Shown here piece by piece: positions 1 to 64,000 of a stretch of 64,000 nucleotides of DNA; positions within the stretch are counted from its first letter, which is position 1; each line of letters starts with the position of its first letter. Under the pieces are notes generated by a model. That model was not told the DNA's origin. It saw nothing but the letters and a program-made list of their open reading frames with translations, and searched no databases. This DNA is from Clytia hemisphaerica (taxonomy: Eukaryota; Cnidaria; Hydrozoa; Leptothecata; Clytiidae). The stretch is from assembly GCA_902728285.1 (NCBI GenBank), contig CACVBU010000237.1, positions 868,001-932,000 of the forward strand. The letters are read 5' to 3'. The position numbers were made by a program, and so were the translations under genes.

Positions 1-88
1 GTAAAATACGAAAATATGTTCATCGGGCATGCCCGATGCATAAAAATTTTTCATCGATGAATAAAATTATGTTCATCAGGCATGCCCG
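1..88 (+). repeat. Left terminal inverted repeat of the giant element
   Basis: It contains the perfect palindrome CATCGGGCATGCCCGATG at 21-38, the 8-bp palindrome CATCGATG at 52-59, and a degenerate third block at 74-88. It pairs in inverted orientation with 25594-25683. The repeat may start before base 1. Confidence 0.85.
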
Positions 89-618
89 CCCAACGGACTT
101 TAAAGAATATCTGGTCTTTGTTTTTAATATAGGCGAGTCAGTCTTTTTTAAATAAAAATCGAATACTAGAAATCTGGTCTTGGTTCTATTACGCCATTAT
201 GCTAATTGCATTATGGGTGCAGACTAGCTTTTACGGCGGGAAAATAAACTAACATAATGGTAGCAGTTTACAGCGGTGTTCTACTTTTTACTAAAATATG
301 TATTTTTTTGGTGGAGTAGCAGGGATTCTTTCTACCCTAGTAAAATAGGGGTGTAATCTTTATTCATTTATTTGATTTCAGACACCAGTACAGATCATCA
401 GGCTATACTCCAAGATGTAAGTAGCCTTGTCAATCGAATTGTGAATTCTAAACTAAATGCAAATAGGGGAGAGATGCAGATGGGATTTATTTAGATTGAG
501 GATATTTCCAGGGGAAATGCGATGCTCAAAATTTCTTTTTTTCCTGCTGTTGTGTGGCAACACAAAAAAGTGTTTAAGGTTGGTGGGTGGGATTGAACAT
601 GTTGCATTGCACCAATGT

Positions 619-1011
619 GACGACCCTGGACACCGCCGTACATTGTACGGTGTTGTACGGTGGGGCTTGATTTAAATGTCCGGTGGGAATTAAAGGTTAG
701 CTTTGAAAACACCGTACATTTTCCCACCGTACATTAAATTTCCCACCGTACAATAGTACGGTGGGAGTGCGATCGCGAAAGACAAGTTCCGTGGTCAAAC
801 TTAATGTACCAAAGAAAGTTTTTCAGTAAGTCCGACCACGGTTGAATATCTAAAAATTTGCATGCTTTCTGAAACTGAAATCAAGTTAAAATGTTGTACG
901 GTGGGACTTGGTACGGTGGTGGAATAAGGTTAACTCGAAATCCACCGTACGTACACCCCACCGTACCCACCGTACAACACCTTACAATGTACGGCGGTGT
1001 CCAGGGTCGTC
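619..1011. mobile_element. Foldback MITE with GTACGGTGG repeats
   Basis: Bases 619 onward (GACGACCCTGGACACCGCCG) are repeated inverted at the right end up to 1011. The arms and centre are filled with GTACGGTGG/CCACCGTAC motifs. CAATGT flanks both sides (613-618 and 1012-1017), which looks like a 6-bp target duplication. No coding capacity was seen. Confidence 0.75.
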
Positions 1012-1478
1012 CAATGTGCAGGAAGGCTCACTTTTTCCAGAGTAGCTGATAAGTGTATTTTTGATGCATTAGAAACGAAATCAAATCAAACTTTTTGATT
1101 ATCGAATTTAATCAAAGTTAATTGAACGATTGAAATGTGATTATCGAATGTATTGAATTGAATATATTTTCACTTCCTTGACAGCAGGAGCGAGAGCCCC
1201 TAATTCTAATTAATTATTAGATTTCTCTTGTAATACATGGGTTGTAATACATGGGTATGAAACAACAACCACTAGATACAATCTATCATGATGATTGTGG
1301 CACATTCCGGATGGAAAATTAGTTGCTTCACTTTTCCTTGCCTGGGAAAGGTTAAAGACTCTGCTCTAGGCCTTCAGGCTTTATAATCTCAATGTGACAG
1401 ACAAATTTTTGAAGCCTTCATTTGCGCTACAGCACTTTTCTTAGGAGTTTCCATCTAGGAAAAATAACGTAATCATGA

Positions 1479-2342
1479 CTACCGTCAACTGCTCCAACTT
1501 GGGACTATCTTGCGCAACATGGGACGACCATTCCACCACCATTTCACCGAACCTCCAAAGTCAGTTGATTTGAGTTAAATGAACTGCGTATTAAAAAATA
1601 CACGATTTCTCTTTCGCACTGGGTAGGCTTTTAAATCGAAATATGAAAAAAATCTTTAGTGGAAAACACATGCAAATGTGAGCGTTTGACGTCACTCGCG
1701 CAGCAAGTTACAAACTCACTATTTGTTAATCTCATCGGGCGGTCAGTCAGATCATCTTCTATAAAATAGAGCTCCTCACTCCATGAAGGCAAAAGCTCAA
1801 CTGAATACCTAGCAATCTAAGGCTCTATTTATACTAAAATGATTAAAAATTAATTATCTCATTAACTACCTGGTTGGGGAATTTTATTTTTCATGAAATA
1901 ATTTATATACACAAAAGACATTTAACAATGTAAAAATTGTTTTCCCCAACAAGGTAGTTAATGACATGATTGATTTTTACTCATTTTAGTATAAATAGAG
2001 CCTTAGATTACTAGATATTCAGTTGGGCTTTTGCCTTCATGGAGTGAGGAGCTATTTTATAGAAGATAATCTGACTGGCGGTAGGCAGTTAGGCCGCAGG
2101 CGTTTTCTAATACTCCATTCGGCGTCCGGTCATTTTAAATGAAAACAAAAGTTAAAAAGTGCGCGCTATCAGTGAAAGTTATTGTGACATGTTATGACAG
2201 AAAGTATGATTGATAAACTTGGTGGAGTTGTCATAACAAATTTGTTGTCAAAGAGATTTAGCAGTAAATGAAAATACAGGCCAGATATCAACAAGTCCCA
2301 TGTTGCGTACACTCGTCCCATGTTGGAGCAGTTGACGGTGGT
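1479..2342. mobile_element. Nested foldback element
   Basis: The outer arms (ACCGTCAACTGCTCCAAC near 1481, and its inverse near 2340) share the GCAACATGGGAC motif. A second, longer hairpin lies inside at 1744-2077, with arms of about 95 bp starting CAGTCAGAT and ending ATCTGACTG. Nothing coding is present. The nesting suggests either one element with degenerate middle arms or a younger MITE in the loop of an older one. Confidence 0.7.
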
Positions 2343-2434
2343 ACAATCCTGGCATTTAATTGTTGGCTAAAGCAATGTTGAATTTAAATGAAACTCATGT
2401 CCCCCTGACCCCTTGTTCAATGTTGAGCTCTAGG

Positions 2435-3105
2435 AGGACCCTGGGTAACGCCCGGATGTCGCCCGGATTTTTCCGGGTAAAAAGTCAGAAAGTAAAAGTA
2501 AAAAGTCATCTAAAAAAACTTAAATCATATTATACAGTTTTACCAAGGTGGCGACCATCAATAATATGTTCTGTTCGCGTTGCCCCCGGCCGACTCAAAA
2601 CATAAATCCCAAGTCGGACGAGTCGGAAAAATGTCAGAATAATTTTTTGATAGCCAAGCACTTCTTTGAATCATCATTTGCTATAAGTTTTTGTTTAGTG
2701 AACCCACATTGAGTCCCGTTTGAGATTTTTTTATGTACCCTTATTGAAATTTTCAAGTCGAAATTCAGCGACCGACCGACTGGATTTGAAGATGTTTTAT
2801 GATCGCCCAAAGAAATTTACTTACTGGAGAAATGATTGTTAAGTCAAGTGAATTCTCTAGCTGCATAACTTTTCTATATGTTTTTCGAAAAGGTCTTTAA
2901 TTTTATTCAATGTTGAGCACGCCCGGTTTCCACCAAGGAGCAGTGTGGGCGTTGGGTGTGTAGGCAGAAAAAGGGCGTTTTCAACCTTTAAATTTTTGCG
3001 GATGCGTCCGGGCGGAATCCGGGTGGTATCCGGGCGTTTTTGACAATCTATTTATTTTTTCCGCCCGGATGCACCCGGAAAAATCCGGGCGTCACCGGGG
3101 GTCCT
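2435..3105. mobile_element. hAT-like MITE, 8-bp target duplication
   Basis: The 671-bp element begins AGGACCCTGGGTAACGCCCGG and ends with the inverse. It is flanked by GCTCTAGG at 2427-2434 and 3106-3113, an exact 8-bp duplication. GCCCGGAT motifs recur in both arms. An 8-bp duplication and a non-coding interior are typical of non-autonomous hAT elements. Confidence 0.75.
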
Positions 3106-3507
3106 GCTCTAGGACAGAATACTGTCACCTGGATTCATCCAAGTAAAGACTCCTTAAACAAAGGGGTCTGGGAAAGGAAAATCTGATTTTTTGATTTTTG
3201 GCCAACATTAAATGCCGGGATTGTAAATACTTACGCATATCAAGAATCTAGGGTTGAAGGTAATCAAATACTATATAATCAAAAGTGATCGAATACAGTA
3301 GTAATTTAAGATAGTCGAATAGTAATAGAAGGTGATCGAATAGTAATCGAAATTAATCAAATTTTTACATTTCTTTATGACTGACATAAGTCCGGTGTTG
3401 GGGTTGTCCGGTGGTACAAAGAAACACCCCCCTTAGTATGTTTGTTTTTAGTCTTAGATTTCTGACCCCCCCCCCTCTTCAATTTTGAAAGTTTCAATTT
3501 TACACTT

Positions 3508-3790
3508 AGGCGAAACAAAAAAAAATTCTTGTTTCCGGAAACCGGCCAGGTGAAAAAAATTTTTTTTCTGACCTGGCCGCAAACTTTTTTTCAGTTAGTA
3601 GTCCGTACTTGTTGTAACTTAGGGCATAATTTATGCTGTGTTTATACATAAAAGTTATTCTTAAACTCTATTTCAATGAGCCATAAATTATCAAAAATAG
3701 CAAAAAAAAATTATTTTCCGGCCGGCCGCATGATAACTTTTTTCCTTCACCCGCATTCCGGAAACAAAACATTTTTTATCGTTCGCCTTA
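3508..3790. repeat. Foldback repeat with GTTTCCGGAA arms
   Basis: The left arm (TAGGCGAAAC...TTGTTTCCGGAA) is inverted at 3760-3790. GGCCGG/CCGGCC blocks sit inside. It lies about 240 bp upstream of the integrase start and has no coding capacity. Confidence 0.6.
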
Positions 3791-4024
3791 TGATAATGAT
3801 TTTGAGTTTATAAAATTGTCTTGGAGATAATTGTTGGAAAATTAAGCAAAAGGTGACGCTAGCTTTTTGTTACACTTCACCATGTTTTGAAAATTTTTGA
3901 ATCGGGTTAATAACATGAGTAGTTAAATAATATGTTATAATATATATATTTTCCTTATAGTCAATTTTTTACGTTTTTTACACACTTAAAATGAACGAAT
4001 TTTTAACTCTGAGTTTCATTCTAG

Positions 4025-5554
4025 ATGGATTTTGCTGAGATAATGGAGGGTATCGAAAGCATTTTGGAACGAATTGAAAATAATTTTGATAGAAGAGATG
4101 AATCTTTAGTTGGAGACATTTCTCGTGAAATTTTGATTTTGCAGCATGCCCTTCCGACTACACCAGTTCAAACACCAAACAATCTATTTGAATTAATCAT
4201 TCAGAATTTGTGTACCATGAGGGATATGATTACCAGAGATCATAGTCACATGTTGCCATCAGGGACAATGTTTTTGTGGGAGCAGCCAACGTTGGAGGCA
4301 GAGCATCCTGTTCATGGTGATTTATCAAACCCCCAAAGAGACAGGGGTAGACCTAGAATTAATATAGATAGAAATACTCTCATTGCACTACGAGAGTTTG
4401 GAAATTCTTGGTCTGAGATTGCTAGAACATTACTAGTTTCACGTTGGACAATTTATAGACGCAAAATTGAGTTAAATTTGCAAGACATTGGCAGTTATTC
4501 CACAATTTCAGATCTTGAACTGTGTGAATTATTGGTATCTTATATGGAGCAACAAAGTAAATTTGTTGGATTTTCAATGGCATGCGGATATCTAAGATCT
4601 ATTGGTTTAAAGGTGCAGCAGAAGCGTGTAAAGTCATGTTTGCGGTTGATTGACCCCCTGTTTAATCAATTGAGATGGGCAACCCTAGTTCATAGGCGAA
4701 GTTACAATGTCCGTTCACCCAACAGCTTGTGGCATTTGGACGGCCACCATAGTCTTGTAAAATATGGCTTTGTAATACATGGTTGCATTGACGGGTTTTC
4801 AAGACTAATTACATTTTTAAAGTGCTCCACAAACAACAGGTCTACAACTGTTGTTGAACTGTTTAATACTGCAGTAAATAATTATGGTTTACCGTCGAGA
4901 GTGAGGACAGATCATGGAGGGGAAAACGTATTGGTTTGGCAGACCATGGAAGACCAGCGTGGCCCTGGACGTGGAAGTGCCATCAGGGGTACTTCCACTC
5001 AAAATCAAAGAATTGAACGTCTCTGGAGAGACGTCTTCAGGTGTGTATGCTCAACTTATTACTATACCTTTCAAGCAATGGTTGATAGTGGTGATTTGAA
5101 CATTGAAAATCAATTACACAAGTTTGTGTTACACTATGTTTTTTTGCCAAGAATTAATCAATCTATCAGCCTTTTTTCAAATTCGTGGAACTGTCATCCC
5201 ATGAGAACTGAAAGAAACAGAAGCCCAATACAAATGTGGCAGAATGGTATGCTAGATATCAGAAATAGAAACTTGGCTACAACTCATTCCCTTAGTGATA
5301 CCGATGACCTTGGTGTTGATGATTTAGAATGGTTTGGCTATGACCCCAATGCTCAAAATAACAACTTCCCTGGTGCTACAGAAAACGAATTAGCCCAGGT
5401 GAATGTAGAAAATGTATTGAACCACCATGCTGACCTTTTGGGATACCTTGGCATGCAACACTTTAATTTAGTCAGAGAATCTGAATCTTTTGGTGTGGAC
5501 ATTTACTTAGAAGTGTTACAAGTATGTCAAAATTTGTTAAATCAAAATTTATAA
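4025..5554 (+). CDS. rve-type DDE integrase/transposase (IS3EU-like?)
   Basis: A 509-residue uninterrupted protein. An N-terminal helical region is followed by a GRPR segment and a helix-turn-helix-like stretch (about 108-150, containing [19 protein letters not shown]). The catalytic core carries D239 (WHLDGHH), D296 (RTDHGGEN) and E331 (QRIERLW), a DD34E spacing typical of the retroviral integrase/IS3 fold. The core is expected to cut and join element ends in the nucleus. The ATG follows directly on a splice-acceptor-like TTTCATTCTAG, so a 5' UTR intron is likely. No frameshift or stop is seen, unlike most transposases in this window, so it may be functional. I infer that it mobilises the element ending at 1 and 25683. 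A relative of the same superfamily lies at 53397-54537, but the two are clearly different families. Confidence 0.85.
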
Positions 5555-7454
5555 GTAACAACATACTTTTTATATACTTATGCTTCTTTTACTTGAGTTA
5601 TTCCTTTGTACAATTTATTTTAAGTTTATCTTTTGATCAAATCAATACTTTTGAAATACTTTTTGACAGTGAAAATGAGCTATGATAAACGAAACTATGA
5701 TAAACTACGAAAATGATAAAATTAATGACATTAGTTGTTGTGATGTCAATGTCTGACCCGAGACCTTTGAAAAAATTTTTTACTGTCTTCATTATGTAAC
5801 CAAATCTCATATTTATTGCATTACCCAGCTCCGGTATTTTCATAGAAAAAAAGATAAAAGTGAAGAAAATTACATGTTAACAATTTTGCACACTTGATCC
5901 TCGAATGAATATCTGGGGGTTTCATTTTTTTTATTTTTCAAAAGAGAAATGGTGATTTGTCTTACCGTCCAATATTTTATGTTTGCAGTTTAGATGATTC
6001 TTAGGTTCTAATGATTGTTTGTTTTGTTTTAGATTTTTTACCAACACATTTTGTAATTCAAGAGTGATAAATTCTTAAGATTATAAAAATTTTCTTACTA
6101 TTTTAAAGACTTTAGCTTGCTTACCATAGAACAAGTAAGATCCCAGAAAAGTTTTCTAAAAATGTTAAAATTTTAATTTGTTGTATACAGCTGTGGTGTC
6201 GTGTGTATTAGCAGAGGCAAGTAGTCGAGTTTTCAATTAAGGTGGCAAGAAGGCAATGATTTTGAACTTTTTTCATGAAAAATTTTTGAAGAAAATTTTG
6301 AATGTCAGTTTGGCACTGCATGCAAAAGTTTTTATTCTGTTACAGCCAAAATAACTAAAAATGACTTTGAAAAGGCCTATCCATATCCTAATCTCTTGAG
6401 AAAAAAAAAACCTACCTCCTCTCGGTTAATACGTCGAGGGTTAGTAGACTTGTAAGTGTCACCTAAAATTTTTGAAGGAAAAATATATTTCCAGGAGAAT
6501 CTGGGAGAATTAAAATACCTTATTACTTCAAATAAACGTCTCCCCTCTAAGGCCTTAACCCTTTAGATCCTTAATGACTTCTGGAAACCCCTAAAAGGTC
6601 TAATTCTGATCAAGTAATAAATAGTGATAGAGAAAGTTTTAAATGAGTGATGATGTGTTGGTTTAAGTCAAACTATACCTTTGTTTGATATTCATAGTAA
6701 TTTCAGTTTGTATTGTTACTCTCGTTATAGTCACTAATAAATTAATGAATAAAGAAAAAAGTATGTGTTGGAATCGCTGTCGTTGATGTGTTAATTGTCA
6801 AGGTGAGTGCCTGTTTGCATGCTGTGAAAGACTGTTCAGGGACCCCCCTCCAGGTTTTTCCCCGCTGAATTTTAACCGCTTGACCAGTCCTTTTCAAATT
6901 TGTTGACTTTTCTACAAATTTATTCTTTCAAAAGATTTTCAAAAAAAAATTTCCAAAGTTTGAAAATAACAGCATGAGCGGCTGCGGATTCAGCGGTAAC
7001 TGCTCAAAACGCCAATTTTTTTAAATTTAAAATTGCGATAAAATCTGAACCACTTGACCAAATCACTTGAAGTTTTGGTTAATGGTTCAGTTTCAGATGT
7101 AGAACAAGACTGCATAAAATTTTTCCCCATAAACTTTTTCATTCTTGACCTCAATTTCCCAGGGGATTTCGTGTTTTTTATCATTTTGGCTCAAATTTTA
7201 CCAAAATTACACAAGAAATGACAGTTTCAAATGACAGTTTCATTCACTGAATCTTGTTTAATGTCACATTTTTCAACTCTGCACCAAGGGTTAAACAGTT
7301 AAATTCCTTTTGATATAGTCGAATAATGAAGCCAAAACTTTGACAGTTTTCAGGTATCAATAAGAGTTTTCAAAAAAATCCAATAAAGTTGCTAAAATCA
7401 ATGATTTCAGCATAAATGACGTAAATTTTTCAGATTTTTACTATAGTAAAAGCA
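5555..7454. other. Spacer without recognised gene
   Basis: AT-rich sequence with only short open frames in all six frames. I see no domain, RNA gene or clear inverted repeat. It includes the probable 3' UTR of the integrase gene. Confidence 0.5.
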
Positions 7455-7817
7455 AGGCTACACCAGCAATCTTTTCTGCAATTTTTGCATGCAATTATTG
7501 CATTGCAAGCGCCTTAACTTTTTATCGTGTAGCCACTAAAAAAGTTGCTCAATACTTTCAGAAAAAAATACAGGAAAAAAAATTTTAGTGCCTCAAGAAG
7601 CAATAAAAAATTACTCTTATTTATAGAAAACTATTACATGATGAGATCAGATATACTTTGTTACAACATTCTTGCAATCTTTTCTGCAAAAAAAATAATT
7701 GCATTGCATTGCAAGGAAATTTACTTTTTTGCACCAGGAAAAATCAAGTGGCTGCACAAACAATTTCTCATTGTGTGTGCAATGCAAAAATTGTAGAGAA
7801 TATTGCTCGTGTAGCCT
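7455..7817. mobile_element. Foldback MITE with AGGCTACAC ends
   Basis: AGGCTACACCAGCAAT at the left is matched by ATTGCTCGTGTAGCCT at the right. TTGCAATC/GCATTGCA motifs repeat between them. No coding potential. Confidence 0.6.
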
Positions 7818-8298
7818 AAACTTAAGGACCAATTTTAAACATCTGACTAAAATCTGCAATATGTTAAATAAAAGTCCTTCCTATGCGATTTCAGAAAATC
7901 AAAACAGAATTCAAAAATCTTTATTTGGTCTCCAGAAGGCCGGAAAACTTTATGATTACGTCATCATAGGTGCGATGACGTCATCAACCTAAAATTTTTA
8001 ATTTTTACCATGAGTTTATATCATTGATGGGAACGTTCTTGCTAAACTTTTCGTTCATAGCACCTCTTAGATCAAAGGTTATTCAAACCTGGTGGAACCC
8101 CCCCCCCCTCCTTGATAATACTAAATTCGAAAAAGCCTGATAATAATTTTGGCTCTAATTAAAAAGCCAAAAAATGCAGTCTATATTTCCTCACTACTAT
8201 CACCTTTTTTAATCATATTCTGTTACTAATATATATATATTTTTTTTACTTCCAGGAAAATTATCAAGCAAAAGAGCAGAGAAAGATTTTAACAAGCC

Positions 8299-8898
8299 AT
8301 GCATTGTTATGTTTGTGACGCGTATTTCCCAAAGGAAGAATCTAAGAACCATGTTCGGTTTCATATGAATCATCATGATGGGAAAATAAAATGTAAAATA
8401 TGCGATCATCGTAGTAGAAATTCTTATGAATATAAGCAGCACATGAACTTGAAACATGACAATAAATTCTTGAAATGTAATGTACAATCTTGTAAGAAAG
8501 AATTCAAAAGCAAAAATGGGTTGAAATACCATCTAGCTAAAATTCATTCACACGGTGTAACTTTAAAATGCTCAAAATGTGATGAGGAATTCGTAACCAC
8601 ACAAAAAAAAGACATTCATTTACGTAAAGTTCATGACGTTGGAAAGTTCGATTGTGTTTACTGCACCAAAAGTTTCTCCTATAAGTGGACATTTGATGCT
8701 CACAAATGTAAAGCTAAGCCAGGACGTGGCTTCATACATAAATGCATAAAATGTAAATCGTTTTTTAAAAAGAAAGAATATCTGAATGAGCATAGAAAAC
8801 ATTGTTTAAACACACGCTCTTATGAATGTAGCTTATGTAAAAAAAAGTTTAATCATCGATCCGGACTCGCCTATCATATTAAAAAGCATTGCCAATGA
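8299..8898 (+). CDS. Seven-finger C2H2 zinc-finger protein
   Basis: A 199-residue protein made almost entirely of C2H2 or C2HC fingers: C3/C6/H18/H22, C32/C35/H48/H53, C60/C65/H78/H83, C91/C94/H107/H112, C119/C122/H135/C137, C149/C152/H165/C169 and C177/C180/H193/H197. The spacing is loose and the linkers are not the canonical TGEKP, so these are not KRAB-type tandem fingers. The ATG is preceded in frame by TAA (8290-8292) and by a splice acceptor (TTTTACTTCCAG, ending 8255), pointing to a 5' UTR intron. The frame is intact, which suggests selection. It sits between the integrase and HECT genes of the giant element and could be a DNA-binding accessory protein for it, but that role is inference; an unrelated captured host gene is possible. 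Confidence 0.8.
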   Translation: MHCYVCDAYFPKEESKNHVRFHMNHHDGKIKCKICDHRSRNSYEYKQHMNLKHDNKFLKCNVQSCKKEFKSKNGLKYHLAKIHSHGVTLKCSKCDEEFVTTQKKDIHLRKVHDVGKFDCVYCTKSFSYKWTFDAHKCKAKPGRGFIHKCIKCKSFFKKKEYLNEHRKHCLNTRSYECSLCKKKFNHRSGLAYHIKKHCQ

Positions 8899-8981
8899 CT
8901 TGAAATGCAATATGTACACGTAAATACCAATTTGTTGGATCCATAACAAATGTTTCTAGTTTTTCTAATGATGTAATGATG

Positions 8982-9335
8982 TACACGTTTTGTTTTTATT
9001 AGAACCTAGTTTATAAGTACATTTAGGCTGAAATTCGTTGAAAAACTAAGAACATTTAAGAACATGCCCAGCCTCAGATTTGAAAAAAATGACAAGAAAC
9101 TATACAATCTTTTTCCCCCTTTTCAAGCAGTTTTGAATGACAGTAGGGATAGATTTTCTAAAATCGAATGTCAAATGTTGTCCAAATTTTACCAATTTTT
9201 AGTACTATTTAGTTTGCATGATATTTTCAATTTGTAGTCTGAAAAATTAAGAACGCATTTAAGAACATTTTAGGCTGAACAAATAAGCACATCAAGGCTA
9301 AGCCATATTTTAGTGTTCTAATAAAAGAACGTGTA
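8982..9335. mobile_element. MITE with TACACGTT ends
   Basis: The inverted ends (TACACGTTTTGTTTTTATTAGAAC and its inverse, each shown here in part) enclose AAGAACATTTAAG repeats. A second member of the same family lies at 47937-48177 inside the Harbinger element. Confidence 0.6.
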
Positions 9336-9567
9336 GGAGATGAGCGTATTGATTTAGATTTTGAAATTTCGTTTATAAATACTTTCAAGTGTTTTTACAA
9401 GGAATATAATTATGAAAAAACTTAGTTTGAAATCATACATTTGTACAGTAAAGTACACTTTTTTTTATAATCAACCGAGTTGCTAAGGCTCCGGCCTTGA
9501 AAATGGCCAAAAACTCAAGCAACTTGGCTTGAGCTTAACCTAGCCCCGAAACTAATTATCAACTCAA

Positions 9568-9760
9568 GGGGACTAATTTTCGCGAGAACTAATTTTCGCA
9601 TTTTTGGTGTCAAGCGCGAAAATTAGTTCTGAGTAAATTTTTCCCAAAATTTCTAAAATTCTTTGGAAAGATGGGTGTCGAGCGCTAAAATCAATTCCTC
9701 AAAATATAAATATTTCAGACCCTCATAGCGCGAAAATAAGTTTCGCGAAAATTAGTTCCC
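9568..9760. repeat. Foldback repeat rich in ACTAATTTTCGCG
   Basis: GGGACTAATTTTCGCGAGA is inverted at the right end (CGAAAATTAGTTCCC). Similar TTTTCGCG-type motifs recur at 54730 and 60890, so this is a dispersed family. Confidence 0.55.
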
Positions 9761-11060
9761 TAAAGATAAGAAAGCAGCCAAAAATACATGAAAAAAGCAT
9801 TTTCGTCATTATTTGGCATCAACATGTGCTTAGGTGCGGCTTAAAAAAGGGCAGCGCTTATTTTGAAATTGAGATTTTATATTTCTGGAGGGTCTTTTAT
9901 GCATTTTTACACTTACTGTCATTTAAATAATGCCAAACTTGACATAGTACTTTCATATTTTTAAGATTTGTCTCTAATAAGAAGTAGGCGCTTGCCCTTA
10001 TTGGCGTTATTTTTTCGTCTCTGGCATAATAAGAGCCGGCGTTAGGGGTCTGAATTAAATTACGACCGGGCTAAAAATGGAAAACGTTAAGATTAGGCGT
10101 AAAAGGGGCCAGCGTTGAATTAGGGCCGGCGTAAAATAGGGCCGATAAGGTAAGTAATTTAGGCATAAAATAAAGAAAAAAGTCAAAATTTTCAAGGATG
10201 CCAAGTGTTTTTGGTTCAAAATCGACAAGCAACTTTTGGCCTTGAAATCCTTAGCAACTCTAGCTCTGAGCGAAAATTAGGGTTGGTTATAAAAAAAGGT
10301 GTACAACATTTTTGTGCAACTCGGATTTTACGAATGCACAAAATAAACACAATTCGCGCACATATGCTCTGTGTGCAACACTATTTGTATCTTTATTATG
10401 TCACAATTATGTTTCTTCTTGTGTTCTATATTATATTCTCATACCTAAATAATAAAAACTTTTTAAATGCAACGGACACTTCTATTTACAAATCCCTTTA
10501 CATCTTTCGCACCTCATTCAAAGACTATTTCGTTAGATTTTTATTCTCCAGCACATTTTCCATAGCCAAGAATGACAAATTTCGTTATAAGCACATCCGA
10601 ATTAGAGTTCAACTTCTGGACGAAAAATAGCTAGAGTTTTCTGGAGAAAGTATCAAGCTGCAGGGTTGACCTCGGAGCACACATTAGTCCAGTAATTTTT
10701 CAACTTAATGAAATTTCTTTATCTACAGTACAAGTCTTCTTTGGGGCAAAAAAGTGCTTCTAGTATACTTTATTTAAAAACAATGAACTTTCTGACATCC
10801 AATTTCTGACATTTAAATAAGCTAATCAGGCAGCAACTATCATCAAAAGAGTCAATTAAAATTGTACAATATGCACGATACATGATGTTGACAGACAGCA
10901 TTCAAACCTCATAACTAGTTTTAAACCACCCCTAAAAGCCTCGTACCAATAGGGTTAAGTCACACCCTCCTCTGTATCAATAAAGCAAAGGCAACCTCGA
11001 GGATCATTTTTGATGGATCTGAGGAAATTTTCTTTTGAACCACCCAGTATATACTACTAA
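9761..11060. other. Repeat-rich spacer
   Basis: No gene recognised. GGGCCGGCGTTA-like motifs occur around 10020-10150. The segment of about 10560-10910 resembles 38990-39315 (shared GGAGAAAGTATCAAGC-type sequence and an ATGCACGATA motif), so both derive from one interspersed repeat. The stretch 10918-10962 resembles one end of the foldback element at 37350. Confidence 0.45.
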
Positions 11061-11280
11061 AAATATTCTACGCACGGAAACAATATTTTACGCACAGAAA
11101 CAATATTTTACGCGCGGAAACAATATTTTACGTACAGAAACAATATTTTACGCACGGAAACAATATTTTACGTACAGAAACAATATTTTACGCACGGAAA
11201 CAATATTTTACACACAGAAACAATATTTTACGTACAGAAACAATTTTTTACGCACGGAAACAATATTTTACACACAAAAT
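11061..11280 (+). repeat. 20-bp tandem repeat, about 10.5 copies
   Basis: The unit is CGCACGGAAACAATATTTTA with an exact 20-bp period and substitutions at two or three positions per copy. One copy has a TTTTTT variant. The repeat explains the long open frame across 11035-11541, which is not a gene. Confidence 0.9.
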
Positions 11281-11875
11281 CTCTTACATACAAACAATGG
11301 ATATATTTGCCAGGCTAGGGGCGGGGGGGGGGGCTTTTTGTACTCAGGTCTATTTTTTGATCTAGTTGTCTTTTTTAAATCAAATTTGGCACATTTGATC
11401 GTTGTAATTAGCCAAGCATTTCCAAGCATTCGTGTTTTCTTTACTTTAACCATTTCTCTCATTTTTTCAATTTTCAGATTTTTATTGCAATGCACTCCTT
11501 TGCGAATTGAAAGAAAAGAAAAACAAAGGCAATCACAATAAAATATATTGTTTGTATTCCCCCATATGTCAAAATCCGCCAAATTTTCGTCCCGCAAAAA
11601 TTTCTTCCAGTAAAGTATCAAGCCACTATTTTTAGAGCTCAGTGTTTGTGTTCGCGATCTCTGACTTTCCGATAAGGTGTATTTTATTTTAGATAATTAA
11701 TAGCAGGTTAAGTATTTTGGTTTATTTTAGCACGACGGGCGAAAAATGATCGAGCTATAGCATATACCATATCTGTCGTTCATCGCGCGCGGTGTTTATC
11801 TCCCAATACTTACCCTCGGTAATGACTTTAAGTACTTTTATGGGATTAATCTTCGCAGGGATTATCAGTCTTAAT

Positions 11876-12720
11876 GAAAATCTCACTTGTCACCATCTAC
11901 AAAGCCCATGTCAGACCACACCTAGATTATGGAGATATTGTGTATGATCGTCCTGGCAATTCCAATTTCTCTGATAAGTGATAAACTCGAATCTGCTCAA
12001 TACAATGCTTGTCTTGCGATAACTGGATGTTTTAGAGGAACGTCCACAGAAAAACTTTATCTGAGCTAGGACTCGAAAGTTTAGAAGATAGGCGCTTGAT
12101 CCGAAGACTTTTATTCTTTTACAAAATAGTCAATGGTTTTGCACCAACTTACCTCTCAGATAATCTTCCTCCCCAGAGAGGGTAATACCTTCTTTTGTGA
12201 ACCAAACGATATCGTGCCTCTTTGTTTCTCTTTTGCATAAACGAATGGAATGGCCTGGACGAGCATCCCGGGGGGTACTAGGGGGTACTAGGGCTGGCGG
12301 ATGAGGGGTATGTCCGGACGGGACCTTCAAAAACCGATCCTTAGAGAGACCAAATTTTATGTAAAAAGTGACCCTTAGAGAGACTTTTTTGAAAATTTTT
12401 CTTCGATTTTCGAAACATTTCCTACCCTTAGAGAAACTTTTTTGTATTTTTTTCTCTCAAAATCAAAAATTTTTCCTAAAGATCGTGAATTTTCCAACCC
12501 TTAGAGAGACTACTTTGAAATTTTCTTAGAGACCTTAAAACCCTTTAGAGAGACTTTTGGAAGGTGAAAAAACCGACCCTTACCGTCCGCACACACCCAG
12601 CACCTATTTTTGCCTAAGTACTCCCCCCCCGGGACGAGCATATACGAAATCTTCCTTCTATTTCTTCCTTCAAGCAAGCGATTCTTACGATTCTTAAATT
12701 TTTTAGACCTAACGCTATGA
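11876..12720 (+). pseudogene. LINE reverse transcriptase C-terminal remnant
   Basis: Translation in shifting frames gives a conserved block of cnidarian LINE ORF2 proteins: AHVRPHLDYGDIVYD, QYNACLAITGCFRGTS, LGLESLEDRR and FYKIVNGFAPTYL, and after a gap WNGLDEHIRNLPSISSFKQA. At least two frameshifts are present. A 367-bp MITE (12267-12633) interrupts the sequence; removing it with one copy of its target duplication restores the frame across the junction. The homologous region of another copy lies at 38085-39505 on the minus strand. It encoded the region after the RT palm and is no longer functional. Confidence 0.7.
12267..12633. mobile_element. hAT-like MITE in LINE remnant, TSD ACGAGCAT
   Basis: The element starts CCCGGGGGGTACTAGG and ends AGTACTCCCCCCCCGGG. 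Exact 8-bp duplications ACGAGCAT flank it (12259-12266 and 12634-12641). The interior holds several CCTTAGAGAGAC repeats at irregular spacing. It has no open reading frame of note and an 8-bp duplication as in hAT elements. Confidence 0.8.
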
Positions 12721-15063
12721 TGCACTGCTCTGATTATTCCAATGATAGATGGTGATGTTTAACAGCCTTCTCCAACTAGACATAAACTTGATTCCACTTA
12801 ATCACACATGGCGATTCTAAATTCACTGCTGCTCAGAATCATGAGATTTTTCAAAATATTTTTTCTTCGCTGCGCTGCTACTTAGCACTTCAAAGTTGAA
12901 AATACTCGTCTTAGGAAAAGTCCAAGAAAGTCTTTCTTCTTCATTGCGGAACGAGCGTTTAAGCGTTTAGCGCGCGATTAGCGAGTGGAGCATCCTTTGG
13001 ATAGCATCCTTTGCCTAGATCCGCATATGCGAGACGTAAAAATTTGGCTGTATATGCTTGGACAATCGAAAAGTGCGCTGAGGTTACAGCGTCAAATATC
13101 TTCTTTGCTTACCACTTTCCATTTTTTTGCATGTAATGATGTAGGCCTTTGTTTTGATATATATTTTAATTAAATTACGTCATGAGTGTCACTTGGGATT
13201 GCGTCTCTTTTTGTCTTCTGTGCATTCGATTTCATAGCGTCTTTTTTGTATCGTCATATCCTAGCATTGTTTATAGTGTATTATAGTTTATTAGGGATTT
13301 GTATATTTTTGAGGCGTAGGAAATAAATTGTAACTGATTTCAATTTTCCCGTTTAATGTTAGTGTAGTAATGTTGCTGTAAGTTAAGATGTAAAGTGTGC
13401 TTGTCATCATGGTGTGTCGTAGAAAACTATTTTAGTTAGTATTTTAGTTTAATCTTATTTCGATTCTACCTATGTTCTTATTTGTCTGCTTGTACAACCC
13501 TAGGTTTAGGATAAGGTTTTTCTTTTTGTATATATTCTAAGACTTTTGTGTTTTAACGTTTGGAATAACCGAATCCAATCAGTAAAAATTTATCGCACAC
13601 CGTTCGTATGGTTTGTATCCATTGAGTTTAAAGCCCCGAAGGGGCTAGAGGAGAAACTTTTGGATGGGAAATGAAGCTACTTATTTCCAATCCAGAACGC
13701 CCGCGCGTGGTTTTTTACACAAACGCCGGATTGAAAGTAAAATCTATCGCAATTTTTTCTGCCAAATTTTTAATTGTGGGTCACTTCTTTCACGTTGATT
13801 TGGGGATTTTCGAATTTTTCAAAGAATTTCGGTTGAGTGACTTACGTAAGCAATTTTTTGGAAATGTTTTTTTAATGGCCCTCAAAAATTAGTTCCCTTA
13901 TAAGGTTATCTTGGGGAATTTTATCCATTGAGTTTAAAGCCCGAAGGGCTAGAGGAGAATCTTTAACCTTTCTTAGGCAAGAAAAAGTGAAGCCTTAAAA
14001 AATGCGCCGAATTTTTGAGGTCGGATTGAATCTAGCAATTTCTTTGTCTTTGAGGAATACTTTCAAAATTTTGGCGGTAAATTCTACTTTCAATCCGGCA
14101 TTTGTTGAAAAACCAGGCGGGTCGCTCTAGGCCGCGCAACTTTGGTAGGATTTGTTGGCTTCAAATCCTACCAAGGAGATTGACTTTTAACATTCGGCTA
14201 TACTTTATTGATTTTTAAGCTTGCCAAATCTGCCAAAACAGCTAGAAGGGTGTGAAATTTAGCTGTGGCGTAATAAAGATACTCTAATTTTCATGATAGA
14301 AGCGAGCGCAGCGAGTTAACGATCCTTCGCTTTGCGAAAACGGAACGCTCGTTTTGCAACTCCTTTCACGTTGATTTATATTTTTCGTTGCGATTCTCAA
14401 ATTTTCAGACAGAAGAATAATTGACCTAACAGGGTTTAGGTAATAATGTTATCAGAGGTTAAGGAGGCGCAACCATGGTTAGTCTGATTCGCAGACCTAT
14501 ACTTCCTATGTATAAGGAACTTTTTCGCTAGAGGATGAGCAGAAAAGCCTAAACCATGGTTTGCGACGACAGGAGAAAAATTTCGATTTTTAACCACTTT
14601 CTTTGTTCGCTAAAACACTGTATTTTCAGCTCTTTCTAAAAACGCTTGACTATGCTGGCATATGAAAATGTAAGAAGGGATCCCTTAACAAACATTCTTT
14701 CTTAGTCTACTGAACCTTATTTTTACACAATGTTAGACCTAGGAACCAAAATGGTGAGGCTATCTTTGCAGAATTATAACGATAATGCCCGTTAGGCCGA
14801 AAATAGTTTCGAATCTTCAAATGTGAAATTTGAATTGCTGAGTTATCTCTTGACCTGCCGAAAAATATTTCGCACCTCCTTTTATATAGAAAATATTTTG
14901 GAACTGCCCCTTAAACCTTTCTGACCACTCCCTTATCGGCAGAATAAAAAAGTAAGAAATATTTTCAATAAGAAACATCTATATGTTTTGGGAAACTTTA
15001 AAATAGTTACAACTTTTTAAACAATTTTTTCATCGAAACGTATAAAAATATAAGACATACGCG
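12721..15063. other. Repeat-rich spacer
   Basis: No gene found. A hairpin-containing block (TCCATTGAGTTTAAAGCC, then a CCCGAAGGG stem and GCTAGAGGAGAA) occurs twice, at about 13618 and 13922. The segment 13695-14118 is a degenerate inverted repeat (CCGGATTGAAAGTA at 13728, its inverse at 14087). The rest is unique AT-rich sequence. Confidence 0.45.
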
Positions 15064-15490
15064 TACTTTATGCCTACAAAGAAACTTTCGAGCAAAAACT
15101 TTCGCGAGGTCGGAACATCGCGAAATTTCGGACATTTACTTTCGCAAATTTAACGAAACAATTTATTTCGCGAGCATAAACTTTCGCGGATTGGGTGATC
15201 AAAATGACAATTTTTGCACCAAAAATGGCTTAAAAGTAACAAATACTTCTTGAATTCGATTTAAAGTGGTATCTTTGATAATTAATGAGGCTTCTAAAGC
15301 ATGAAATTGCTCTACATATAATATTAGTTAATATATTGATTTCGAAGCTTTAAAAATTTTCAACTTTTTCAATAATTTTTCGAGAGTTACCCTTTCAAGA
15401 ATTTTCAAAGGCATTTACTTTCGCGAAAAAGGCCAAAATTAGCGAAAATCGCGAAACTTTCTGCTCGCAAAAGTTTGTAGGCCTAAAGTA
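15064..15490. mobile_element. Foldback MITE with TTTCGCG-rich arms
   Basis: The left arm TACTTTATGCCTACAAAG is inverted at the right end (TTTGTAGGCCTAAAGTA). The arms are dense in CTTTCGCGA. Non-coding. Confidence 0.65.
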
Positions 15491-16255
15491 AAAAGCGAAA
15501 TACTAAAAATGTAAAACATACTCTAGGGTGTCTAATAGACAGGGGGTTGGATTTAAAAATTTCATGGGTTGAAAAATTCAGAAAAGCAGGCTAATGCAGA
15601 AGAATTAGGGCAAACAAAGGAACTTTCAAAAATATTTATCCAATAATTAATAAGGCACACAAGTATTAGGTACCCTAGAGTACGCGTAAAAACGAAATAT
15701 AAAAATACTAACTTTTCTTTAAAATATAAGACTTTTAAAAATGTAAATTAGGTACAAAAATTGACATTTGGCACATTTTCATTAACCGCTCCTGATTCTA
15801 AATCATAAATTCAAATAGAATTATGAAAATGCTCGAGCAGGATGCTCCAAGAATGTTGTATTAAAGTTTATCATACAAATTTATCACGAAACCAAAGATT
15901 AAAATTTCAAATTTAGAGGGATACGCAAACAATTTTATATGATTCTCGTTAAAACTCCAAAGACTTTTTGAACACAATTAGTATTTTTTGTGCATTGAAT
16001 ATCTATCTGTGGAATGCCAGTTTTTGAAAGAGCTTTCTTTTTTATAATAAAATTAGCGTGTATCTAAAGTATACTCTGTAAAATAAAATCTTTATATTAA
16101 CTTAACAAATATTAATATTAACAAGTGTAGGCTCATTTAAATGAAAGGCCTAAATGTGAAAAATTCACCTTTCATAGTTACCTACTTCAAATAGAGGCGG
16201 GAAGACAAAAGACAGAAAACAAGATAAAGTTTTGCTAGTTTAACCAGTGTTAAAC
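15491..16255. other. Spacer with a small foldback
   Basis: ATACTCTAGGGT near 15519 is inverted at about 15680, delimiting a short foldback. No coding sequence or RNA gene was recognised in the rest. Confidence 0.4.
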
Positions 16256-16373
16256 TTAACTAGTGTTAAACTCTGATCCACTTATGATTGACTCCATAAA
16301 ACATTTAAAATCCATACTTTCATCTGTTAGCGCATTGCGAGGAATAGCCAGCATATCAGAATCCATAATGACG
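16256..16373 (-). pseudogene. Duplicated 3' end of the HECT terminal exon
   Basis: On the minus strand this segment encodes LAIPRNALTDES and a terminal ISGSEFN motif followed by TAA. It parallels the end of the HECT protein encoded at 16555-16640 (LAIPRNSVTDELL, and IIDGSGFN before TAG). Only about 35 codons remain and the catalytic cysteine region is absent. It may be a leftover of a tandem duplication or an alternative terminal exon. Confidence 0.65.
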
Positions 16374-16554
16374 GAATCATTCTCCTTATTTTCATTTCCA
16401 GAAAAAAATCGATAAAATTGCAATAGTCAAAAAAAAGAAAACAAATAGAAACAAAACAACCTAAAACAACTAAAAAATCAAGAGTAAAATAAAAGAACAT
16501 CTAGAAGTAGAGTTTTTTTCCAGTAAAGCAAAAATAGAATTAGAAGTCTAATGT

Positions 16555-19500
16555 CTAGGAGGAGTTGAATCCTGATCCATCTATAATGGCTTTGATACAG
16601 ATTCCCAAGAGTTCATCCGTCACAGAATTTCGTGGAATAGCAAGTAGAAAAAAACACGTGGAAGTTGCAAAAGCTGTACCATCAACAAATTTAACTTTTA
16701 TTTTCCTGTTTCTCAAGGCAAACAAGGTTGGCGACCCCGTAGCAAAAGTTAAAAGTTGTTTCAACTCCTGGACACTAAATTCTTCAATGGTGCGTTTAGT
16801 AAGCAGTTGTTCTTCGTTGCTACCATTCACAAATTCCAGCGTAGCAACAACATCATCGCTTGATAATTCTTTCTCACAGACAAAGAACTTCCTCATTTCA
16901 TCAGGGTGTGATTTGATTGCATCAAGCACGCCAAGTGTCTGGAGGCCTTCTCTTAGTTGATCAAGACTGCTTTTTCGTCTGATTAACACATCAAACACCA
17001 CCATTGATTGTAAAATCTTACTTTTAGTATGTTCCTAGAACAGAATAAAAAAAAACTTTATACCCTCAAGTTCCTGATAAAAGGGAAGAGGCAAATTAGG
17101 GCAGAAATAGGCAAATTAGGGCAAAAATAGGCTATTTAAGACAGAGTCCTACTGGGTTGGCTCCCCTACTAAAATTCCGGATTTTTTTCGATTCCCCCTT
17201 GTTTAATATCCCCCACCATTTATTTCAATTTTTTTGGATTGGTTGGGCGTGGTTAGGACCCTTGTTAGGGGTAGCAACCCAAAAATTTCAATTGATATGT
17301 GATTCTTAAGGGTTACTTAGACTACAGCAATATATTGCTCATCAATATATTGTTGAATATTGTTGGAATATTAAAAGCAAGTGTAAGAGCCCCGACAATT
17401 AATTGTTAGCGAAATTTTATTTACTTTTAACGTCTCGCAATTAATTGTCAGGGCTCTTACACTTACTTTTAATATTCCAACAATATTCAACAATATATTG
17501 ATGAGCAATATATTGCTGTAGTCTAAGTAGCCCTTAACACTATATGGCCACTTTTTAATAGGTACCTGGGAATTCTTTTTAATGTTTTGATTCCAACATC
17601 CCCTAATTTTATTTTCCTTTATTTATCCTCGTTAAATTTCAAATTTTTCACTTTCCCCAAATACTTTAATACAAAAAGGGTCAACTTCTGCAGGATAAAA
17701 TTACGCGGATTTGGGTGTCATCCGCAAAAATAAGTCCCAATGGAAATTTGAAAGATCCTCATCCCCGCAACAAATTTTTCTTCAATATAAGAAAATCTTA
17801 AATACTGAATAATGTATTATGAGTTTTGTTTTGCTCTTTCCTCTTTAGATTCATTATTATCGTTCCTCGAATCCCATTCTGCGTGGAATCTTCTCGTATT
17901 CGAATTTTTAACACTATCAAAAGTAATCTATAGAGACCTAAGCCTGATCATCCGAACTAAATCCCTGCGAAAAATTAGCAAACCCCTCATCTGCGAGATT
18001 AAGTCCCCCGAAATCTCAAAATTTAGCAGATGAAATATAATCCCCGCAAAAGTTTATACCAATTAAGTACCTAAAGAAAAGGGGCGAAATCAGAATGATC
18101 CCCCTTTATAAAGGCGGGGAAACAATGACTAGAGCAAATCTTTCTTTTGATATTTTATCTGCTCGTTATTTCACCAGCCCTTTTTCCAACAGCCCTAATT
18201 CTGCCACAGGTTAATTTTACCCTTACGCCAATTAGGGCTGCAAAAACAACCGAAAATTGCCAACTAGGCATCTAAAAAGGCAAAAAGGCCTGTAAAAAAG
18301 GAGCTTGAGGTAAAAAAGTTAAAAAATATTTTTGCTTCCAGTTCAATGGGCGACAAAAAGAGCCGCATGAAATTTTTTTCTCCACATATTGATCCCAAAA
18401 CTCTATTTCAGATTTCATCTTGTAAACAAAAGGAACGTGATTACTAGCTCACCATGATGAATTGGATGCTCGAGAAGAAAGGTTTAAGGTGCAAACAAGT
18501 GAACAAAATTTTAACACAAGAAAGCTAATCATGTACCAAACAACTAAGTATGAAAAAGTCATAAAATTAGGTTTGACAAAACTATCAATAAGGAAAAACT
18601 TACTGTAAGGACCGATCTTTCCCTTATCTCATCTATGATGATACATAATGTCTCATCACTTGATAGCTCCTCCAATTCAGCAGTGTCAGCGTTGCATATC
18701 TGTTTATATAGAAAAAAAGCACAAAATATGAAATTCAACTACCCTGTGCACACTCACAAGTACTAACCCCATAACAGCTCACTATGTTGCCTTGGTGTTT
18801 TCGACCAGATTTTGGATAAATATTAAAATTGGATCGCACAATTGCACATGAAATCAACCCAACCCTTTCTTTTTGGTTTCAGGCAAAACGGTTTACACAG
18901 ATTTGTTTACATTTTCTCATTAACCTTGCCTATGCCAGAGATCCACTTGAGAAACCATGAATGGAGCAATCAGGATCTGCTCAAGAGATTACATGACTTA
19001 AACTAGAAAGAGATTCATTAAATAGTGATTTCATAGACAAGTAGCCAATCTCTAAGTTGCAGAATCGTTTTGTAAAAATCTTTGAAAATTTTTTTTCAGT
19101 GGTGAGACTAAGGTCCTCAATTTAAAGTTTCTCAAGTACAATCATATGCAATCTCAAGGTGATTTTGCATGTGACACCATGCATCCAATTTACAATTTCT
19201 TTTCACTTCTTTGGGAAGGAAGGTATCACAATTTGAAACATACAATTAACTTCAGTGAAAAATCCTTTTCCAACGTTGGCTTTGTGAGTGGGAGAGTTTC
19301 CCAATAAGAAAATATTGAGGTTTACACTAGGGGTGATTTTAGATTCGGCTGAGACCTCATTTCTAATAGAGTGAGACTTGGAACTCCTTCAGGGGACACT
19401 ATGATTTAGAGCTTTTTTCAACAAAAATTCTAGATATCTTGGCCTTTGCTTATTCTTAGCCTTATTGTAAAATTTTTGCTCTCAAAAAGTGTAGCTAACA

Positions 19501-22500
19501 AATGAATAAACAAACAACAGTAGTATTAGGATCTCAAGGTAAAACAGTGTATGCACTGTAACGTGACAGTGAAATAATGAGTATATATTTAGTTACCTTT
19601 TTGATAAGATTCTTGTAGACTGGGCTTGCTACTTCTTTTGAATCAATCCCAAACAAAGAATCCTTGATACAGCCTGTCACAATGTAAGTGTAAATTGTAG
19701 GTGCCAGATATGGGAAACCGTCTCCTCCCTGGCATATATAGTGGGAAATTATTTTTCCAACCATGACAAAGTTTTCATTGATATACGTTTCAGCTGTTGA
19801 TACAGGGAGCAACATTGGCAGTTCCCCTTCAAAAAGCTTGTTGGTTACAACGTAGGGATCTGAAATCTGCTGGAAAAAACTTGTGTAAAACTGACGGAGT
19901 AAGCCACCGAGATCAACCCCAGGTCCCTGCGATGCTTCCGTCGAAAAGATGATTTGTAATGGTATTCCAAAATCCAGATTTGGGTCTTTGTACAGAGTGT
20001 ATACATTATTTACAAGAGTTTCAGGATTAACATGAACAATTGATTTCCGCTTTCCTGCAAGTTGGGCGGTCAGTTTTTTTTCGATAGACACTGGACACAA
20101 TTCCTGAGCAATTATGTCTGCTGCTTCATCAAGGTCAGATGTCTGCGAGAGTGCAGTGTTTACGACATGTGTGGGTGCACCAGGAAATACTCCAGTCAAA
20201 ATTTCAAAATTCCTGTCTCTGCTCCCACCAAGCTGCTGCGAAACATTGGTTCTGCTACCACCAGGTTGCTGTGAATCATTGACTCTGCTACTGCCAGGTT
20301 GCTGTGAATCATTGGCTCTGCTCCCACCAGGCTGCTGTGAATCATTGGCTCTGCTACTGCCAGGTTGCTGTGAATCATTGGTTCTGCTCACGTCAGATTG
20401 CTGAGTGTTGGAGTTATTGGCCTAAAAACAAAGAAAGATTTTGTTCATCTTCAAGAATTTTCTCAAAGTTCTCACAGTGCAGGGGCTTATGTATTCTCGT
20501 GTGCACCATATTTGTTACAAGCAAACTAACTTTGGATCTGATGCCCTGACCCCTCAAGGGTCAAGAAAATTTTGGGTTACAAAATTTTAACACCCCTGTT
20601 ACAAAAAATTAAAGTCGTCAAATCTAAAATTTTTTTTGTTCCATTCGAAAGAGCATGAAAAACCGGTAAAGAAAAAGGCCACAACCTATATCTGAAAATC
20701 TCTATATCTCGAGATATTAAGAAAATAAGGCGACATGACGTCATCTAAAAAGGAAAAATGGTCAAAATGAAAAAACTTTTGGTTCATTTGAGAGAAAACC
20801 TTCCAAGGGAACAAAAAAGATTACTACGAAAAAGTTTGAAAATCGTTTTGAAAGAGGCTTTTTTATTTTAAGTTTTGCCTGTAATCTGCTGGGCTGGGCG
20901 TGCCCAAGCTCCAACCATAGAGATCATAAATAAACCCTAGAGGGTGTGTTTGACATGAGATTTGATGGGAGTTTTTATCAATCTGGTATCCAGTTGATGT
21001 GGGTCACTTTAAAAAATTTGTTCAATGTCAAATAGCAAAACACTACAAGGTCATCATTTTCACCCACATTGACTGGGTACCAGAATCAACAAAACTGCCA
21101 TCAAAGCTTTAGCTGGGCCGTGATTGAGTAACACCCTCTATAGGCTGCGCGCATCCCCGAAATTGATTTTGATATAGGGGATGCGTATCGTGTATGAAAT
21201 TCCCGTCCGAGATCTACCCCAGAATTGGGGTAGGCAAAATTTGCATAAATTTACATAATTTCGTCACATCCAATCAAAGAAAGAAAAAAATGAAGTCATT
21301 GTGTTGTTGTTTCCATAATTATAAATTTTTATTCATGGAACAAAGAAAAAAAGAAGTCATTGTATTGCTATGACGCATAATCAAAAAAGAAAAAAGAAAA
21401 GACGGGGGTAAATTGGGACAGAAATATTTTAGACGATACGCATCCCCTATATCAAATCATATCAGAGGGGATGCGTGCAGCCTACACCCTCTAGGGTTTA
21501 TTTTAGACGCCTGTTTATACTATGTAGAAAAATATAGAAACATATTACCAAAATTTGTTCCCAATTCAACAATACTAAAAACCCTGTTTCTTTTTGTGTT
21601 ACAAAATAACTATTCTTTATTCAAATCGACACTATATAAACAACTATGGGGAACCGCCATGGGAACAAGGCTAGCGCCGGCCTACGCGGATTTATTCCTT
21701 GGAAAATTTGAAGAAACACATATCATAAACAGCCCATTCAATAGTTACATCAAGATTTACAAAAGGTTCCTAGACGATATATTCATAATATGGAACGGAA
21801 ATAAACAAAATTTACTTGACATGTTCAAAAATATCAACAGTGTACATAAACAAATAAAATTCACCATTGAATTCTCTAAAACATCCATTAATTTTCTTGA
21901 CACCACAATATACCTGGACAAACCTACAGACACATATATGAGTAAACTTTATAAAAAACCAACTGATACAGACTCCCTTCTACACTACTCGCCATACCAT
22001 CCGAAACACACCTTAATTAACATTATATATACCCAAATACTTAGATACAGAACAATAACTACAGACAACAAAATTAAAAAAAAGAACTAATGAATCTTAA
22101 ATCCACCCTTCTAAACAGAGGATACCCAAAAAACATAATCAACTCGCAATTATCAAAAATAAAAAATAAAAACCAAAAAGAATATCTCTTTAAATCAAAA
22201 CCAACTCAATACTTTCAACTAAAGATTTAAAGCAAAATGGTTAACGCTACCACAACACCAATAAATTTCGAAAATGAAGACGGTAAGACATTAATATTCT
22301 CCTAATATACTTTGAAATACCTAAGATTTCTTTTGAGTTATGCCACCATTCAGCTGTTAGTGTTTCTGCTACCTCATGGCTATATTTCCCAAATTTTAGA
22401 CTGGACTGTTTTGTAAATTGAAGTATGACTTTTTGCCATATGTGACCTAAACATGCTCAAAATCTTGCTCACCTGTTGAAAATTTCGCAGAACCTGTGGT

Positions 22501-23114
22501 AGTACTCTTTCATCATCATCATCTTCATCAATGTTAAGATCGATGGGTGGCATTCTTTTCAATCGTGCATAAATTTTTCCTTGTCCTGCTAACTTCTTTA
22601 ACTGATCGTAGTCATATGAGAACCCTGAAGCAACAGATGGGGCGTAGATTCTATTTTTATACCTTTTCACAAAAACAAAGTCATCATCTTTGAAGGCTAT
22701 CTCTCCTCTACAGGATCTAACAATTGTTGTCCGTATTTCTGATTCCAACATGTTGCTGTGTAGCGTCAGCATGGTTCTGGCACAAACTAAAACCTCAGCA
22801 AAAGGGTAGTTTTCAATGGCATCCTCTTTAGGAAGCAACATTGTGAGTTCGTGAGTACTCTCCTTAGGAGCTTTTCTCTTTCCTCCAGTCAAAATCCGAT
22901 TTGGATGAGCCGGGGAAGTATTTGTAGTGTTTAAATTGTTGGCACTAGCAGCTGCATTTCTAATCAATGATCTTGTCCTAGCAACCAAGTTTGCCATGTT
23001 TGATGGATTTGGAGGCAAAGGAGATGTTCGAGGAGGGGGAGAGCCAACCATCTCTTCCACCCTCTCTTCCACAACATTGCGAATAAATGTTCTTAATTGG
23101 TCATTTTCTTCCAT
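16555..23114 (-). CDS. CUE-HECT E3 ubiquitin ligase, four exons
   Basis: Exons are 22473-23114, 19597-20421, 18604-18699 and 16555-17034, each bounded by GT..AG and all joined in phase 0, giving 680 residues. Residues 1-214 hold a conserved domain of transposon-linked HECT proteins (LAGQGKIYARL). A ten-residue repeat (NDSQQPGGSR) follows at about 228-282, then a CUE-like ubiquitin-binding segment (about 284-323, GVFPGAPTHVV) and the HECT domain. The N-lobe has GVDLGGLLRQFY and the C-lobe FATGSPTLF, with candidate catalytic C648 in FATSTCFFLL. The family transfers ubiquitin through a thioester on that cysteine. The HECT N-lobe is shorter than the usual 350-residue domain, so substrate or E2 binding may be unusual. 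The frame is intact through all exons. It lies inside the giant element, so I infer that it is a resident gene aiding transposition or countering host silencing. The model rests on splice signals, not transcripts. Confidence 0.8.
17035..18603 (-). other. HECT intron 3
   Basis: Donor ACA|GTAAGT (18603) and acceptor TTCTGTTCTAG (17035) are both strong. The intron contains the long palindromic MITE at 17306-17537 and otherwise unremarkable AT-rich sequence. Confidence 0.65.
17306..17537. mobile_element. Near-perfect palindromic MITE
   Basis: Two arms of about 97 bp are almost identical in inverted orientation (TTAAGGGTTACTTAGACTAC... and its inverse), separated by a loop of about 35 bp. AATATATTG and AATATTC motifs recur. 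It lies in HECT intron 3. The low arm divergence suggests recent insertion or arm gene conversion. Confidence 0.75.
18700..19596 (-). other. HECT intron 2
   Basis: Donor AAG|GTAACT next to 19597 and acceptor ATATAAACAG next to 18699. No repeat or coding sequence was recognised inside. Confidence 0.6.
20932..21504. mobile_element. Composite foldback elements
   Basis: ACCCTAGAGGGTG at the left is inverted as CACCCTCTAGGG at the right (about 21484-21498). A first hairpin covers 20932-21143 and a second (GCGCATCCCC... inverted near 21470) covers 21128-21497. One element appears to have inserted at the end of the other. Non-coding. Confidence 0.6.
21498..22240 (+). pseudogene. Penelope-like element reverse transcriptase fragment
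   Basis: The open frame to 22090 encodes WGTAMGTRLAPAYADLF, RFLDDIFIIW (catalytic LDD), INFLDTTIYLD and LYKKPTDTDSLLHYSPYHPK, all hallmarks of Penelope-like RT. It continues frame-shifted to about 22240 (RGYPKNIINSQLSKI). The 5' part of the RT and any GIY-YIG endonuclease are missing. The fragment abuts the foldback ending at about 21504 and lies in reverse orientation inside HECT intron 1. The upstream codons back to 21413 belong to the foldback and are not RT. Confidence 0.8.
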
Positions 23115-23924
23115 TGTAATTCTTAAATGAAATAGATATGAAAGAGAAAAAATGATAAAAATAATATTGAATTAAAAATGCTTCTAATGTATTTTCCAAA
23201 TCTTTTCAAACACAACACTTTTTCACCAGGTAGATTTGATGGCATTTGATAAGTTCAAGCTGGTTTTTAATTGTTTACCTTAAGGGAAGAAAATTTTGTG
23301 GCATTTAATTTAGCGGTTGAAGGCATTTTAAGTTAGGCTAATCTAGCCTCAAAATATGGAATTTAGAGGTAAAATTTCCGAACGTAAGATTTGTGTTTCT
23401 CGGCATTTTATTTTGCATTTGACACCCAAAACCGCAAAATTAAATGCCGCAAAAATTTCTTCCATTCAGATATGTTCTTTCTACTCTTTTGCCTCTTGAT
23501 GTAAATCAGACTTTTAATTTCGCAAATGATAGAAAATCTGGGAAAATAAATGCTGTAAAATTAAATGGAAAAAGCAATTTTACAAAATTACAAAATTGCC
23601 ATTTGAGGAGCAATGACCCCCTTTGGAAATTCTTAAAAAATGTACCAAAAAACCCTCAGAAAATCAAATTGGAAAACCTCCTGGAAAAGCTTGTCTATAA
23701 CCAGACGGTGCTAATCAATAAATTCGATTATCGAAGTTGTCAATAATGATTGAAGTAATTGAACGACCTCTTATTGATTAACAATTGAATTTCAAGTACC
23801 AAAATCTCTCAGGTGGTCAGAAAGCTTTGGAAAACTCTGTTCCAGTAATTTTTTTTTGATTTTTGTTACAATCCCCTGATAAAAAAGTGCTACGACCACC
23901 CCCAGAACTGAAATTTCTTTGAAT
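23115..23924. other. Upstream region of the HECT gene
   Basis: It lies directly 5' of the HECT start and so should hold its promoter, but I recognise no core element. An open frame at 23444-23746 has no recognisable domain and lies in repeat-like AATTTTACNGCA sequence. Confidence 0.4.
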
Positions 23925-24128
23925 ATGACCCTGCCGGCGCACCGAACAGTCTGGTGTTAAATACCGGGAGCTCTAAGCACTGGACATGCATCAGAAAAAA
24001 AATAAATGTGTCACCGAACACTTCGGACTTCAGACTTCCATAAGTCTGGTGTTGGGGTTGTCCGGTGGTAAAAAGTATTCTTATCAAAATGTCCGGTACC
24101 ACAATATCCGGTGAGCTGGCAGGGTCGT
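23925..24128. mobile_element. Short MITE with ACGACCCTGCC ends
   Basis: ATGACCCTGCCGGCGCACCG at the left is inverted at the right (CCGGTGAGCTGGCAGGGTCGT in part). An internal block AAGTCTGGTGTTGGGGTTG recurs at about 3388, so related sequence occurs twice within the giant element. Confidence 0.6.
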
Positions 24129-24518
24129 CTTTGCATTTTCCGGGCCATTTTCAATGTTTCAAACTTAAGCTCGGTATTTGAAATGATTGAAAGTTAGCGC
24201 TAAGTACGGTACAGATTCGTTAGTGGATGCGAGCAGCCTATGATTTACCGTATTCTTCCAGTCAATCAAGCTAAGTTTCCTGGAATCGAAAAAGTTATGG
24301 TAAACCTTTATAGGGCAAACTTTTTCATCACTTGCCTAGAAATTTTGGTCTGGTTCACCGACAGCCTGGGGGTGGATAGTTTGGCATGTGTATATCAATG
24401 TAAAAAACACTTCACGGGTCTCCTGTCTAGTTTACTGTCAGTAATTCAAATGATGTTTGAATGGTGATCGATAAAATGTTGTGTAATCAAAATGATCGAA
24501 GGTAATTCAATGTAACCA

Positions 24519-24950
24519 AGCCCCCGCGCTCGATAAGATCGATCATCAGAACGGCTCGATGACGGATCGATATGTGATCGATGGATTACTTATCGATCCG
24601 GATAGGAGATCGATAGAAGATCGATACTCAAGATTTTTGGACCAAGATCATTAATCGATTACCTATCGATCGTTTATCGATCCATAATCGATAAATATAC
24701 GTACTCGATATCCGATCGATAATAGTATACCAAAAGTATCCAATAGTAAGTATTGATAATCGATGAAAGATCGATCGGCAATCGATCAAAATATGGATCG
24801 ATAAGGGATCGACAACGGATCGATACTCAAGATTTTTTATGGCTCAATCCTCTATCGATCTCCTATCCGGATCGATAAGTAATCCATCGATCACATATCA
24901 ATCCGTCATCGAGCCGTTCCGATGATCAATCCTATCGAGCGCGGGGGCCT
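24519..24950. mobile_element. GATCGAT-rich hairpin MITE
   Basis: The arms begin AGCCCCCGCGCTCGAT and end ATCGAGCGCGGGGGCC, and match closely for well over 100 bp each. The sequence contains more than 20 ATCGAT or GATCGAT motifs, so it is self-complementary at both large and small scale. Non-coding. Confidence 0.75.
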
Positions 24951-25593
24951 GGAATGTAATCAAAAGTAATTGAAATGATCAAACAGTAATCAAAATGCTC
25001 GAACGAATCGAAAAATGGTAGAAAAAAATACCAAAATAGTTGTGTGGTGTGGGTATTCGATTACCGATAAAATCAATAAGTGGTCACTTACCACCTTTGA
25101 TTATTATCGATCATTATTGATTACTTCGATCATGATCGAACATCGGATTAGGACCGTCTGGTCTATACCCTTGTATATGGTCTAAAAATGGAAAAGCCCA
25201 ATGAGTCTAGAACAACAAGCATTATAAAAACATATGCAATTTGTTGCAGTTTTGATTCTGGATTTCATGATAAAAAATCCAAGGTAGAGAAAAGAGGAAC
25301 CCTTACAGGAACATATACCATGGCCAAAGATCATTTCCAGACTCTAACACCCTAACCTAGAAAAATATGATGGTATTCAATAAAATATTCCTACCTTTCT
25401 TCCACCGTCCACGTCCAACAGTCAAAGGGTCCCAGTCAAAGACTCGTTTTTTGAAACTGAAACGTGCTTTGCGAATATCGTCCCAAAACAATAATATTGC
25501 GGACCGGAATTCTTGTGTCTAGCCTGTACCATTCTGCGCAAAAAGACTGCGAAAGCAAATTTGAGGACCAGAAACACTTTTGAAGATTTTTAT

Positions 25594-25683
25594 TCGTCGG
25601 GCATGCCCGATGAATATAATATATTCGTCGATGAAAATTTTTATTCATCGGGCATGCCCGATGAACATATTTTTGTGTTTTAC
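25594..25683 (-). repeat. Right terminal inverted repeat of the giant element
   Basis: It is the inverted partner of 1-88. The outer palindrome CATCGGGCATGCCCGATG lies at 25646-25663 and an inner copy with CGTCGGGCATGCCCGATG at 25595-25612; a CGTCGATG block sits between them. The outermost matched bases are GTTTTAC at 25677-25683, after which similarity with the left end cannot be tested. Confidence 0.85.
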
Positions 25684-27165
25684 TACCAATAATTTCATAT
25701 TTTAATGCCCATATTTTTTTGATGAATATATTTTAATGCCCATATTTTTTTGATGAATATTGCTACAGAAACTCAACCATAGGAACTTTGGTTTTTAATG
25801 TGGCTAAAATGTGTAGCCGTATCGATTCATTTAATGATCCCCTTTGTAATCTAGCATAAACCATCTCAAGGGGAAAGTATTGTTGCTCGCAAAAACGCCT
25901 TTGAAGAAGGAGCGCGTCACAACATGTCAATCCCGAGAGACAATTTCATTTTAGAGAAAATGACAAGATATAGGTAACTCGCAAAAACGTCTGTCACATT
26001 GCTGTTTATCTTAAAATGTATATATATAAATGGTAAAATTAGCAATAATATGAAATATAAAAAGATATTATATTGTGAGCAAAAAAAGGTAACTAAGTTC
26101 AGCATAGTTCGAGAAGCGCGTCATCGCCCATAATCTTGTATCCAAACCCCCTCGTTTTTTAGACATATGAATCTTTTGGATCATTTGATTTAAAAAAGTA
26201 CCAAGCCTTCCCAAAGTTATCCAAAAACACAGAAAATATCTTAAGTCTCAGAATACAGCTAGACAGCAGTATCATCATTTTAATTATATTCTATTTGTGT
26301 TTTAACGTTAACAATTATTTTTAGTTATTTAATATATCTTTAAAGTATTTCACCCCTTTGTGAAGGGTTTCAGATGAAACAGCAATGAATAAGTCTCAGA
26401 TAAACAATTTGAGGAAGTCATAAATGATCTAATTGATCATAAATATATCAGAATCAATAATCCAGGATACTGATGCAAAATCAATTGTTATTGATGAGGT
26501 ATCAATTACTATCGACTACCTTTCGGAATTGGTTCTGACGATTAACAATCGATCATTATTATCAATTAACTTCCAGTGTATCGATGGTAATTGATTTTTC
26601 ATTAATTGTTATCGATTTGTCATCAATCATCCATTGATTATTGATTTTGGTTTTCAATGTCACATACTGTGACACAAGCACCATGGCAACACAATCCGAA
26701 TTTAATAAAAATCTGATCAGATGTTACCAAAGATTACATGTTAATTCCCAGAAAATACAGTTTGTCAGTTTCTTGATTGACAAACACAATGATGAACTCT
26801 TAATATACGACACATACGTACAGCTACTTAGCTGTGAAACTCACACAAAAATTTTAAAATAAAATCTTCAAAGTCCAAAAGGTTGATTAAAATTTTTACA
26901 TTGAACTTTTACTAATCCAGAAAAAGTGTAATAATACCATTATATTAAAAAATGTTTTAATCATTGGCACAAGAAATTATGTAAAAATCACATGGACTAG
27001 ACTCTCACTAAATACAATCGACAGCTTTCTTTCACTTAATAACCAACCAAAAACCAATTGATGGATTGGATATCAATCGACTTTGATACTCCAATTGGAT
27101 TAATTTTCATGAGGATTAAATTTTGCTTCTTTTGATTGTGGTAAACATGTTTAAAGTGGTCCTTT
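25684..27165. other. Spacer without recognised gene
   Basis: Unique AT-rich sequence right of the giant element. A TTTTAATGCCCATATTTTTTTGATGAATAT-type unit of about 34 bp is duplicated at 25702-25760. ATTGATNATC motifs are common at 26430-26640. A 60-codon frame starting at 26681 has no recognisable domain. Confidence 0.4.
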
Positions 27166-28157
27166 CAGGGGGGGGGGGGTCAAGCAGTTAATCCAGAACA
27201 TCATCCGTAGTAACTGATTTTGGATGATATTTAGGACCACCCACCCATTCTGACACTTAATCCACACTGGATTTACGGTTTTTCAGTCACAATCTTTGTA
27301 TACCACCCCCTAAAACAGTCCACCGGGGCATTTTGGCATGCATTAAGTTATTTTAATTGATGTTGGTCGACTTTCTAAGTAATTTTCAATGCATTTCTTT
27401 TAAAGACATGAATAGCTATGAAAATATAAAATCTAAAGAAAAAATATCTAAATCTAGTATGAACAGGTAAGAAAATAAATCAAAACAGCAAAATGATAAA
27501 AGGCAGTAAGTAACAAAATATAGCAAGCGTTATTGCATAACTCAAAAAAGATTCAAATATCTCATTTTTTAAATCAACATTCAAAGTCAGTTAGATCTAG
27601 TTAGATTTGTGGTTTTAACTAGGCTGCAAACCCAATCTTTAAGTGTTCCCAACGATGTAGAACTTGCTTGGGGTTAGGTGCCCCACTCACCCTATAATTT
27701 TTTCAAATTGACATTTTGATAAAAAGGTTATACAAGCTCGCAAGCAGGCTGTTCCACCTGAAATATATTTCGCAAATTGTCTACCATTTTTAATCTGTTT
27801 TAATCGGATTTTTGTTTACAAAAAAAGGGGCGAATCACCCGATTTTATAACAGCTTGAAAATTAGTGAAAACGGAATTTGTAAACAAAGCAGGAGAAAGT
27901 TAAAGCAAGACTTTGATGCAGCTTGACGTTTTAAAGACAGAAGAAGAGGCGAAAACGAGCATGAATCAGAATAAATGAATTTTACAGAATGACAGAAAAT
28001 GCAGTTAGTCCACTTTTTTTTCCCAGAATTCTTTCAGAGACCACCCCTTTGGCAGTTAATCCACTCTTGGATTAACTATATTTTTCAAAATTTGAAAATG
28101 GACCACCACGGTCAAAACAGGCATAGTGTTTTGGATTAACTGCTTGAACCCCCCCTG
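27166..28157. mobile_element. Foldback element with CAAGCAGTTAATCCA ends
   Basis: A poly-G tract followed by TCAAGCAGTTAATCCAGAAC at 27180 is inverted at 28130-28157 (TTGGATTAACTGCTTGAACCCCCC). GGATTAACTG motifs recur at both subterminal regions. It spans about 1 kb with no coding sequence. Confidence 0.65.
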
Positions 28158-29287
28158 GTACTTTGACATTTTTTGAAATTTAAGGTGGCGGCCTACTGCC
28201 AAATTTAAAATCATTGAAAAAATAATTGAATTTCGATTTTTGGGTATTTTTAGATCCATTAGTCTTTCTGAACATCCCCTGAAAATTTCAGAGTGATATC
28301 TTTATCATTCAGGCTGCGGTGAGCATTTTTTTCCTGCTTGGTGCTTAAAAAATCCCCCTAGCAACAGAAAAAATCTCCTTTTGATGGAAATGATTTATTT
28401 AAATCAAGAATAGACTCTACAGAAGCTAGAAAATTGCTGTAATTTGGTTGTATGTGGTTATGTTTGATTTCTGCGTAAAACTCTCAAGTTGCCACCATTT
28501 TGTTTTGCGCATTGGGCTGGATGTGTGCTTTTAGTAGCTGACATAATGGTTTGTAGCAGATATAAATCCAAGCACAACATGATGTAACAAAGATGGAAAT
28601 GTGAATTATAATGAACTGGACATAACTTCTCAAGACATACATTCTCATCTGACACCCACTACTCATAACCACCTTAGGTCTAGTCAGCTCATTGTCAATT
28701 CAAGTCTATATGAATGAAAATATGCACCAGAAAGGTTTTTATGGCTACAGAGTCATCCTGGACTATCAATGAACAATTTGTCACAGTTTTGTGGCAGTTT
28801 TCACCCAAATTTTATGTTTTCGCAAGATCACAACAAAATTTGCTTTGTTTACTGACTTAAGCGCAACACGTTTTTGTTGATTTTTGTACTGTGGCTGAAG
28901 AGGACCTTTTAGTTTGTATTTCGTTTGCGTTGTATCACACCGTTCAGCCTTTTAACACGGTTTGCATGTACCTTGTCAGGAATATCTCAGGATCAGATAA
29001 AGACTTTGACTTGAAATTTTCAGGGAAATTGTTGTTTGGCATGCAATGAATTGATTAGATTTTTTAAAAACTGATTTCCTGACTTAAAATCTCAAAAATC
29101 AATTTTTTAGGATTCAGACCCTCTGAAAAATATTTTTGAAAACATTTTCAATTCATTCTGCAAACTTTAGAAAAATTAGTCATTTAAAAAAGGAATTGAC
29201 TTCATAGCTCAACTCAGTGTTTCAGAAAGTCTGACACAGGATATTTGGAATACCACCTTGTAAAAAAAAATTCACGGCTTAGACCTT
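28158..29287. other. Spacer without recognised gene
   Basis: Only short open frames, no recognised domain, RNA or strong repeat. Confidence 0.4.
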
Positions 29288-29646
29288 GGGGCCGTCCCCG
29301 TAGTACGTACACACTAAGATGTTGAAAATCAAGTACCCCCTCCCCCTGTACGCAAGCGTACACAAATGGCTATAACCCCTCTAGTATGTACGTAGTTTTT
29401 CCCTTGTCCCCTAGTTCTGAACCGCCTCTAAAAGCCTAGGTTGAATGGGGTTAAGAAAACCTAATTATGACGTCATATACAAAAAGAAACGTAGAAATAT
29501 AAGTAGTTTTTGAAGAAATTGGGACATGCATTAAGTTACCCGAGTACGTAACATTTCCATTTGACCCCTCCCCCCTGTCAAAAGCACAAGCTTTTGAGAA
29601 GATCCCCCTCACTCTTAGTGCGTACGTTCTATGCGGACGGCCGCCT
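29288..29646. mobile_element. Foldback with GTACGTAC-rich arms
   Basis: GGGCCGTCCCCGTAGTACGTA is inverted at the right (GTACGTTCTATGCGGACGGCC), with CACTAAGA blocks in both arms. The centre (29407-29455) resembles one end of the foldback next to gag at 37350, suggesting mixed or nested families. Confidence 0.65.
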
Positions 29647-30521
29647 TTTCAGATTTCCATTCAGACTTATTTTTGCGCAGATATCATCTGAAAAATCAAA
29701 AAAAAATTTCCTGATTATTAACTTATATACTTGATAATCTTTTTTAATTTTTGAGAAGTGAGGTTTGGTTGCCTATCCATTGAACAAAACATTGGTAAAA
29801 AAAGATAAAGCAAATTATTTATAGAACAGGCTTGATTCCCCATCACCATCAGTCGATATCCAATCAATCAATCAGTTATTGATTGGTCATCAATGGTTGG
29901 GAAAAAGTTATCGATTGTATAGAGTGGGAGAGTCTGGTGTAGAACTGAAAAGTTAAAAAAAAACATACCTGGTCATGCTTGTCAGTTTTGAAGATTGATG
30001 TTTTCAGTGTTCTTCTTGACAGTGTTTCATTTTATTCAGTTGTGATCCACCAATATGTCATGAGTTGAGTTGTTAAAAGATTAGTCCATTTTTGCTCAAA
30101 GAACCACAAAAATATCCTCCCCAGTTTCTTCGAGAATAACTGCAAAAGCGTTTCATACAGTTAATCAGTGATTTGTGGCAAGGATCATGATGTTAGGTTA
30201 AGATTTACTTTGAAATAAATTTTGCAAAGTTTGTACTTCGATACCAACCAGAACAAAATAGTTTCGCGCCACTCTGCTACCATTTTGCAAATTCTATTTT
30301 CTTACTTCGTGTAAAGACGGGGGTTACTAGATAGTTTAGTTTTACGCTGGCATTTTATTTTCTGCTAATTTCATGATTTTGTAAACAACTCTCATTCAAA
30401 CGATGTAATTTTCTAAACTGTGAAAGTTATGGTAGAAATGTTTTTCTAATTTTACAATTGCTTGCTATCATAGCTTACATTTTATGTTACCCCCGTGTTT
30501 TTAAATCAAGAGTTTTTAAAT

Positions 30522-31030
30522 TAAGACAGCTCGGAACACAAATCGCTCCTGGAAAAGTGCCCTACTGTAGAGGAACAGCTCATTTTTTTCAATTTTTTTC
30601 AATTTGCCAGCAAAAAAATTAGCTGTTCCTACTCCAGTAGGGAAGTTTTCCAGGAGCGTCTTGTTTTAAACTGTCTAAGGAGCAGCTCCGAAAAATCGAC
30701 CGGAACAGCTCTAAATTTCCAGCTGGCTAATTCAAGGAACAGCTCAATCTTTCGATCTTTGTCCAGAAAAAAAAACTTAACTTCGACCGGAACAGCTCCA
30801 GATTTCCAGCTAGTTGGCTACAGGAACAGCTCCCAAGTTCTATATCAGTTGTGAAAATTACATGGAATCAACCCGGAACACATGTGAATTTCCAGCTGGA
30901 AAGCTGATATAGAGCTTTCACGATTTTTTCAGGGAACAGCTATGTATTTCCAGGAGCAAATTTTTTGCAAATTTCCCGGAACACCTAGGCCATTTCCAGC
31001 TGAGGGGGGTCTCCGGAACAGCTATTCCGT
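30522..31030. repeat. Hairpin plus array of GGAACAGCT / TTTCCAGCT motifs
   Basis: A foldback of about 155 bp (30522-30677, GCTCCTGGAAAAGTGCCCTAC in part, inverted at 30645) is followed by a run in which GGAACAGCT occurs eight times in either orientation and ATTTCCAGCT about five times, alternating at irregular spacing. Irregular spacing excludes a simple satellite; subterminal transposase-binding sites are one explanation. No gene lies within it. Confidence 0.7.
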
Positions 31031-32391
31031 CTTTTGCCCTCGGTGGCTGCTTTCGTGTTGCGCTAGCAATAACTGGAACCATTTGAGCTACAAAAACATT
31101 GATTGAACTTGATCGAACTGCGATATAAGTAATCAAACTTAAATCAAACTGAAGATTTTCCGGTAAAGTTCGATTACTGTTCGATCAGGTTCGGTAATCA
31201 AACACCTAACCCTTCGATTTTGTTCGATGAAATTTGATGGTTCGATAACGAAAATCAGTTTGATAGAATTCGGTTGACATCGCCTGGGCTGGCATCGGGG
31301 AGGAAAAGCTAGAACTTTTTCTCTAACCAAACTCATTGAACACCAATCAAACTTCATCAGATAAAAAACTGTCGTCATCAAACTTATATAATCAAACTAA
31401 TCAAAAAAATTTCTTACCACGTCAGGCACGGTAATCGGACAGCTATCGTTTGATTTTGTTGGATAGTTCGACAGTTCGATTACAAAAAAATGATTTCTGA
31501 ATTTCAATTGACATGATTTCTAGGAAATACGTGGAAATACGTGGAAATACTTGCTAAAACTGACTGTTTGTCACAACTGGTTAACATTTATCACATCTGG
31601 TGAAACAAAAGGAAAAAAAAATCATACCTGTGTTGTTTGTAGTTTTAGTGAAGAAGAGGGCCATGTGTTGCTGTTTGCTGTTAGTGTTGTTATTTAACTC
31701 TTTTTGTACTATTCACTGAGCATTATCAATTTATTGGTGCATTCACTAACTACACAAACATAAAATACTTAGTAGTAAACGAAAAATAAACCTCTACAAA
31801 AGGCCAGAAAAATGATAAAAAATTATACAGCAGCAGCAAGTTTCAAGAGCATGTGCAATCAAGCAGCCATTAAAAAGTTCTCAAAATAAATGTTTACAAA
31901 GGCTTACACTTACTTAGTTACACTTCTTACACTAACGTATTTTAATTATTAAGAGAAGCGCTGTTTTTATCGTCCACCTTTAGAATATTGGCCGTAGTAC
32001 ACCCGCAGCCAAACACCCACGCCATAATTTGCGCCCCAAAAGTATTGCCTGGATAAACTACGGAATGTGAAACATACGAAAACTGAAAGATGAGAAAAAC
32101 AAAAAAAACAAAAAAAAACAGCGAAAAAATTTTCACCCGCCTCTCACTCATCGCGAAACTATCACGCCACCTACGTTCCGCTCGGTGGAAATTAAGTATT
32201 TTTTTTTCTTCTTTATAATATAGGTTACACGGTACACTAACGAACAAATAAGGCGAAACACTACTGACAAAAAATAATAGCCTTATCCCCCGCTAGGCAC
32301 CAAGAAGGGATATCGCCAGAGGTACAAGGCTATGTGAAAGAAAAAAAGTTTTTGTTTATAAAATTAATATAAAAAAAAACATTAAGAATAG
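31031..32391. other. TTCGAT-rich repeat and spacer
   Basis: The stretch 31090-31480 has many TTCGAT, AATCAAAC and GTTCGAT motifs in both orientations, probably a degenerate foldback. From 31500 to the LTR at 32392 no gene is supported. A 101-codon minus-strand frame at 31942-32247 contains a hydrophobic segment (FSLFFFVFFVFLIF) and somewhat higher GC, but lacks any recognised domain. Confidence 0.4.
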
Positions 32392-32503
32392 TAAATAGAT
32401 CCAAGATCATTTGAATATACTTTTTGTAAATATTTCAATGTTGGAACTAAAAGATATAAAAGAAATGATAAATCACAAATGTAACGTCTCTAATAGTTCT
32501 CTA
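32392..32503 (-). repeat. 3' LTR of Gypsy element
   Basis: 112 bp, identical to 37928-38039. It begins TAGAGAAC and ends CTATTTA on the coding strand, rather than the common TG..CA. Confidence 0.9.
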
Positions 32504-32720
32504 TCTCCCCCCAGTCATTACTGAAGGGAATGACGATAATATATACACGTGTGCGCAAGCCTTCAAATGAGAGGCTGGTTGAATGTTTCTGGATGTAGTT
32601 CCATAATGTACTAACAAAAGCTTGTGTCTGAAAGTCTTTGACGTACATAAATCAACAGTGTTCAACGAAAACTTGTGTTTGAAAGTTTCTCAAGTAAATC
32701 AACAGTGTTCAAACGAAAGT

Positions 32721-35700
32721 TCATGTTTGAAAGTCAGTAAGGTAGCTTGGAGGTTTACGAATACGACTTGATCTTCGTAAGGCTGGAGCTTGCGCGTTGG
32801 TTGTAGGTGTTGGATCCAAAGTTGATGTTGGTCCGTCGGAAGAAGGTGCTGCGGAGGGGTTCTTTGATGGATGTGTCTGCTCAGTCAAACGAGCAGGTGG
32901 TGTTGGAAATACACCGGGAGCATAAGTTGTTTCTCTTGGTGTGTTGAGCAGTTGTTGGGCTGTAGGAGAAATTGGTACCGGGATGTCGTTCCCGACGAAT
33001 TGTGGTGTTTGATGAACAGGTACGTAGCGGCGGAGAAATTTACGATTTCTGGGAGTGACACGTCTCGATCCATCTACACGTACAACGTATTGGTCATGTT
33101 GTCTGACTTCGACGACAGATCCGGTTTTGTCCCACTTTTTTGGATGGGGGCCAATTTGGTTCTGCAATCTCACTCGATCACCAACACGGAGTGGGGGCAG
33201 GCGTCTTGTGTGCTGCTCCAACCGTTCAGCAATCTTCATGTGACGATGACGGAGTGCGTTCTCGCGGTCTTGGAGGACGTTCTGCCATGTGGAATGTGGT
33301 AGGTATTTACCAGGAAGGATTGGAATAAAATCTTTGATGGGACGGCCAAATAAACACATGGCGGGTGAGAGCTTGGTGTCCTGGTTAGGTGTGTTGCGGT
33401 ATTGTAACATTGCACGTTGGAATGATTCGGTATCGAGCTCCCCATTCGGTCCAGAGTTGTCAGTGAGCATTCGCTTGACGGTCTTGACACCGATTTCGGC
33501 GCGGCAGTTGCTGTGTGGGAAGGCAACAGATGAACGGCGATGCTTGACGCCCCAATTCTTCAGAAAAGTTTCAGTTGATGACGCGGTGAATTCTGGACCT
33601 CCATCAGATGATAACTCGTCTGGTATTCCGTAGGTAACAAAGGAGCGTCGGAGACAATTTATCAGGCTGGTGGCACCCTCTTTGGACTCTTCAACGATGG
33701 GCCAGTTTGAATATCGATCAACACATACGAGGTAATAATGTCCTTTGTGGTGAAAGAAGTCACCACACAGATATTGGAAAGGATACTCTGGGTATGTGAG
33801 AGGCGTTGGTGGAGCAGATGGTTGCGATGGGGCGATGCGGTCACAATGGTTGCAGTTGTTACGTTGTTTGACAATGTCTTTTGAAATACCAGGCCAAAAA
33901 ACAGACGAATCAGCTCTGGCAGTCATGGATGTGACACCGTGGTGTGCCGCATGCAGGGCAATCAGGACGGCTTGTCGAAGCTGCTTGGGAATGATGACTC
34001 TGTCCTTGTAGAGAGCGACACCATCAACGGTTGAGAGATGATCTATGAATTGATGGAATGGTTGAACTGAAGCTGGAATTTCGTTTTTGCTAGCTGACAT
34101 GTTAGAGTCGATGAAGTCAATAAGCTGTTTCATCTCAGGGTCACTGGCTGATAGTAGACGTACTTTGTCCCAAGTGATCGATTGGATTGATTGGAGAGTA
34201 TGGTTGGATACATTGATGGGTGCAATGTCATCTTGGAGAAACAATGGTTCTGGCGAAGGATCACCCGTCGGATATCTTGACGTTGCATCAGATGCACGGT
34301 GTTTCAGTCCAGGGATGTGATACATGGAAAATCGATAGCGTAGGGTGAGTTCTTTCAGGTTCTCAAGCCGGTTGTTGGGTATGTCATCCAAAGAGCGATT
34401 GGTGAATAGACCCAAAAGTGGTTTGTGGTCGACAGCAATGATCAGTTCTTTACAACCAAGGACGAAATGTCTTGCCCTATCAAGGGAATACGCAACTGCA
34501 AGAGCCTCTCCTTCCACAGGTGCATAGCGTGATTCAGCCGGGCTGGTGAAACGACTGCCGACTAGAACGACTTGCCACCCATCTTTACAGCACTGTGGTT
34601 TGATACTTTTGCACGAACAATGTTTCTGATAGAGTAAGAATCCTACACCGGTTTTCGACCAGTCGGTAGCAAGACATGTAGGCAATCCTTTGTCGAAGAT
34701 CTTAACGCCTTTTTCGATTTCGCTAACGATATGCAGTTTCGACTGTTCAAATGCATGCTGGAGCTCGTCCGTCCAGCAAAACGGAGTCTTTGGTTTTAAC
34801 AATTCACGGAATGGCAACATTGTCTCTGTCATACTAAAAGCATACGAAACTTGGTTTATGAGCCCGAACCATGAACGAACGTCTGTTATGTTTTTTGGTG
34901 TCGGGAAGTCAGTGATAGCCCTTAGCATGGATGGAGCTGGTCGTACAGAATCAAGGGTGATCTCGAACCCCGCAAATTCAACAATGTTCTCTCCAAATTT
35001 GAATTTCGATGGGTTTTGGATTATCCCATTCTTTCCACAAATGTCTAACCACTTGCAAGCTTGGTAAAAACTAGCTTCAAGGTCCTCAGACCAAAGTAAT
35101 GCATCATCAATAACTTTGATCTTATCAGGAAAGTCTGACACAATCTCGTCGAATCTACGCGAATAGCCGTCGCCGGATGCTATGTAGCCTTGAGGGAGGG
35201 TTTTGTAGCGGTACCTTCCCCAAGGGGTGATAAACGTTGTGAGATGGCGGTCCTCTTCTCGGAGAGGTACACTGTGGTAACCGTTCCAAGCATCAGATAC
35301 GGTTTTCCTTTTGTTTGTAGGAACGGAGCGCACTTGATGATACGGTGATTGCGTGTGATGAGTCTCTCTAGAAGCATGTTTATTTAGCGGTTGAAAGTCA
35401 ACAGTTCGTCTTGGGTTGCCATTCTTTTTAGCGCAGACAACCATACGGTGGCACCATGTAACGGGTTCTCCTATTGGTACTGGTTCAATCACGCCTAAAC
35501 GAACGTCACGGTCTAGATTAGCTTTGACTGTGTCTTGCCAGTGGATGGGTACGGGTATGGGAGAATGATGTGCAACTGGTTCTGCCTCTGGGTCGATCAT
35601 GAGTTTCATAGGAGGTGCTTCCATTAGTGGCAGCGGCTGATGTTCGCAGGTATTGAATGTACTATTACCATAGTATTCCAGTAGAAAGTTCTCTAATTTG

Positions 35701-36551
35701 TGGCGGTTCTCATCTGTGGCTGGAAAGGGAAGTTCTGTTGGCAAGGGTGGTGGGAGGGCTCTTCTTGGGCAGCCACACTCTGAAACAATGTCCTGAGGGA
35801 TGTTGATATCTGCCAATGATAGGGATTCACCGATAGTAGGGAAGGTTTCGGAGATGATACCCAAGTCTATGCACGCTCCCCGACTCAAGAAGAACTTGTC
35901 GGACTCGTTTGTAACGTAAACGAATTGTTTTGTTTCCTTGATGGTACCATCCTCACGTTTTCCTGACATTTTGAGTATAATCGCACCAAGGACTTTGATT
36001 GACTGGTTGTTTGCTGAGTTGAGTTTCATGGTTGTTGGAAGAAGGTCCTTCTTGTTGAGTCCAAGACGTTGGATGTGTTTGAAACTGATGAGGCAACTCT
36101 GGCATCCCGTATCGGCCATTGCTCGGACTTGAATCGGTTTTGACTCGAAGGCAATTGGTTTGAAGCCAAGCTGGAGGTAGTCTTCTTCGGCAACTTGGAT
36201 GGACAACGGAATGAAGGGCTGCGATTTTGACGATCGCTTTTTCCAGGTGTTGGTCGACGGATCGTAACAATGGTGAGCAATTGGCGACTCTGTAGAAGCG
36301 TTGGAAGAAACAGCACATAGGGTATTGAAAACACTGTTGGATTCTTCTTGGATCGAAGCATTGTCAGATTTCTTTTCCACACGTTTAGGTTTATCCTTGC
36401 TTCTGCACATGTGGTCAAAATGGTGAGGTCTGTGGCAATATCTGCAAGTGTGGTTGAACGCAGGACAAGAGTTTCTCCTAGACTGAGACATGGAGTTTGT
36501 ACCGTGACCAAACGTGCCATTACCAATACGAACATTTAGAGTTTTTATCAA
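32721..36551 (-). CDS. pol: Gypsy Pol: protease, RT, RNase H, integrase
   Basis: 1276 codons without a stop. In order: a CCHC zinc knuckle (C36/C39/H44/C49) belonging to Gag; aspartic protease with ADTGC (D147); reverse transcriptase with VIDDALLW (catalytic pair D482/D483, IDD instead of the usual YxDD); RNase H with D630, E682 and D708; the integrase zinc domain (H867/H871 region and C900/C903); and the integrase core D931, D983, E1019. A C-terminal basic region follows (RVGDRVRLQNQ, 1110-1160). All key residues are present, so the enzyme set looks functional. The first in-frame codons upstream of the knuckle overlap gag, so the listed start is only the open-frame limit. Pol makes cDNA from the element RNA and inserts it into the genome. 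Confidence 0.9.
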   Translation of the reverse strand: MIKTLNVRIGNGTFGHGTNSMSQSRRNSCPAFNHTCRYCHRPHHFDHMCRSKDKPKRVEKKSDNASIQEESNSVFNTLCAVSSNASTESPIAHHCYDPSTNTWKKRSSKSQPFIPLSIQVAEEDYLQLGFKPIAFESKPIQVRAMADTGCQSCLISFKHIQRLGLNKKDLLPTTMKLNSANNQSIKVLGAIILKMSGKREDGTIKETKQFVYVTNESDKFFLSRGACIDLGIISETFPTIGESLSLADINIPQDIVSECGCPRRALPPPLPTELPFPATDENRHKLENFLLEYYGNSTFNTCEHQPLPLMEAPPMKLMIDPEAEPVAHHSPIPVPIHWQDTVKANLDRDVRLGVIEPVPIGEPVTWCHRMVVCAKKNGNPRRTVDFQPLNKHASRETHHTQSPYHQVRSVPTNKRKTVSDAWNGYHSVPLREEDRHLTTFITPWGRYRYKTLPQGYIASGDGYSRRFDEIVSDFPDKIKVIDDALLWSEDLEASFYQACKWLDICGKNGIIQNPSKFKFGENIVEFAGFEITLDSVRPAPSMLRAITDFPTPKNITDVRSWFGLINQVSYAFSMTETMLPFRELLKPKTPFCWTDELQHAFEQSKLHIVSEIEKGVKIFDKGLPTCLATDWSKTGVGFLLYQKHCSCKSIKPQCCKDGWQVVLVGSRFTSPAESRYAPVEGEALAVAYSLDRARHFVLGCKELIIAVDHKPLLGLFTNRSLDDIPNNRLENLKELTLRYRFSMYHIPGLKHRASDATSRYPTGDPSPEPLFLQDDIAPINVSNHTLQSIQSITWDKVRLLSASDPEMKQLIDFIDSNMSASKNEIPASVQPFHQFIDHLSTVDGVALYKDRVIIPKQLRQAVLIALHAAHHGVTSMTARADSSVFWPGISKDIVKQRNNCNHCDRIAPSQPSAPPTPLTYPEYPFQYLCGDFFHHKGHYYLVCVDRYSNWPIVEESKEGATSLINCLRRSFVTYGIPDELSSDGGPEFTASSTETFLKNWGVKHRRSSVAFPHSNCRAEIGVKTVKRMLTDNSGPNGELDTESFQRAMLQYRNTPNQDTKLSPAMCLFGRPIKDFIPILPGKYLPHSTWQNVLQDRENALRHRHMKIAERLEQHTRRLPPLRVGDRVRLQNQIGPHPKKWDKTGSVVEVRQHDQYVVRVDGSRRVTPRNRKFLRRYVPVHQTPQFVGNDIPVPISPTAQQLLNTPRETTYAPGVFPTPPARLTEQTHPSKNPSAAPSSDGPTSTLDPTPTTNAQAPALRRSSRIRKPPSYLTDFQT

Positions 36552-37344
36552 CTTTGTCAGTCTTATCAGTTTGTGAGGATTGTTTCAAAGTGTCTCTTTT
36601 AGATTTTGAGTAGTTACTTCTGATGGCAGCAGCTTGATTGTTTAATAAACGATTCGCTGATCTCTTGCCTGCCTCTTTGGCTTCAACAAAATGAAAGACT
36701 TCCTCTAAGGTCATGTCCTGATTTGTATGACCTAAAAGTTCTAATTGAATGTCAGGATCAACAATCCCACGGCACAAAACATCACGTAAAATTTGTTCGG
36801 TATAGTCTACTACAATGTTACACTCATCTCCTGGGCAATCGATAACGTATCTGCATACTGCAGCTTGTCCCCGGAGGCGGGCACCGAAAGCACGAATAGA
36901 TTCATCTTGGTCCTGATGCATGTTGTTTAGAGCGACTCGGGCAACCATAATATTTTCCTCTCGGACTGCAAGTGATTTGATAGCTGCTAAGATGTCGTCC
37001 TCTGTCTTTTCGGTTAGTGGTCCGACAGAGGATCTCGTTAAATCTTTACGTAATTGTTCCTCGCAACACTCAAGCAATTGAATGATAATTTCTCTTCCAG
37101 CGACACGTGTGGCTTGTTTATACTCATTCCATCGGGTCAGGAAGTACGTCCAGTCTTCAGATGTGCTGGATGATACGATTTTTGGGCGCTTGACTTTCTC
37201 CACCTTGGTTGTGCCTTGACCTGCTTGGGCTGGACCGTTATGTGTCGAATTGGCGTGGGCGGTGATAAGGGCTGCAACAATGACTGCCTCTGTGTCTGGG
37301 GTGGCATAGTTGCACCCAGGGACGGGGCAGTTAACAGACGGCAT
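36520..37344 (-). CDS. gag: Gypsy Gag
   Basis: A 274-residue protein beginning with a small Cys/His motif (CPVPGCNY, residues 5-12, with a histidine pair beyond) as found at the start of a group of animal Gypsy polyproteins. A helical capsid-like region follows (WTYFLTRWNEYKQAT, then FGARLRGQAAVCRYVI, about 85-205) and a basic tail. It would form the particle core in the cytoplasm. The frame ends at TAA just after KCSYW, inside what should be the first cysteine motif of the nucleocapsid. The pol frame overlaps by 32 bases and continues the motif, so Gag-Pol needs a +1 shift, or a small deletion has split a single polyprotein. The ATG lies 5 nt from a foldback element. Confidence 0.8.
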   Translation of the reverse strand: MPSVNCPVPGCNYATPDTEAVIVAALITAHANSTHNGPAQAGQGTTKVEKVKRPKIVSSSTSEDWTYFLTRWNEYKQATRVAGREIIIQLLECCEEQLRKDLTRSSVGPLTEKTEDDILAAIKSLAVREENIMVARVALNNMHQDQDESIRAFGARLRGQAAVCRYVIDCPGDECNIVVDYTEQILRDVLCRGIVDPDIQLELLGHTNQDMTLEEVFHFVEAKEAGKRSANRLLNNQAAAIRSNYSKSKRDTLKQSSQTDKTDKVDKNSKCSYW

Positions 37345-37349
37345 ATTTA

Positions 37350-37908
37350 ACCCTATTCATACTAGGCTTTTAGGGGCGGTTCAGAACTAGGGGGGGCTTT
37401 TCCTGTACCACCCCTTAACTTTTGATCTAGTGGGTCTTTTTGGATGAAATTTGGCACACAAGATCCTTGTGACGTAAGGTAACTTTTGACAAAAAAATTT
37501 TTTGATGACGTCACTAATCATGCCCAAAGTGAGTAAAAACCGAAAATTTCCTTTGTTCTTATAAATAGCTATTGTATTCTAACAAAGGCTTTAGAAAAAA
37601 GTTGCCTGAGTTTAAAATGCTTATTCTATCCTAAATATTCAATAAATTACGGTTTAAACGATATATTTGACAATGAAAATAAATTTGTATTGGAAAAGTG
37701 TCAATTTTTGTGACACCTTACTGTCAGAAATGTCATCATGCTCAAGGTGTGAAAATATTTAGGTGTCAAATTTTTTTTTATTTTGAAGCTAAATAAAAGT
37801 TAGGAATTTACAGAAAATTTCATGGCAAAAGCTCTATTATTTCAGGAGCTATTAGCAATAGTTTGACCTCCGAACAGAAAGAGCCCCCCCCCCTAGTACG
37901 AATAGGGT
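37350..37908. mobile_element. Foldback element in the Gypsy leader
   Basis: ACCCTATTCATACTAGG at the left and the inverse of ACCCTATTCGTACTAGGG at the right delimit about 559 bp. The GGGGCGGTTCAGAACTAGG block also occurs at about 29407 and, in degraded form, at 10918, so it is a dispersed family. It separates the primer site from the gag ATG. No clean target duplication is visible. Confidence 0.65.
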
Positions 37909-37917
37909 AAAACCAAA

Positions 37918-37928
37918 AGTTCCAACAT
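37918..37928 (-). promoter_or_regulatory. Putative self-primer binding site
   Basis: On the coding strand this reads ATGTTGGAACT, starting with the last base of the 5' LTR. It is the exact complement of AGTTCCAACAT inside the LTR. I see no match to a typical tRNA 3' end at this place. The position and 11-nt length agree with the self-priming mechanism known from Tf1. Confidence 0.5.
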
Positions 37929-38039
37929 AAATAGATCCAAGATCATTTGAATATACTTTTTGTAAATATTTCAATGTTGGAACTAAAAGATATAAAAGAA
38001 ATGATAAATCACAAATGTAACGTCTCTAATAGTTCTCTA
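37928..38039 (-). repeat. 5' LTR of Gypsy element
   Basis: Identical to the 3' LTR. It contains a TATA-like TTTTATATC and, just after it, AGTTCCAACAT (37974-37984 on the complementary strand), which is complementary to the bases at the LTR/leader junction. Confidence 0.9.
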
Positions 38040-38084
38040 AATAGATGAAAAAGGTGAGCTATGATTGTTTGAAATTAAGATAGT

Positions 38085-40200
38085 TTAAAATAGTGCCCCA
38101 CTGAACCTACCGGTTTCATGCATAAAAGTAACAAAAGAACAAAGAATTGCTTGGTTTAGAAGTGAAGACAGGCTTTCATCACCATATAACAAAAGCCGAC
38201 AAAATGTAGAGGGTTTAAGTGGGAAAAAAATTATGCCTAAGGTATGAAGCTTGTTGAATAAAGATTGTCTTTCATGGGAATATATAGAGCAATGCAAAAT
38301 AAAGTGTTGTGAATTTTCAACAGAGTTTGCCCGACAACCACAGAAAGGGTCTAAAGTATCACGAAAACCGTGCCTAAACTTGTGCTCATTGAGATGACTG
38401 AATCCAACACGAAGCCTATTGAGAAGGACAACACCTGGTTCGGTCTCAAAAATTTATAATTAGCTTTTTTAAAGGTTTTAATGGAAGGTAGATTTCTTAT
38501 ATCATCGTCCAGGATATTCCACTGAGATATGCAGTAGGGAAAGAAAGTGTTTCGGAAACGTTCAGTCCGTATATTAAGAGGATAAATAGGATTTCTTGTT
38601 CTCAGAGCTATGGGTGCTATAAGCCTTGCCGGCAGGTAGTTATGTAAATAAGACGGAGTCAAGTTGTTTATAATTTTATAGAAGAATGTCATTCTTCTTG
38701 CAAAACGCCTGTCAGCAAGCATAGAGGTATAAAGAAAGACAGGAGATGAATTTGTCGGTAATTGGTCGTTAAAGTCTTTTGATTTCTTTTATGTAATAAA
38801 TCAAAAGAAATTCTAGGCTCGCCCGACGAAATACGACTTTTTAGTAGAACTCAAGTCTGTTCTGAACATTCTTACTATCAGCATCGAAGATTTCTAGCCT
38901 TCTAATATACGAGAATAAAATAAAATTTAGCTCCACGAAATAAGTTTGCGTTTAATTTTGGCATCCATTAAATTGTGTTTTGAAAAGATATTTTCTCTAG
39001 CCAGAAAATAAAAAGTTCTTTATAAGCACACACAATTTCAGACCCAATTTGTAGACAAAAAGTCGCTGGAGAATTTTGGAGGAAAGTATTAAGCAATAGG
39101 GTTCACCTTGAAGAAAATGTTGATCAAAAAATCTTGTCATTTGATGAAGGATTGCAAAGTTTACAGGCCCTTTTTTAGTCCAAATATTTTCTTACACCAA
39201 TGTCAGAAACAATGAATCTCGTCTCATCTTATTTCCAACACTTAAGTTAGCCAATAAGATTTCACCTATCAACAAAAGAGCTTATTAAAAATGCACGATA
39301 TATGAGATTATGAGCATGCATACCTCGTAATTTTTTTAATCGTAGGGCGAGCATGGATACAATAGCATACTTCTCCTGTTTCTTTATACCTCCATGCAGC
39401 AAGGCTTTCAAGACCAAGCTCAGAGTATATTTTATCCTGAGACGTTCCACGAAAACAGCCTGTGATGGCTAAACAGGCATTGTATTGAATGGTTTCCAGG
39501 AGCATTAGCAGGGTTGAATCTACAACTGAAATAGACTTTTACAGCTTGTTTTGTTGGGTCAGGGTTAAATGACATCTTCCATTGACGAGCCCACTCACTT
39601 ATCCTGGAAAGATATCTATTCAGTGCCTCAAGACTCAAAAGTTGATCCAAGACTAGAGAAAATGATGAAGTATCATCAGCAAAGATTTTAGGCTTGGACT
39701 CAAGATTAACTGGGAGATCATTGGTGTAAATAAAAAAAAAAACAAAGGACCTAGAATTGAGCCTTGAGGAACCCCAGCATTAACCCGCTTCCACTCCTAT
39801 GTTTTCCCATTTAACACAGCTCTTTGATACCTATCAGTAAGAAATGTTTGCATTAAGGAAAGCAAAGGTCCTGTCACCCCATATTTCATATCTTGTGTCT
39901 AACAGAGGGTCCACGTCAAACCCTGTATAAATGTCATGCGTTATGGATAACAACTGAGAAATGCATGAGTCCCCTTCCCGAAAGCCAGACTGACATGGAG
40001 AAAAAAGAGTTTTTGTTTGTTTCAAAATACACTTTTCAAATATTTTTGCAAACACCGGAAGAAGTGAGACTGGTCTATAGTTCTTAGGAGTGCTCCTGTC
40101 ACCTTCTTTTAAACATGAACGACATTGCCTTTCTTCCACTGTGATGGGAAGATACCAGAGGTTACGGAATGTTGAAAAATCTTAAGTAAAGGTTTAACTA
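38085..40200 (-). pseudogene. Degraded LINE, RT domain and C-terminus
   Basis: Read on the minus strand from 40200 downwards, the frames give STPKNYRPVSLLPVFAKIFEK, QSGFREGDSCISQLL, a VPQGSILGP block with a catalytic FADD, WARQWKMSFNPDPTK, QYNACLAITGCFRGTS, LADRRFARRMTFFYKIINN and RNLPSIKTFKKA, then a C-terminal HFILHC motif. This is the RT and downstream part of a LINE ORF2. Several frameshifts and stops occur, and an unrelated repeat of about 550 bp (38725-39300) separates the GLESL block from the LADRRF block. The endonuclease part is missing, as in a 5'-truncated copy. The left end lies 45 bp from the Gypsy LTR, so the Gypsy element inserted next to or into the LINE tail. Confidence 0.75.
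38725..39300. repeat. Interspersed repeat inside the LINE
   Basis: It breaks the LINE reading order and resembles 10560-10910 (GGAGAAAGTATNAAGC, a GACATCC/CAGAAAC region and ATGCACGATA in the same order). Its class is unknown. Confidence 0.5.
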
Positions 40201-40639
40201 AGGAAACCCCACAGATCCTAACCCAGGGTGGCCACGCATGAAGCTGGAAAAATGGCCTTTTTCAGAAAATTAGCTAGAAAAACTGGAAATAGGTACATTT
40301 TCCAAACAGAAAGCTGAAAAAACTGGAAAAGTTTTTTTGATAGTTTAGGTTTTTGATAGTTTTTCTTGACTAACCCAATTTTCCAATTTTGAATCGAACC
40401 TTTTCATTCAGAAGACTTTATAACTTTGTCTGCCTTTCCCTTTTCAATGGATTCTCTCAAATGAGCAAAAAAACAACTTTGAGAAATTTCTCTGTCACTT
40501 AGTTATACTATACAAATGAATGACAAGTGTCAACAAAGCAAGGTTCAACATTTTCGAAAAGAAACATGTTAAGGCAAAACAAGTTGCCGTCCTTTCACTA
40601 ATACCACCTTCCCGACCACCTTACCCTACCTTGTCTTAG
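40201..40639. other. Spacer without recognised gene
   Basis: It contains several short AGCTGGAAAAA/AACTGGAAA direct motifs at 40235-40345. No coding sequence was recognised. Confidence 0.4.
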
Positions 40640-40908
40640 AAAGAACGTTTTTGTTTCACTTAGAACGAACCAAACAACTTTGGATGGAAGTCATCTGGGA
40701 CAACTATGATCGATTCACCCAGCCCGCAACTCAACATGGATGGACTAAAAATTGGGACATCTTATGGACGGATGAGATAGTATGAACGAGTATGTGGTTT
40801 CCAACGAAGATGACAAGTCACCATGACTTTGAAGATGATATTGAAGGTGATATTTTGGAAGATTCAGATGAAGAATGTTGTGACGATGAGGAAATTGGTG
40901 AATAAACA
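40640..40908 (+). pseudogene. C-terminal coding remnant with acidic tail
   Basis: One frame reads WMEVIWDNYDRFTQPATQHG, then a TGA, then an acidic tail (DDIEGDILEDSDEECCDDEE) before TAA at 40903. The composition suggests the end of a transposon protein, but I cannot name the family. It lies about 590 bp upstream of the DUF3504 remnant and may belong with it. Confidence 0.35.
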
Positions 40909-41494
40909 CAATTGAACATTGACTGTCTCAATCGAGTTTTCTGGTCTGTAAAATGCCTGGGTCTGTCAGAATTAGCTCCGTAACAGAATGTTTGTAAAAT
41001 ATCAAGTAAATGATATCTTAAACGATATTCTTTGAATTCGTAGGAATTTAAAAGTTGCCCGGACGGATAACCTAATTTGATAAAATTTGCCTCTATACAA
41101 GAAAATGAAGGACTTCGTCTCCAACTTAGATGTTTAAATCTGATGTATATAGCCTATGGCTCCTAAGAAACCTCAAATATTAGCTTGATATAAGGTTTTG
41201 AGGTCTGTAAAAAACCTTCTTGTGATTTTTTCGAAAAAAAATTTAAAAAAATCAAAAAAATACGAAATTCTGGTCTGTAAAATGTACTGTAAACATTTTT
41301 TTTTGAAAATTTAAATGTGGAACATTTAGGTTTATTGCCGACCCAAAAAAATACCAGCGTTTTGATTGGTCGAGAGCATCGAGATATTTGCGATATTTCA
41401 TATTTCTCTAGCATGGAAATATGACGGCGTTGACTTTTGCAAAATCTAAAAATTATAATACTACAACCATAACGTATATCTACCATTCAGTGTA
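40909..41494. other. Spacer without recognised gene
   Basis: AT-rich, with no domain or strong repeat. TCTGGTCTGTAAAATG occurs twice (40941 and 41270). Confidence 0.4.
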
Positions 41495-42110
41495 AAAGAA
41501 CATTCGACACTTGGGCTGACCAGCGACAACAACCAAAGGATATCGAGAATCTTGACCCAACTGAACTTGATCAAATGTTGCAACGCTTTGCTGAAGTAAA
41601 AAAACAAAAATGGTAATGAACCTGGTTCATTAGCAAACCTTTAATCTAGCATTGACCGTTATTTGAAAGAAAAACATTACAACTACTCTATTATTAAAGA
41701 CAGAGGGATTCCAAGTTCCCGAGCTGTTTTAGAAGGAAAAGCTAGGTTCTTACGAGACCAAGGAATGGTAAAAAGACCAAACAAGGCGATCAGAGGAGGA
41801 GACACTGTGGGAGTGTGGTCAATTTGGTATTGAAAATGCATTTTCCCTTATCAACACTATCTGGTGGCAATTTACAATGCATTTCGGTTTGAGAGGTCGT
41901 CAGGAACATCACATAATGAAGGTTGAAGATTTTACATGGAAAGTTGATGAAGAAGAAAACGAATTTCTCACCTTTGCTGAAAGTTTTTCCAAAACCAGAC
42001 AAAATGGTCTTCGAGAGATTCACAGATCAGCGCAACCCAAGATGTTTGCTAATGGTTCTTCTCGTTGCTCAGTGATGATAGTTTCTTGTTGCATGAATTG
42101 GTCGATCACC
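41495..42110 (+). pseudogene. DUF3504 (Crypton-like tyrosine recombinase) remnant
   Basis: Across several frames the translation gives TFDTWADQRQQ, LDPTELDQMLQRFAEV, SSIDRYLKEKHYNYSII, then the clear core LINTIWWQFTMHFGLRGRQE followed by EHHIMKVEDF and KTRQNGLRE. This matches the DUF3504 family found in ZMYM and QRICH1 proteins and derived from Crypton recombinases. Frameshifts occur at about 41620, 41740 and 41800. The C-terminal catalytic part is absent, because the sequence runs into Gypsy gag at about 42110. It is a truncated, inactive copy. Confidence 0.7.
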
Positions 42111-42115
42111 ACACC

Positions 42116-43127
42116 ATGGACAAGCACTTACGTCCAAATCGTTTTGAATGCGAGCCAAATACTGTAAATGCAGAAAAACAATGGAGACACTGGTACAGAA
42201 CATATTAAAACTTCATAAACTCTATAACTTTCCCAGAAGGGACAACAGATCAAGCACGTCAAGAACAAAAACTCAGTACCCTCATCAATTACGTTTCTCC
42301 ATCAGTATATGAATTTATTGCCGAAGCAGAAGGCTACACCAGAGCGATAGAAATTCTTCGTCAACTTTACGTTAAGCCGGTCAAGCCCATCGTCAAAATG
42401 ATACAGAAACAGTCGACCAGTACCTTCAAGAACTTGAGAGACTTAGTAAGAACTGTAACTTTGCTGCTGTAACAAAAGAGATTTACCGTCAAGAATACGT
42501 CAGAGACGCCTTCATAAATGGTTTACGTTCTCCTGTTATTCGTCAACGTTTACTCGAAAGTCCTACACTAACCCTTCAACAAGCCTTCCAACAAGCACGT
42601 ACATTAGAGCTCGCACAAAAACATTCTGACAATTTTCAATCTTCGCCAAGCATGGTTGCTGGTGTCGCTGGCAGCTCAATCGATATTCCACCAGATGCTA
42701 CCGTTGCTGGAGTTGGAAAAGGAAGCACTTCAGGAACTGAGAAACAAAAGTGCTATTTCTGTGGTAATGACCGTCATCTTTGCAGCAAATGCCCTGCAAA
42801 AGAAAGTACGTGCAATAAGTGTTCAAAAATTGGACAATGGGAGAGAGTCTGTCGTTCAACCAAGACAAGTGCTAATCTAGGAGCTGCATCCTTACCACCT
42901 GCCTCAAACCCATCACTTTGCGCCACTCAACAAAACAAAGCCACAAATAGTAATGACTCAACCATGACTATAACTTATGTGAATAATCGATCTTTGAATA
43001 CGCTCGTTGATTCAGGAAGGGATTTAACCTTCATCAGTGAAAAAGTAGCAAAGAAATTGAAACTCTTTTTACTACCGCCACCTGCAAAAACCGTTACCAT
43101 GCCCAGTCGTCGGAGAAGTAATTATTG
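42116..43127 (+). pseudogene. Gypsy-2 Gag and protease, broken
   Basis: The start ATG (42116) gives DKHLRPNRFECEPN and QWRHWYRTY, a gag N-terminus, then a TAA. Other frames continue it (SVYEFIAEAEGYTRA and FINGLRSPVIRQRLLE). From 42652 an open frame holds two zinc knuckles (C753-type CYFCGNDRHLCSKC and CNKCSKIGQWERVC, the second lacking its histidine) and a protease active site changed to VDSGRD (DSG). At least three frameshifts or stops occur upstream. The change of H to Q in the second knuckle adds to the case that it is dead. Confidence 0.7.
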
Positions 43128-44185
43128 ACGTTTCTGTGAACGGGACACTTTACACCGGACAAGTTGTTTTATTACTGAAAAACTTGTTTGTTGAAATGAT
43201 TATCGGTAATGACTTTATGAAAAGCACAAATCAGTCACTCTTCATTTCGGAGGTTCTGAACCAGCTCTTCAGTTTCCTTCCAAAGACACAGTCAGTTGTA
43301 ATCTCACAGCTATGAACATTGAACCCCCAAAAATTCGCAATCGGTGCTACCCTCACACAAAATGGGAGACCAGTAACTTTCTTTTCTAGAACTCTCAAAG
43401 ATCATGAAATCAAATTACATCCAGTCGAAAAGTAAGCCTTTGCTATTGTGGAATCCCTACATAAATGGAGACATTTCTTGCTTGGTGTTCACATTAAACC
43501 CATGACTGACCAAAGATCAGTAGCTTTTATGTTTGACTATGCTGGCAAAGGAAAGATTAAAAACGAAAAGATTGCCAGATGGAGAATGGAACTTCCGGAT
43601 CATAAATTTGACATTTTGTACCGTCCAGGGAGATACAATGCCCCTGCAGATGCATTTTCTAGAATCAATTATTTGCGATTATTTACACTCAAAATCAACT
43701 CGCTGAAATCCACTCCGCCTTATGTCATCCGGGAATAACTCGACTGTTACACTTTGTTAAATCACGCAATCTACCTTACTCGGTTAATGACATCAAGAAA
43801 GTTACCGAAAATTGTAAAGTCTGCATGGAATTGAAACCGAGATCCCAAAAGTCGTCAGGGACTCTAACCAAAGCAACTCAACCGTTTCAGCAATTGAACA
43901 TTGACTTCAAAGTTCCCCTACCAACATCCACGTAGGGAAATAAATACATGCTAACTCTCGTCGACGAGTATTCCAGATTCCCATTCGCTTTCCCATGCCG
44001 AAATATGGAAAGCAAAACCGTGATCAAATGTTTTAACCAATTATTCGCCATATTTGGTATGCCTGGTTTCATACATAATGATAGAGCTCCCGTTTTTCTA
44101 TCAGAAGAAGTCAAGCAGTACTTGTATTCAAAAGGTATCGCAACCTGCAAAACAAGCAGATATAATCCCCATGGAAATGGTCAAT
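43128..44185 (+). pseudogene. Gypsy-2 Pol: RT deleted, RNase H and integrase part
   Basis: After the protease only about 200 bases remain before the RNase H block (FFSRTLKDHEIKLHPVEK, KWRHFLLGVHIKPMTDQRS, YRPGRYNAPADAFSR), so essentially the whole RT is missing, with the deletion near 43335. The integrase zinc domain (CHPGITRLLHFVKSRN, CKVCMEL) and core follow (LVDEYSRFPFAFPCRN, IHNDRAPVF, RYNPHGNGQ). The Harbinger element enters directly after NGQ. Frameshifts are present at several places. Confidence 0.75.
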
Positions 44186-44402
44186 AGCGAGCTTAAGCAA
44201 AGAGTACGGGAGTGCTCTGGAACGGCGTTGTTATGGTAACAACGCTTCCGCTCGCTCTCTCATGCGGGGATTCCCTGGATATTTTGCCGTCAACGATGAT
44301 TCGAGAACTTCAAAACAGCAAAATCACGTACTAGAGAAGACATCAAATTCTTGTTGAAAATTTGTTAAAAAATCTGTTGAAAATCTCTAAAAATCCTGCA
44401 AA

Positions 44403-45430
44403 ATGTCAGTTAAAAGGTAAGTTTTATGAAGCTTTACTACATAATCCTCTCTTTTACACATTGCTTTGTGTTTATTTTGCTTTTATTTCGAAAGTGGGCT
44501 ATTTTTTACACAGATTGAGGGATACACATGTTTGTTTTGAACTTTTCTTCTTAAAACTCAAAAAATCTTTACAATTTGGTGCAAATAAAGACTATAATAC
44601 ATCTATAATCGACTTTTGATCAGTCTGCCTTTGATCTGGGGAGGGTTTTTATAAGATTCAGTAGGTTTTGAATTGTTTACACACAGTTTCTTGATTTTCC
44701 AAATGAAAAATAATTTTTTCTCTTTTTCTCTTACAGTTCACCACTGATTTGGACTAACGAGAAGGAAATCATGTTATTGAGAGAAGTTCTTGTATCGCAA
44801 CCCCATCAATTCAAAGAAAAGACCCCTAAACGAGGGGAAAAGTGGCAGCAAATTGCAGACAACTTAAACAAATCAGACCAATTTAATAACAAAGCATCAA
44901 CCAGAGCAGTTCGTGAGAAGACCAATGCACTCATTCACGCTTTCCGTCAAACTCAACGTGCTGAACTTGCTGCCACAGGTATCAGCCCTGACCCTACAGA
45001 AAAAGAAGTCCTATGCGAAGAGATTTGTCTTCAAATTGATGAATTTACTCGAATTCTTGCTGAAAGCGGAAAAAGCTGCAAAAGATGTCGAGAAAGACAA
45101 GTTACTTGGAGAAGACATTCGTCAGAAGGCTATGGAATCTCAGAGCCAGACCCTCAAACGAAAAAGTGAGTCATCAGACGAGGAGGTCAAAAAGAGAAGA
45201 TCATCAGGGAGTGATGCTGTCTGTTTCTTAAGAGAGAAATCTGAAGCTGATGTAAAAATGCGAGAAAAAGAACTTGAGGTACAAACCCAAAGGCTTAAAT
45301 TAGAAGCTACTATAATTCAAAACGATCAAAATAATTTTATTAACATTATCAGATGCAACAGAATCAACAGATGACACTCAGCATCATCGAAAGACTTACA
45401 AATTCAGATAAAGGTGAGAATGGCCAATGA
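44403..45430 (+). pseudogene. Harbinger Myb/SANT-like DNA-binding protein, frameshifted
   Basis: Exon 1 (44403-44416, MSVK) has donor AG|GTAAGT and exon 2 starts at 44737 after CTCTTACAG, with matching phase. Exon 2 reads LIWTNEKEIMLLREVL, KRGEKWQQIADNLN and STRAVREKTNAL, a Myb-like helix-turn-helix domain. After a frameshift near 45065 a coiled-coil tail follows (KAAKDVEKDKLLGEDIRQKA, KKRRSSGSDAVCFLREKSEA), and after a second shift near 45345 the end MTLSIIERLTNSDKG before TGA at 45430. In Harbinger elements this partner brings the transposase into the nucleus and onto the ends. Two frameshifts indicate a dead copy, unless they are assembly errors. Confidence 0.75.
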
Positions 45431-48400
45431 ACTTGACTTAACTGGACTCGAAAATGTTGATTTTGTTTACAATTGTTGACATTTTTGTTGGGAAAAACTC
45501 ACGAAATATAAGACTAAAAATGAAAATAAGACTTCTGATTATTTTGATTTTGTTTACAATCTTTGACATTTTTGTTGGAAATTGAAATATGAAAGACTAT
45601 ACTTGGACATTTTACATGAAACTGTGAGTTGTTTTATTTTTGTTTATGAAAAAAGAAAATTTTGTATATACTACCAGCTCCGAAATCTATTTTTTAGATT
45701 TTTTTACAAACCTTTGAAAGGCTATTTTGTTATTTATTTACACTTTGAAATTAATTTATGTTTTACCTGAAGTCATGATTCAGATATCAAGACTTATTTT
45801 ATATATTTTTTACAGACATCAAAAGTACAGTTTACTATTTACATGTTGAAACTTTTCATGTTTACACTTAAAATATAAACTTTTGTTACTTTACCAAAGT
45901 CATGATTTAAAAGATCAAATCTTCCAGTTTACTCAAAATTTTATTTGATTTTGTCTCTGATAATTTAAGCAAAATAGCTTTCGACTGTGGGTGGTAAAAC
46001 ATCAAAATATTTTGAGGTATTGTTTGGATAAAAGCAACTTCTTGCATTGTGTAGCAAAGCACAAACAATGTACATTTTTCCAATTGGACTCAGCACTGCA
46101 TGAAAAGTTGTCTTCTCTAACGCAAGATATATGACGAAAAGTTAACTTTTCTCTCAATTTTCTTGTTTTGAAATCATTGAATTTTCTTCTGTGCGAAAAC
46201 AAGTAACAGTGAATCTTCACTATTTCTCGAAAAGCTTAAATTTTCTAAATATCGACATAATTAACTTTTCGATGTACAAAATGATTACATTTTTAGCCAC
46301 GAAAAGTACTACTTTTCTCTGAAGTGAAAATATAACACTTTCTCCACGCAGTGAAGATTCACTTTTACTTGTTTTCTTGTCCATGGAAATTTTAAATTCA
46401 AAATTGAGAAAAGAAGAACCTTTTTTGTAAAAATAATAACGAAATTCTTTTAATGAAAGGAAAGATTAACAATTTATTATTTACGCATTTTCGAAAAGAT
46501 GCAGATGTCTAGACCAGAAATAACCAACGTTTCGTTATTGGGAATATATATTCTAGCTTAAAAAAATACTTGATCCGCTTCATTTCATAACATTGAAAAG
46601 GTAAAAAACTTCTAATATGGAAACATTAAATTTCTGGTTACTGTAGCGACAATTAGACGCGAGATTAAATTCGATAAGATATTGAATTATTAAATATTTT
46701 TGGATGATTTTCTTCTTTAAAATTAAAGTCAATATTAAAAAAATCATATTGATATCTATATACTCATAATTCTTGTGCTAAAAATCTAAAGTATGCCTTA
46801 TTTACATAAAATGACATAAATTAATAATAAGATAATGTAAGTTAATAAATCATGATATATAATTTTTAAAACAATGACAATAATTGATATGGTATAGAAG
46901 GAGCTTATAGGGTTGGGGGGATATTTCTGACAAAATTTGACATTGTAAAGCATTTTTCGAATTTAAGAAATAAGATTTAGGTTACGGTTCAAGAAACTGT
47001 ATTGGTATAAAAATGATGAACTAATTAATAAAAGAAGTACAACAATTACTCCTTCAGTTGTATATCGTTCCTCTTTTCCCGAGGGTTCTCCGATTCTTCG
47101 TTCATTGAAGCATTGAAGGTGTTTCTTTTGTTGTGTTGTCGACTTTCATCTTTACTTCTTTTTCTTAATACCATTTATTTCTTGGTCCTTTGATGAGACG
47201 ATGTTCATTTTGTGATAAGTTTTCTCCACACGTCTTTGACATATTGCACAGAATTGATGTTTCGGCTCCCACCGCCGAGCTCGCGATACGTTTTTCGACT
47301 TTCTGTAGAGAGAAAATGATAAAAATTATACTCTAATTTTTAAACAGGATTATCAAACAGATTAATTGTCCATTTATTTTTATTGAAAATTGAATTGAAC
47401 TTTAAATTGAAAATAACTAGTAAAAATCCACGAGTGAGTACTTACATGATCATTGCATGGCCTCTTTAGAATTATTGACCCATATTCATCGCCAAGTCTT
47501 TACTTGTTTCACTGTAAAGTTCGTGTGAAAGCATATTACAAGATTTTGTGACAAATCAAATTTCTTTCCCTCTTTTAATTTCTGCCAATTAAAATCTCTT
47601 TATCAACATTTTTCTATAAGAGACTTAATTGGACTGCAATTGAAAATATCGTAATTTCTCCACAATTATAAATGTGTTAACACAGGGTCCCAAAGGGAAT
47701 GGTGTTGTTCAGTTCAAACAGTTAATTGCAATTTTTTGATGAAACCGCCGAACAAATTTTTCAGCCTTTGAAATATCACCAAAAAAGAGAAACTACGAAT
47801 CGTTCTTTTCTTCCATCAAGTTAAAGCATTCGAGTTTAATTTTAACAAGTTTAATTAATTGAACTGTTTTTAGGAGCTCTTCGTACACACCACTGCCCCA
47901 ATTTTACGAGAATTAGTTAACGCAAAAGCTTAATACTACACGTTTTTTTATAAAAACAAACTATATAAGAACATAAGGCTTAAAAGGCCAAAATGTTAAG
48001 AACAAGTTAAGAATATTTCAAGGCTTTGAGAACTCAAAAACACCCGATTTCTTACGAAAATGGCCATAAATACTCATAAAATGGGGGGGATAAGAACATG
48101 TTAAGCACACTTTTCAGGCTTATTTCCGAAGGCAAAAATTTTGGATGTTCTTATAAAAAAACGTGTATTCATGAAATATCAAAATCAAATTGTTTTCTTT
48201 TTATATACATTCCTGATTCGTTCTGTATGTAAAACTCGTCAAACTCACTGACAATAAAAATTAATTTTGGCTGATTTGCAAATTATCTAATACATCCAAA
48301 AATTTTATGCCATCTATAATGTAAAATACAGGCTTAAATGCAACCTACTAGCCGTAAGCAAAGCGTCACAAACGCTGCGAGGCCCAAAACAGTGAATCGC

Positions 48401-50217
48401 TATACATTCAAAAAACTCAAACGAAACAAAGGTAGCTGTCGAAGGATTATACTATTTTCATTTTATGAAAGAATGCCTCAAATAAATTGTTCTTCTTTCC
48501 TTCTACAAAACACCCTTGCATTTGATTCAAATATATAAGGAGTAAAAATTGCCTCGCATTACATTTGTCGGATATCCCATTTGTCAACTATAATGAAGTA
48601 AATCGAGATTAAGACTTAAATAAAAGATCTTTGAAAGATTTTGAAAAGTTTTGCAAGTTTTACAAAAACACAAAATTTTAAAAATAATCTCAAAATGGAA
48701 TGAAATGAAAGCTTTAAGTCATGTATAATGAATTTGAAGAAGATTAATTTGAGCATATCCAGTTTCCAGCCCTTAAAACAAAAATCGTTTCTAAACATCT
48801 CCAATTAGTCTAGTTCTAGAAAATCTGGTGAAGATGCTAAAGCACAATGCTTCAAAGCCAAGAAGGGGAGGATTTGTAAAGCTTTTTTAGTAGATTGACA
48901 AAATGTATAGAAAATATTTTAAACTTTTAAACTAGCACGAGTAAACGTATCGATGAATAGATTTTACCGGTATTTTTGTAAAGATTAAATATTTCCAAGA
49001 ATAAATTCAGGCGAATTTTCAGCTATAGCCTCACCTAAAACTTTTGTGTTAATAATGAATTAATGAATTAATAATTTTATGTTAATTCGTATAATATCAA
49101 AAAAACAATTTTGCATACAATGCATTAAAATCAATAAGTAATTGAAGAGGGAATCTTCATACACAACTATTTACTCAACTCCATTGAGACACCCCTGTGT
49201 CAAGACCCGCCGCTGGATAAACAATTCTTTCAAAATCCCAATGGGGATAGAATTTATATACTTTTTGAGTTCAAAAATATAGTGGGATGGTTTTGAACGC
49301 AATTTCTTAAATATAATTTTTATATGGGGATGAATTCAAAGTCAATTTCCCAGTGGGGCTGAAATGATAGGGTATTTTTCATCAGGATGAAGTTTTTCCA
49401 CAGGGGCTGTGAGACAGGGATGTATTGAGTTTCTTTAAAAGTAGTGATACAAATTTTACAAAATTGGCCTGCAAGTAATGCAAATAATGCTGAGGTTGCG
49501 TGAAGTGTGGTTTGCACTTTCAACAGTTGTTGATCTGACTTAATCGTCAAAATTAAAGATTTAAAAGAAAAATCTAGAATTTGAAAAATCTGTAAATCAT
49601 AGAGTACAAAGAGAGCTAATTACACCCCTGTCACAGTGTTACAGCCCCGGTGGAGCTTCTCCCACTATGGGGATGAAAGTTTATACAGTGCAATTTCTAA
49701 GGTGCGAAAAAGAAAAGCGGCACCTAGTTTGGTCAACAGAGGACACCTCTTCTTTTTCCTGTCATCACGCTAACAGGTACAGGGGTCATTGGACAATATA
49801 AAATTTTTTAATTAAAAAATAATCTTGTCAATCAAGAGATCAATCCTAAAAACACATTCTCATCTTGCTCCCATAAAATTGAAATATTTATTTTACTTTT
49901 GCCAAATCAGCTGCAAGAAAATCTGCTCCTTACTTTTATCCCGACGTAGAGATTATAATGTTCTTAAAAAACGAAATTATTACCTTTTTTTATTGTATTT
50001 GATGATTGTATTTTCGATAAATTTGGCATGAAAATTTGATATTTTCATGAAAAATATTTTCGTTTAAATTTCAAGACGAAAACTTTATATTTTCTTGAAA
50101 TACAAACGAAGAAAAGATAGTCAATCTGGAAACATGAAAGATTTCCTTTTTAATGAAAAACGACAAAAGAAATTATCCACATTTTCGAAGCAAGAAATAT
50201 TTAAAGATTATCTTTTT
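45431..50217. other. Harbinger interior without recognised gene
   Basis: Almost 4.8 kb of AT-rich sequence between the two Harbinger genes. It includes a foldback at about 46149-46430 (CAATTTTCTTGTTTT and GTGAATCTTCACT blocks in both arms), a MITE (47937-48177) and a stretch with GGGGATGA/GGGGCTG motifs at 49240-49680. It is much longer than the spacer of a typical Harbinger element, probably through insertions. Confidence 0.45.
47937..48177. mobile_element. MITE with TACACGTTTTTTTATAA ends
   Basis: Inverted ends TACACGTTTTTTTATAA and TTATAAAAAAACGTGTA enclose TTAAGAACA motifs. It is the same family as 8982-9335. Confidence 0.65.
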
Positions 50218-51299
50218 TCAAGAACTTAAAGAAACAGAATCTTTTCTTAAAACTGTAAGGAAAAATCGATATTTCCGCAATCGTACGTTCGAAAACATTA
50301 AGTTTTCAAGGACAAGAAACTGGAAAGACATATATTTCATGCAGTGCAGGCCAACCTTGAGGTTTTTCTTGAAATCCATAAATTTGAAATAATTGATAAT
50401 GTCATTAAACACCCATTCAACTGAAATCCTGCAAGTGCTCATTGATGTGTTGAAAGCTTTCTGGTTATTATTTAATAGAGCTCCTTGGAAAGGTGAAATT
50501 AAGTGGGCCCTAATAGGATAAGCAGGATCACCATAGATACAAAGGGGGTTGCCTGCAGCATCATTTGAAAAATTCTGTAGATCTTGTAAAAGTCCAGAGG
50601 CGTTTAATAGGGCACAGTCATGTCTTCTTCCTTCCATGGGACCATAAAGGTTAGCTATCAGTCCATTAGGAGCCACTACACTTTGAAATTTGAGAGCATG
50701 AACTCTTTTATGTCCATTGTAAACGATTCTTTGATGCTCTCCTGGTCTACAGATGGGACGAACTGTTCCATCCACAAAGCCCCAGCAATTTTCAAGGGCT
50801 GCTCCTTTTGCATGGATAGCATCTGCATACTCTTGAAGCTTGACTGGACTTAGCCAGGGTTGATTTATTGGGTTAAGGTCGGTTAGTTTGTTATCAAACT
50901 GGCTGTAAACATGCTCAACAATGTAATTTGTTATCATGCAAATTTCAGGTACAGGTCTACCAAAACGTGGGATCATATCACCATATCTGCATGGGTAGGT
51001 AAATCTTCTCAGGAACATGCAAAATGCTTCTAATCCTGGACAAATCGTTCTGTTTTTACATCTAACAGTGTCTGGAATGTTCAATACATTTCTCTATAAG
51101 ATAACATCATTTCTGTACATTCTGAATTCAGCCCAGCATTCTGCTTCAGACACAACCAACAAATCGAAAGGGTTGTAAATCCAAAATGGAAAGTCAGGAT
51201 TTTTGCTTGTATAAAGGTCAAATAGAATTCTTCGTCAGAAATAAGATTCTGACTGTAAGCTAAGAGCAACAACTCTCTTGTTTCGCGAAAAGACGCCAT
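50218..51299 (-). pseudogene. Harbinger DDE_Tnp_4 transposase, broken near N-terminus
   Basis: From ATG 51299 the frame gives MASFRETRELLLLAYSQN; a frameshift near 51220 leads to a frame with NPFDLLVVSEAECWAEFRMY, then TAG (about 51086) followed in the same frame by LNIPDTVRCKNRT and the main open frame (50218-51084). That part carries RRFTYPCRYGDMIPRFGRP and the catalytic triad: D in GFVDGTVRP, D in IYGDPAYPI and E in RISVEWVFND. This is the Harbinger nuclease fold, which cuts at 3-bp targets. The C-terminal 50 residues look divergent. One frameshift and one stop inactivate it. Confidence 0.85.
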
Positions 51300-51430
51300 A
51301 TTTGTTATGATTTTTGGCGCGCGTTACAGATTAATTTGCTTAATGAATTTTGCTCTAAATGCGTCGACGTCGACGTCAACATCAAATTTACCCGTCCTAG
51401 AACGCTCCGTCCTCTTTGCTTAAGCTCGCT

Positions 51431-51963
51431 AATGCGAGCGCTACAACGGGATAATTTGGCGATCAATCAACCTAGCCTTAAAATCATCGAACCTACCCAT
51501 GTCATCTTGGGAGCAAGTATTACCAAATGCACTTCACAGTATCCGCTCTCTGTTATGCACATCCACCAATTCCACACCACATAAAAGATTGTTTAACTTA
51601 AACCGAAAATCCACGACAGGAAATTCCTTTTCTTCATGGTTATCTACACCAGGTCCTGTGTATGTCAAGAAACATGTTCGACAATCAAAATATGACTCGT
51701 TAGTTGAAGAAGCTGAGCTAATCGAAGCAAATCCAGAATATGCCTATGTGAGATTAAAGAGTGGCAACGAGACCACCGTTTCTATTAGAGACTTGGCACC
51801 CTTTCCCATAGAGGAAAGAAACTCATTCAATGATAACACTGAGTATGTTGAGGAGCCGGAACAACTACAACCGGCTAGTGAAACAGTTATTGAACCTAGG
51901 CGTTCAACTGGTGAACGGAAGGCTCCAGAGCGATTTGATGATACAGATTTGTCATCACTTTAA
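51431..51963 (+). pseudogene. Gypsy-2 integrase C-terminal part
   Basis: This is the continuation of the integrase after the Harbinger insertion. The frame reads CERYNGIIWRSINLALKSS, WEQVLPNALHSIRSLLC and HKRLFNLNRKSTTG, ending with an acidic region and TAA at 51961. These blocks follow NGQ directly in intact Gypsy integrases. The C-terminal SH3-like region is recognisable (AYVRLKSGNETTVSIRDLAP). Confidence 0.8.
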
Positions 51964-52060
51964 ACTGTTTTAAACTTGTTTCATTTCGTTATATACATAG
52001 GCTTCATATCTTTACGGTTTTATATCTTAGGACTCTTTTGTATCTTAGGGGGGAAGATTG

Positions 52061-53396
52061 TTATATTTTATCTTCTCGTTTTAGATGTACAGTATGTGGC
52101 CCCCAAAACGTCGATCAAATTTGAAATCTCTCTCAAATCTAGAGGAAAAGAGGTTTTACAACAATTTTTGCTGCATGAAAAGCTTTAACGTCTCTACTTT
52201 ATTTCCTGGAAGTTCTTTTTCAAAATTTTCAATTTAAACAATATTTTTCAATCGCTTAAAGATAGGTAGCTTCAAACGGAGGTTTGAAATTTTAGCGATT
52301 TCTCGGGATATCTTTAAGATTTGAATACAAAATTTTGACCATAGTTTTAAAATTTTAACAGTTGGTTGTCAAAATGCAGTTTTGGGGCCCCCAAAACGGA
52401 GGTGTAGTTAAAATCAAATTATTAAGCTCAGTGGTAATAGGGGGAAAACTATGAACATATTTGTGCTTTCCCTTAAATTTACGACCCGATGGATGTAAAA
52501 TTTATGATTTTTATGAAATATTTCAAGATTTTCGATATTGCAAAGTCCAAAATGACAATTTTGATTTAACAACCTCTTAATCAAGTTTTTGAAAACAAAT
52601 CTCTTTTGAAAATAGTTCCATCCATGTATGGAATAAGCTGTGAAAATTTTAGAAAAAAAGCTTAACTGAAACTGAAAATATTAAGCTTTAAAGATATTTT
52701 CTCCTATATTTTGCAAAAAAATGACAGAATTTGCCGTTTTTGCTGATTCAGCGAAAATTTTTATATATAATGTTAATTTTTTGTTATAAACTATTAACTC
52801 AAGGTGATAGGAATAGAATTCCAAGATTTTTTGCTTTTTCTCATATTTAGAATTTTCGGCTTTGTCAATGCTGATTCTAGGGCTCCAAAATACTGGTTGA
52901 CCATGAGAGCGCTTTTCCGGCCAATCCAGCAAACCAACTTCTTTAAAATTAAAAATCGGGATTCTGTTCTCATAAATCCAAAATCAGCTTCTCATTACCC
53001 ATGACCCTTTGCGCGGTATGAACAAATCGCAAGTGCGCGAACGAAAAGATCAAACTGGGCATGCCTCTAACTGGACTACAAACCTGGACTGGCTAGAGTG
53101 TGTACAAAGCAGCAAAAGTTACAGCATAATAAATTGGTTGGCTACACAGTATAATATAGTTATGAGTTTGAAAATGTTTGCTAAAACTGGGGGACAATGG
53201 CCGAAAATACACAAAAATTTCAATTGACATAGATAGTCTAGGATAGACATCGTCTGGAAAGTAGTGCTAATTTTTTGAAGAACGGTACCAGTTTAAATTA
53301 AGTTTACTCTTGCAGTTTTTTACATCTGTATATATATTCTAAAATGTCAACACTTGAAAACTTGGTGGAAGTAGAGTATATCAAGAACTTAGTTAC
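52061..53396. other. Spacer with probable 3' LTR and repeats
   Basis: The 3' LTR of Gypsy-2 should begin near 52059 (TGTTATATTTTATC), but its end cannot be set without the partner LTR. GGCCCCCAAAACG occurs at about 52098 and 52385. No gene was recognised. Confidence 0.4.
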
Positions 53397-54537
53397 AAGG
53401 ACATTCGCATCAATTTATTGCTTCACATCTATCTGCCCTTTATCCTGATGTAAGGGGATTGAGTGCCCGGAGTGTTAGAAGATTTTGTTCCGCTCATGGT
53501 ATCCCAAAGCTGAAAAAGAATGAAGTTGATGAGCTGGTGACAACTTTGTTGTAAATTATGGGCATGGCTACGGGAGGGCAATGATGCAAGGCAGTATTCG
53601 AGCTGCCTTTGGTGTTGTTTCCCAAAGAAGAGTGTCAGAGTCACTAAGAAGAGTAGCCCCTGATGCATATGATGCTAGAACAAGAGATATCCTGGTTCGC
53701 ACTAACCCAATCTTTGGGTATAAAGCACATATGGATCAAAATGAGAAGATTGGTCAAAACTTTGGCTGCACCCATGTGGCTTTGATAGATGGCTGTTCCC
53801 GTATGATTTGTGGTTATGCCTCAATGGAGGTGAAAAATCCCATTTTGATATACGAGTTTGTTTACTATAAAGCTGTTGTTGAGTTTGGACTTTGGAATCA
53901 ATTGAGGTTAGATCATGGGCGTGAATTCTGTCTTTGCATTTTTGTTAAAGACTTAATCAAAGACTATCGACTTTTAAAAGAAAAATCTCCATGGAAACAA
54001 ACTCGTTCAACTGATAACAATGTCATTGAACGTTTTTGGCCTGAGTTAAATTCCCGTGTTAATTATCCTATTAAAAGAGCTATGATTCAAATAACTGAAG
54101 AAAATGATTATGATATGGCTGATCCTATAATGAAATATTGCTTTTCGTGGATTTCCATTTATGTTGCTTCAGATGCAGCCCAACACTTGATACAATCGTG
54201 GAATTTCCATAGAGTGCCTGGCTCAAGTGGTTGTGTTCCAATTGAAAATATGAATGAGACCAAAAGAACAGTCCTTCTAAATGAAATGCAAATCCCCACA
54301 ACACCAGAAGCTGTGAAAATGTATGAGGAGAATGGTGGTCGACTTACAAGGAATGCAGAATTTGGCTATGACTCACTAGGTGCCATAGAACATGCATATA
54401 CGTCAAGGGAAACACTTTTCTCAGAAAATCAACCTACAGGAAAAGAATTATTTAGTGCTCTCGTACATGGTAATCATGTACCATTACAAAGAGCTCTCAA
54501 TTGTTTTTATGACCTTACAGTACGCTTTGCTGAATAG
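53397..54537 (+). pseudogene. Second rve-type DDE transposase, N-terminus out of frame
   Basis: The open frame from 53581 (318 codons) contains VSQRRVSESLRRVAPDAY, the catalytic D52 (AHMDQNEK), D111 (LRLDHGREF) and E150 (NNVIERFW), a DD38E spacing of the rve integrase fold. Upstream in another frame lies QFIASHLSALYPDVRGLSAR followed by SVRRFCSAHGIPKLKK, the helix-turn-helix N-terminus, ending at TAA near 53554; YGHGYGR just before 53581 belongs to the main frame. A frameshift near 53540 separates them, or a short intron that I cannot place. The catalytic core is intact. It differs from the integrase at 4025-5554 in the core motifs (HMDQ against HLDG). No inverted ends were found around it. 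Confidence 0.75.
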
Positions 54538-55031
54538 GTTCAGTTTTGTTAATATAAAGTCAAAATTTAACCATGTCAGTGGGTAAAAGGGGAAAAGGGG
54601 AAAACTGTGATAAATGGGAACCAATACGTTTGGCTTGTATATTTTATGCTTTTGTTAATTTTAAATAAGGGATATATGGAAAGTTTATCATTCAAAGTAT
54701 TGATATTACCTTATTGATACTAATTTTCACACATACTAATTTTCGCGCAGAGGCCCCAAAAATGTGCAAAGTTTAATACCATATTTTTTTGTTTTTGGAA
54801 AGAAAGTATGACATTTCGTCGCATCAAAATAAAAAAGCCTTAACTCCATTTTTTGGAAAATTGAGTTATGACCATACCGATGCTCTACACCCCATTTTTT
54901 ATCGAATTTTTGGCTTAAATCCATCAAAAACCAACCTAAAGTGGCCTAATTTCAAGTTTTTTGAAAAATAAGAATTTTACTTTTCATTTTATTTTCAGGG
55001 TAAAAAAGCCTTAAGTCACATCAGTTTAGAG

Positions 55032-55084
55032 CAAAAAAGCCTTAAGTCCAATGTGGAAACAATTTTGGACTTAAGGCTTTTTTA
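55032..55084. repeat. AAGCCTTAAGTCCA hairpin in subterminal region
   Basis: AAAAAAGCCTTAAGTCCA is followed after 15 bases by its inverse. The same motif occurs at 54825, 55003 and 60468, as expected for subterminal binding sites of a transposase. Confidence 0.65.
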
Positions 55085-55361
55085 ACACAAAAATATTTCA
55101 AATATTTATGTAATATTCTATGTTTTTTCAGGATTTAAGGAAAAAAATAGGTTTGTACAAAGCTGCCCAGGCTTGTCCATTCCTGCCTTTTTTGACACTG
55201 CAATGGCTTCAATAGGACATAAACAAAACGAAAGACAAGAGAGAGTGGAATAGTAGTTTTCCTGCTCAGATCTTCAAAGAGTTAAGCAAAGTATTATAGT
55301 TGGTTCTGGTTGTTTGTAAGCATTATTTTCAAAGTTTTACAAAGTTTTTTTATTTTTTTAG

Positions 55362-58300
55362 TGAAATAAAAAGAATGACATAGAATGAAAAGAATTAGAA
55401 TAGGTAGCAGGGTATCAACAGAAGCTTGGCGGTTTGATAATGCTAAATGCCTTAGAGCTGAAGATCGTTGGTCTTTCTCTGAATTCGGTGAAAAATGGCC
55501 AGATGCGCGTGTTTTTGGTACAGTGATAGGTAGATCTGGCCAAAATTTGACATTGATGGAGAAACTATTGCTTTTGAGATCGATTGCTTATTTAAAGAAG
55601 GTATGTAACTTATGTCGATTAATATTTTCCTTCTGTTTCAACTTTTCTCTTTACAAAGTAATCTAATTGTGAATAGTTGACCAAATTAGTCTTTTCTCTT
55701 GATATATTTTCTCTTGATTTTTTTTTAGCATGTCTTAATTTTTCTTACCCCTTGAAATCATTAGATTATTCTTTTCTAGAAAATGCAGCAAACGATTCAA
55801 CTCTTTCACCCAATCTTCCTGCTTCCATGAAGGATATCTCATGTTCCATCAACTACACCTCTAATCCTGAAGATTTTACTGATCCTTCTAATGTTGCTGG
55901 TCCATCTAGACTTGATAATTCCTCTGGTGCTACTGATCCTTCTAATATGAACCCTTCTACTGTTAATAGTAAGGTTGCAGACAGACGGTTTGTACATTTC
56001 AAACACTATCATCTATTTTCAGGTGCTCGTTATAAGCGGGGGTTCAAAATAATTGACAGGCCAATAATTGTGTAAAATTTATCAAACGATTAGGAGAATA
56101 GGGCGGGTAATTACCAGAAAGCTGGAAAATGGTAGTTCTCAAATCCCTAAGTTAATGAAAATTACGATTGAAATTAGGCTAATCACACAATGTAAATTTT
56201 AAACAAAAACATTTTTGATTTGTTCTAGATTCTAACGCAGATCAAGATGAAATAGCTAAAGCTCGAGACCCAGAAAAAGGAATTGCAGTTGGAAATGGTA
56301 AGACTTTCATTAAAAAGTAGTTGGTAAAATCTTCATTTCATTATAATGTGCAAATTAAGTATCAAAAACCTTCATTGACGTAGAGAAAATCAATTCAACA
56401 ATCAACAAAACAATTTAAGAGCTCAACTTTGTTACCAGTCCTGACCCCCATTTTGTGGATATTCTCCACAAGACCCTTCTTGCACTTTTATTAAACCCTG
56501 TTGCAATAAATTAGGCATAAAGGAGTAGGAATTTGTAGAAGGTAACATTTCGCTTGTTTTTATCTTAGCTGATGATGAAATCTCCTTCACTTCTTCAGAG
56601 TCAGAATCTGAGTCAAATACTGTTAGTGAGGTAAAAAAGTAGCCATTATTAAGCAATGTTTTTTGATTGAGATTCATAAGCTTGTTACCAGTCACAGTGA
56701 AATTAATACAGTAGTTTTTTTAGGCTTATAGCAAGCAGTCTATTGAGCCTCTCGTTTCAAAGTCTGTAAAAGTAGTGTTCCAAGTAAAAGTTTTGTTTAT
56801 AATTGAGCCTAACGATTTCTGAGACAGAAGAACTTAGAGCACCTGAGAGCACAAAAAAATTTTGGAAAATAGAATTGCAATATGTAAACTTTTTTTTTCT
56901 AAAATTTTTCTTTCCATAGGTCGTGCAAGATATTAGCTCAATCGAACTTCTACAACAGAAAAATATAGCTGAACATAATGATGTGCTCAAGAAACTAGGA
57001 CTACCAACAGTTTCAAAGAGAAAGTTTAGTCGACATGTTCCTAACTTCAAATCACTGTCAGATGAATCCTCATCTGAGGATGATGGAAACTCTGAAAATT
57101 CTCTTGTTGATGGTGAAGAGGTTTACCTGTTAAAAGAAGGAAAAGAAATTTTCAAAGCACGTTACGAAATGACTGTTGATGGTACTTTGGTCCACGGTGA
57201 AGAGATCAAAGATAATCAGGGGCGCTTTCATTGTCAAAGTAATGAAGAAAGCAATGGAATGGGACTCCTTTGATCTTGATACCATTTTATGGGAAAAATC
57301 TGATATCAAGATTATCTCTGCAAAAAATCAATTGGAATCTAGTACTGAAGCCAAAACACCGACACCTCTTGCGCAGAGAAAAAGGAAAAGACAGCCAGAA
57401 AACTGGTTGGTGAACAAAAAGAAGAAGGCTGTAAATTCTGGAAAGGAACTTCATTATGAGACTAAAGTTTCTGGGGAAAAGACTTCAAAGATGATCAAAA
57501 AAAGAGACATGAAACCACCATGCAACTGTCGTCTTAAATGCAGTGATACCTTTACAGAGGAAAAGCGAATTCAGATTTTCAATGACTTCTACGCTAGTGG
57601 CGATAAGAAAATCCAAACACAACAAATAGCAATGTTAGTTAAAGAAGAGATTAAAAGCCGTGAACGCAAAACTAAGGATAAAACAAAGAAGAGCAGAACC
57701 AGAGACTTTACAAGAACACACTCCTTATTCATTGATGGTGAAAAACGGAAATGCTGCTCTGTAATGTTTCTCAATACTTTAGCAATAAATGACAAGAGGG
57801 TTAAATCTGCTTTGAGAAAGAAGACTGCAACAGGAACCCCAGCCGAAGATGGTAGAGGGAGACATGACAACCACAAGAAATGTGAGCAACGTGAAGAGTA
57901 CGTCAAAGAACACATTAAGCAATTCTTCGTCGTTGAATCTCATTATGTAAGGAAAGATTCTAAATACGAGTATCTCCCCTCCGAGCTAACAGTAGCAGAA
58001 ATGCACCGCATGTACAATAACTGGCGTATTAAAAAAGGGTATCCACAAGAAAGTTACCCATTTTATCACAGAGTCTTTCATGAATGTTTCAACCTGAAAT
58101 TCCAACTTGTCAAAAAGGACAGGTGTGACACTTGTGAGACTTTCAAAAATCTTGACAACAGCTTAAAGACAGAGCAAATCCGTGCTGACCAAAAAAGCCA
58201 TCTTAAAGAAAAAGATACTGTTCGAGCATTGAAAAACAGTCTAAAAGAACAAGCAAAAGATGACCCATCGCTATTGGTAGCAGCATTTGACCTACAGAAG

Positions 58301-59204
58301 GTATTGCTAAGTCCATATGGTCAAACTGGATCGTTTTACTATTCACGTCGTTTAGCAAACCACAACTTCACCATTACAAATGTAGCTGACATGGAAACAT
58401 TTTGCTATTTCTGGACGGAAGCAGAATGCCAAAAAGGGTCATGCGAGGTTTCTACAAGTCTATTGCGATACATTGCAGAGAAAAGTTCAACCGGTATCAA
58501 GAAATTCGAGTTTTTCTGTGATCGTTGCGGTGGCCAAAACGATAACCGCATGGTCTTCATAATGCTGAGCTATGCCTTGAGTGTCTATGACATTGATTCG
58601 ATTACCCTCACCTTTCTAGTGTCGGGACATTCTCAAAACGAAAATGATAATGCCCATTCTGTTATCGAAAACCATTTACACCCCAGCCGAATGGGAAGCT
58701 GTAATCCAATGCGCCTTCAAAACCAACCGATGTGTTTTTACTGTGCTCGAGCATGGCAACATTATTGATTTTAAAAAGGAAAGAGCCTTTCCAGAATTCA
58801 GATCTATGCTACAAGATAAAACGGAGAAAATCATGACAGAAGATCAGAAAACAAAACAAAAGCAACACAACATCAACATTGACTTGCCAAAACGCAAGGT
58901 GGACAAGATTTTCTGGTCAGAGATTGTCTCCATTAAATTCTGCAAAGAAGAACCAGATGCTGTTTTCTTTAAGTACATCTACACCGAGGAATATCGCAAG
59001 GCCATTTTCAAGCAACCCATCCGAGAATTGAGAAAGGGTGATGAAAGTCGAGATGAATTGCTGAAAAAGTATCACAAGCCATGTGGAGTAACTCAGAAGA
59101 AGAAAGACGACTTACTTACATTGTGCAAAAAACAACTTATTCCAAGCAGACATCATCGTTACTATGAAACCCTTCCAGTTACCAAGAAATCTGTCCTTAA
59201 GTAA
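55362..59204 (+). pseudogene. DUF7869-like putative DDE transposase, multi-exon, frameshifted
   Basis: Exons supported by splice sites and phase: 55362-55600, 55780-55968, 56229-56297, 56569-56630 and 56920-59204. Exon 1 shifts frame near 55545; the second frame (FDIDGETIAFEIDCLFKE) fits the phase of exon 2. The last exon shifts near 57235 and near 58665. It carries CNCRLKCSDTF, CDTCETFKN, AAFDLQKVLLSP, FCDRCGGQNDNRMV and SGHSQNENDNAHSVIE, then YTPAEWEAVIQCAF. The order D, D, then D/E in a GHS..E.D context matches a family annotated as DUF7869 in cnidarians, mollusks and arthropods, which behaves like a transposase. Cysteine pairs suggest zinc binding. Three single-base shifts indicate a dead copy, unless they are assembly errors. 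Family assignment is from memory of motif patterns. Confidence 0.7.
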
Positions 59205-60610
59205 GACCTTGATTATATGAAGATTTCTAGTCCATGTTGATATATTTTATTCAATTATTATTACGACTGTTTTGTTTAGCCTTAACTAAATCTGCATAGA
59301 TTTTCTTTAGCCTCTTTTTCAGTTTTCTGTATATTAAAACTTATATGATTTCTCAGATAATTCACGTAATTTCCTCATAGATTATTGTGTTCAGGTGAAG
59401 CTACTTTTTTTAAACTCCTGAGTTACATAAATTTTGAAAGTTGTGATTTTTCAATTTCATTTTTATGAGAAACACTTTACATTCTAATTCATGGGTCTTT
59501 GACTTAATTCAGAGGAACCTAAATCATTTTGTATTCAAGTTAAAATTAGTTCATTTTTCTAATATATTTTAAAGGCCATTTTAGTCTTCTTGTAACGTTG
59601 TTGTGTTAAAAAACTTTATTCAAGCTTGATTAAAATCGTTTTTCTTTGATTGGTTTGGGTAATTGAGGCAAGTAACATTGAATTCAGACTTTTTATACTC
59701 TAATGACAGATTCTACTAATCTCCTGTAATAGTCTACAGACTATGACTGTTCTCATTTTTACTACAAAGGGACATTGTATCAATTCTTTTGTCAAATCTT
59801 ACACAAACTCTGAAAGTCTACCTAGGATGTTGATCACAAGAATCTCAACAAGTTTTGTACTACTTTAATCTAAGCTTTAACTAAACTTCGAAATGAAATT
59901 ACCTCACAATCTTTTTCAGCACTTTCTTTGCGCTCTGTCAATAACTGCACACAGTTTTGATCTTATCTGGTTGGCAGTTTCAGCCATAAATCTTGGTACT
60001 ATGTCTCACCAGCAGTCGAGCAGCAATATAATGAGGAAGTGAGGGGTTAGACCCCTCAGCATTCCACGCAAAAAGTAGACTTTTTACTAATGATTTTCAG
60101 TAACTTTGGGAAATGAGGACCAAATTCCAAAATTGGGCTCTTCTAGAAAAAAATTGTTTACAGGAGGTGGAGGATATAACAATTTTTAGTCATTTTTACC
60201 CCCCGGACAAGGTTACTTTTGACCCCCGGCCAACAAGTTTTAACCCCCGGACAAGCATCAACTGACCCCCCGGACATCCAAAATTACCCCCAGACAGAGC
60301 AAATCTACCCCCCAGACAAGGCAAATTTTGAGGATTTTTTGCTACCCCCGGATAATATCCTCCACCCGGGGTGTAGGAAGATTTTTCTGGAAGAGCCCAT
60401 TACGTAGTTCTTAATAAATTGGAGATAAGCCCAACATCTTCATTGCGGTTTTCGAAGTAAAAAAGACTTAAGTCCAATTTCCTTAATAACTCAAGAACGG
60501 TATAAGCAATAAAATCGAAAATTTATATGTTGAAAGATCTTTATTCAGTTATACTCATATCAAAAAAACAGCTAGCTAGACCAACATGGTCAAAAATGGC
60601 AGCCATTACA
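59205..60610. other. 3' part of the DUF7869 element
   Basis: No coding sequence after the stop at 59204. It contains a foldback MITE at 60134-60399; the rest is AT-rich unique sequence up to the right inverted end. Confidence 0.45.
60134..60399. mobile_element. Foldback MITE with CCCCCGGACAA repeats
   Basis: TGGGCTCTTCTAGAAAAA is inverted at the right (TTTTTCTGGAAGAGCCCA). GGAGGTGGAGGATAT and ATATCCTCCACC lie further inside. Between them (60198-60330) CCCCCGGACAA or CCCCCAGACAG occurs about seven times at roughly 20-bp spacing. Confidence 0.7.
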
Positions 60611-60820
60611 AACCTTTAAACTCGATTTTCTCAAAACTACAAAAATGGAGTTAAGGCTTTTTTATTTTGATGCGACGATTTATCTTTAAATTTCTTCATT
60701 TTTATTTGTATGCTAGAAAATAATATATAAGAGGCCTTTGTGCAGGAAAATTAATACTGATAATTTGAAGATAATTGGCTGGTGCGCAAAGATTAATACA
60801 CGCGGAAAATAGTACCATTA

Positions 60821-62490
60821 AGATACTTTCATGAGTTCAGAATCTTTTGGCAAAATCGCAAAAGTAAGTTCCTGGAAAAAATTCTTAATGTCTTATTAAT
60901 TCGCGAAAATTAATTCCCTCAAAGTATGTGGTTTGGTGTTCGCAAAAGTTAATTCCTGTGAAATATGTAATTTTCCCCCCAAAGTATTTCAAAAACATTT
61001 TTGGAGGGATTTACGCTACAAGAATTATATAGCAAGGTTTAAGTTTTGATGAAGGGTTTTTACTTCAGATAACAAAGTTACTAAAAACATTGAACGATTA
61101 GAAGTGAGCTATTACAATTTGAAGTGGCCTTTCAATTGCTTCCAATTGAATTTTGACTGTGTCAACTTAATTTAACATTACATCATCAACAGCTAATCAT
61201 ATTTGTAGAAAGTCAAATTGGACTATCTCGCTTTTTTTAATTGTTCAATGTTTAAAGATGGATAGGCATAAAAAGTGTCCTACAGGAGCTGAAAAAAGTT
61301 TTTGAATTGCCTTTTTCACAAAAGTTAATTCTCATGAAATATTAACTTTTCGCCTTAGTAAAATCCACAAAAAAAGTACGATTTCTTGTTGATCTTAGTT
61401 TTTGTTATTTAATTTTTTTAGATTGGATTTTTAGGTCTTGTATATTTTTGGCAAATTTACTGTCTTCAATTCTAGAAATGATCTTCTAAAAATGTTTTTT
61501 TACTGTTTGCAAAGTATTGTTAATTAGTTAAATTTGCCAACAACGGTTTCGTCAAATTTGTGAAAGTTTATTCTGCGAAAAATTCTCATTAGCTCATTAG
61601 CAAAATATTATCTTAGACATTTGCATGTTTATTCCTGTGAAATGCAAAAAAATTGCAAATTTCTTTCATTAAAAGCTCATTAGCAAAAAATTTGCTAGCA
61701 AGATAGTCAGGTTGGAAAATAAACATAATTATTAGTTTTTAACCGTCAAAATGCTATTAATTAATATCGATGGTAGCTGAAAACTAAATATTTTACATTG
61801 TGCTTATATGAATTGTAAATATTTTTACTTTAAAAAGGACTTATTTGCAAAGTTTATTCTCACAAAATTATCTTAGACATTTGCGTGTTTATTCCTGTTA
61901 AATGCAAAAAAAATGCAAATTTCTTGAAGCATAAAAGTTTCTTTCTGCAAAAGGTTCTTCTGATGAAAAGTAAGAAATTAAATTGCCTGTTAGAGTGGTT
62001 TTCCCATGTTGAACATTGTGATGGTCATTCAAGCCCAAATCAAAGATATCAATGGTGAATGATTTTGTTTGTTTCAAACTTGAAAAGTAATTCCCTTTTT
62101 TTATTGAACGCTCAAACAGATTTTCTGATACTGTTTTGATTACTTCATTGCTTTGAAATTATGCAATTACCTTAGTATATTCACATTTTGCTGGTATTTA
62201 ATTTTCATTATTTTTTTCAAAAGGTTGAGCAATAAAAGCTTTTGAAATTTAGTATATTTTAAACTGATTTGTTTCTACTGAAAAATAAAAAAAATGTTTC
62301 GCAAAGGTGTTACAAATGGAGGAAGGAAACAGAAGCAAAATAAAATCAACTCTGTAATTCATCATAGATGATATATCGCAGTCTATTTTAAACTATTTTT
62401 TAGCTACCACTTTTTTAATTCAAAATCTGTTTTACTAATATATAGTTGCATCATTCATGTTTTCATGTTCAATTTTATTTCTCATTTTAG
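60821..62490. other. Spacer without recognised gene
   Basis: AT-rich, with several degenerate direct motifs such as TTATTCCTGT(G/T)AAATGCAAAA at 61630 and 61890. No coding sequence or RNA gene was recognised. Confidence 0.4.
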
Positions 62491-63522
62491 TTGAAAATGG
62501 AAAAGATAAAAATTGAGTATAACAAAAGTGCAATATACACATTCAACCCGGTTTCTATGACCGAACTGTGCTCTGTTTTTAATTGTAAAAGAAATGGTGC
62601 ACATCTCAAAGACGTGAAGCTTGGGACAAATGTAAAAATTATATGGCTTGATGAGGAGCAACATTTTGTCATCCCTTCAAACTCGGGTAAGTTATGGCAT
62701 GTCTCAAAAAATGAAAATTACCATAATTTTTAGATCGCATTAGTCGACAGAAAATGACCAAACAAATGGATGAACATGAAGGGTACTATGATGTAGTTTC
62801 TAACCTGATGTGTAACCTAATTGTTTTTTCGCTAATTTTAGCGAAAAACCGCAAAAACTGATTATTGCGTCATAATCGATGACGTCATCAAAACTGAAAA
62901 TTGAATTTCTCGAGAATGGTTCATTCAATTGTGCTCAAATTTTCACCAAAGATGCATCTCACTAAAGTCAAACATTTAAAAAAATATTTTTTTCAAAATT
63001 CTGATTACGTCAGCAAAAAGTAGAATTTTTCGTTTTTTACTAATTTCTGCTGACGTCATCAAAATTTCGAAAATATTTTTTTCCAAAAGATCGACTTTGG
63101 TGAGATACATCTTTGGTAAAAGTTTGAAGACAATTGGAATAACCATTCTTGAGAAATTCAATTTTTAGTTTTGATGACGTCATCGATTATGACGTAATAA
63201 TGAGTTTTTGCGGTTTTTCGCGAAAATCAGTGAAAAAACAATTAGGTTACACATCAGGTTAGAAACTACATCATAGTACCCATCATATTCAGTCATTTGT
63301 TTGGTCACTTTCTGTCGGCTAATGCGATCTAAAAATTATGGTAATTTTCAGACATGCCATAACTTACCCGAGAAAGCTACTGTTGCCTTTCTAATTGCTG
63401 TTCAAGACGAAGAAACAGATGAGGAGGACGAGTCGACAGAAACAACTCTGGACAATTGGAAAAAGGCACAGGTTTTGCACTTTTATCCGCAGGAGCCTGC
63501 GGAGTACCTCGTTTCTCTTTAA
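62491..63522 (+). CDS. Uncharacterised exon split by a hairpin insertion
   Basis: A splice-acceptor-like TTTCTCATTTTAG precedes TTGAAAATGG; the frame runs to 62681 (SMTELCSVFNCKRNGAHLKD, VKLGTNVKIIWLDEEQHFVI) and resumes after the hairpin at 63375 (KATVAFLIAVQDEETDEEDE, LDNWKKAQVLHFYPQE), ending at TAA 63520. Removing 691 bp plus a 2-bp AA duplication keeps the frame open across the joint. I do not recognise the family; the C-terminal part is acidic. Whether an upstream exon exists is unknown, although the acceptor implies one. The start could also be ATG 62497. Confidence 0.45.
62682..63372. mobile_element. 691-bp hairpin element with CTCGGGTAAG ends
   Basis: The two arms of about 300 bp are closely similar in inverted orientation: CTCGGGTAAGTTATGGCATG at 62682 and its inverse at 63353-63372, and further GATGACGTCATC and AATTGAATTTCTC blocks around a central loop near 63000. 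AA flanks both sides. The left end contains a consensus splice donor (GGTAAGT) and the right arm a splice acceptor-like TTTTCAG (63351). Confidence 0.8.
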
Positions 63523-63533
63523 AGATACTAATG

Positions 63534-64000
63534 ATTTCCTCGTTTCAGAAATGTAATGATAACAGCCTATGAAATCGTGTTCCGCCGCCGCCTGCGGATT
63601 TCCTCGTTTCAGAAATGTAATGATGACAGCCTCTGAAATCGTGTTCCGCCGCCGCCTGCGGAATCGCGGATATTCGCGGATATCCTGCGGATTTCCTCGT
63701 TTCAGAAATGTAATGATAACAGCCTCTGAAATCGTGTTCCGCCGCCGCCTGCGGAATCGCGGATATTCGCGGATATCCTGCGGATTTCCTCGTTTCAGAA
63801 ATGTAATGATAACAGCCTCTGAAATCATGTTCCGCCGCCGCCTGCGGAATCGATATTCGTAGATATCCTGTGGATTTCCTCGTTTCAGAAATGTACTGAT
63901 AACAGCCTCTGAAATCGTGTTCCGCCGCCTGCGCAATCGCGGATATCCTGCGGATTTCCTTGTTACAGAAATGTAATGGTAACAGCCTCTGAAATCATGT
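63534..64000 (+). repeat. GC-rich tandem repeat, units of 63-94 bp
   Basis: Six starts of the unit TTTCCTCGTTTCAGAAATG occur at about 63536, 63599, 63693, 63786, 63876 and 63956. Each unit continues AACAGCCTCTGAAATCGTG, TTCCGCCGCCGCCTGCGG and, in the longer units, TCGCGGATATTCGCGGATATCC. Length differences come from loss of the last segment. TTTCAGAAATG and CTCTGAAAT give each unit internal complementarity. The array runs past the window end. Confidence 0.9.

Follow-up and report, generated by a model that had tools for sequence, protein, structure and literature searches.

An IS3EU-type transposon carrying HECT ubiquitin-ligase and C2H2 zinc-finger genes in the jellyfish Clytia hemisphaerica

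Introduction

Why several integrase-type transposons carry enzymes of the ubiquitin or SUMO pathway is a question that was raised for the proteases of Ginger1 elements (PMC2836005, in excerpt). It returns at a locus of Clytia hemisphaerica where palindrome-based inverted repeats enclose an integrase gene, a C2H2 zinc-finger gene and a gene for a HECT-type ubiquitin ligase. Do these genes form one mobile element, and does the ligase gene belong to it? The original prediction was that a young transposon, bounded by terminal inverted repeats, holds a HECT gene; copies elsewhere in the genome and empty insertion sites support this view, and the element is of the IS3EU type. We propose that the locus is a recent insertion of a low-copy, ~24-26-kb IS3EU-type DNA transposon with selected cargo, a reading that we put at a probability of roughly 0.8; this figure covers the element, its class and the selected cargo, and not the target of the ligase. 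Below, the window is the whole stretch of 64,000 nucleotides that was analysed (C170:868001-932000), and the genome searched is that of C. hemisphaerica (417 Mb, 951 contigs).

Results

Extent and ends of the element

Inverted repeats built of palindrome units were confirmed at window positions 1-88 and 25598-25683 (alignment of 88 columns, 90%). The borders themselves, predicted at bases 1 and 25683, lay 66 and 98 bp inside the true ones. An alignment of ten ends from six contigs gave a single sharp border, TATGGTTGA..TCAACCATA, and because this border sits at C170:867935 and C170:893781, the element begins 66 bp to the left of the window, ends at window position 25781 and measures 25,847 bp. 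The true left end had been missed because the window edge cut it off. With the termini corrected, the terminal repeats are ~154 bp (left) and ~184 bp (right) long, and the 22-bp palindrome TTCATCGGGCATGCCCGATGAA occurs in them two or three times, not always perfectly; these units are likely binding sites. Coordinates are collected in Table 1. Of the other transposon genes in the window, nearly all of which the original prediction took to be broken, a Gypsy-type polyprotein frame of 1287 aa is open at 32724-36584, and a Harbinger-type frame at 50221-51093 spans 291 aa, less than the 369 aa seen in its nearest relatives.

Table 1. Features of the element in window coordinates
Feature	Position	Strand	Remarks
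Left terminal inverted repeat, visible part	1..88	+	real end TATGGTTGA... at C170:867935, AGGGGA before it
Nested palindromic repeat, MITE-like	1744..2077		85% self-complementary
Integrase-type (DDE) transposase, 509 aa	4025..5554	+	PF24764, 6e-81
Module boundary stretch	5690..8298		transposition module 93-98% vs cargo block ~75% identity
C2H2 zinc-finger protein, 199 aa from first ATG, open	8299..8898	+	dN/dS 0.11 vs C146 copy
HECT-type ubiquitin ligase gene, four exons, 680 aa	16555..23114	-	HECT PF00632, 3e-10
HECT exons	23114-22473, 20421-19597, 18699-18604, 17034-16555	-	GT-AG phase-0 introns, no inner stop
Nested palindromic repeat in HECT intron 3	17306..17537		90% self-complementary
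Reverse-transcriptase-like fragment in HECT intron 1	21374..22090	+	no Pfam match; presumably Penelope-like, by motif
Nested palindromic repeat near right end	24516..24952		arms 94% complementary
Right terminal inverted repeat	25598..25781	-	element end ...TCAACCATA at 25781, then GGAACT

Copies of the family

Genome searches with both ends recovered complete end pairs at C170 (the window copy), C342 (1309052-1335347) and C146 (15777-40019). A further insertion is split between C146:14290 and C656:28105, its interior lost in N gaps; single family ends lie at C926 and C351, and C169 gave a weak match. Many short solo copies of the ends were to count against the original prediction. The same searches found no short, MITE-like end pairs, and we therefore rejected the reading of the ends as a MITE: the ends found come from a few insertions that are long or partly assembled. 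The predicted further copies with the same genes were found as well. The one at C342 can be aligned with the window copy from end to end, and the 25,712 aligned bases contain 36 mismatches (0.14% substitutions). It lacks two stretches of ~0.1 kb, has ~0.13 and ~0.55 kb added upstream of the integrase, and carries one extra 53-bp palindrome unit in its left end.

At each of the five family loci (C170, C342, C146, C944 and C926), the zinc finger comes after the integrase. At C342 the integrase is not open in one frame and HECT exon 1 contains a stop; the integrases of C146, C944 and C926 are likewise broken, and the C944 zinc finger carries a stop. Thus, the window copy alone is open throughout, and only there is the HECT gene complete and in frame. 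The diverged C146 copy keeps the gene order, but of its HECT gene only a 3' piece is left, oriented as in the window copy. HECT was not found at C944 and C926 and may therefore be dispensable for the transposon. No paired ends were seen at these two loci, and the C926 left end sits 48 kb from the C926 integrase.

Target duplications, empty sites and swapped flanks

Four insertion sites have paired 6-bp target duplications, and two of these are backed by uninterrupted empty sites. TTTTTA stands at both sides of the C146 copy and CTTAAG at both sides of the split C146/C656 insertion. The window copy has AGGGGA on its left and GGAACT on its right, and the C342 copy has the exact reverse. The original prediction had called for matching duplications at the outer borders of the window element and named their absence as a refutation; taken literally, that is what we observed, and the mismatch is explained by the crosswise pairing of each duplication with that of C342. 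The empty sites that it proposed to look for were found for TTTTTA and AGGGGA. The left flank of C170, joined to the right flank of C342 through a single AGGGGA, has unbroken matches of 96-99% to 40 listed genomic repeats, and these span position 1 or 3 to 477-495 with the junction at 250. In the corresponding C146 test, three matches ran uninterrupted over 66-498, and 34 others covered about 65-283. Together, the paired duplications and empty sites indicate that insertion was precise, with a 6-bp duplication.

The crosswise pairing also means that the two flanks of the window element stem from two different original insertions. The swap is a crossover between near-identical copies, made either in the assembly or by translocation. 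If the two copies had recombined in a true reciprocal translocation, the perfect pairing and the uninterrupted crosswise empty site would be accounted for, but assembly errors commonly arise at two near-identical copies of 26 kb, and another family insertion is broken by gaps. We therefore consider translocation fairly unlikely and an assembly crossover the more likely origin, and the exchanged duplications point to a probable crossover in the public assembly.

The integrase and the class of the element

The integrase gene, predicted to be intact, is open over its full length. Its product has the triad D239, D296 and E331 (DD34E, with 34 residues from the second D to the E), an rve match in Pfam just under its cut-off (2e-7) and a weak N-terminal HTH_7 match below the curated cut-off (8e-4); Pfam gave no match to a zinc-binding integrase domain in the 509 residues. 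The protein collection holds 1448 relatives at E up to 0.001, and among the 120 matches listed those named by organism are cnidarian (for example Clytia, Hydractinia, Acropora, Montipora and Desmophyllum). No viral contigs with the integrase were found.

Three IS3EU features could be tested, and the element has all three. The family ends, TATGGTTGA..TCAACCATA at all ten, are of the IS3EU type TATGG..CCATA (TA..TA, and TAYGG..CCRTA in fungal members). The target site duplications are of 6 bp, as the TTTTTA and CTTAAG pairs and the crosswise AGGGGA and GGAACT show, and the DDE transposase is IS3/IS481-like without an HHCC zinc domain.

The HECT and zinc-finger genes

The CUE-HECT gene of the original prediction held up as an intact, open four-exon HECT gene; its CUE part came down to a resemblance of motif. 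The protein has a HECT domain with a C-lobe cysteine, Cys 648 in the motif ..STC.., which we take to be the catalytic residue. Pfam finds no CUE match in it, and its FP...L(L) motif may be CUE-like. Three helices are predicted at the candidate CUE region with moderate confidence, within a weak model. The full structure model is poor (mean pLDDT 46), and our use of it is limited to the C-lobe and these helices. The model of the N-terminal domain is also poor (54), and its top folds, ubiquitin-like and Ras-binding at E 0.006 or worse, are a lead only. The 50 structural matches listed were to the HECT family alone, a result that describes those 50 and does not exclude other families. Two sequence searches, with one match each, listed no homologue outside the Clytia record, in which the protein of the C342 copy is an uncharacterized protein of C. 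hemisphaerica; a sequence search of solved structures gave no match at E up to 1.

The zinc-finger gene was likewise intact, as predicted. Between the C170 and C146 copies, dN/dS is 0.106 for the zinc finger (dS 1.56; 198 codons) and 0.174 for the HECT 3' piece (dS 1.60; 99 codons), ratios that rest on one pair of lineages and are rough because dS is near saturation (about 1.6). Both genes thus show signs, at the sequence level, of having been kept by selection. For the integrase, the same comparison is uninformative (dN/dS 0.50, interval 0.12-2.3; dS 0.025).

The degree of divergence differs along the element. Compared as DNA with gaps left out, the C170 type is 93% identical to the C146 and C926 ends in the left end and 96-98% identical to the C146/C944/C926 type in the integrase. 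In the zinc finger it is only 75-77% identical to that type, whose members are 97-98% identical among themselves. With left end and integrase near-identical and the zinc finger diverged, the window copy consists of a shared transposition module and a deeply diverged cargo block. These identities show a mosaic in which the left module and the cargo block appear to recombine between related elements, that is, an exchange of cargo between transposition modules.

Association of HECT genes with integrases

Across the genome, 44 related HECT loci and 80 integrase loci were found, and 17 of the former (39%) have one of the latter no more than 20 kb away, where 0.34 would be expected if the loci were uniformly distributed. 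For Harbinger transposases, used as a control, this holds at 4 of 106 loci (4%; 0.81 expected). The two differ with a Fisher p of 1.6e-7, which becomes 3.5e-6 when the three loci of the family itself are excluded. In a second control, 6 of 71 generic C2H2 loci lay within 20 kb of an integrase, five of them being the family itself. The integrase, HECT and Harbinger lists were used whole (86/86, 69/69 and 139/139 rows), and the C2H2 control used 88 of 134 rows, with 46 left out; all locus counts are lower bounds, since the search scores best candidates only. We saw no terminal repeats within 20 kb of the integrase-HECT locus on C939, and within 14.5 kb at that on C635 there were two candidate pairs, against 1.9 expected by chance. 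A HECT gene inside transposon ends is thus shown for this family alone.

These data bear on whether the two genes are cargo at all. They could be passive, host-derived passengers whose signs of selection date from an earlier host function, as the absence of HECT from two of the five family loci, its truncation in C146 and the 27 of 44 HECT loci with no listed integrase within 20 kb would allow. This is unlikely, however, given a zinc finger at every family locus, low dN/dS for both genes between two transposon lineages, and a HECT-integrase association far above the Harbinger control. Quite improbable is an origin of the HECT gene in another transposon nested in the integrase element, with the association reflecting a clustering of repeats. 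The element does contain other nested repeats, and Harbinger genes occur near integrases at ~5 times the uniform expectation (4 vs 0.81). But the HECT association is ~10 times that of the control; the gene has the same orientation and lies on the same side of integrase and zinc finger in C170/C342 and in C146, at a dS of about 1.6; and no inverted repeats of at least 25 nt in 1-27000 closely bracket it alone. Finally, the block might be an artefact of assembly, or its end-like repeats might have paired by chance, in view of the mismatched outer duplications and the N gaps in the split C146/C656 insertion, but this is refuted for the element as such by the full-length second copy, the perfect duplications of the third and the empty sites, which leave doubt only as to which flanks join which copies.

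Discussion

Our results support a model in which the integrase moves a large element together with its own auxiliary genes. In this model, the integrase would bind the palindromic units near the ends and cut at TATGG..CCATA, and it would insert the element with a 6-bp target duplication, as the insertion products show. These products support cut-and-paste transposition by the integrase with a 6-bp stagger. The C2H2 and HECT genes would be working genes of the element, retained by selection. We suggest tentatively that the C2H2 protein most likely assists by binding DNA, perhaps at the subterminal palindromes, and that the HECT ligase, as a conjugating counterpart to the OTU and Ulp1 enzymes of Ginger1, most likely marks host proteins with a role in transposon silencing or break repair. 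Both roles are proposed because both genes appear selected and because Ginger1 carries ubiquitin- and SUMO-pathway proteases. The cargo with its signs of selection suggests that such elements use the protein-tagging system of the host to aid their own spread. A broader proposal has, in our estimate, slightly less than an even chance: in a hydrozoan IS3EU clade, HECT and C2H2 would be standard auxiliary genes, the cargo block would be swapped between elements, and the ligase would act against silencing or steer repair. If so, this would be a transposon-borne ubiquitin-conjugating system, unlike the known transposon-borne deubiquitinases. A stand-alone HECT ligase with signs of past selection, in a young element of a laboratory jellyfish, makes the question of such enzymes testable.

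Three known groups of transposons invite comparison. Polinton/Maverick elements are large and carry genes for a protein-primed DNA polymerase, a packaging ATPase and a capsid. The Clytia element shares their size, as well as the integrase and 6-bp target duplications described for them in excerpts of PMC10045372; membership was rejected, as no polymerase, ATPase or capsid occurs among the eight frames of at least 150 aa in 1-25781. In Ginger1 elements the transposase itself contains an OTU or Ulp1 protease domain (twelve Hydra families are tabulated), and the authors who described them suggest a role for ubiquitin in transposition (PMC2836005, in excerpt). The pairing of an integrase-type transposase with an enzyme of the ubiquitin or SUMO pathway recurs here, but the Clytia enzyme is a ligase in a gene of its own and not a protease domain of the transposase. 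Ginger1 also has CCGG/CCGT-specific target duplications and an H2C2 zinc domain (PMC2836005, in excerpt). Membership was rejected on both counts: the 6-bp duplications are of other sequence, and the integrase has no Pfam match to H2C2, OTU or Ulp1 at E up to 0.1.

The closest likeness is to IS3EU, in the transposase without an HHCC zinc domain, the TA..TA ends and the 6-bp duplications; the ends fit the TAYGG..CCRTA of fungal members, which carry TET/JBP and alpha-kinase genes (PMC12730594, in excerpt). HECT is not mentioned in the available main text of PMC12730594 or in the main text of PMC4255032. The literature searched, to which Repbase entries and subscription journals did not belong, contained no report of IS3EU together with HECT, and among the papers listed there we saw no relevant report of HECT cargo on transposons or of Clytia HECT genes with repeats. 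The Clytia element thus differs from known IS3EU elements, which have neither HECT nor C2H2 cargo in the portions of their descriptions examined, by having both. In summary, the IS3EU type of element is already known, and what appears to be new here is its HECT and C2H2 cargo.

Other transposon-type frames in the window

Beyond the 25,847-bp element, the window holds several further frames of transposon type (table below). The Gypsy-type polyprotein frame and the open frame next to it, together spanning window 32724–37356, may belong to a young LTR element, because a pair of 112-bp stretches (32392–32503 and 37928–38039) is 100% identical. The second PF24764 integrase frame shares just 23% identity with the integrase of the 25,847-bp element, and the Harbinger-type frame has relatives at four sites elsewhere in the genome, with 92–94% identity over 264 residues. 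The duplicate of the HECT exon 4 end sits directly downstream of the HECT gene.

Features in the window and on contig C635 of the same genome
Feature	Position	Strand
HECT exon 4 end, short diverged duplicate	window 16259–16354	minus
Gypsy-type polyprotein frame, open, 1287 aa	window 32724–36584	minus
Open frame adjoining Gypsy-type polyprotein, weak PNMA match	window 36523–37356	minus
Harbinger-type transposase frame	window 50221–51093	
Second PF24764 integrase frame, 334 aa, E 1e-11	window 53533–54537	
Palindrome, 0.7 kb, 86% self-complementary	window 62682–63372	
Integrase frame, open, 492 aa	C635:673348–674823	
HECT C-lobe exon, convergent with 492-aa integrase	C635:676297–676797	

Integrase loci elsewhere and the second copy

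On C635, the HECT C-lobe exon lies about 1.5 kb downstream of the integrase frame, and terminal repeats sought within 14.5 kb of this locus were not above chance. Integrase loci of another family, on three further contigs (C410:548229, C897:427503 and C939:456292), score identically against the query, which suggests that this family spread recently.

The second copy, on contig C342, carries a 547-bp stretch directly upstream of its integrase (C342:1313094–1313640) that is missing from the window copy; its borders are AT-rich, and no clear target duplication was seen at them. At its left end (C342:1309052–1309300), the second copy also contains an extra 53-bp palindrome unit. Within the palindrome units, GGGCATGCCC fits the half-site consensus of the p53 family.
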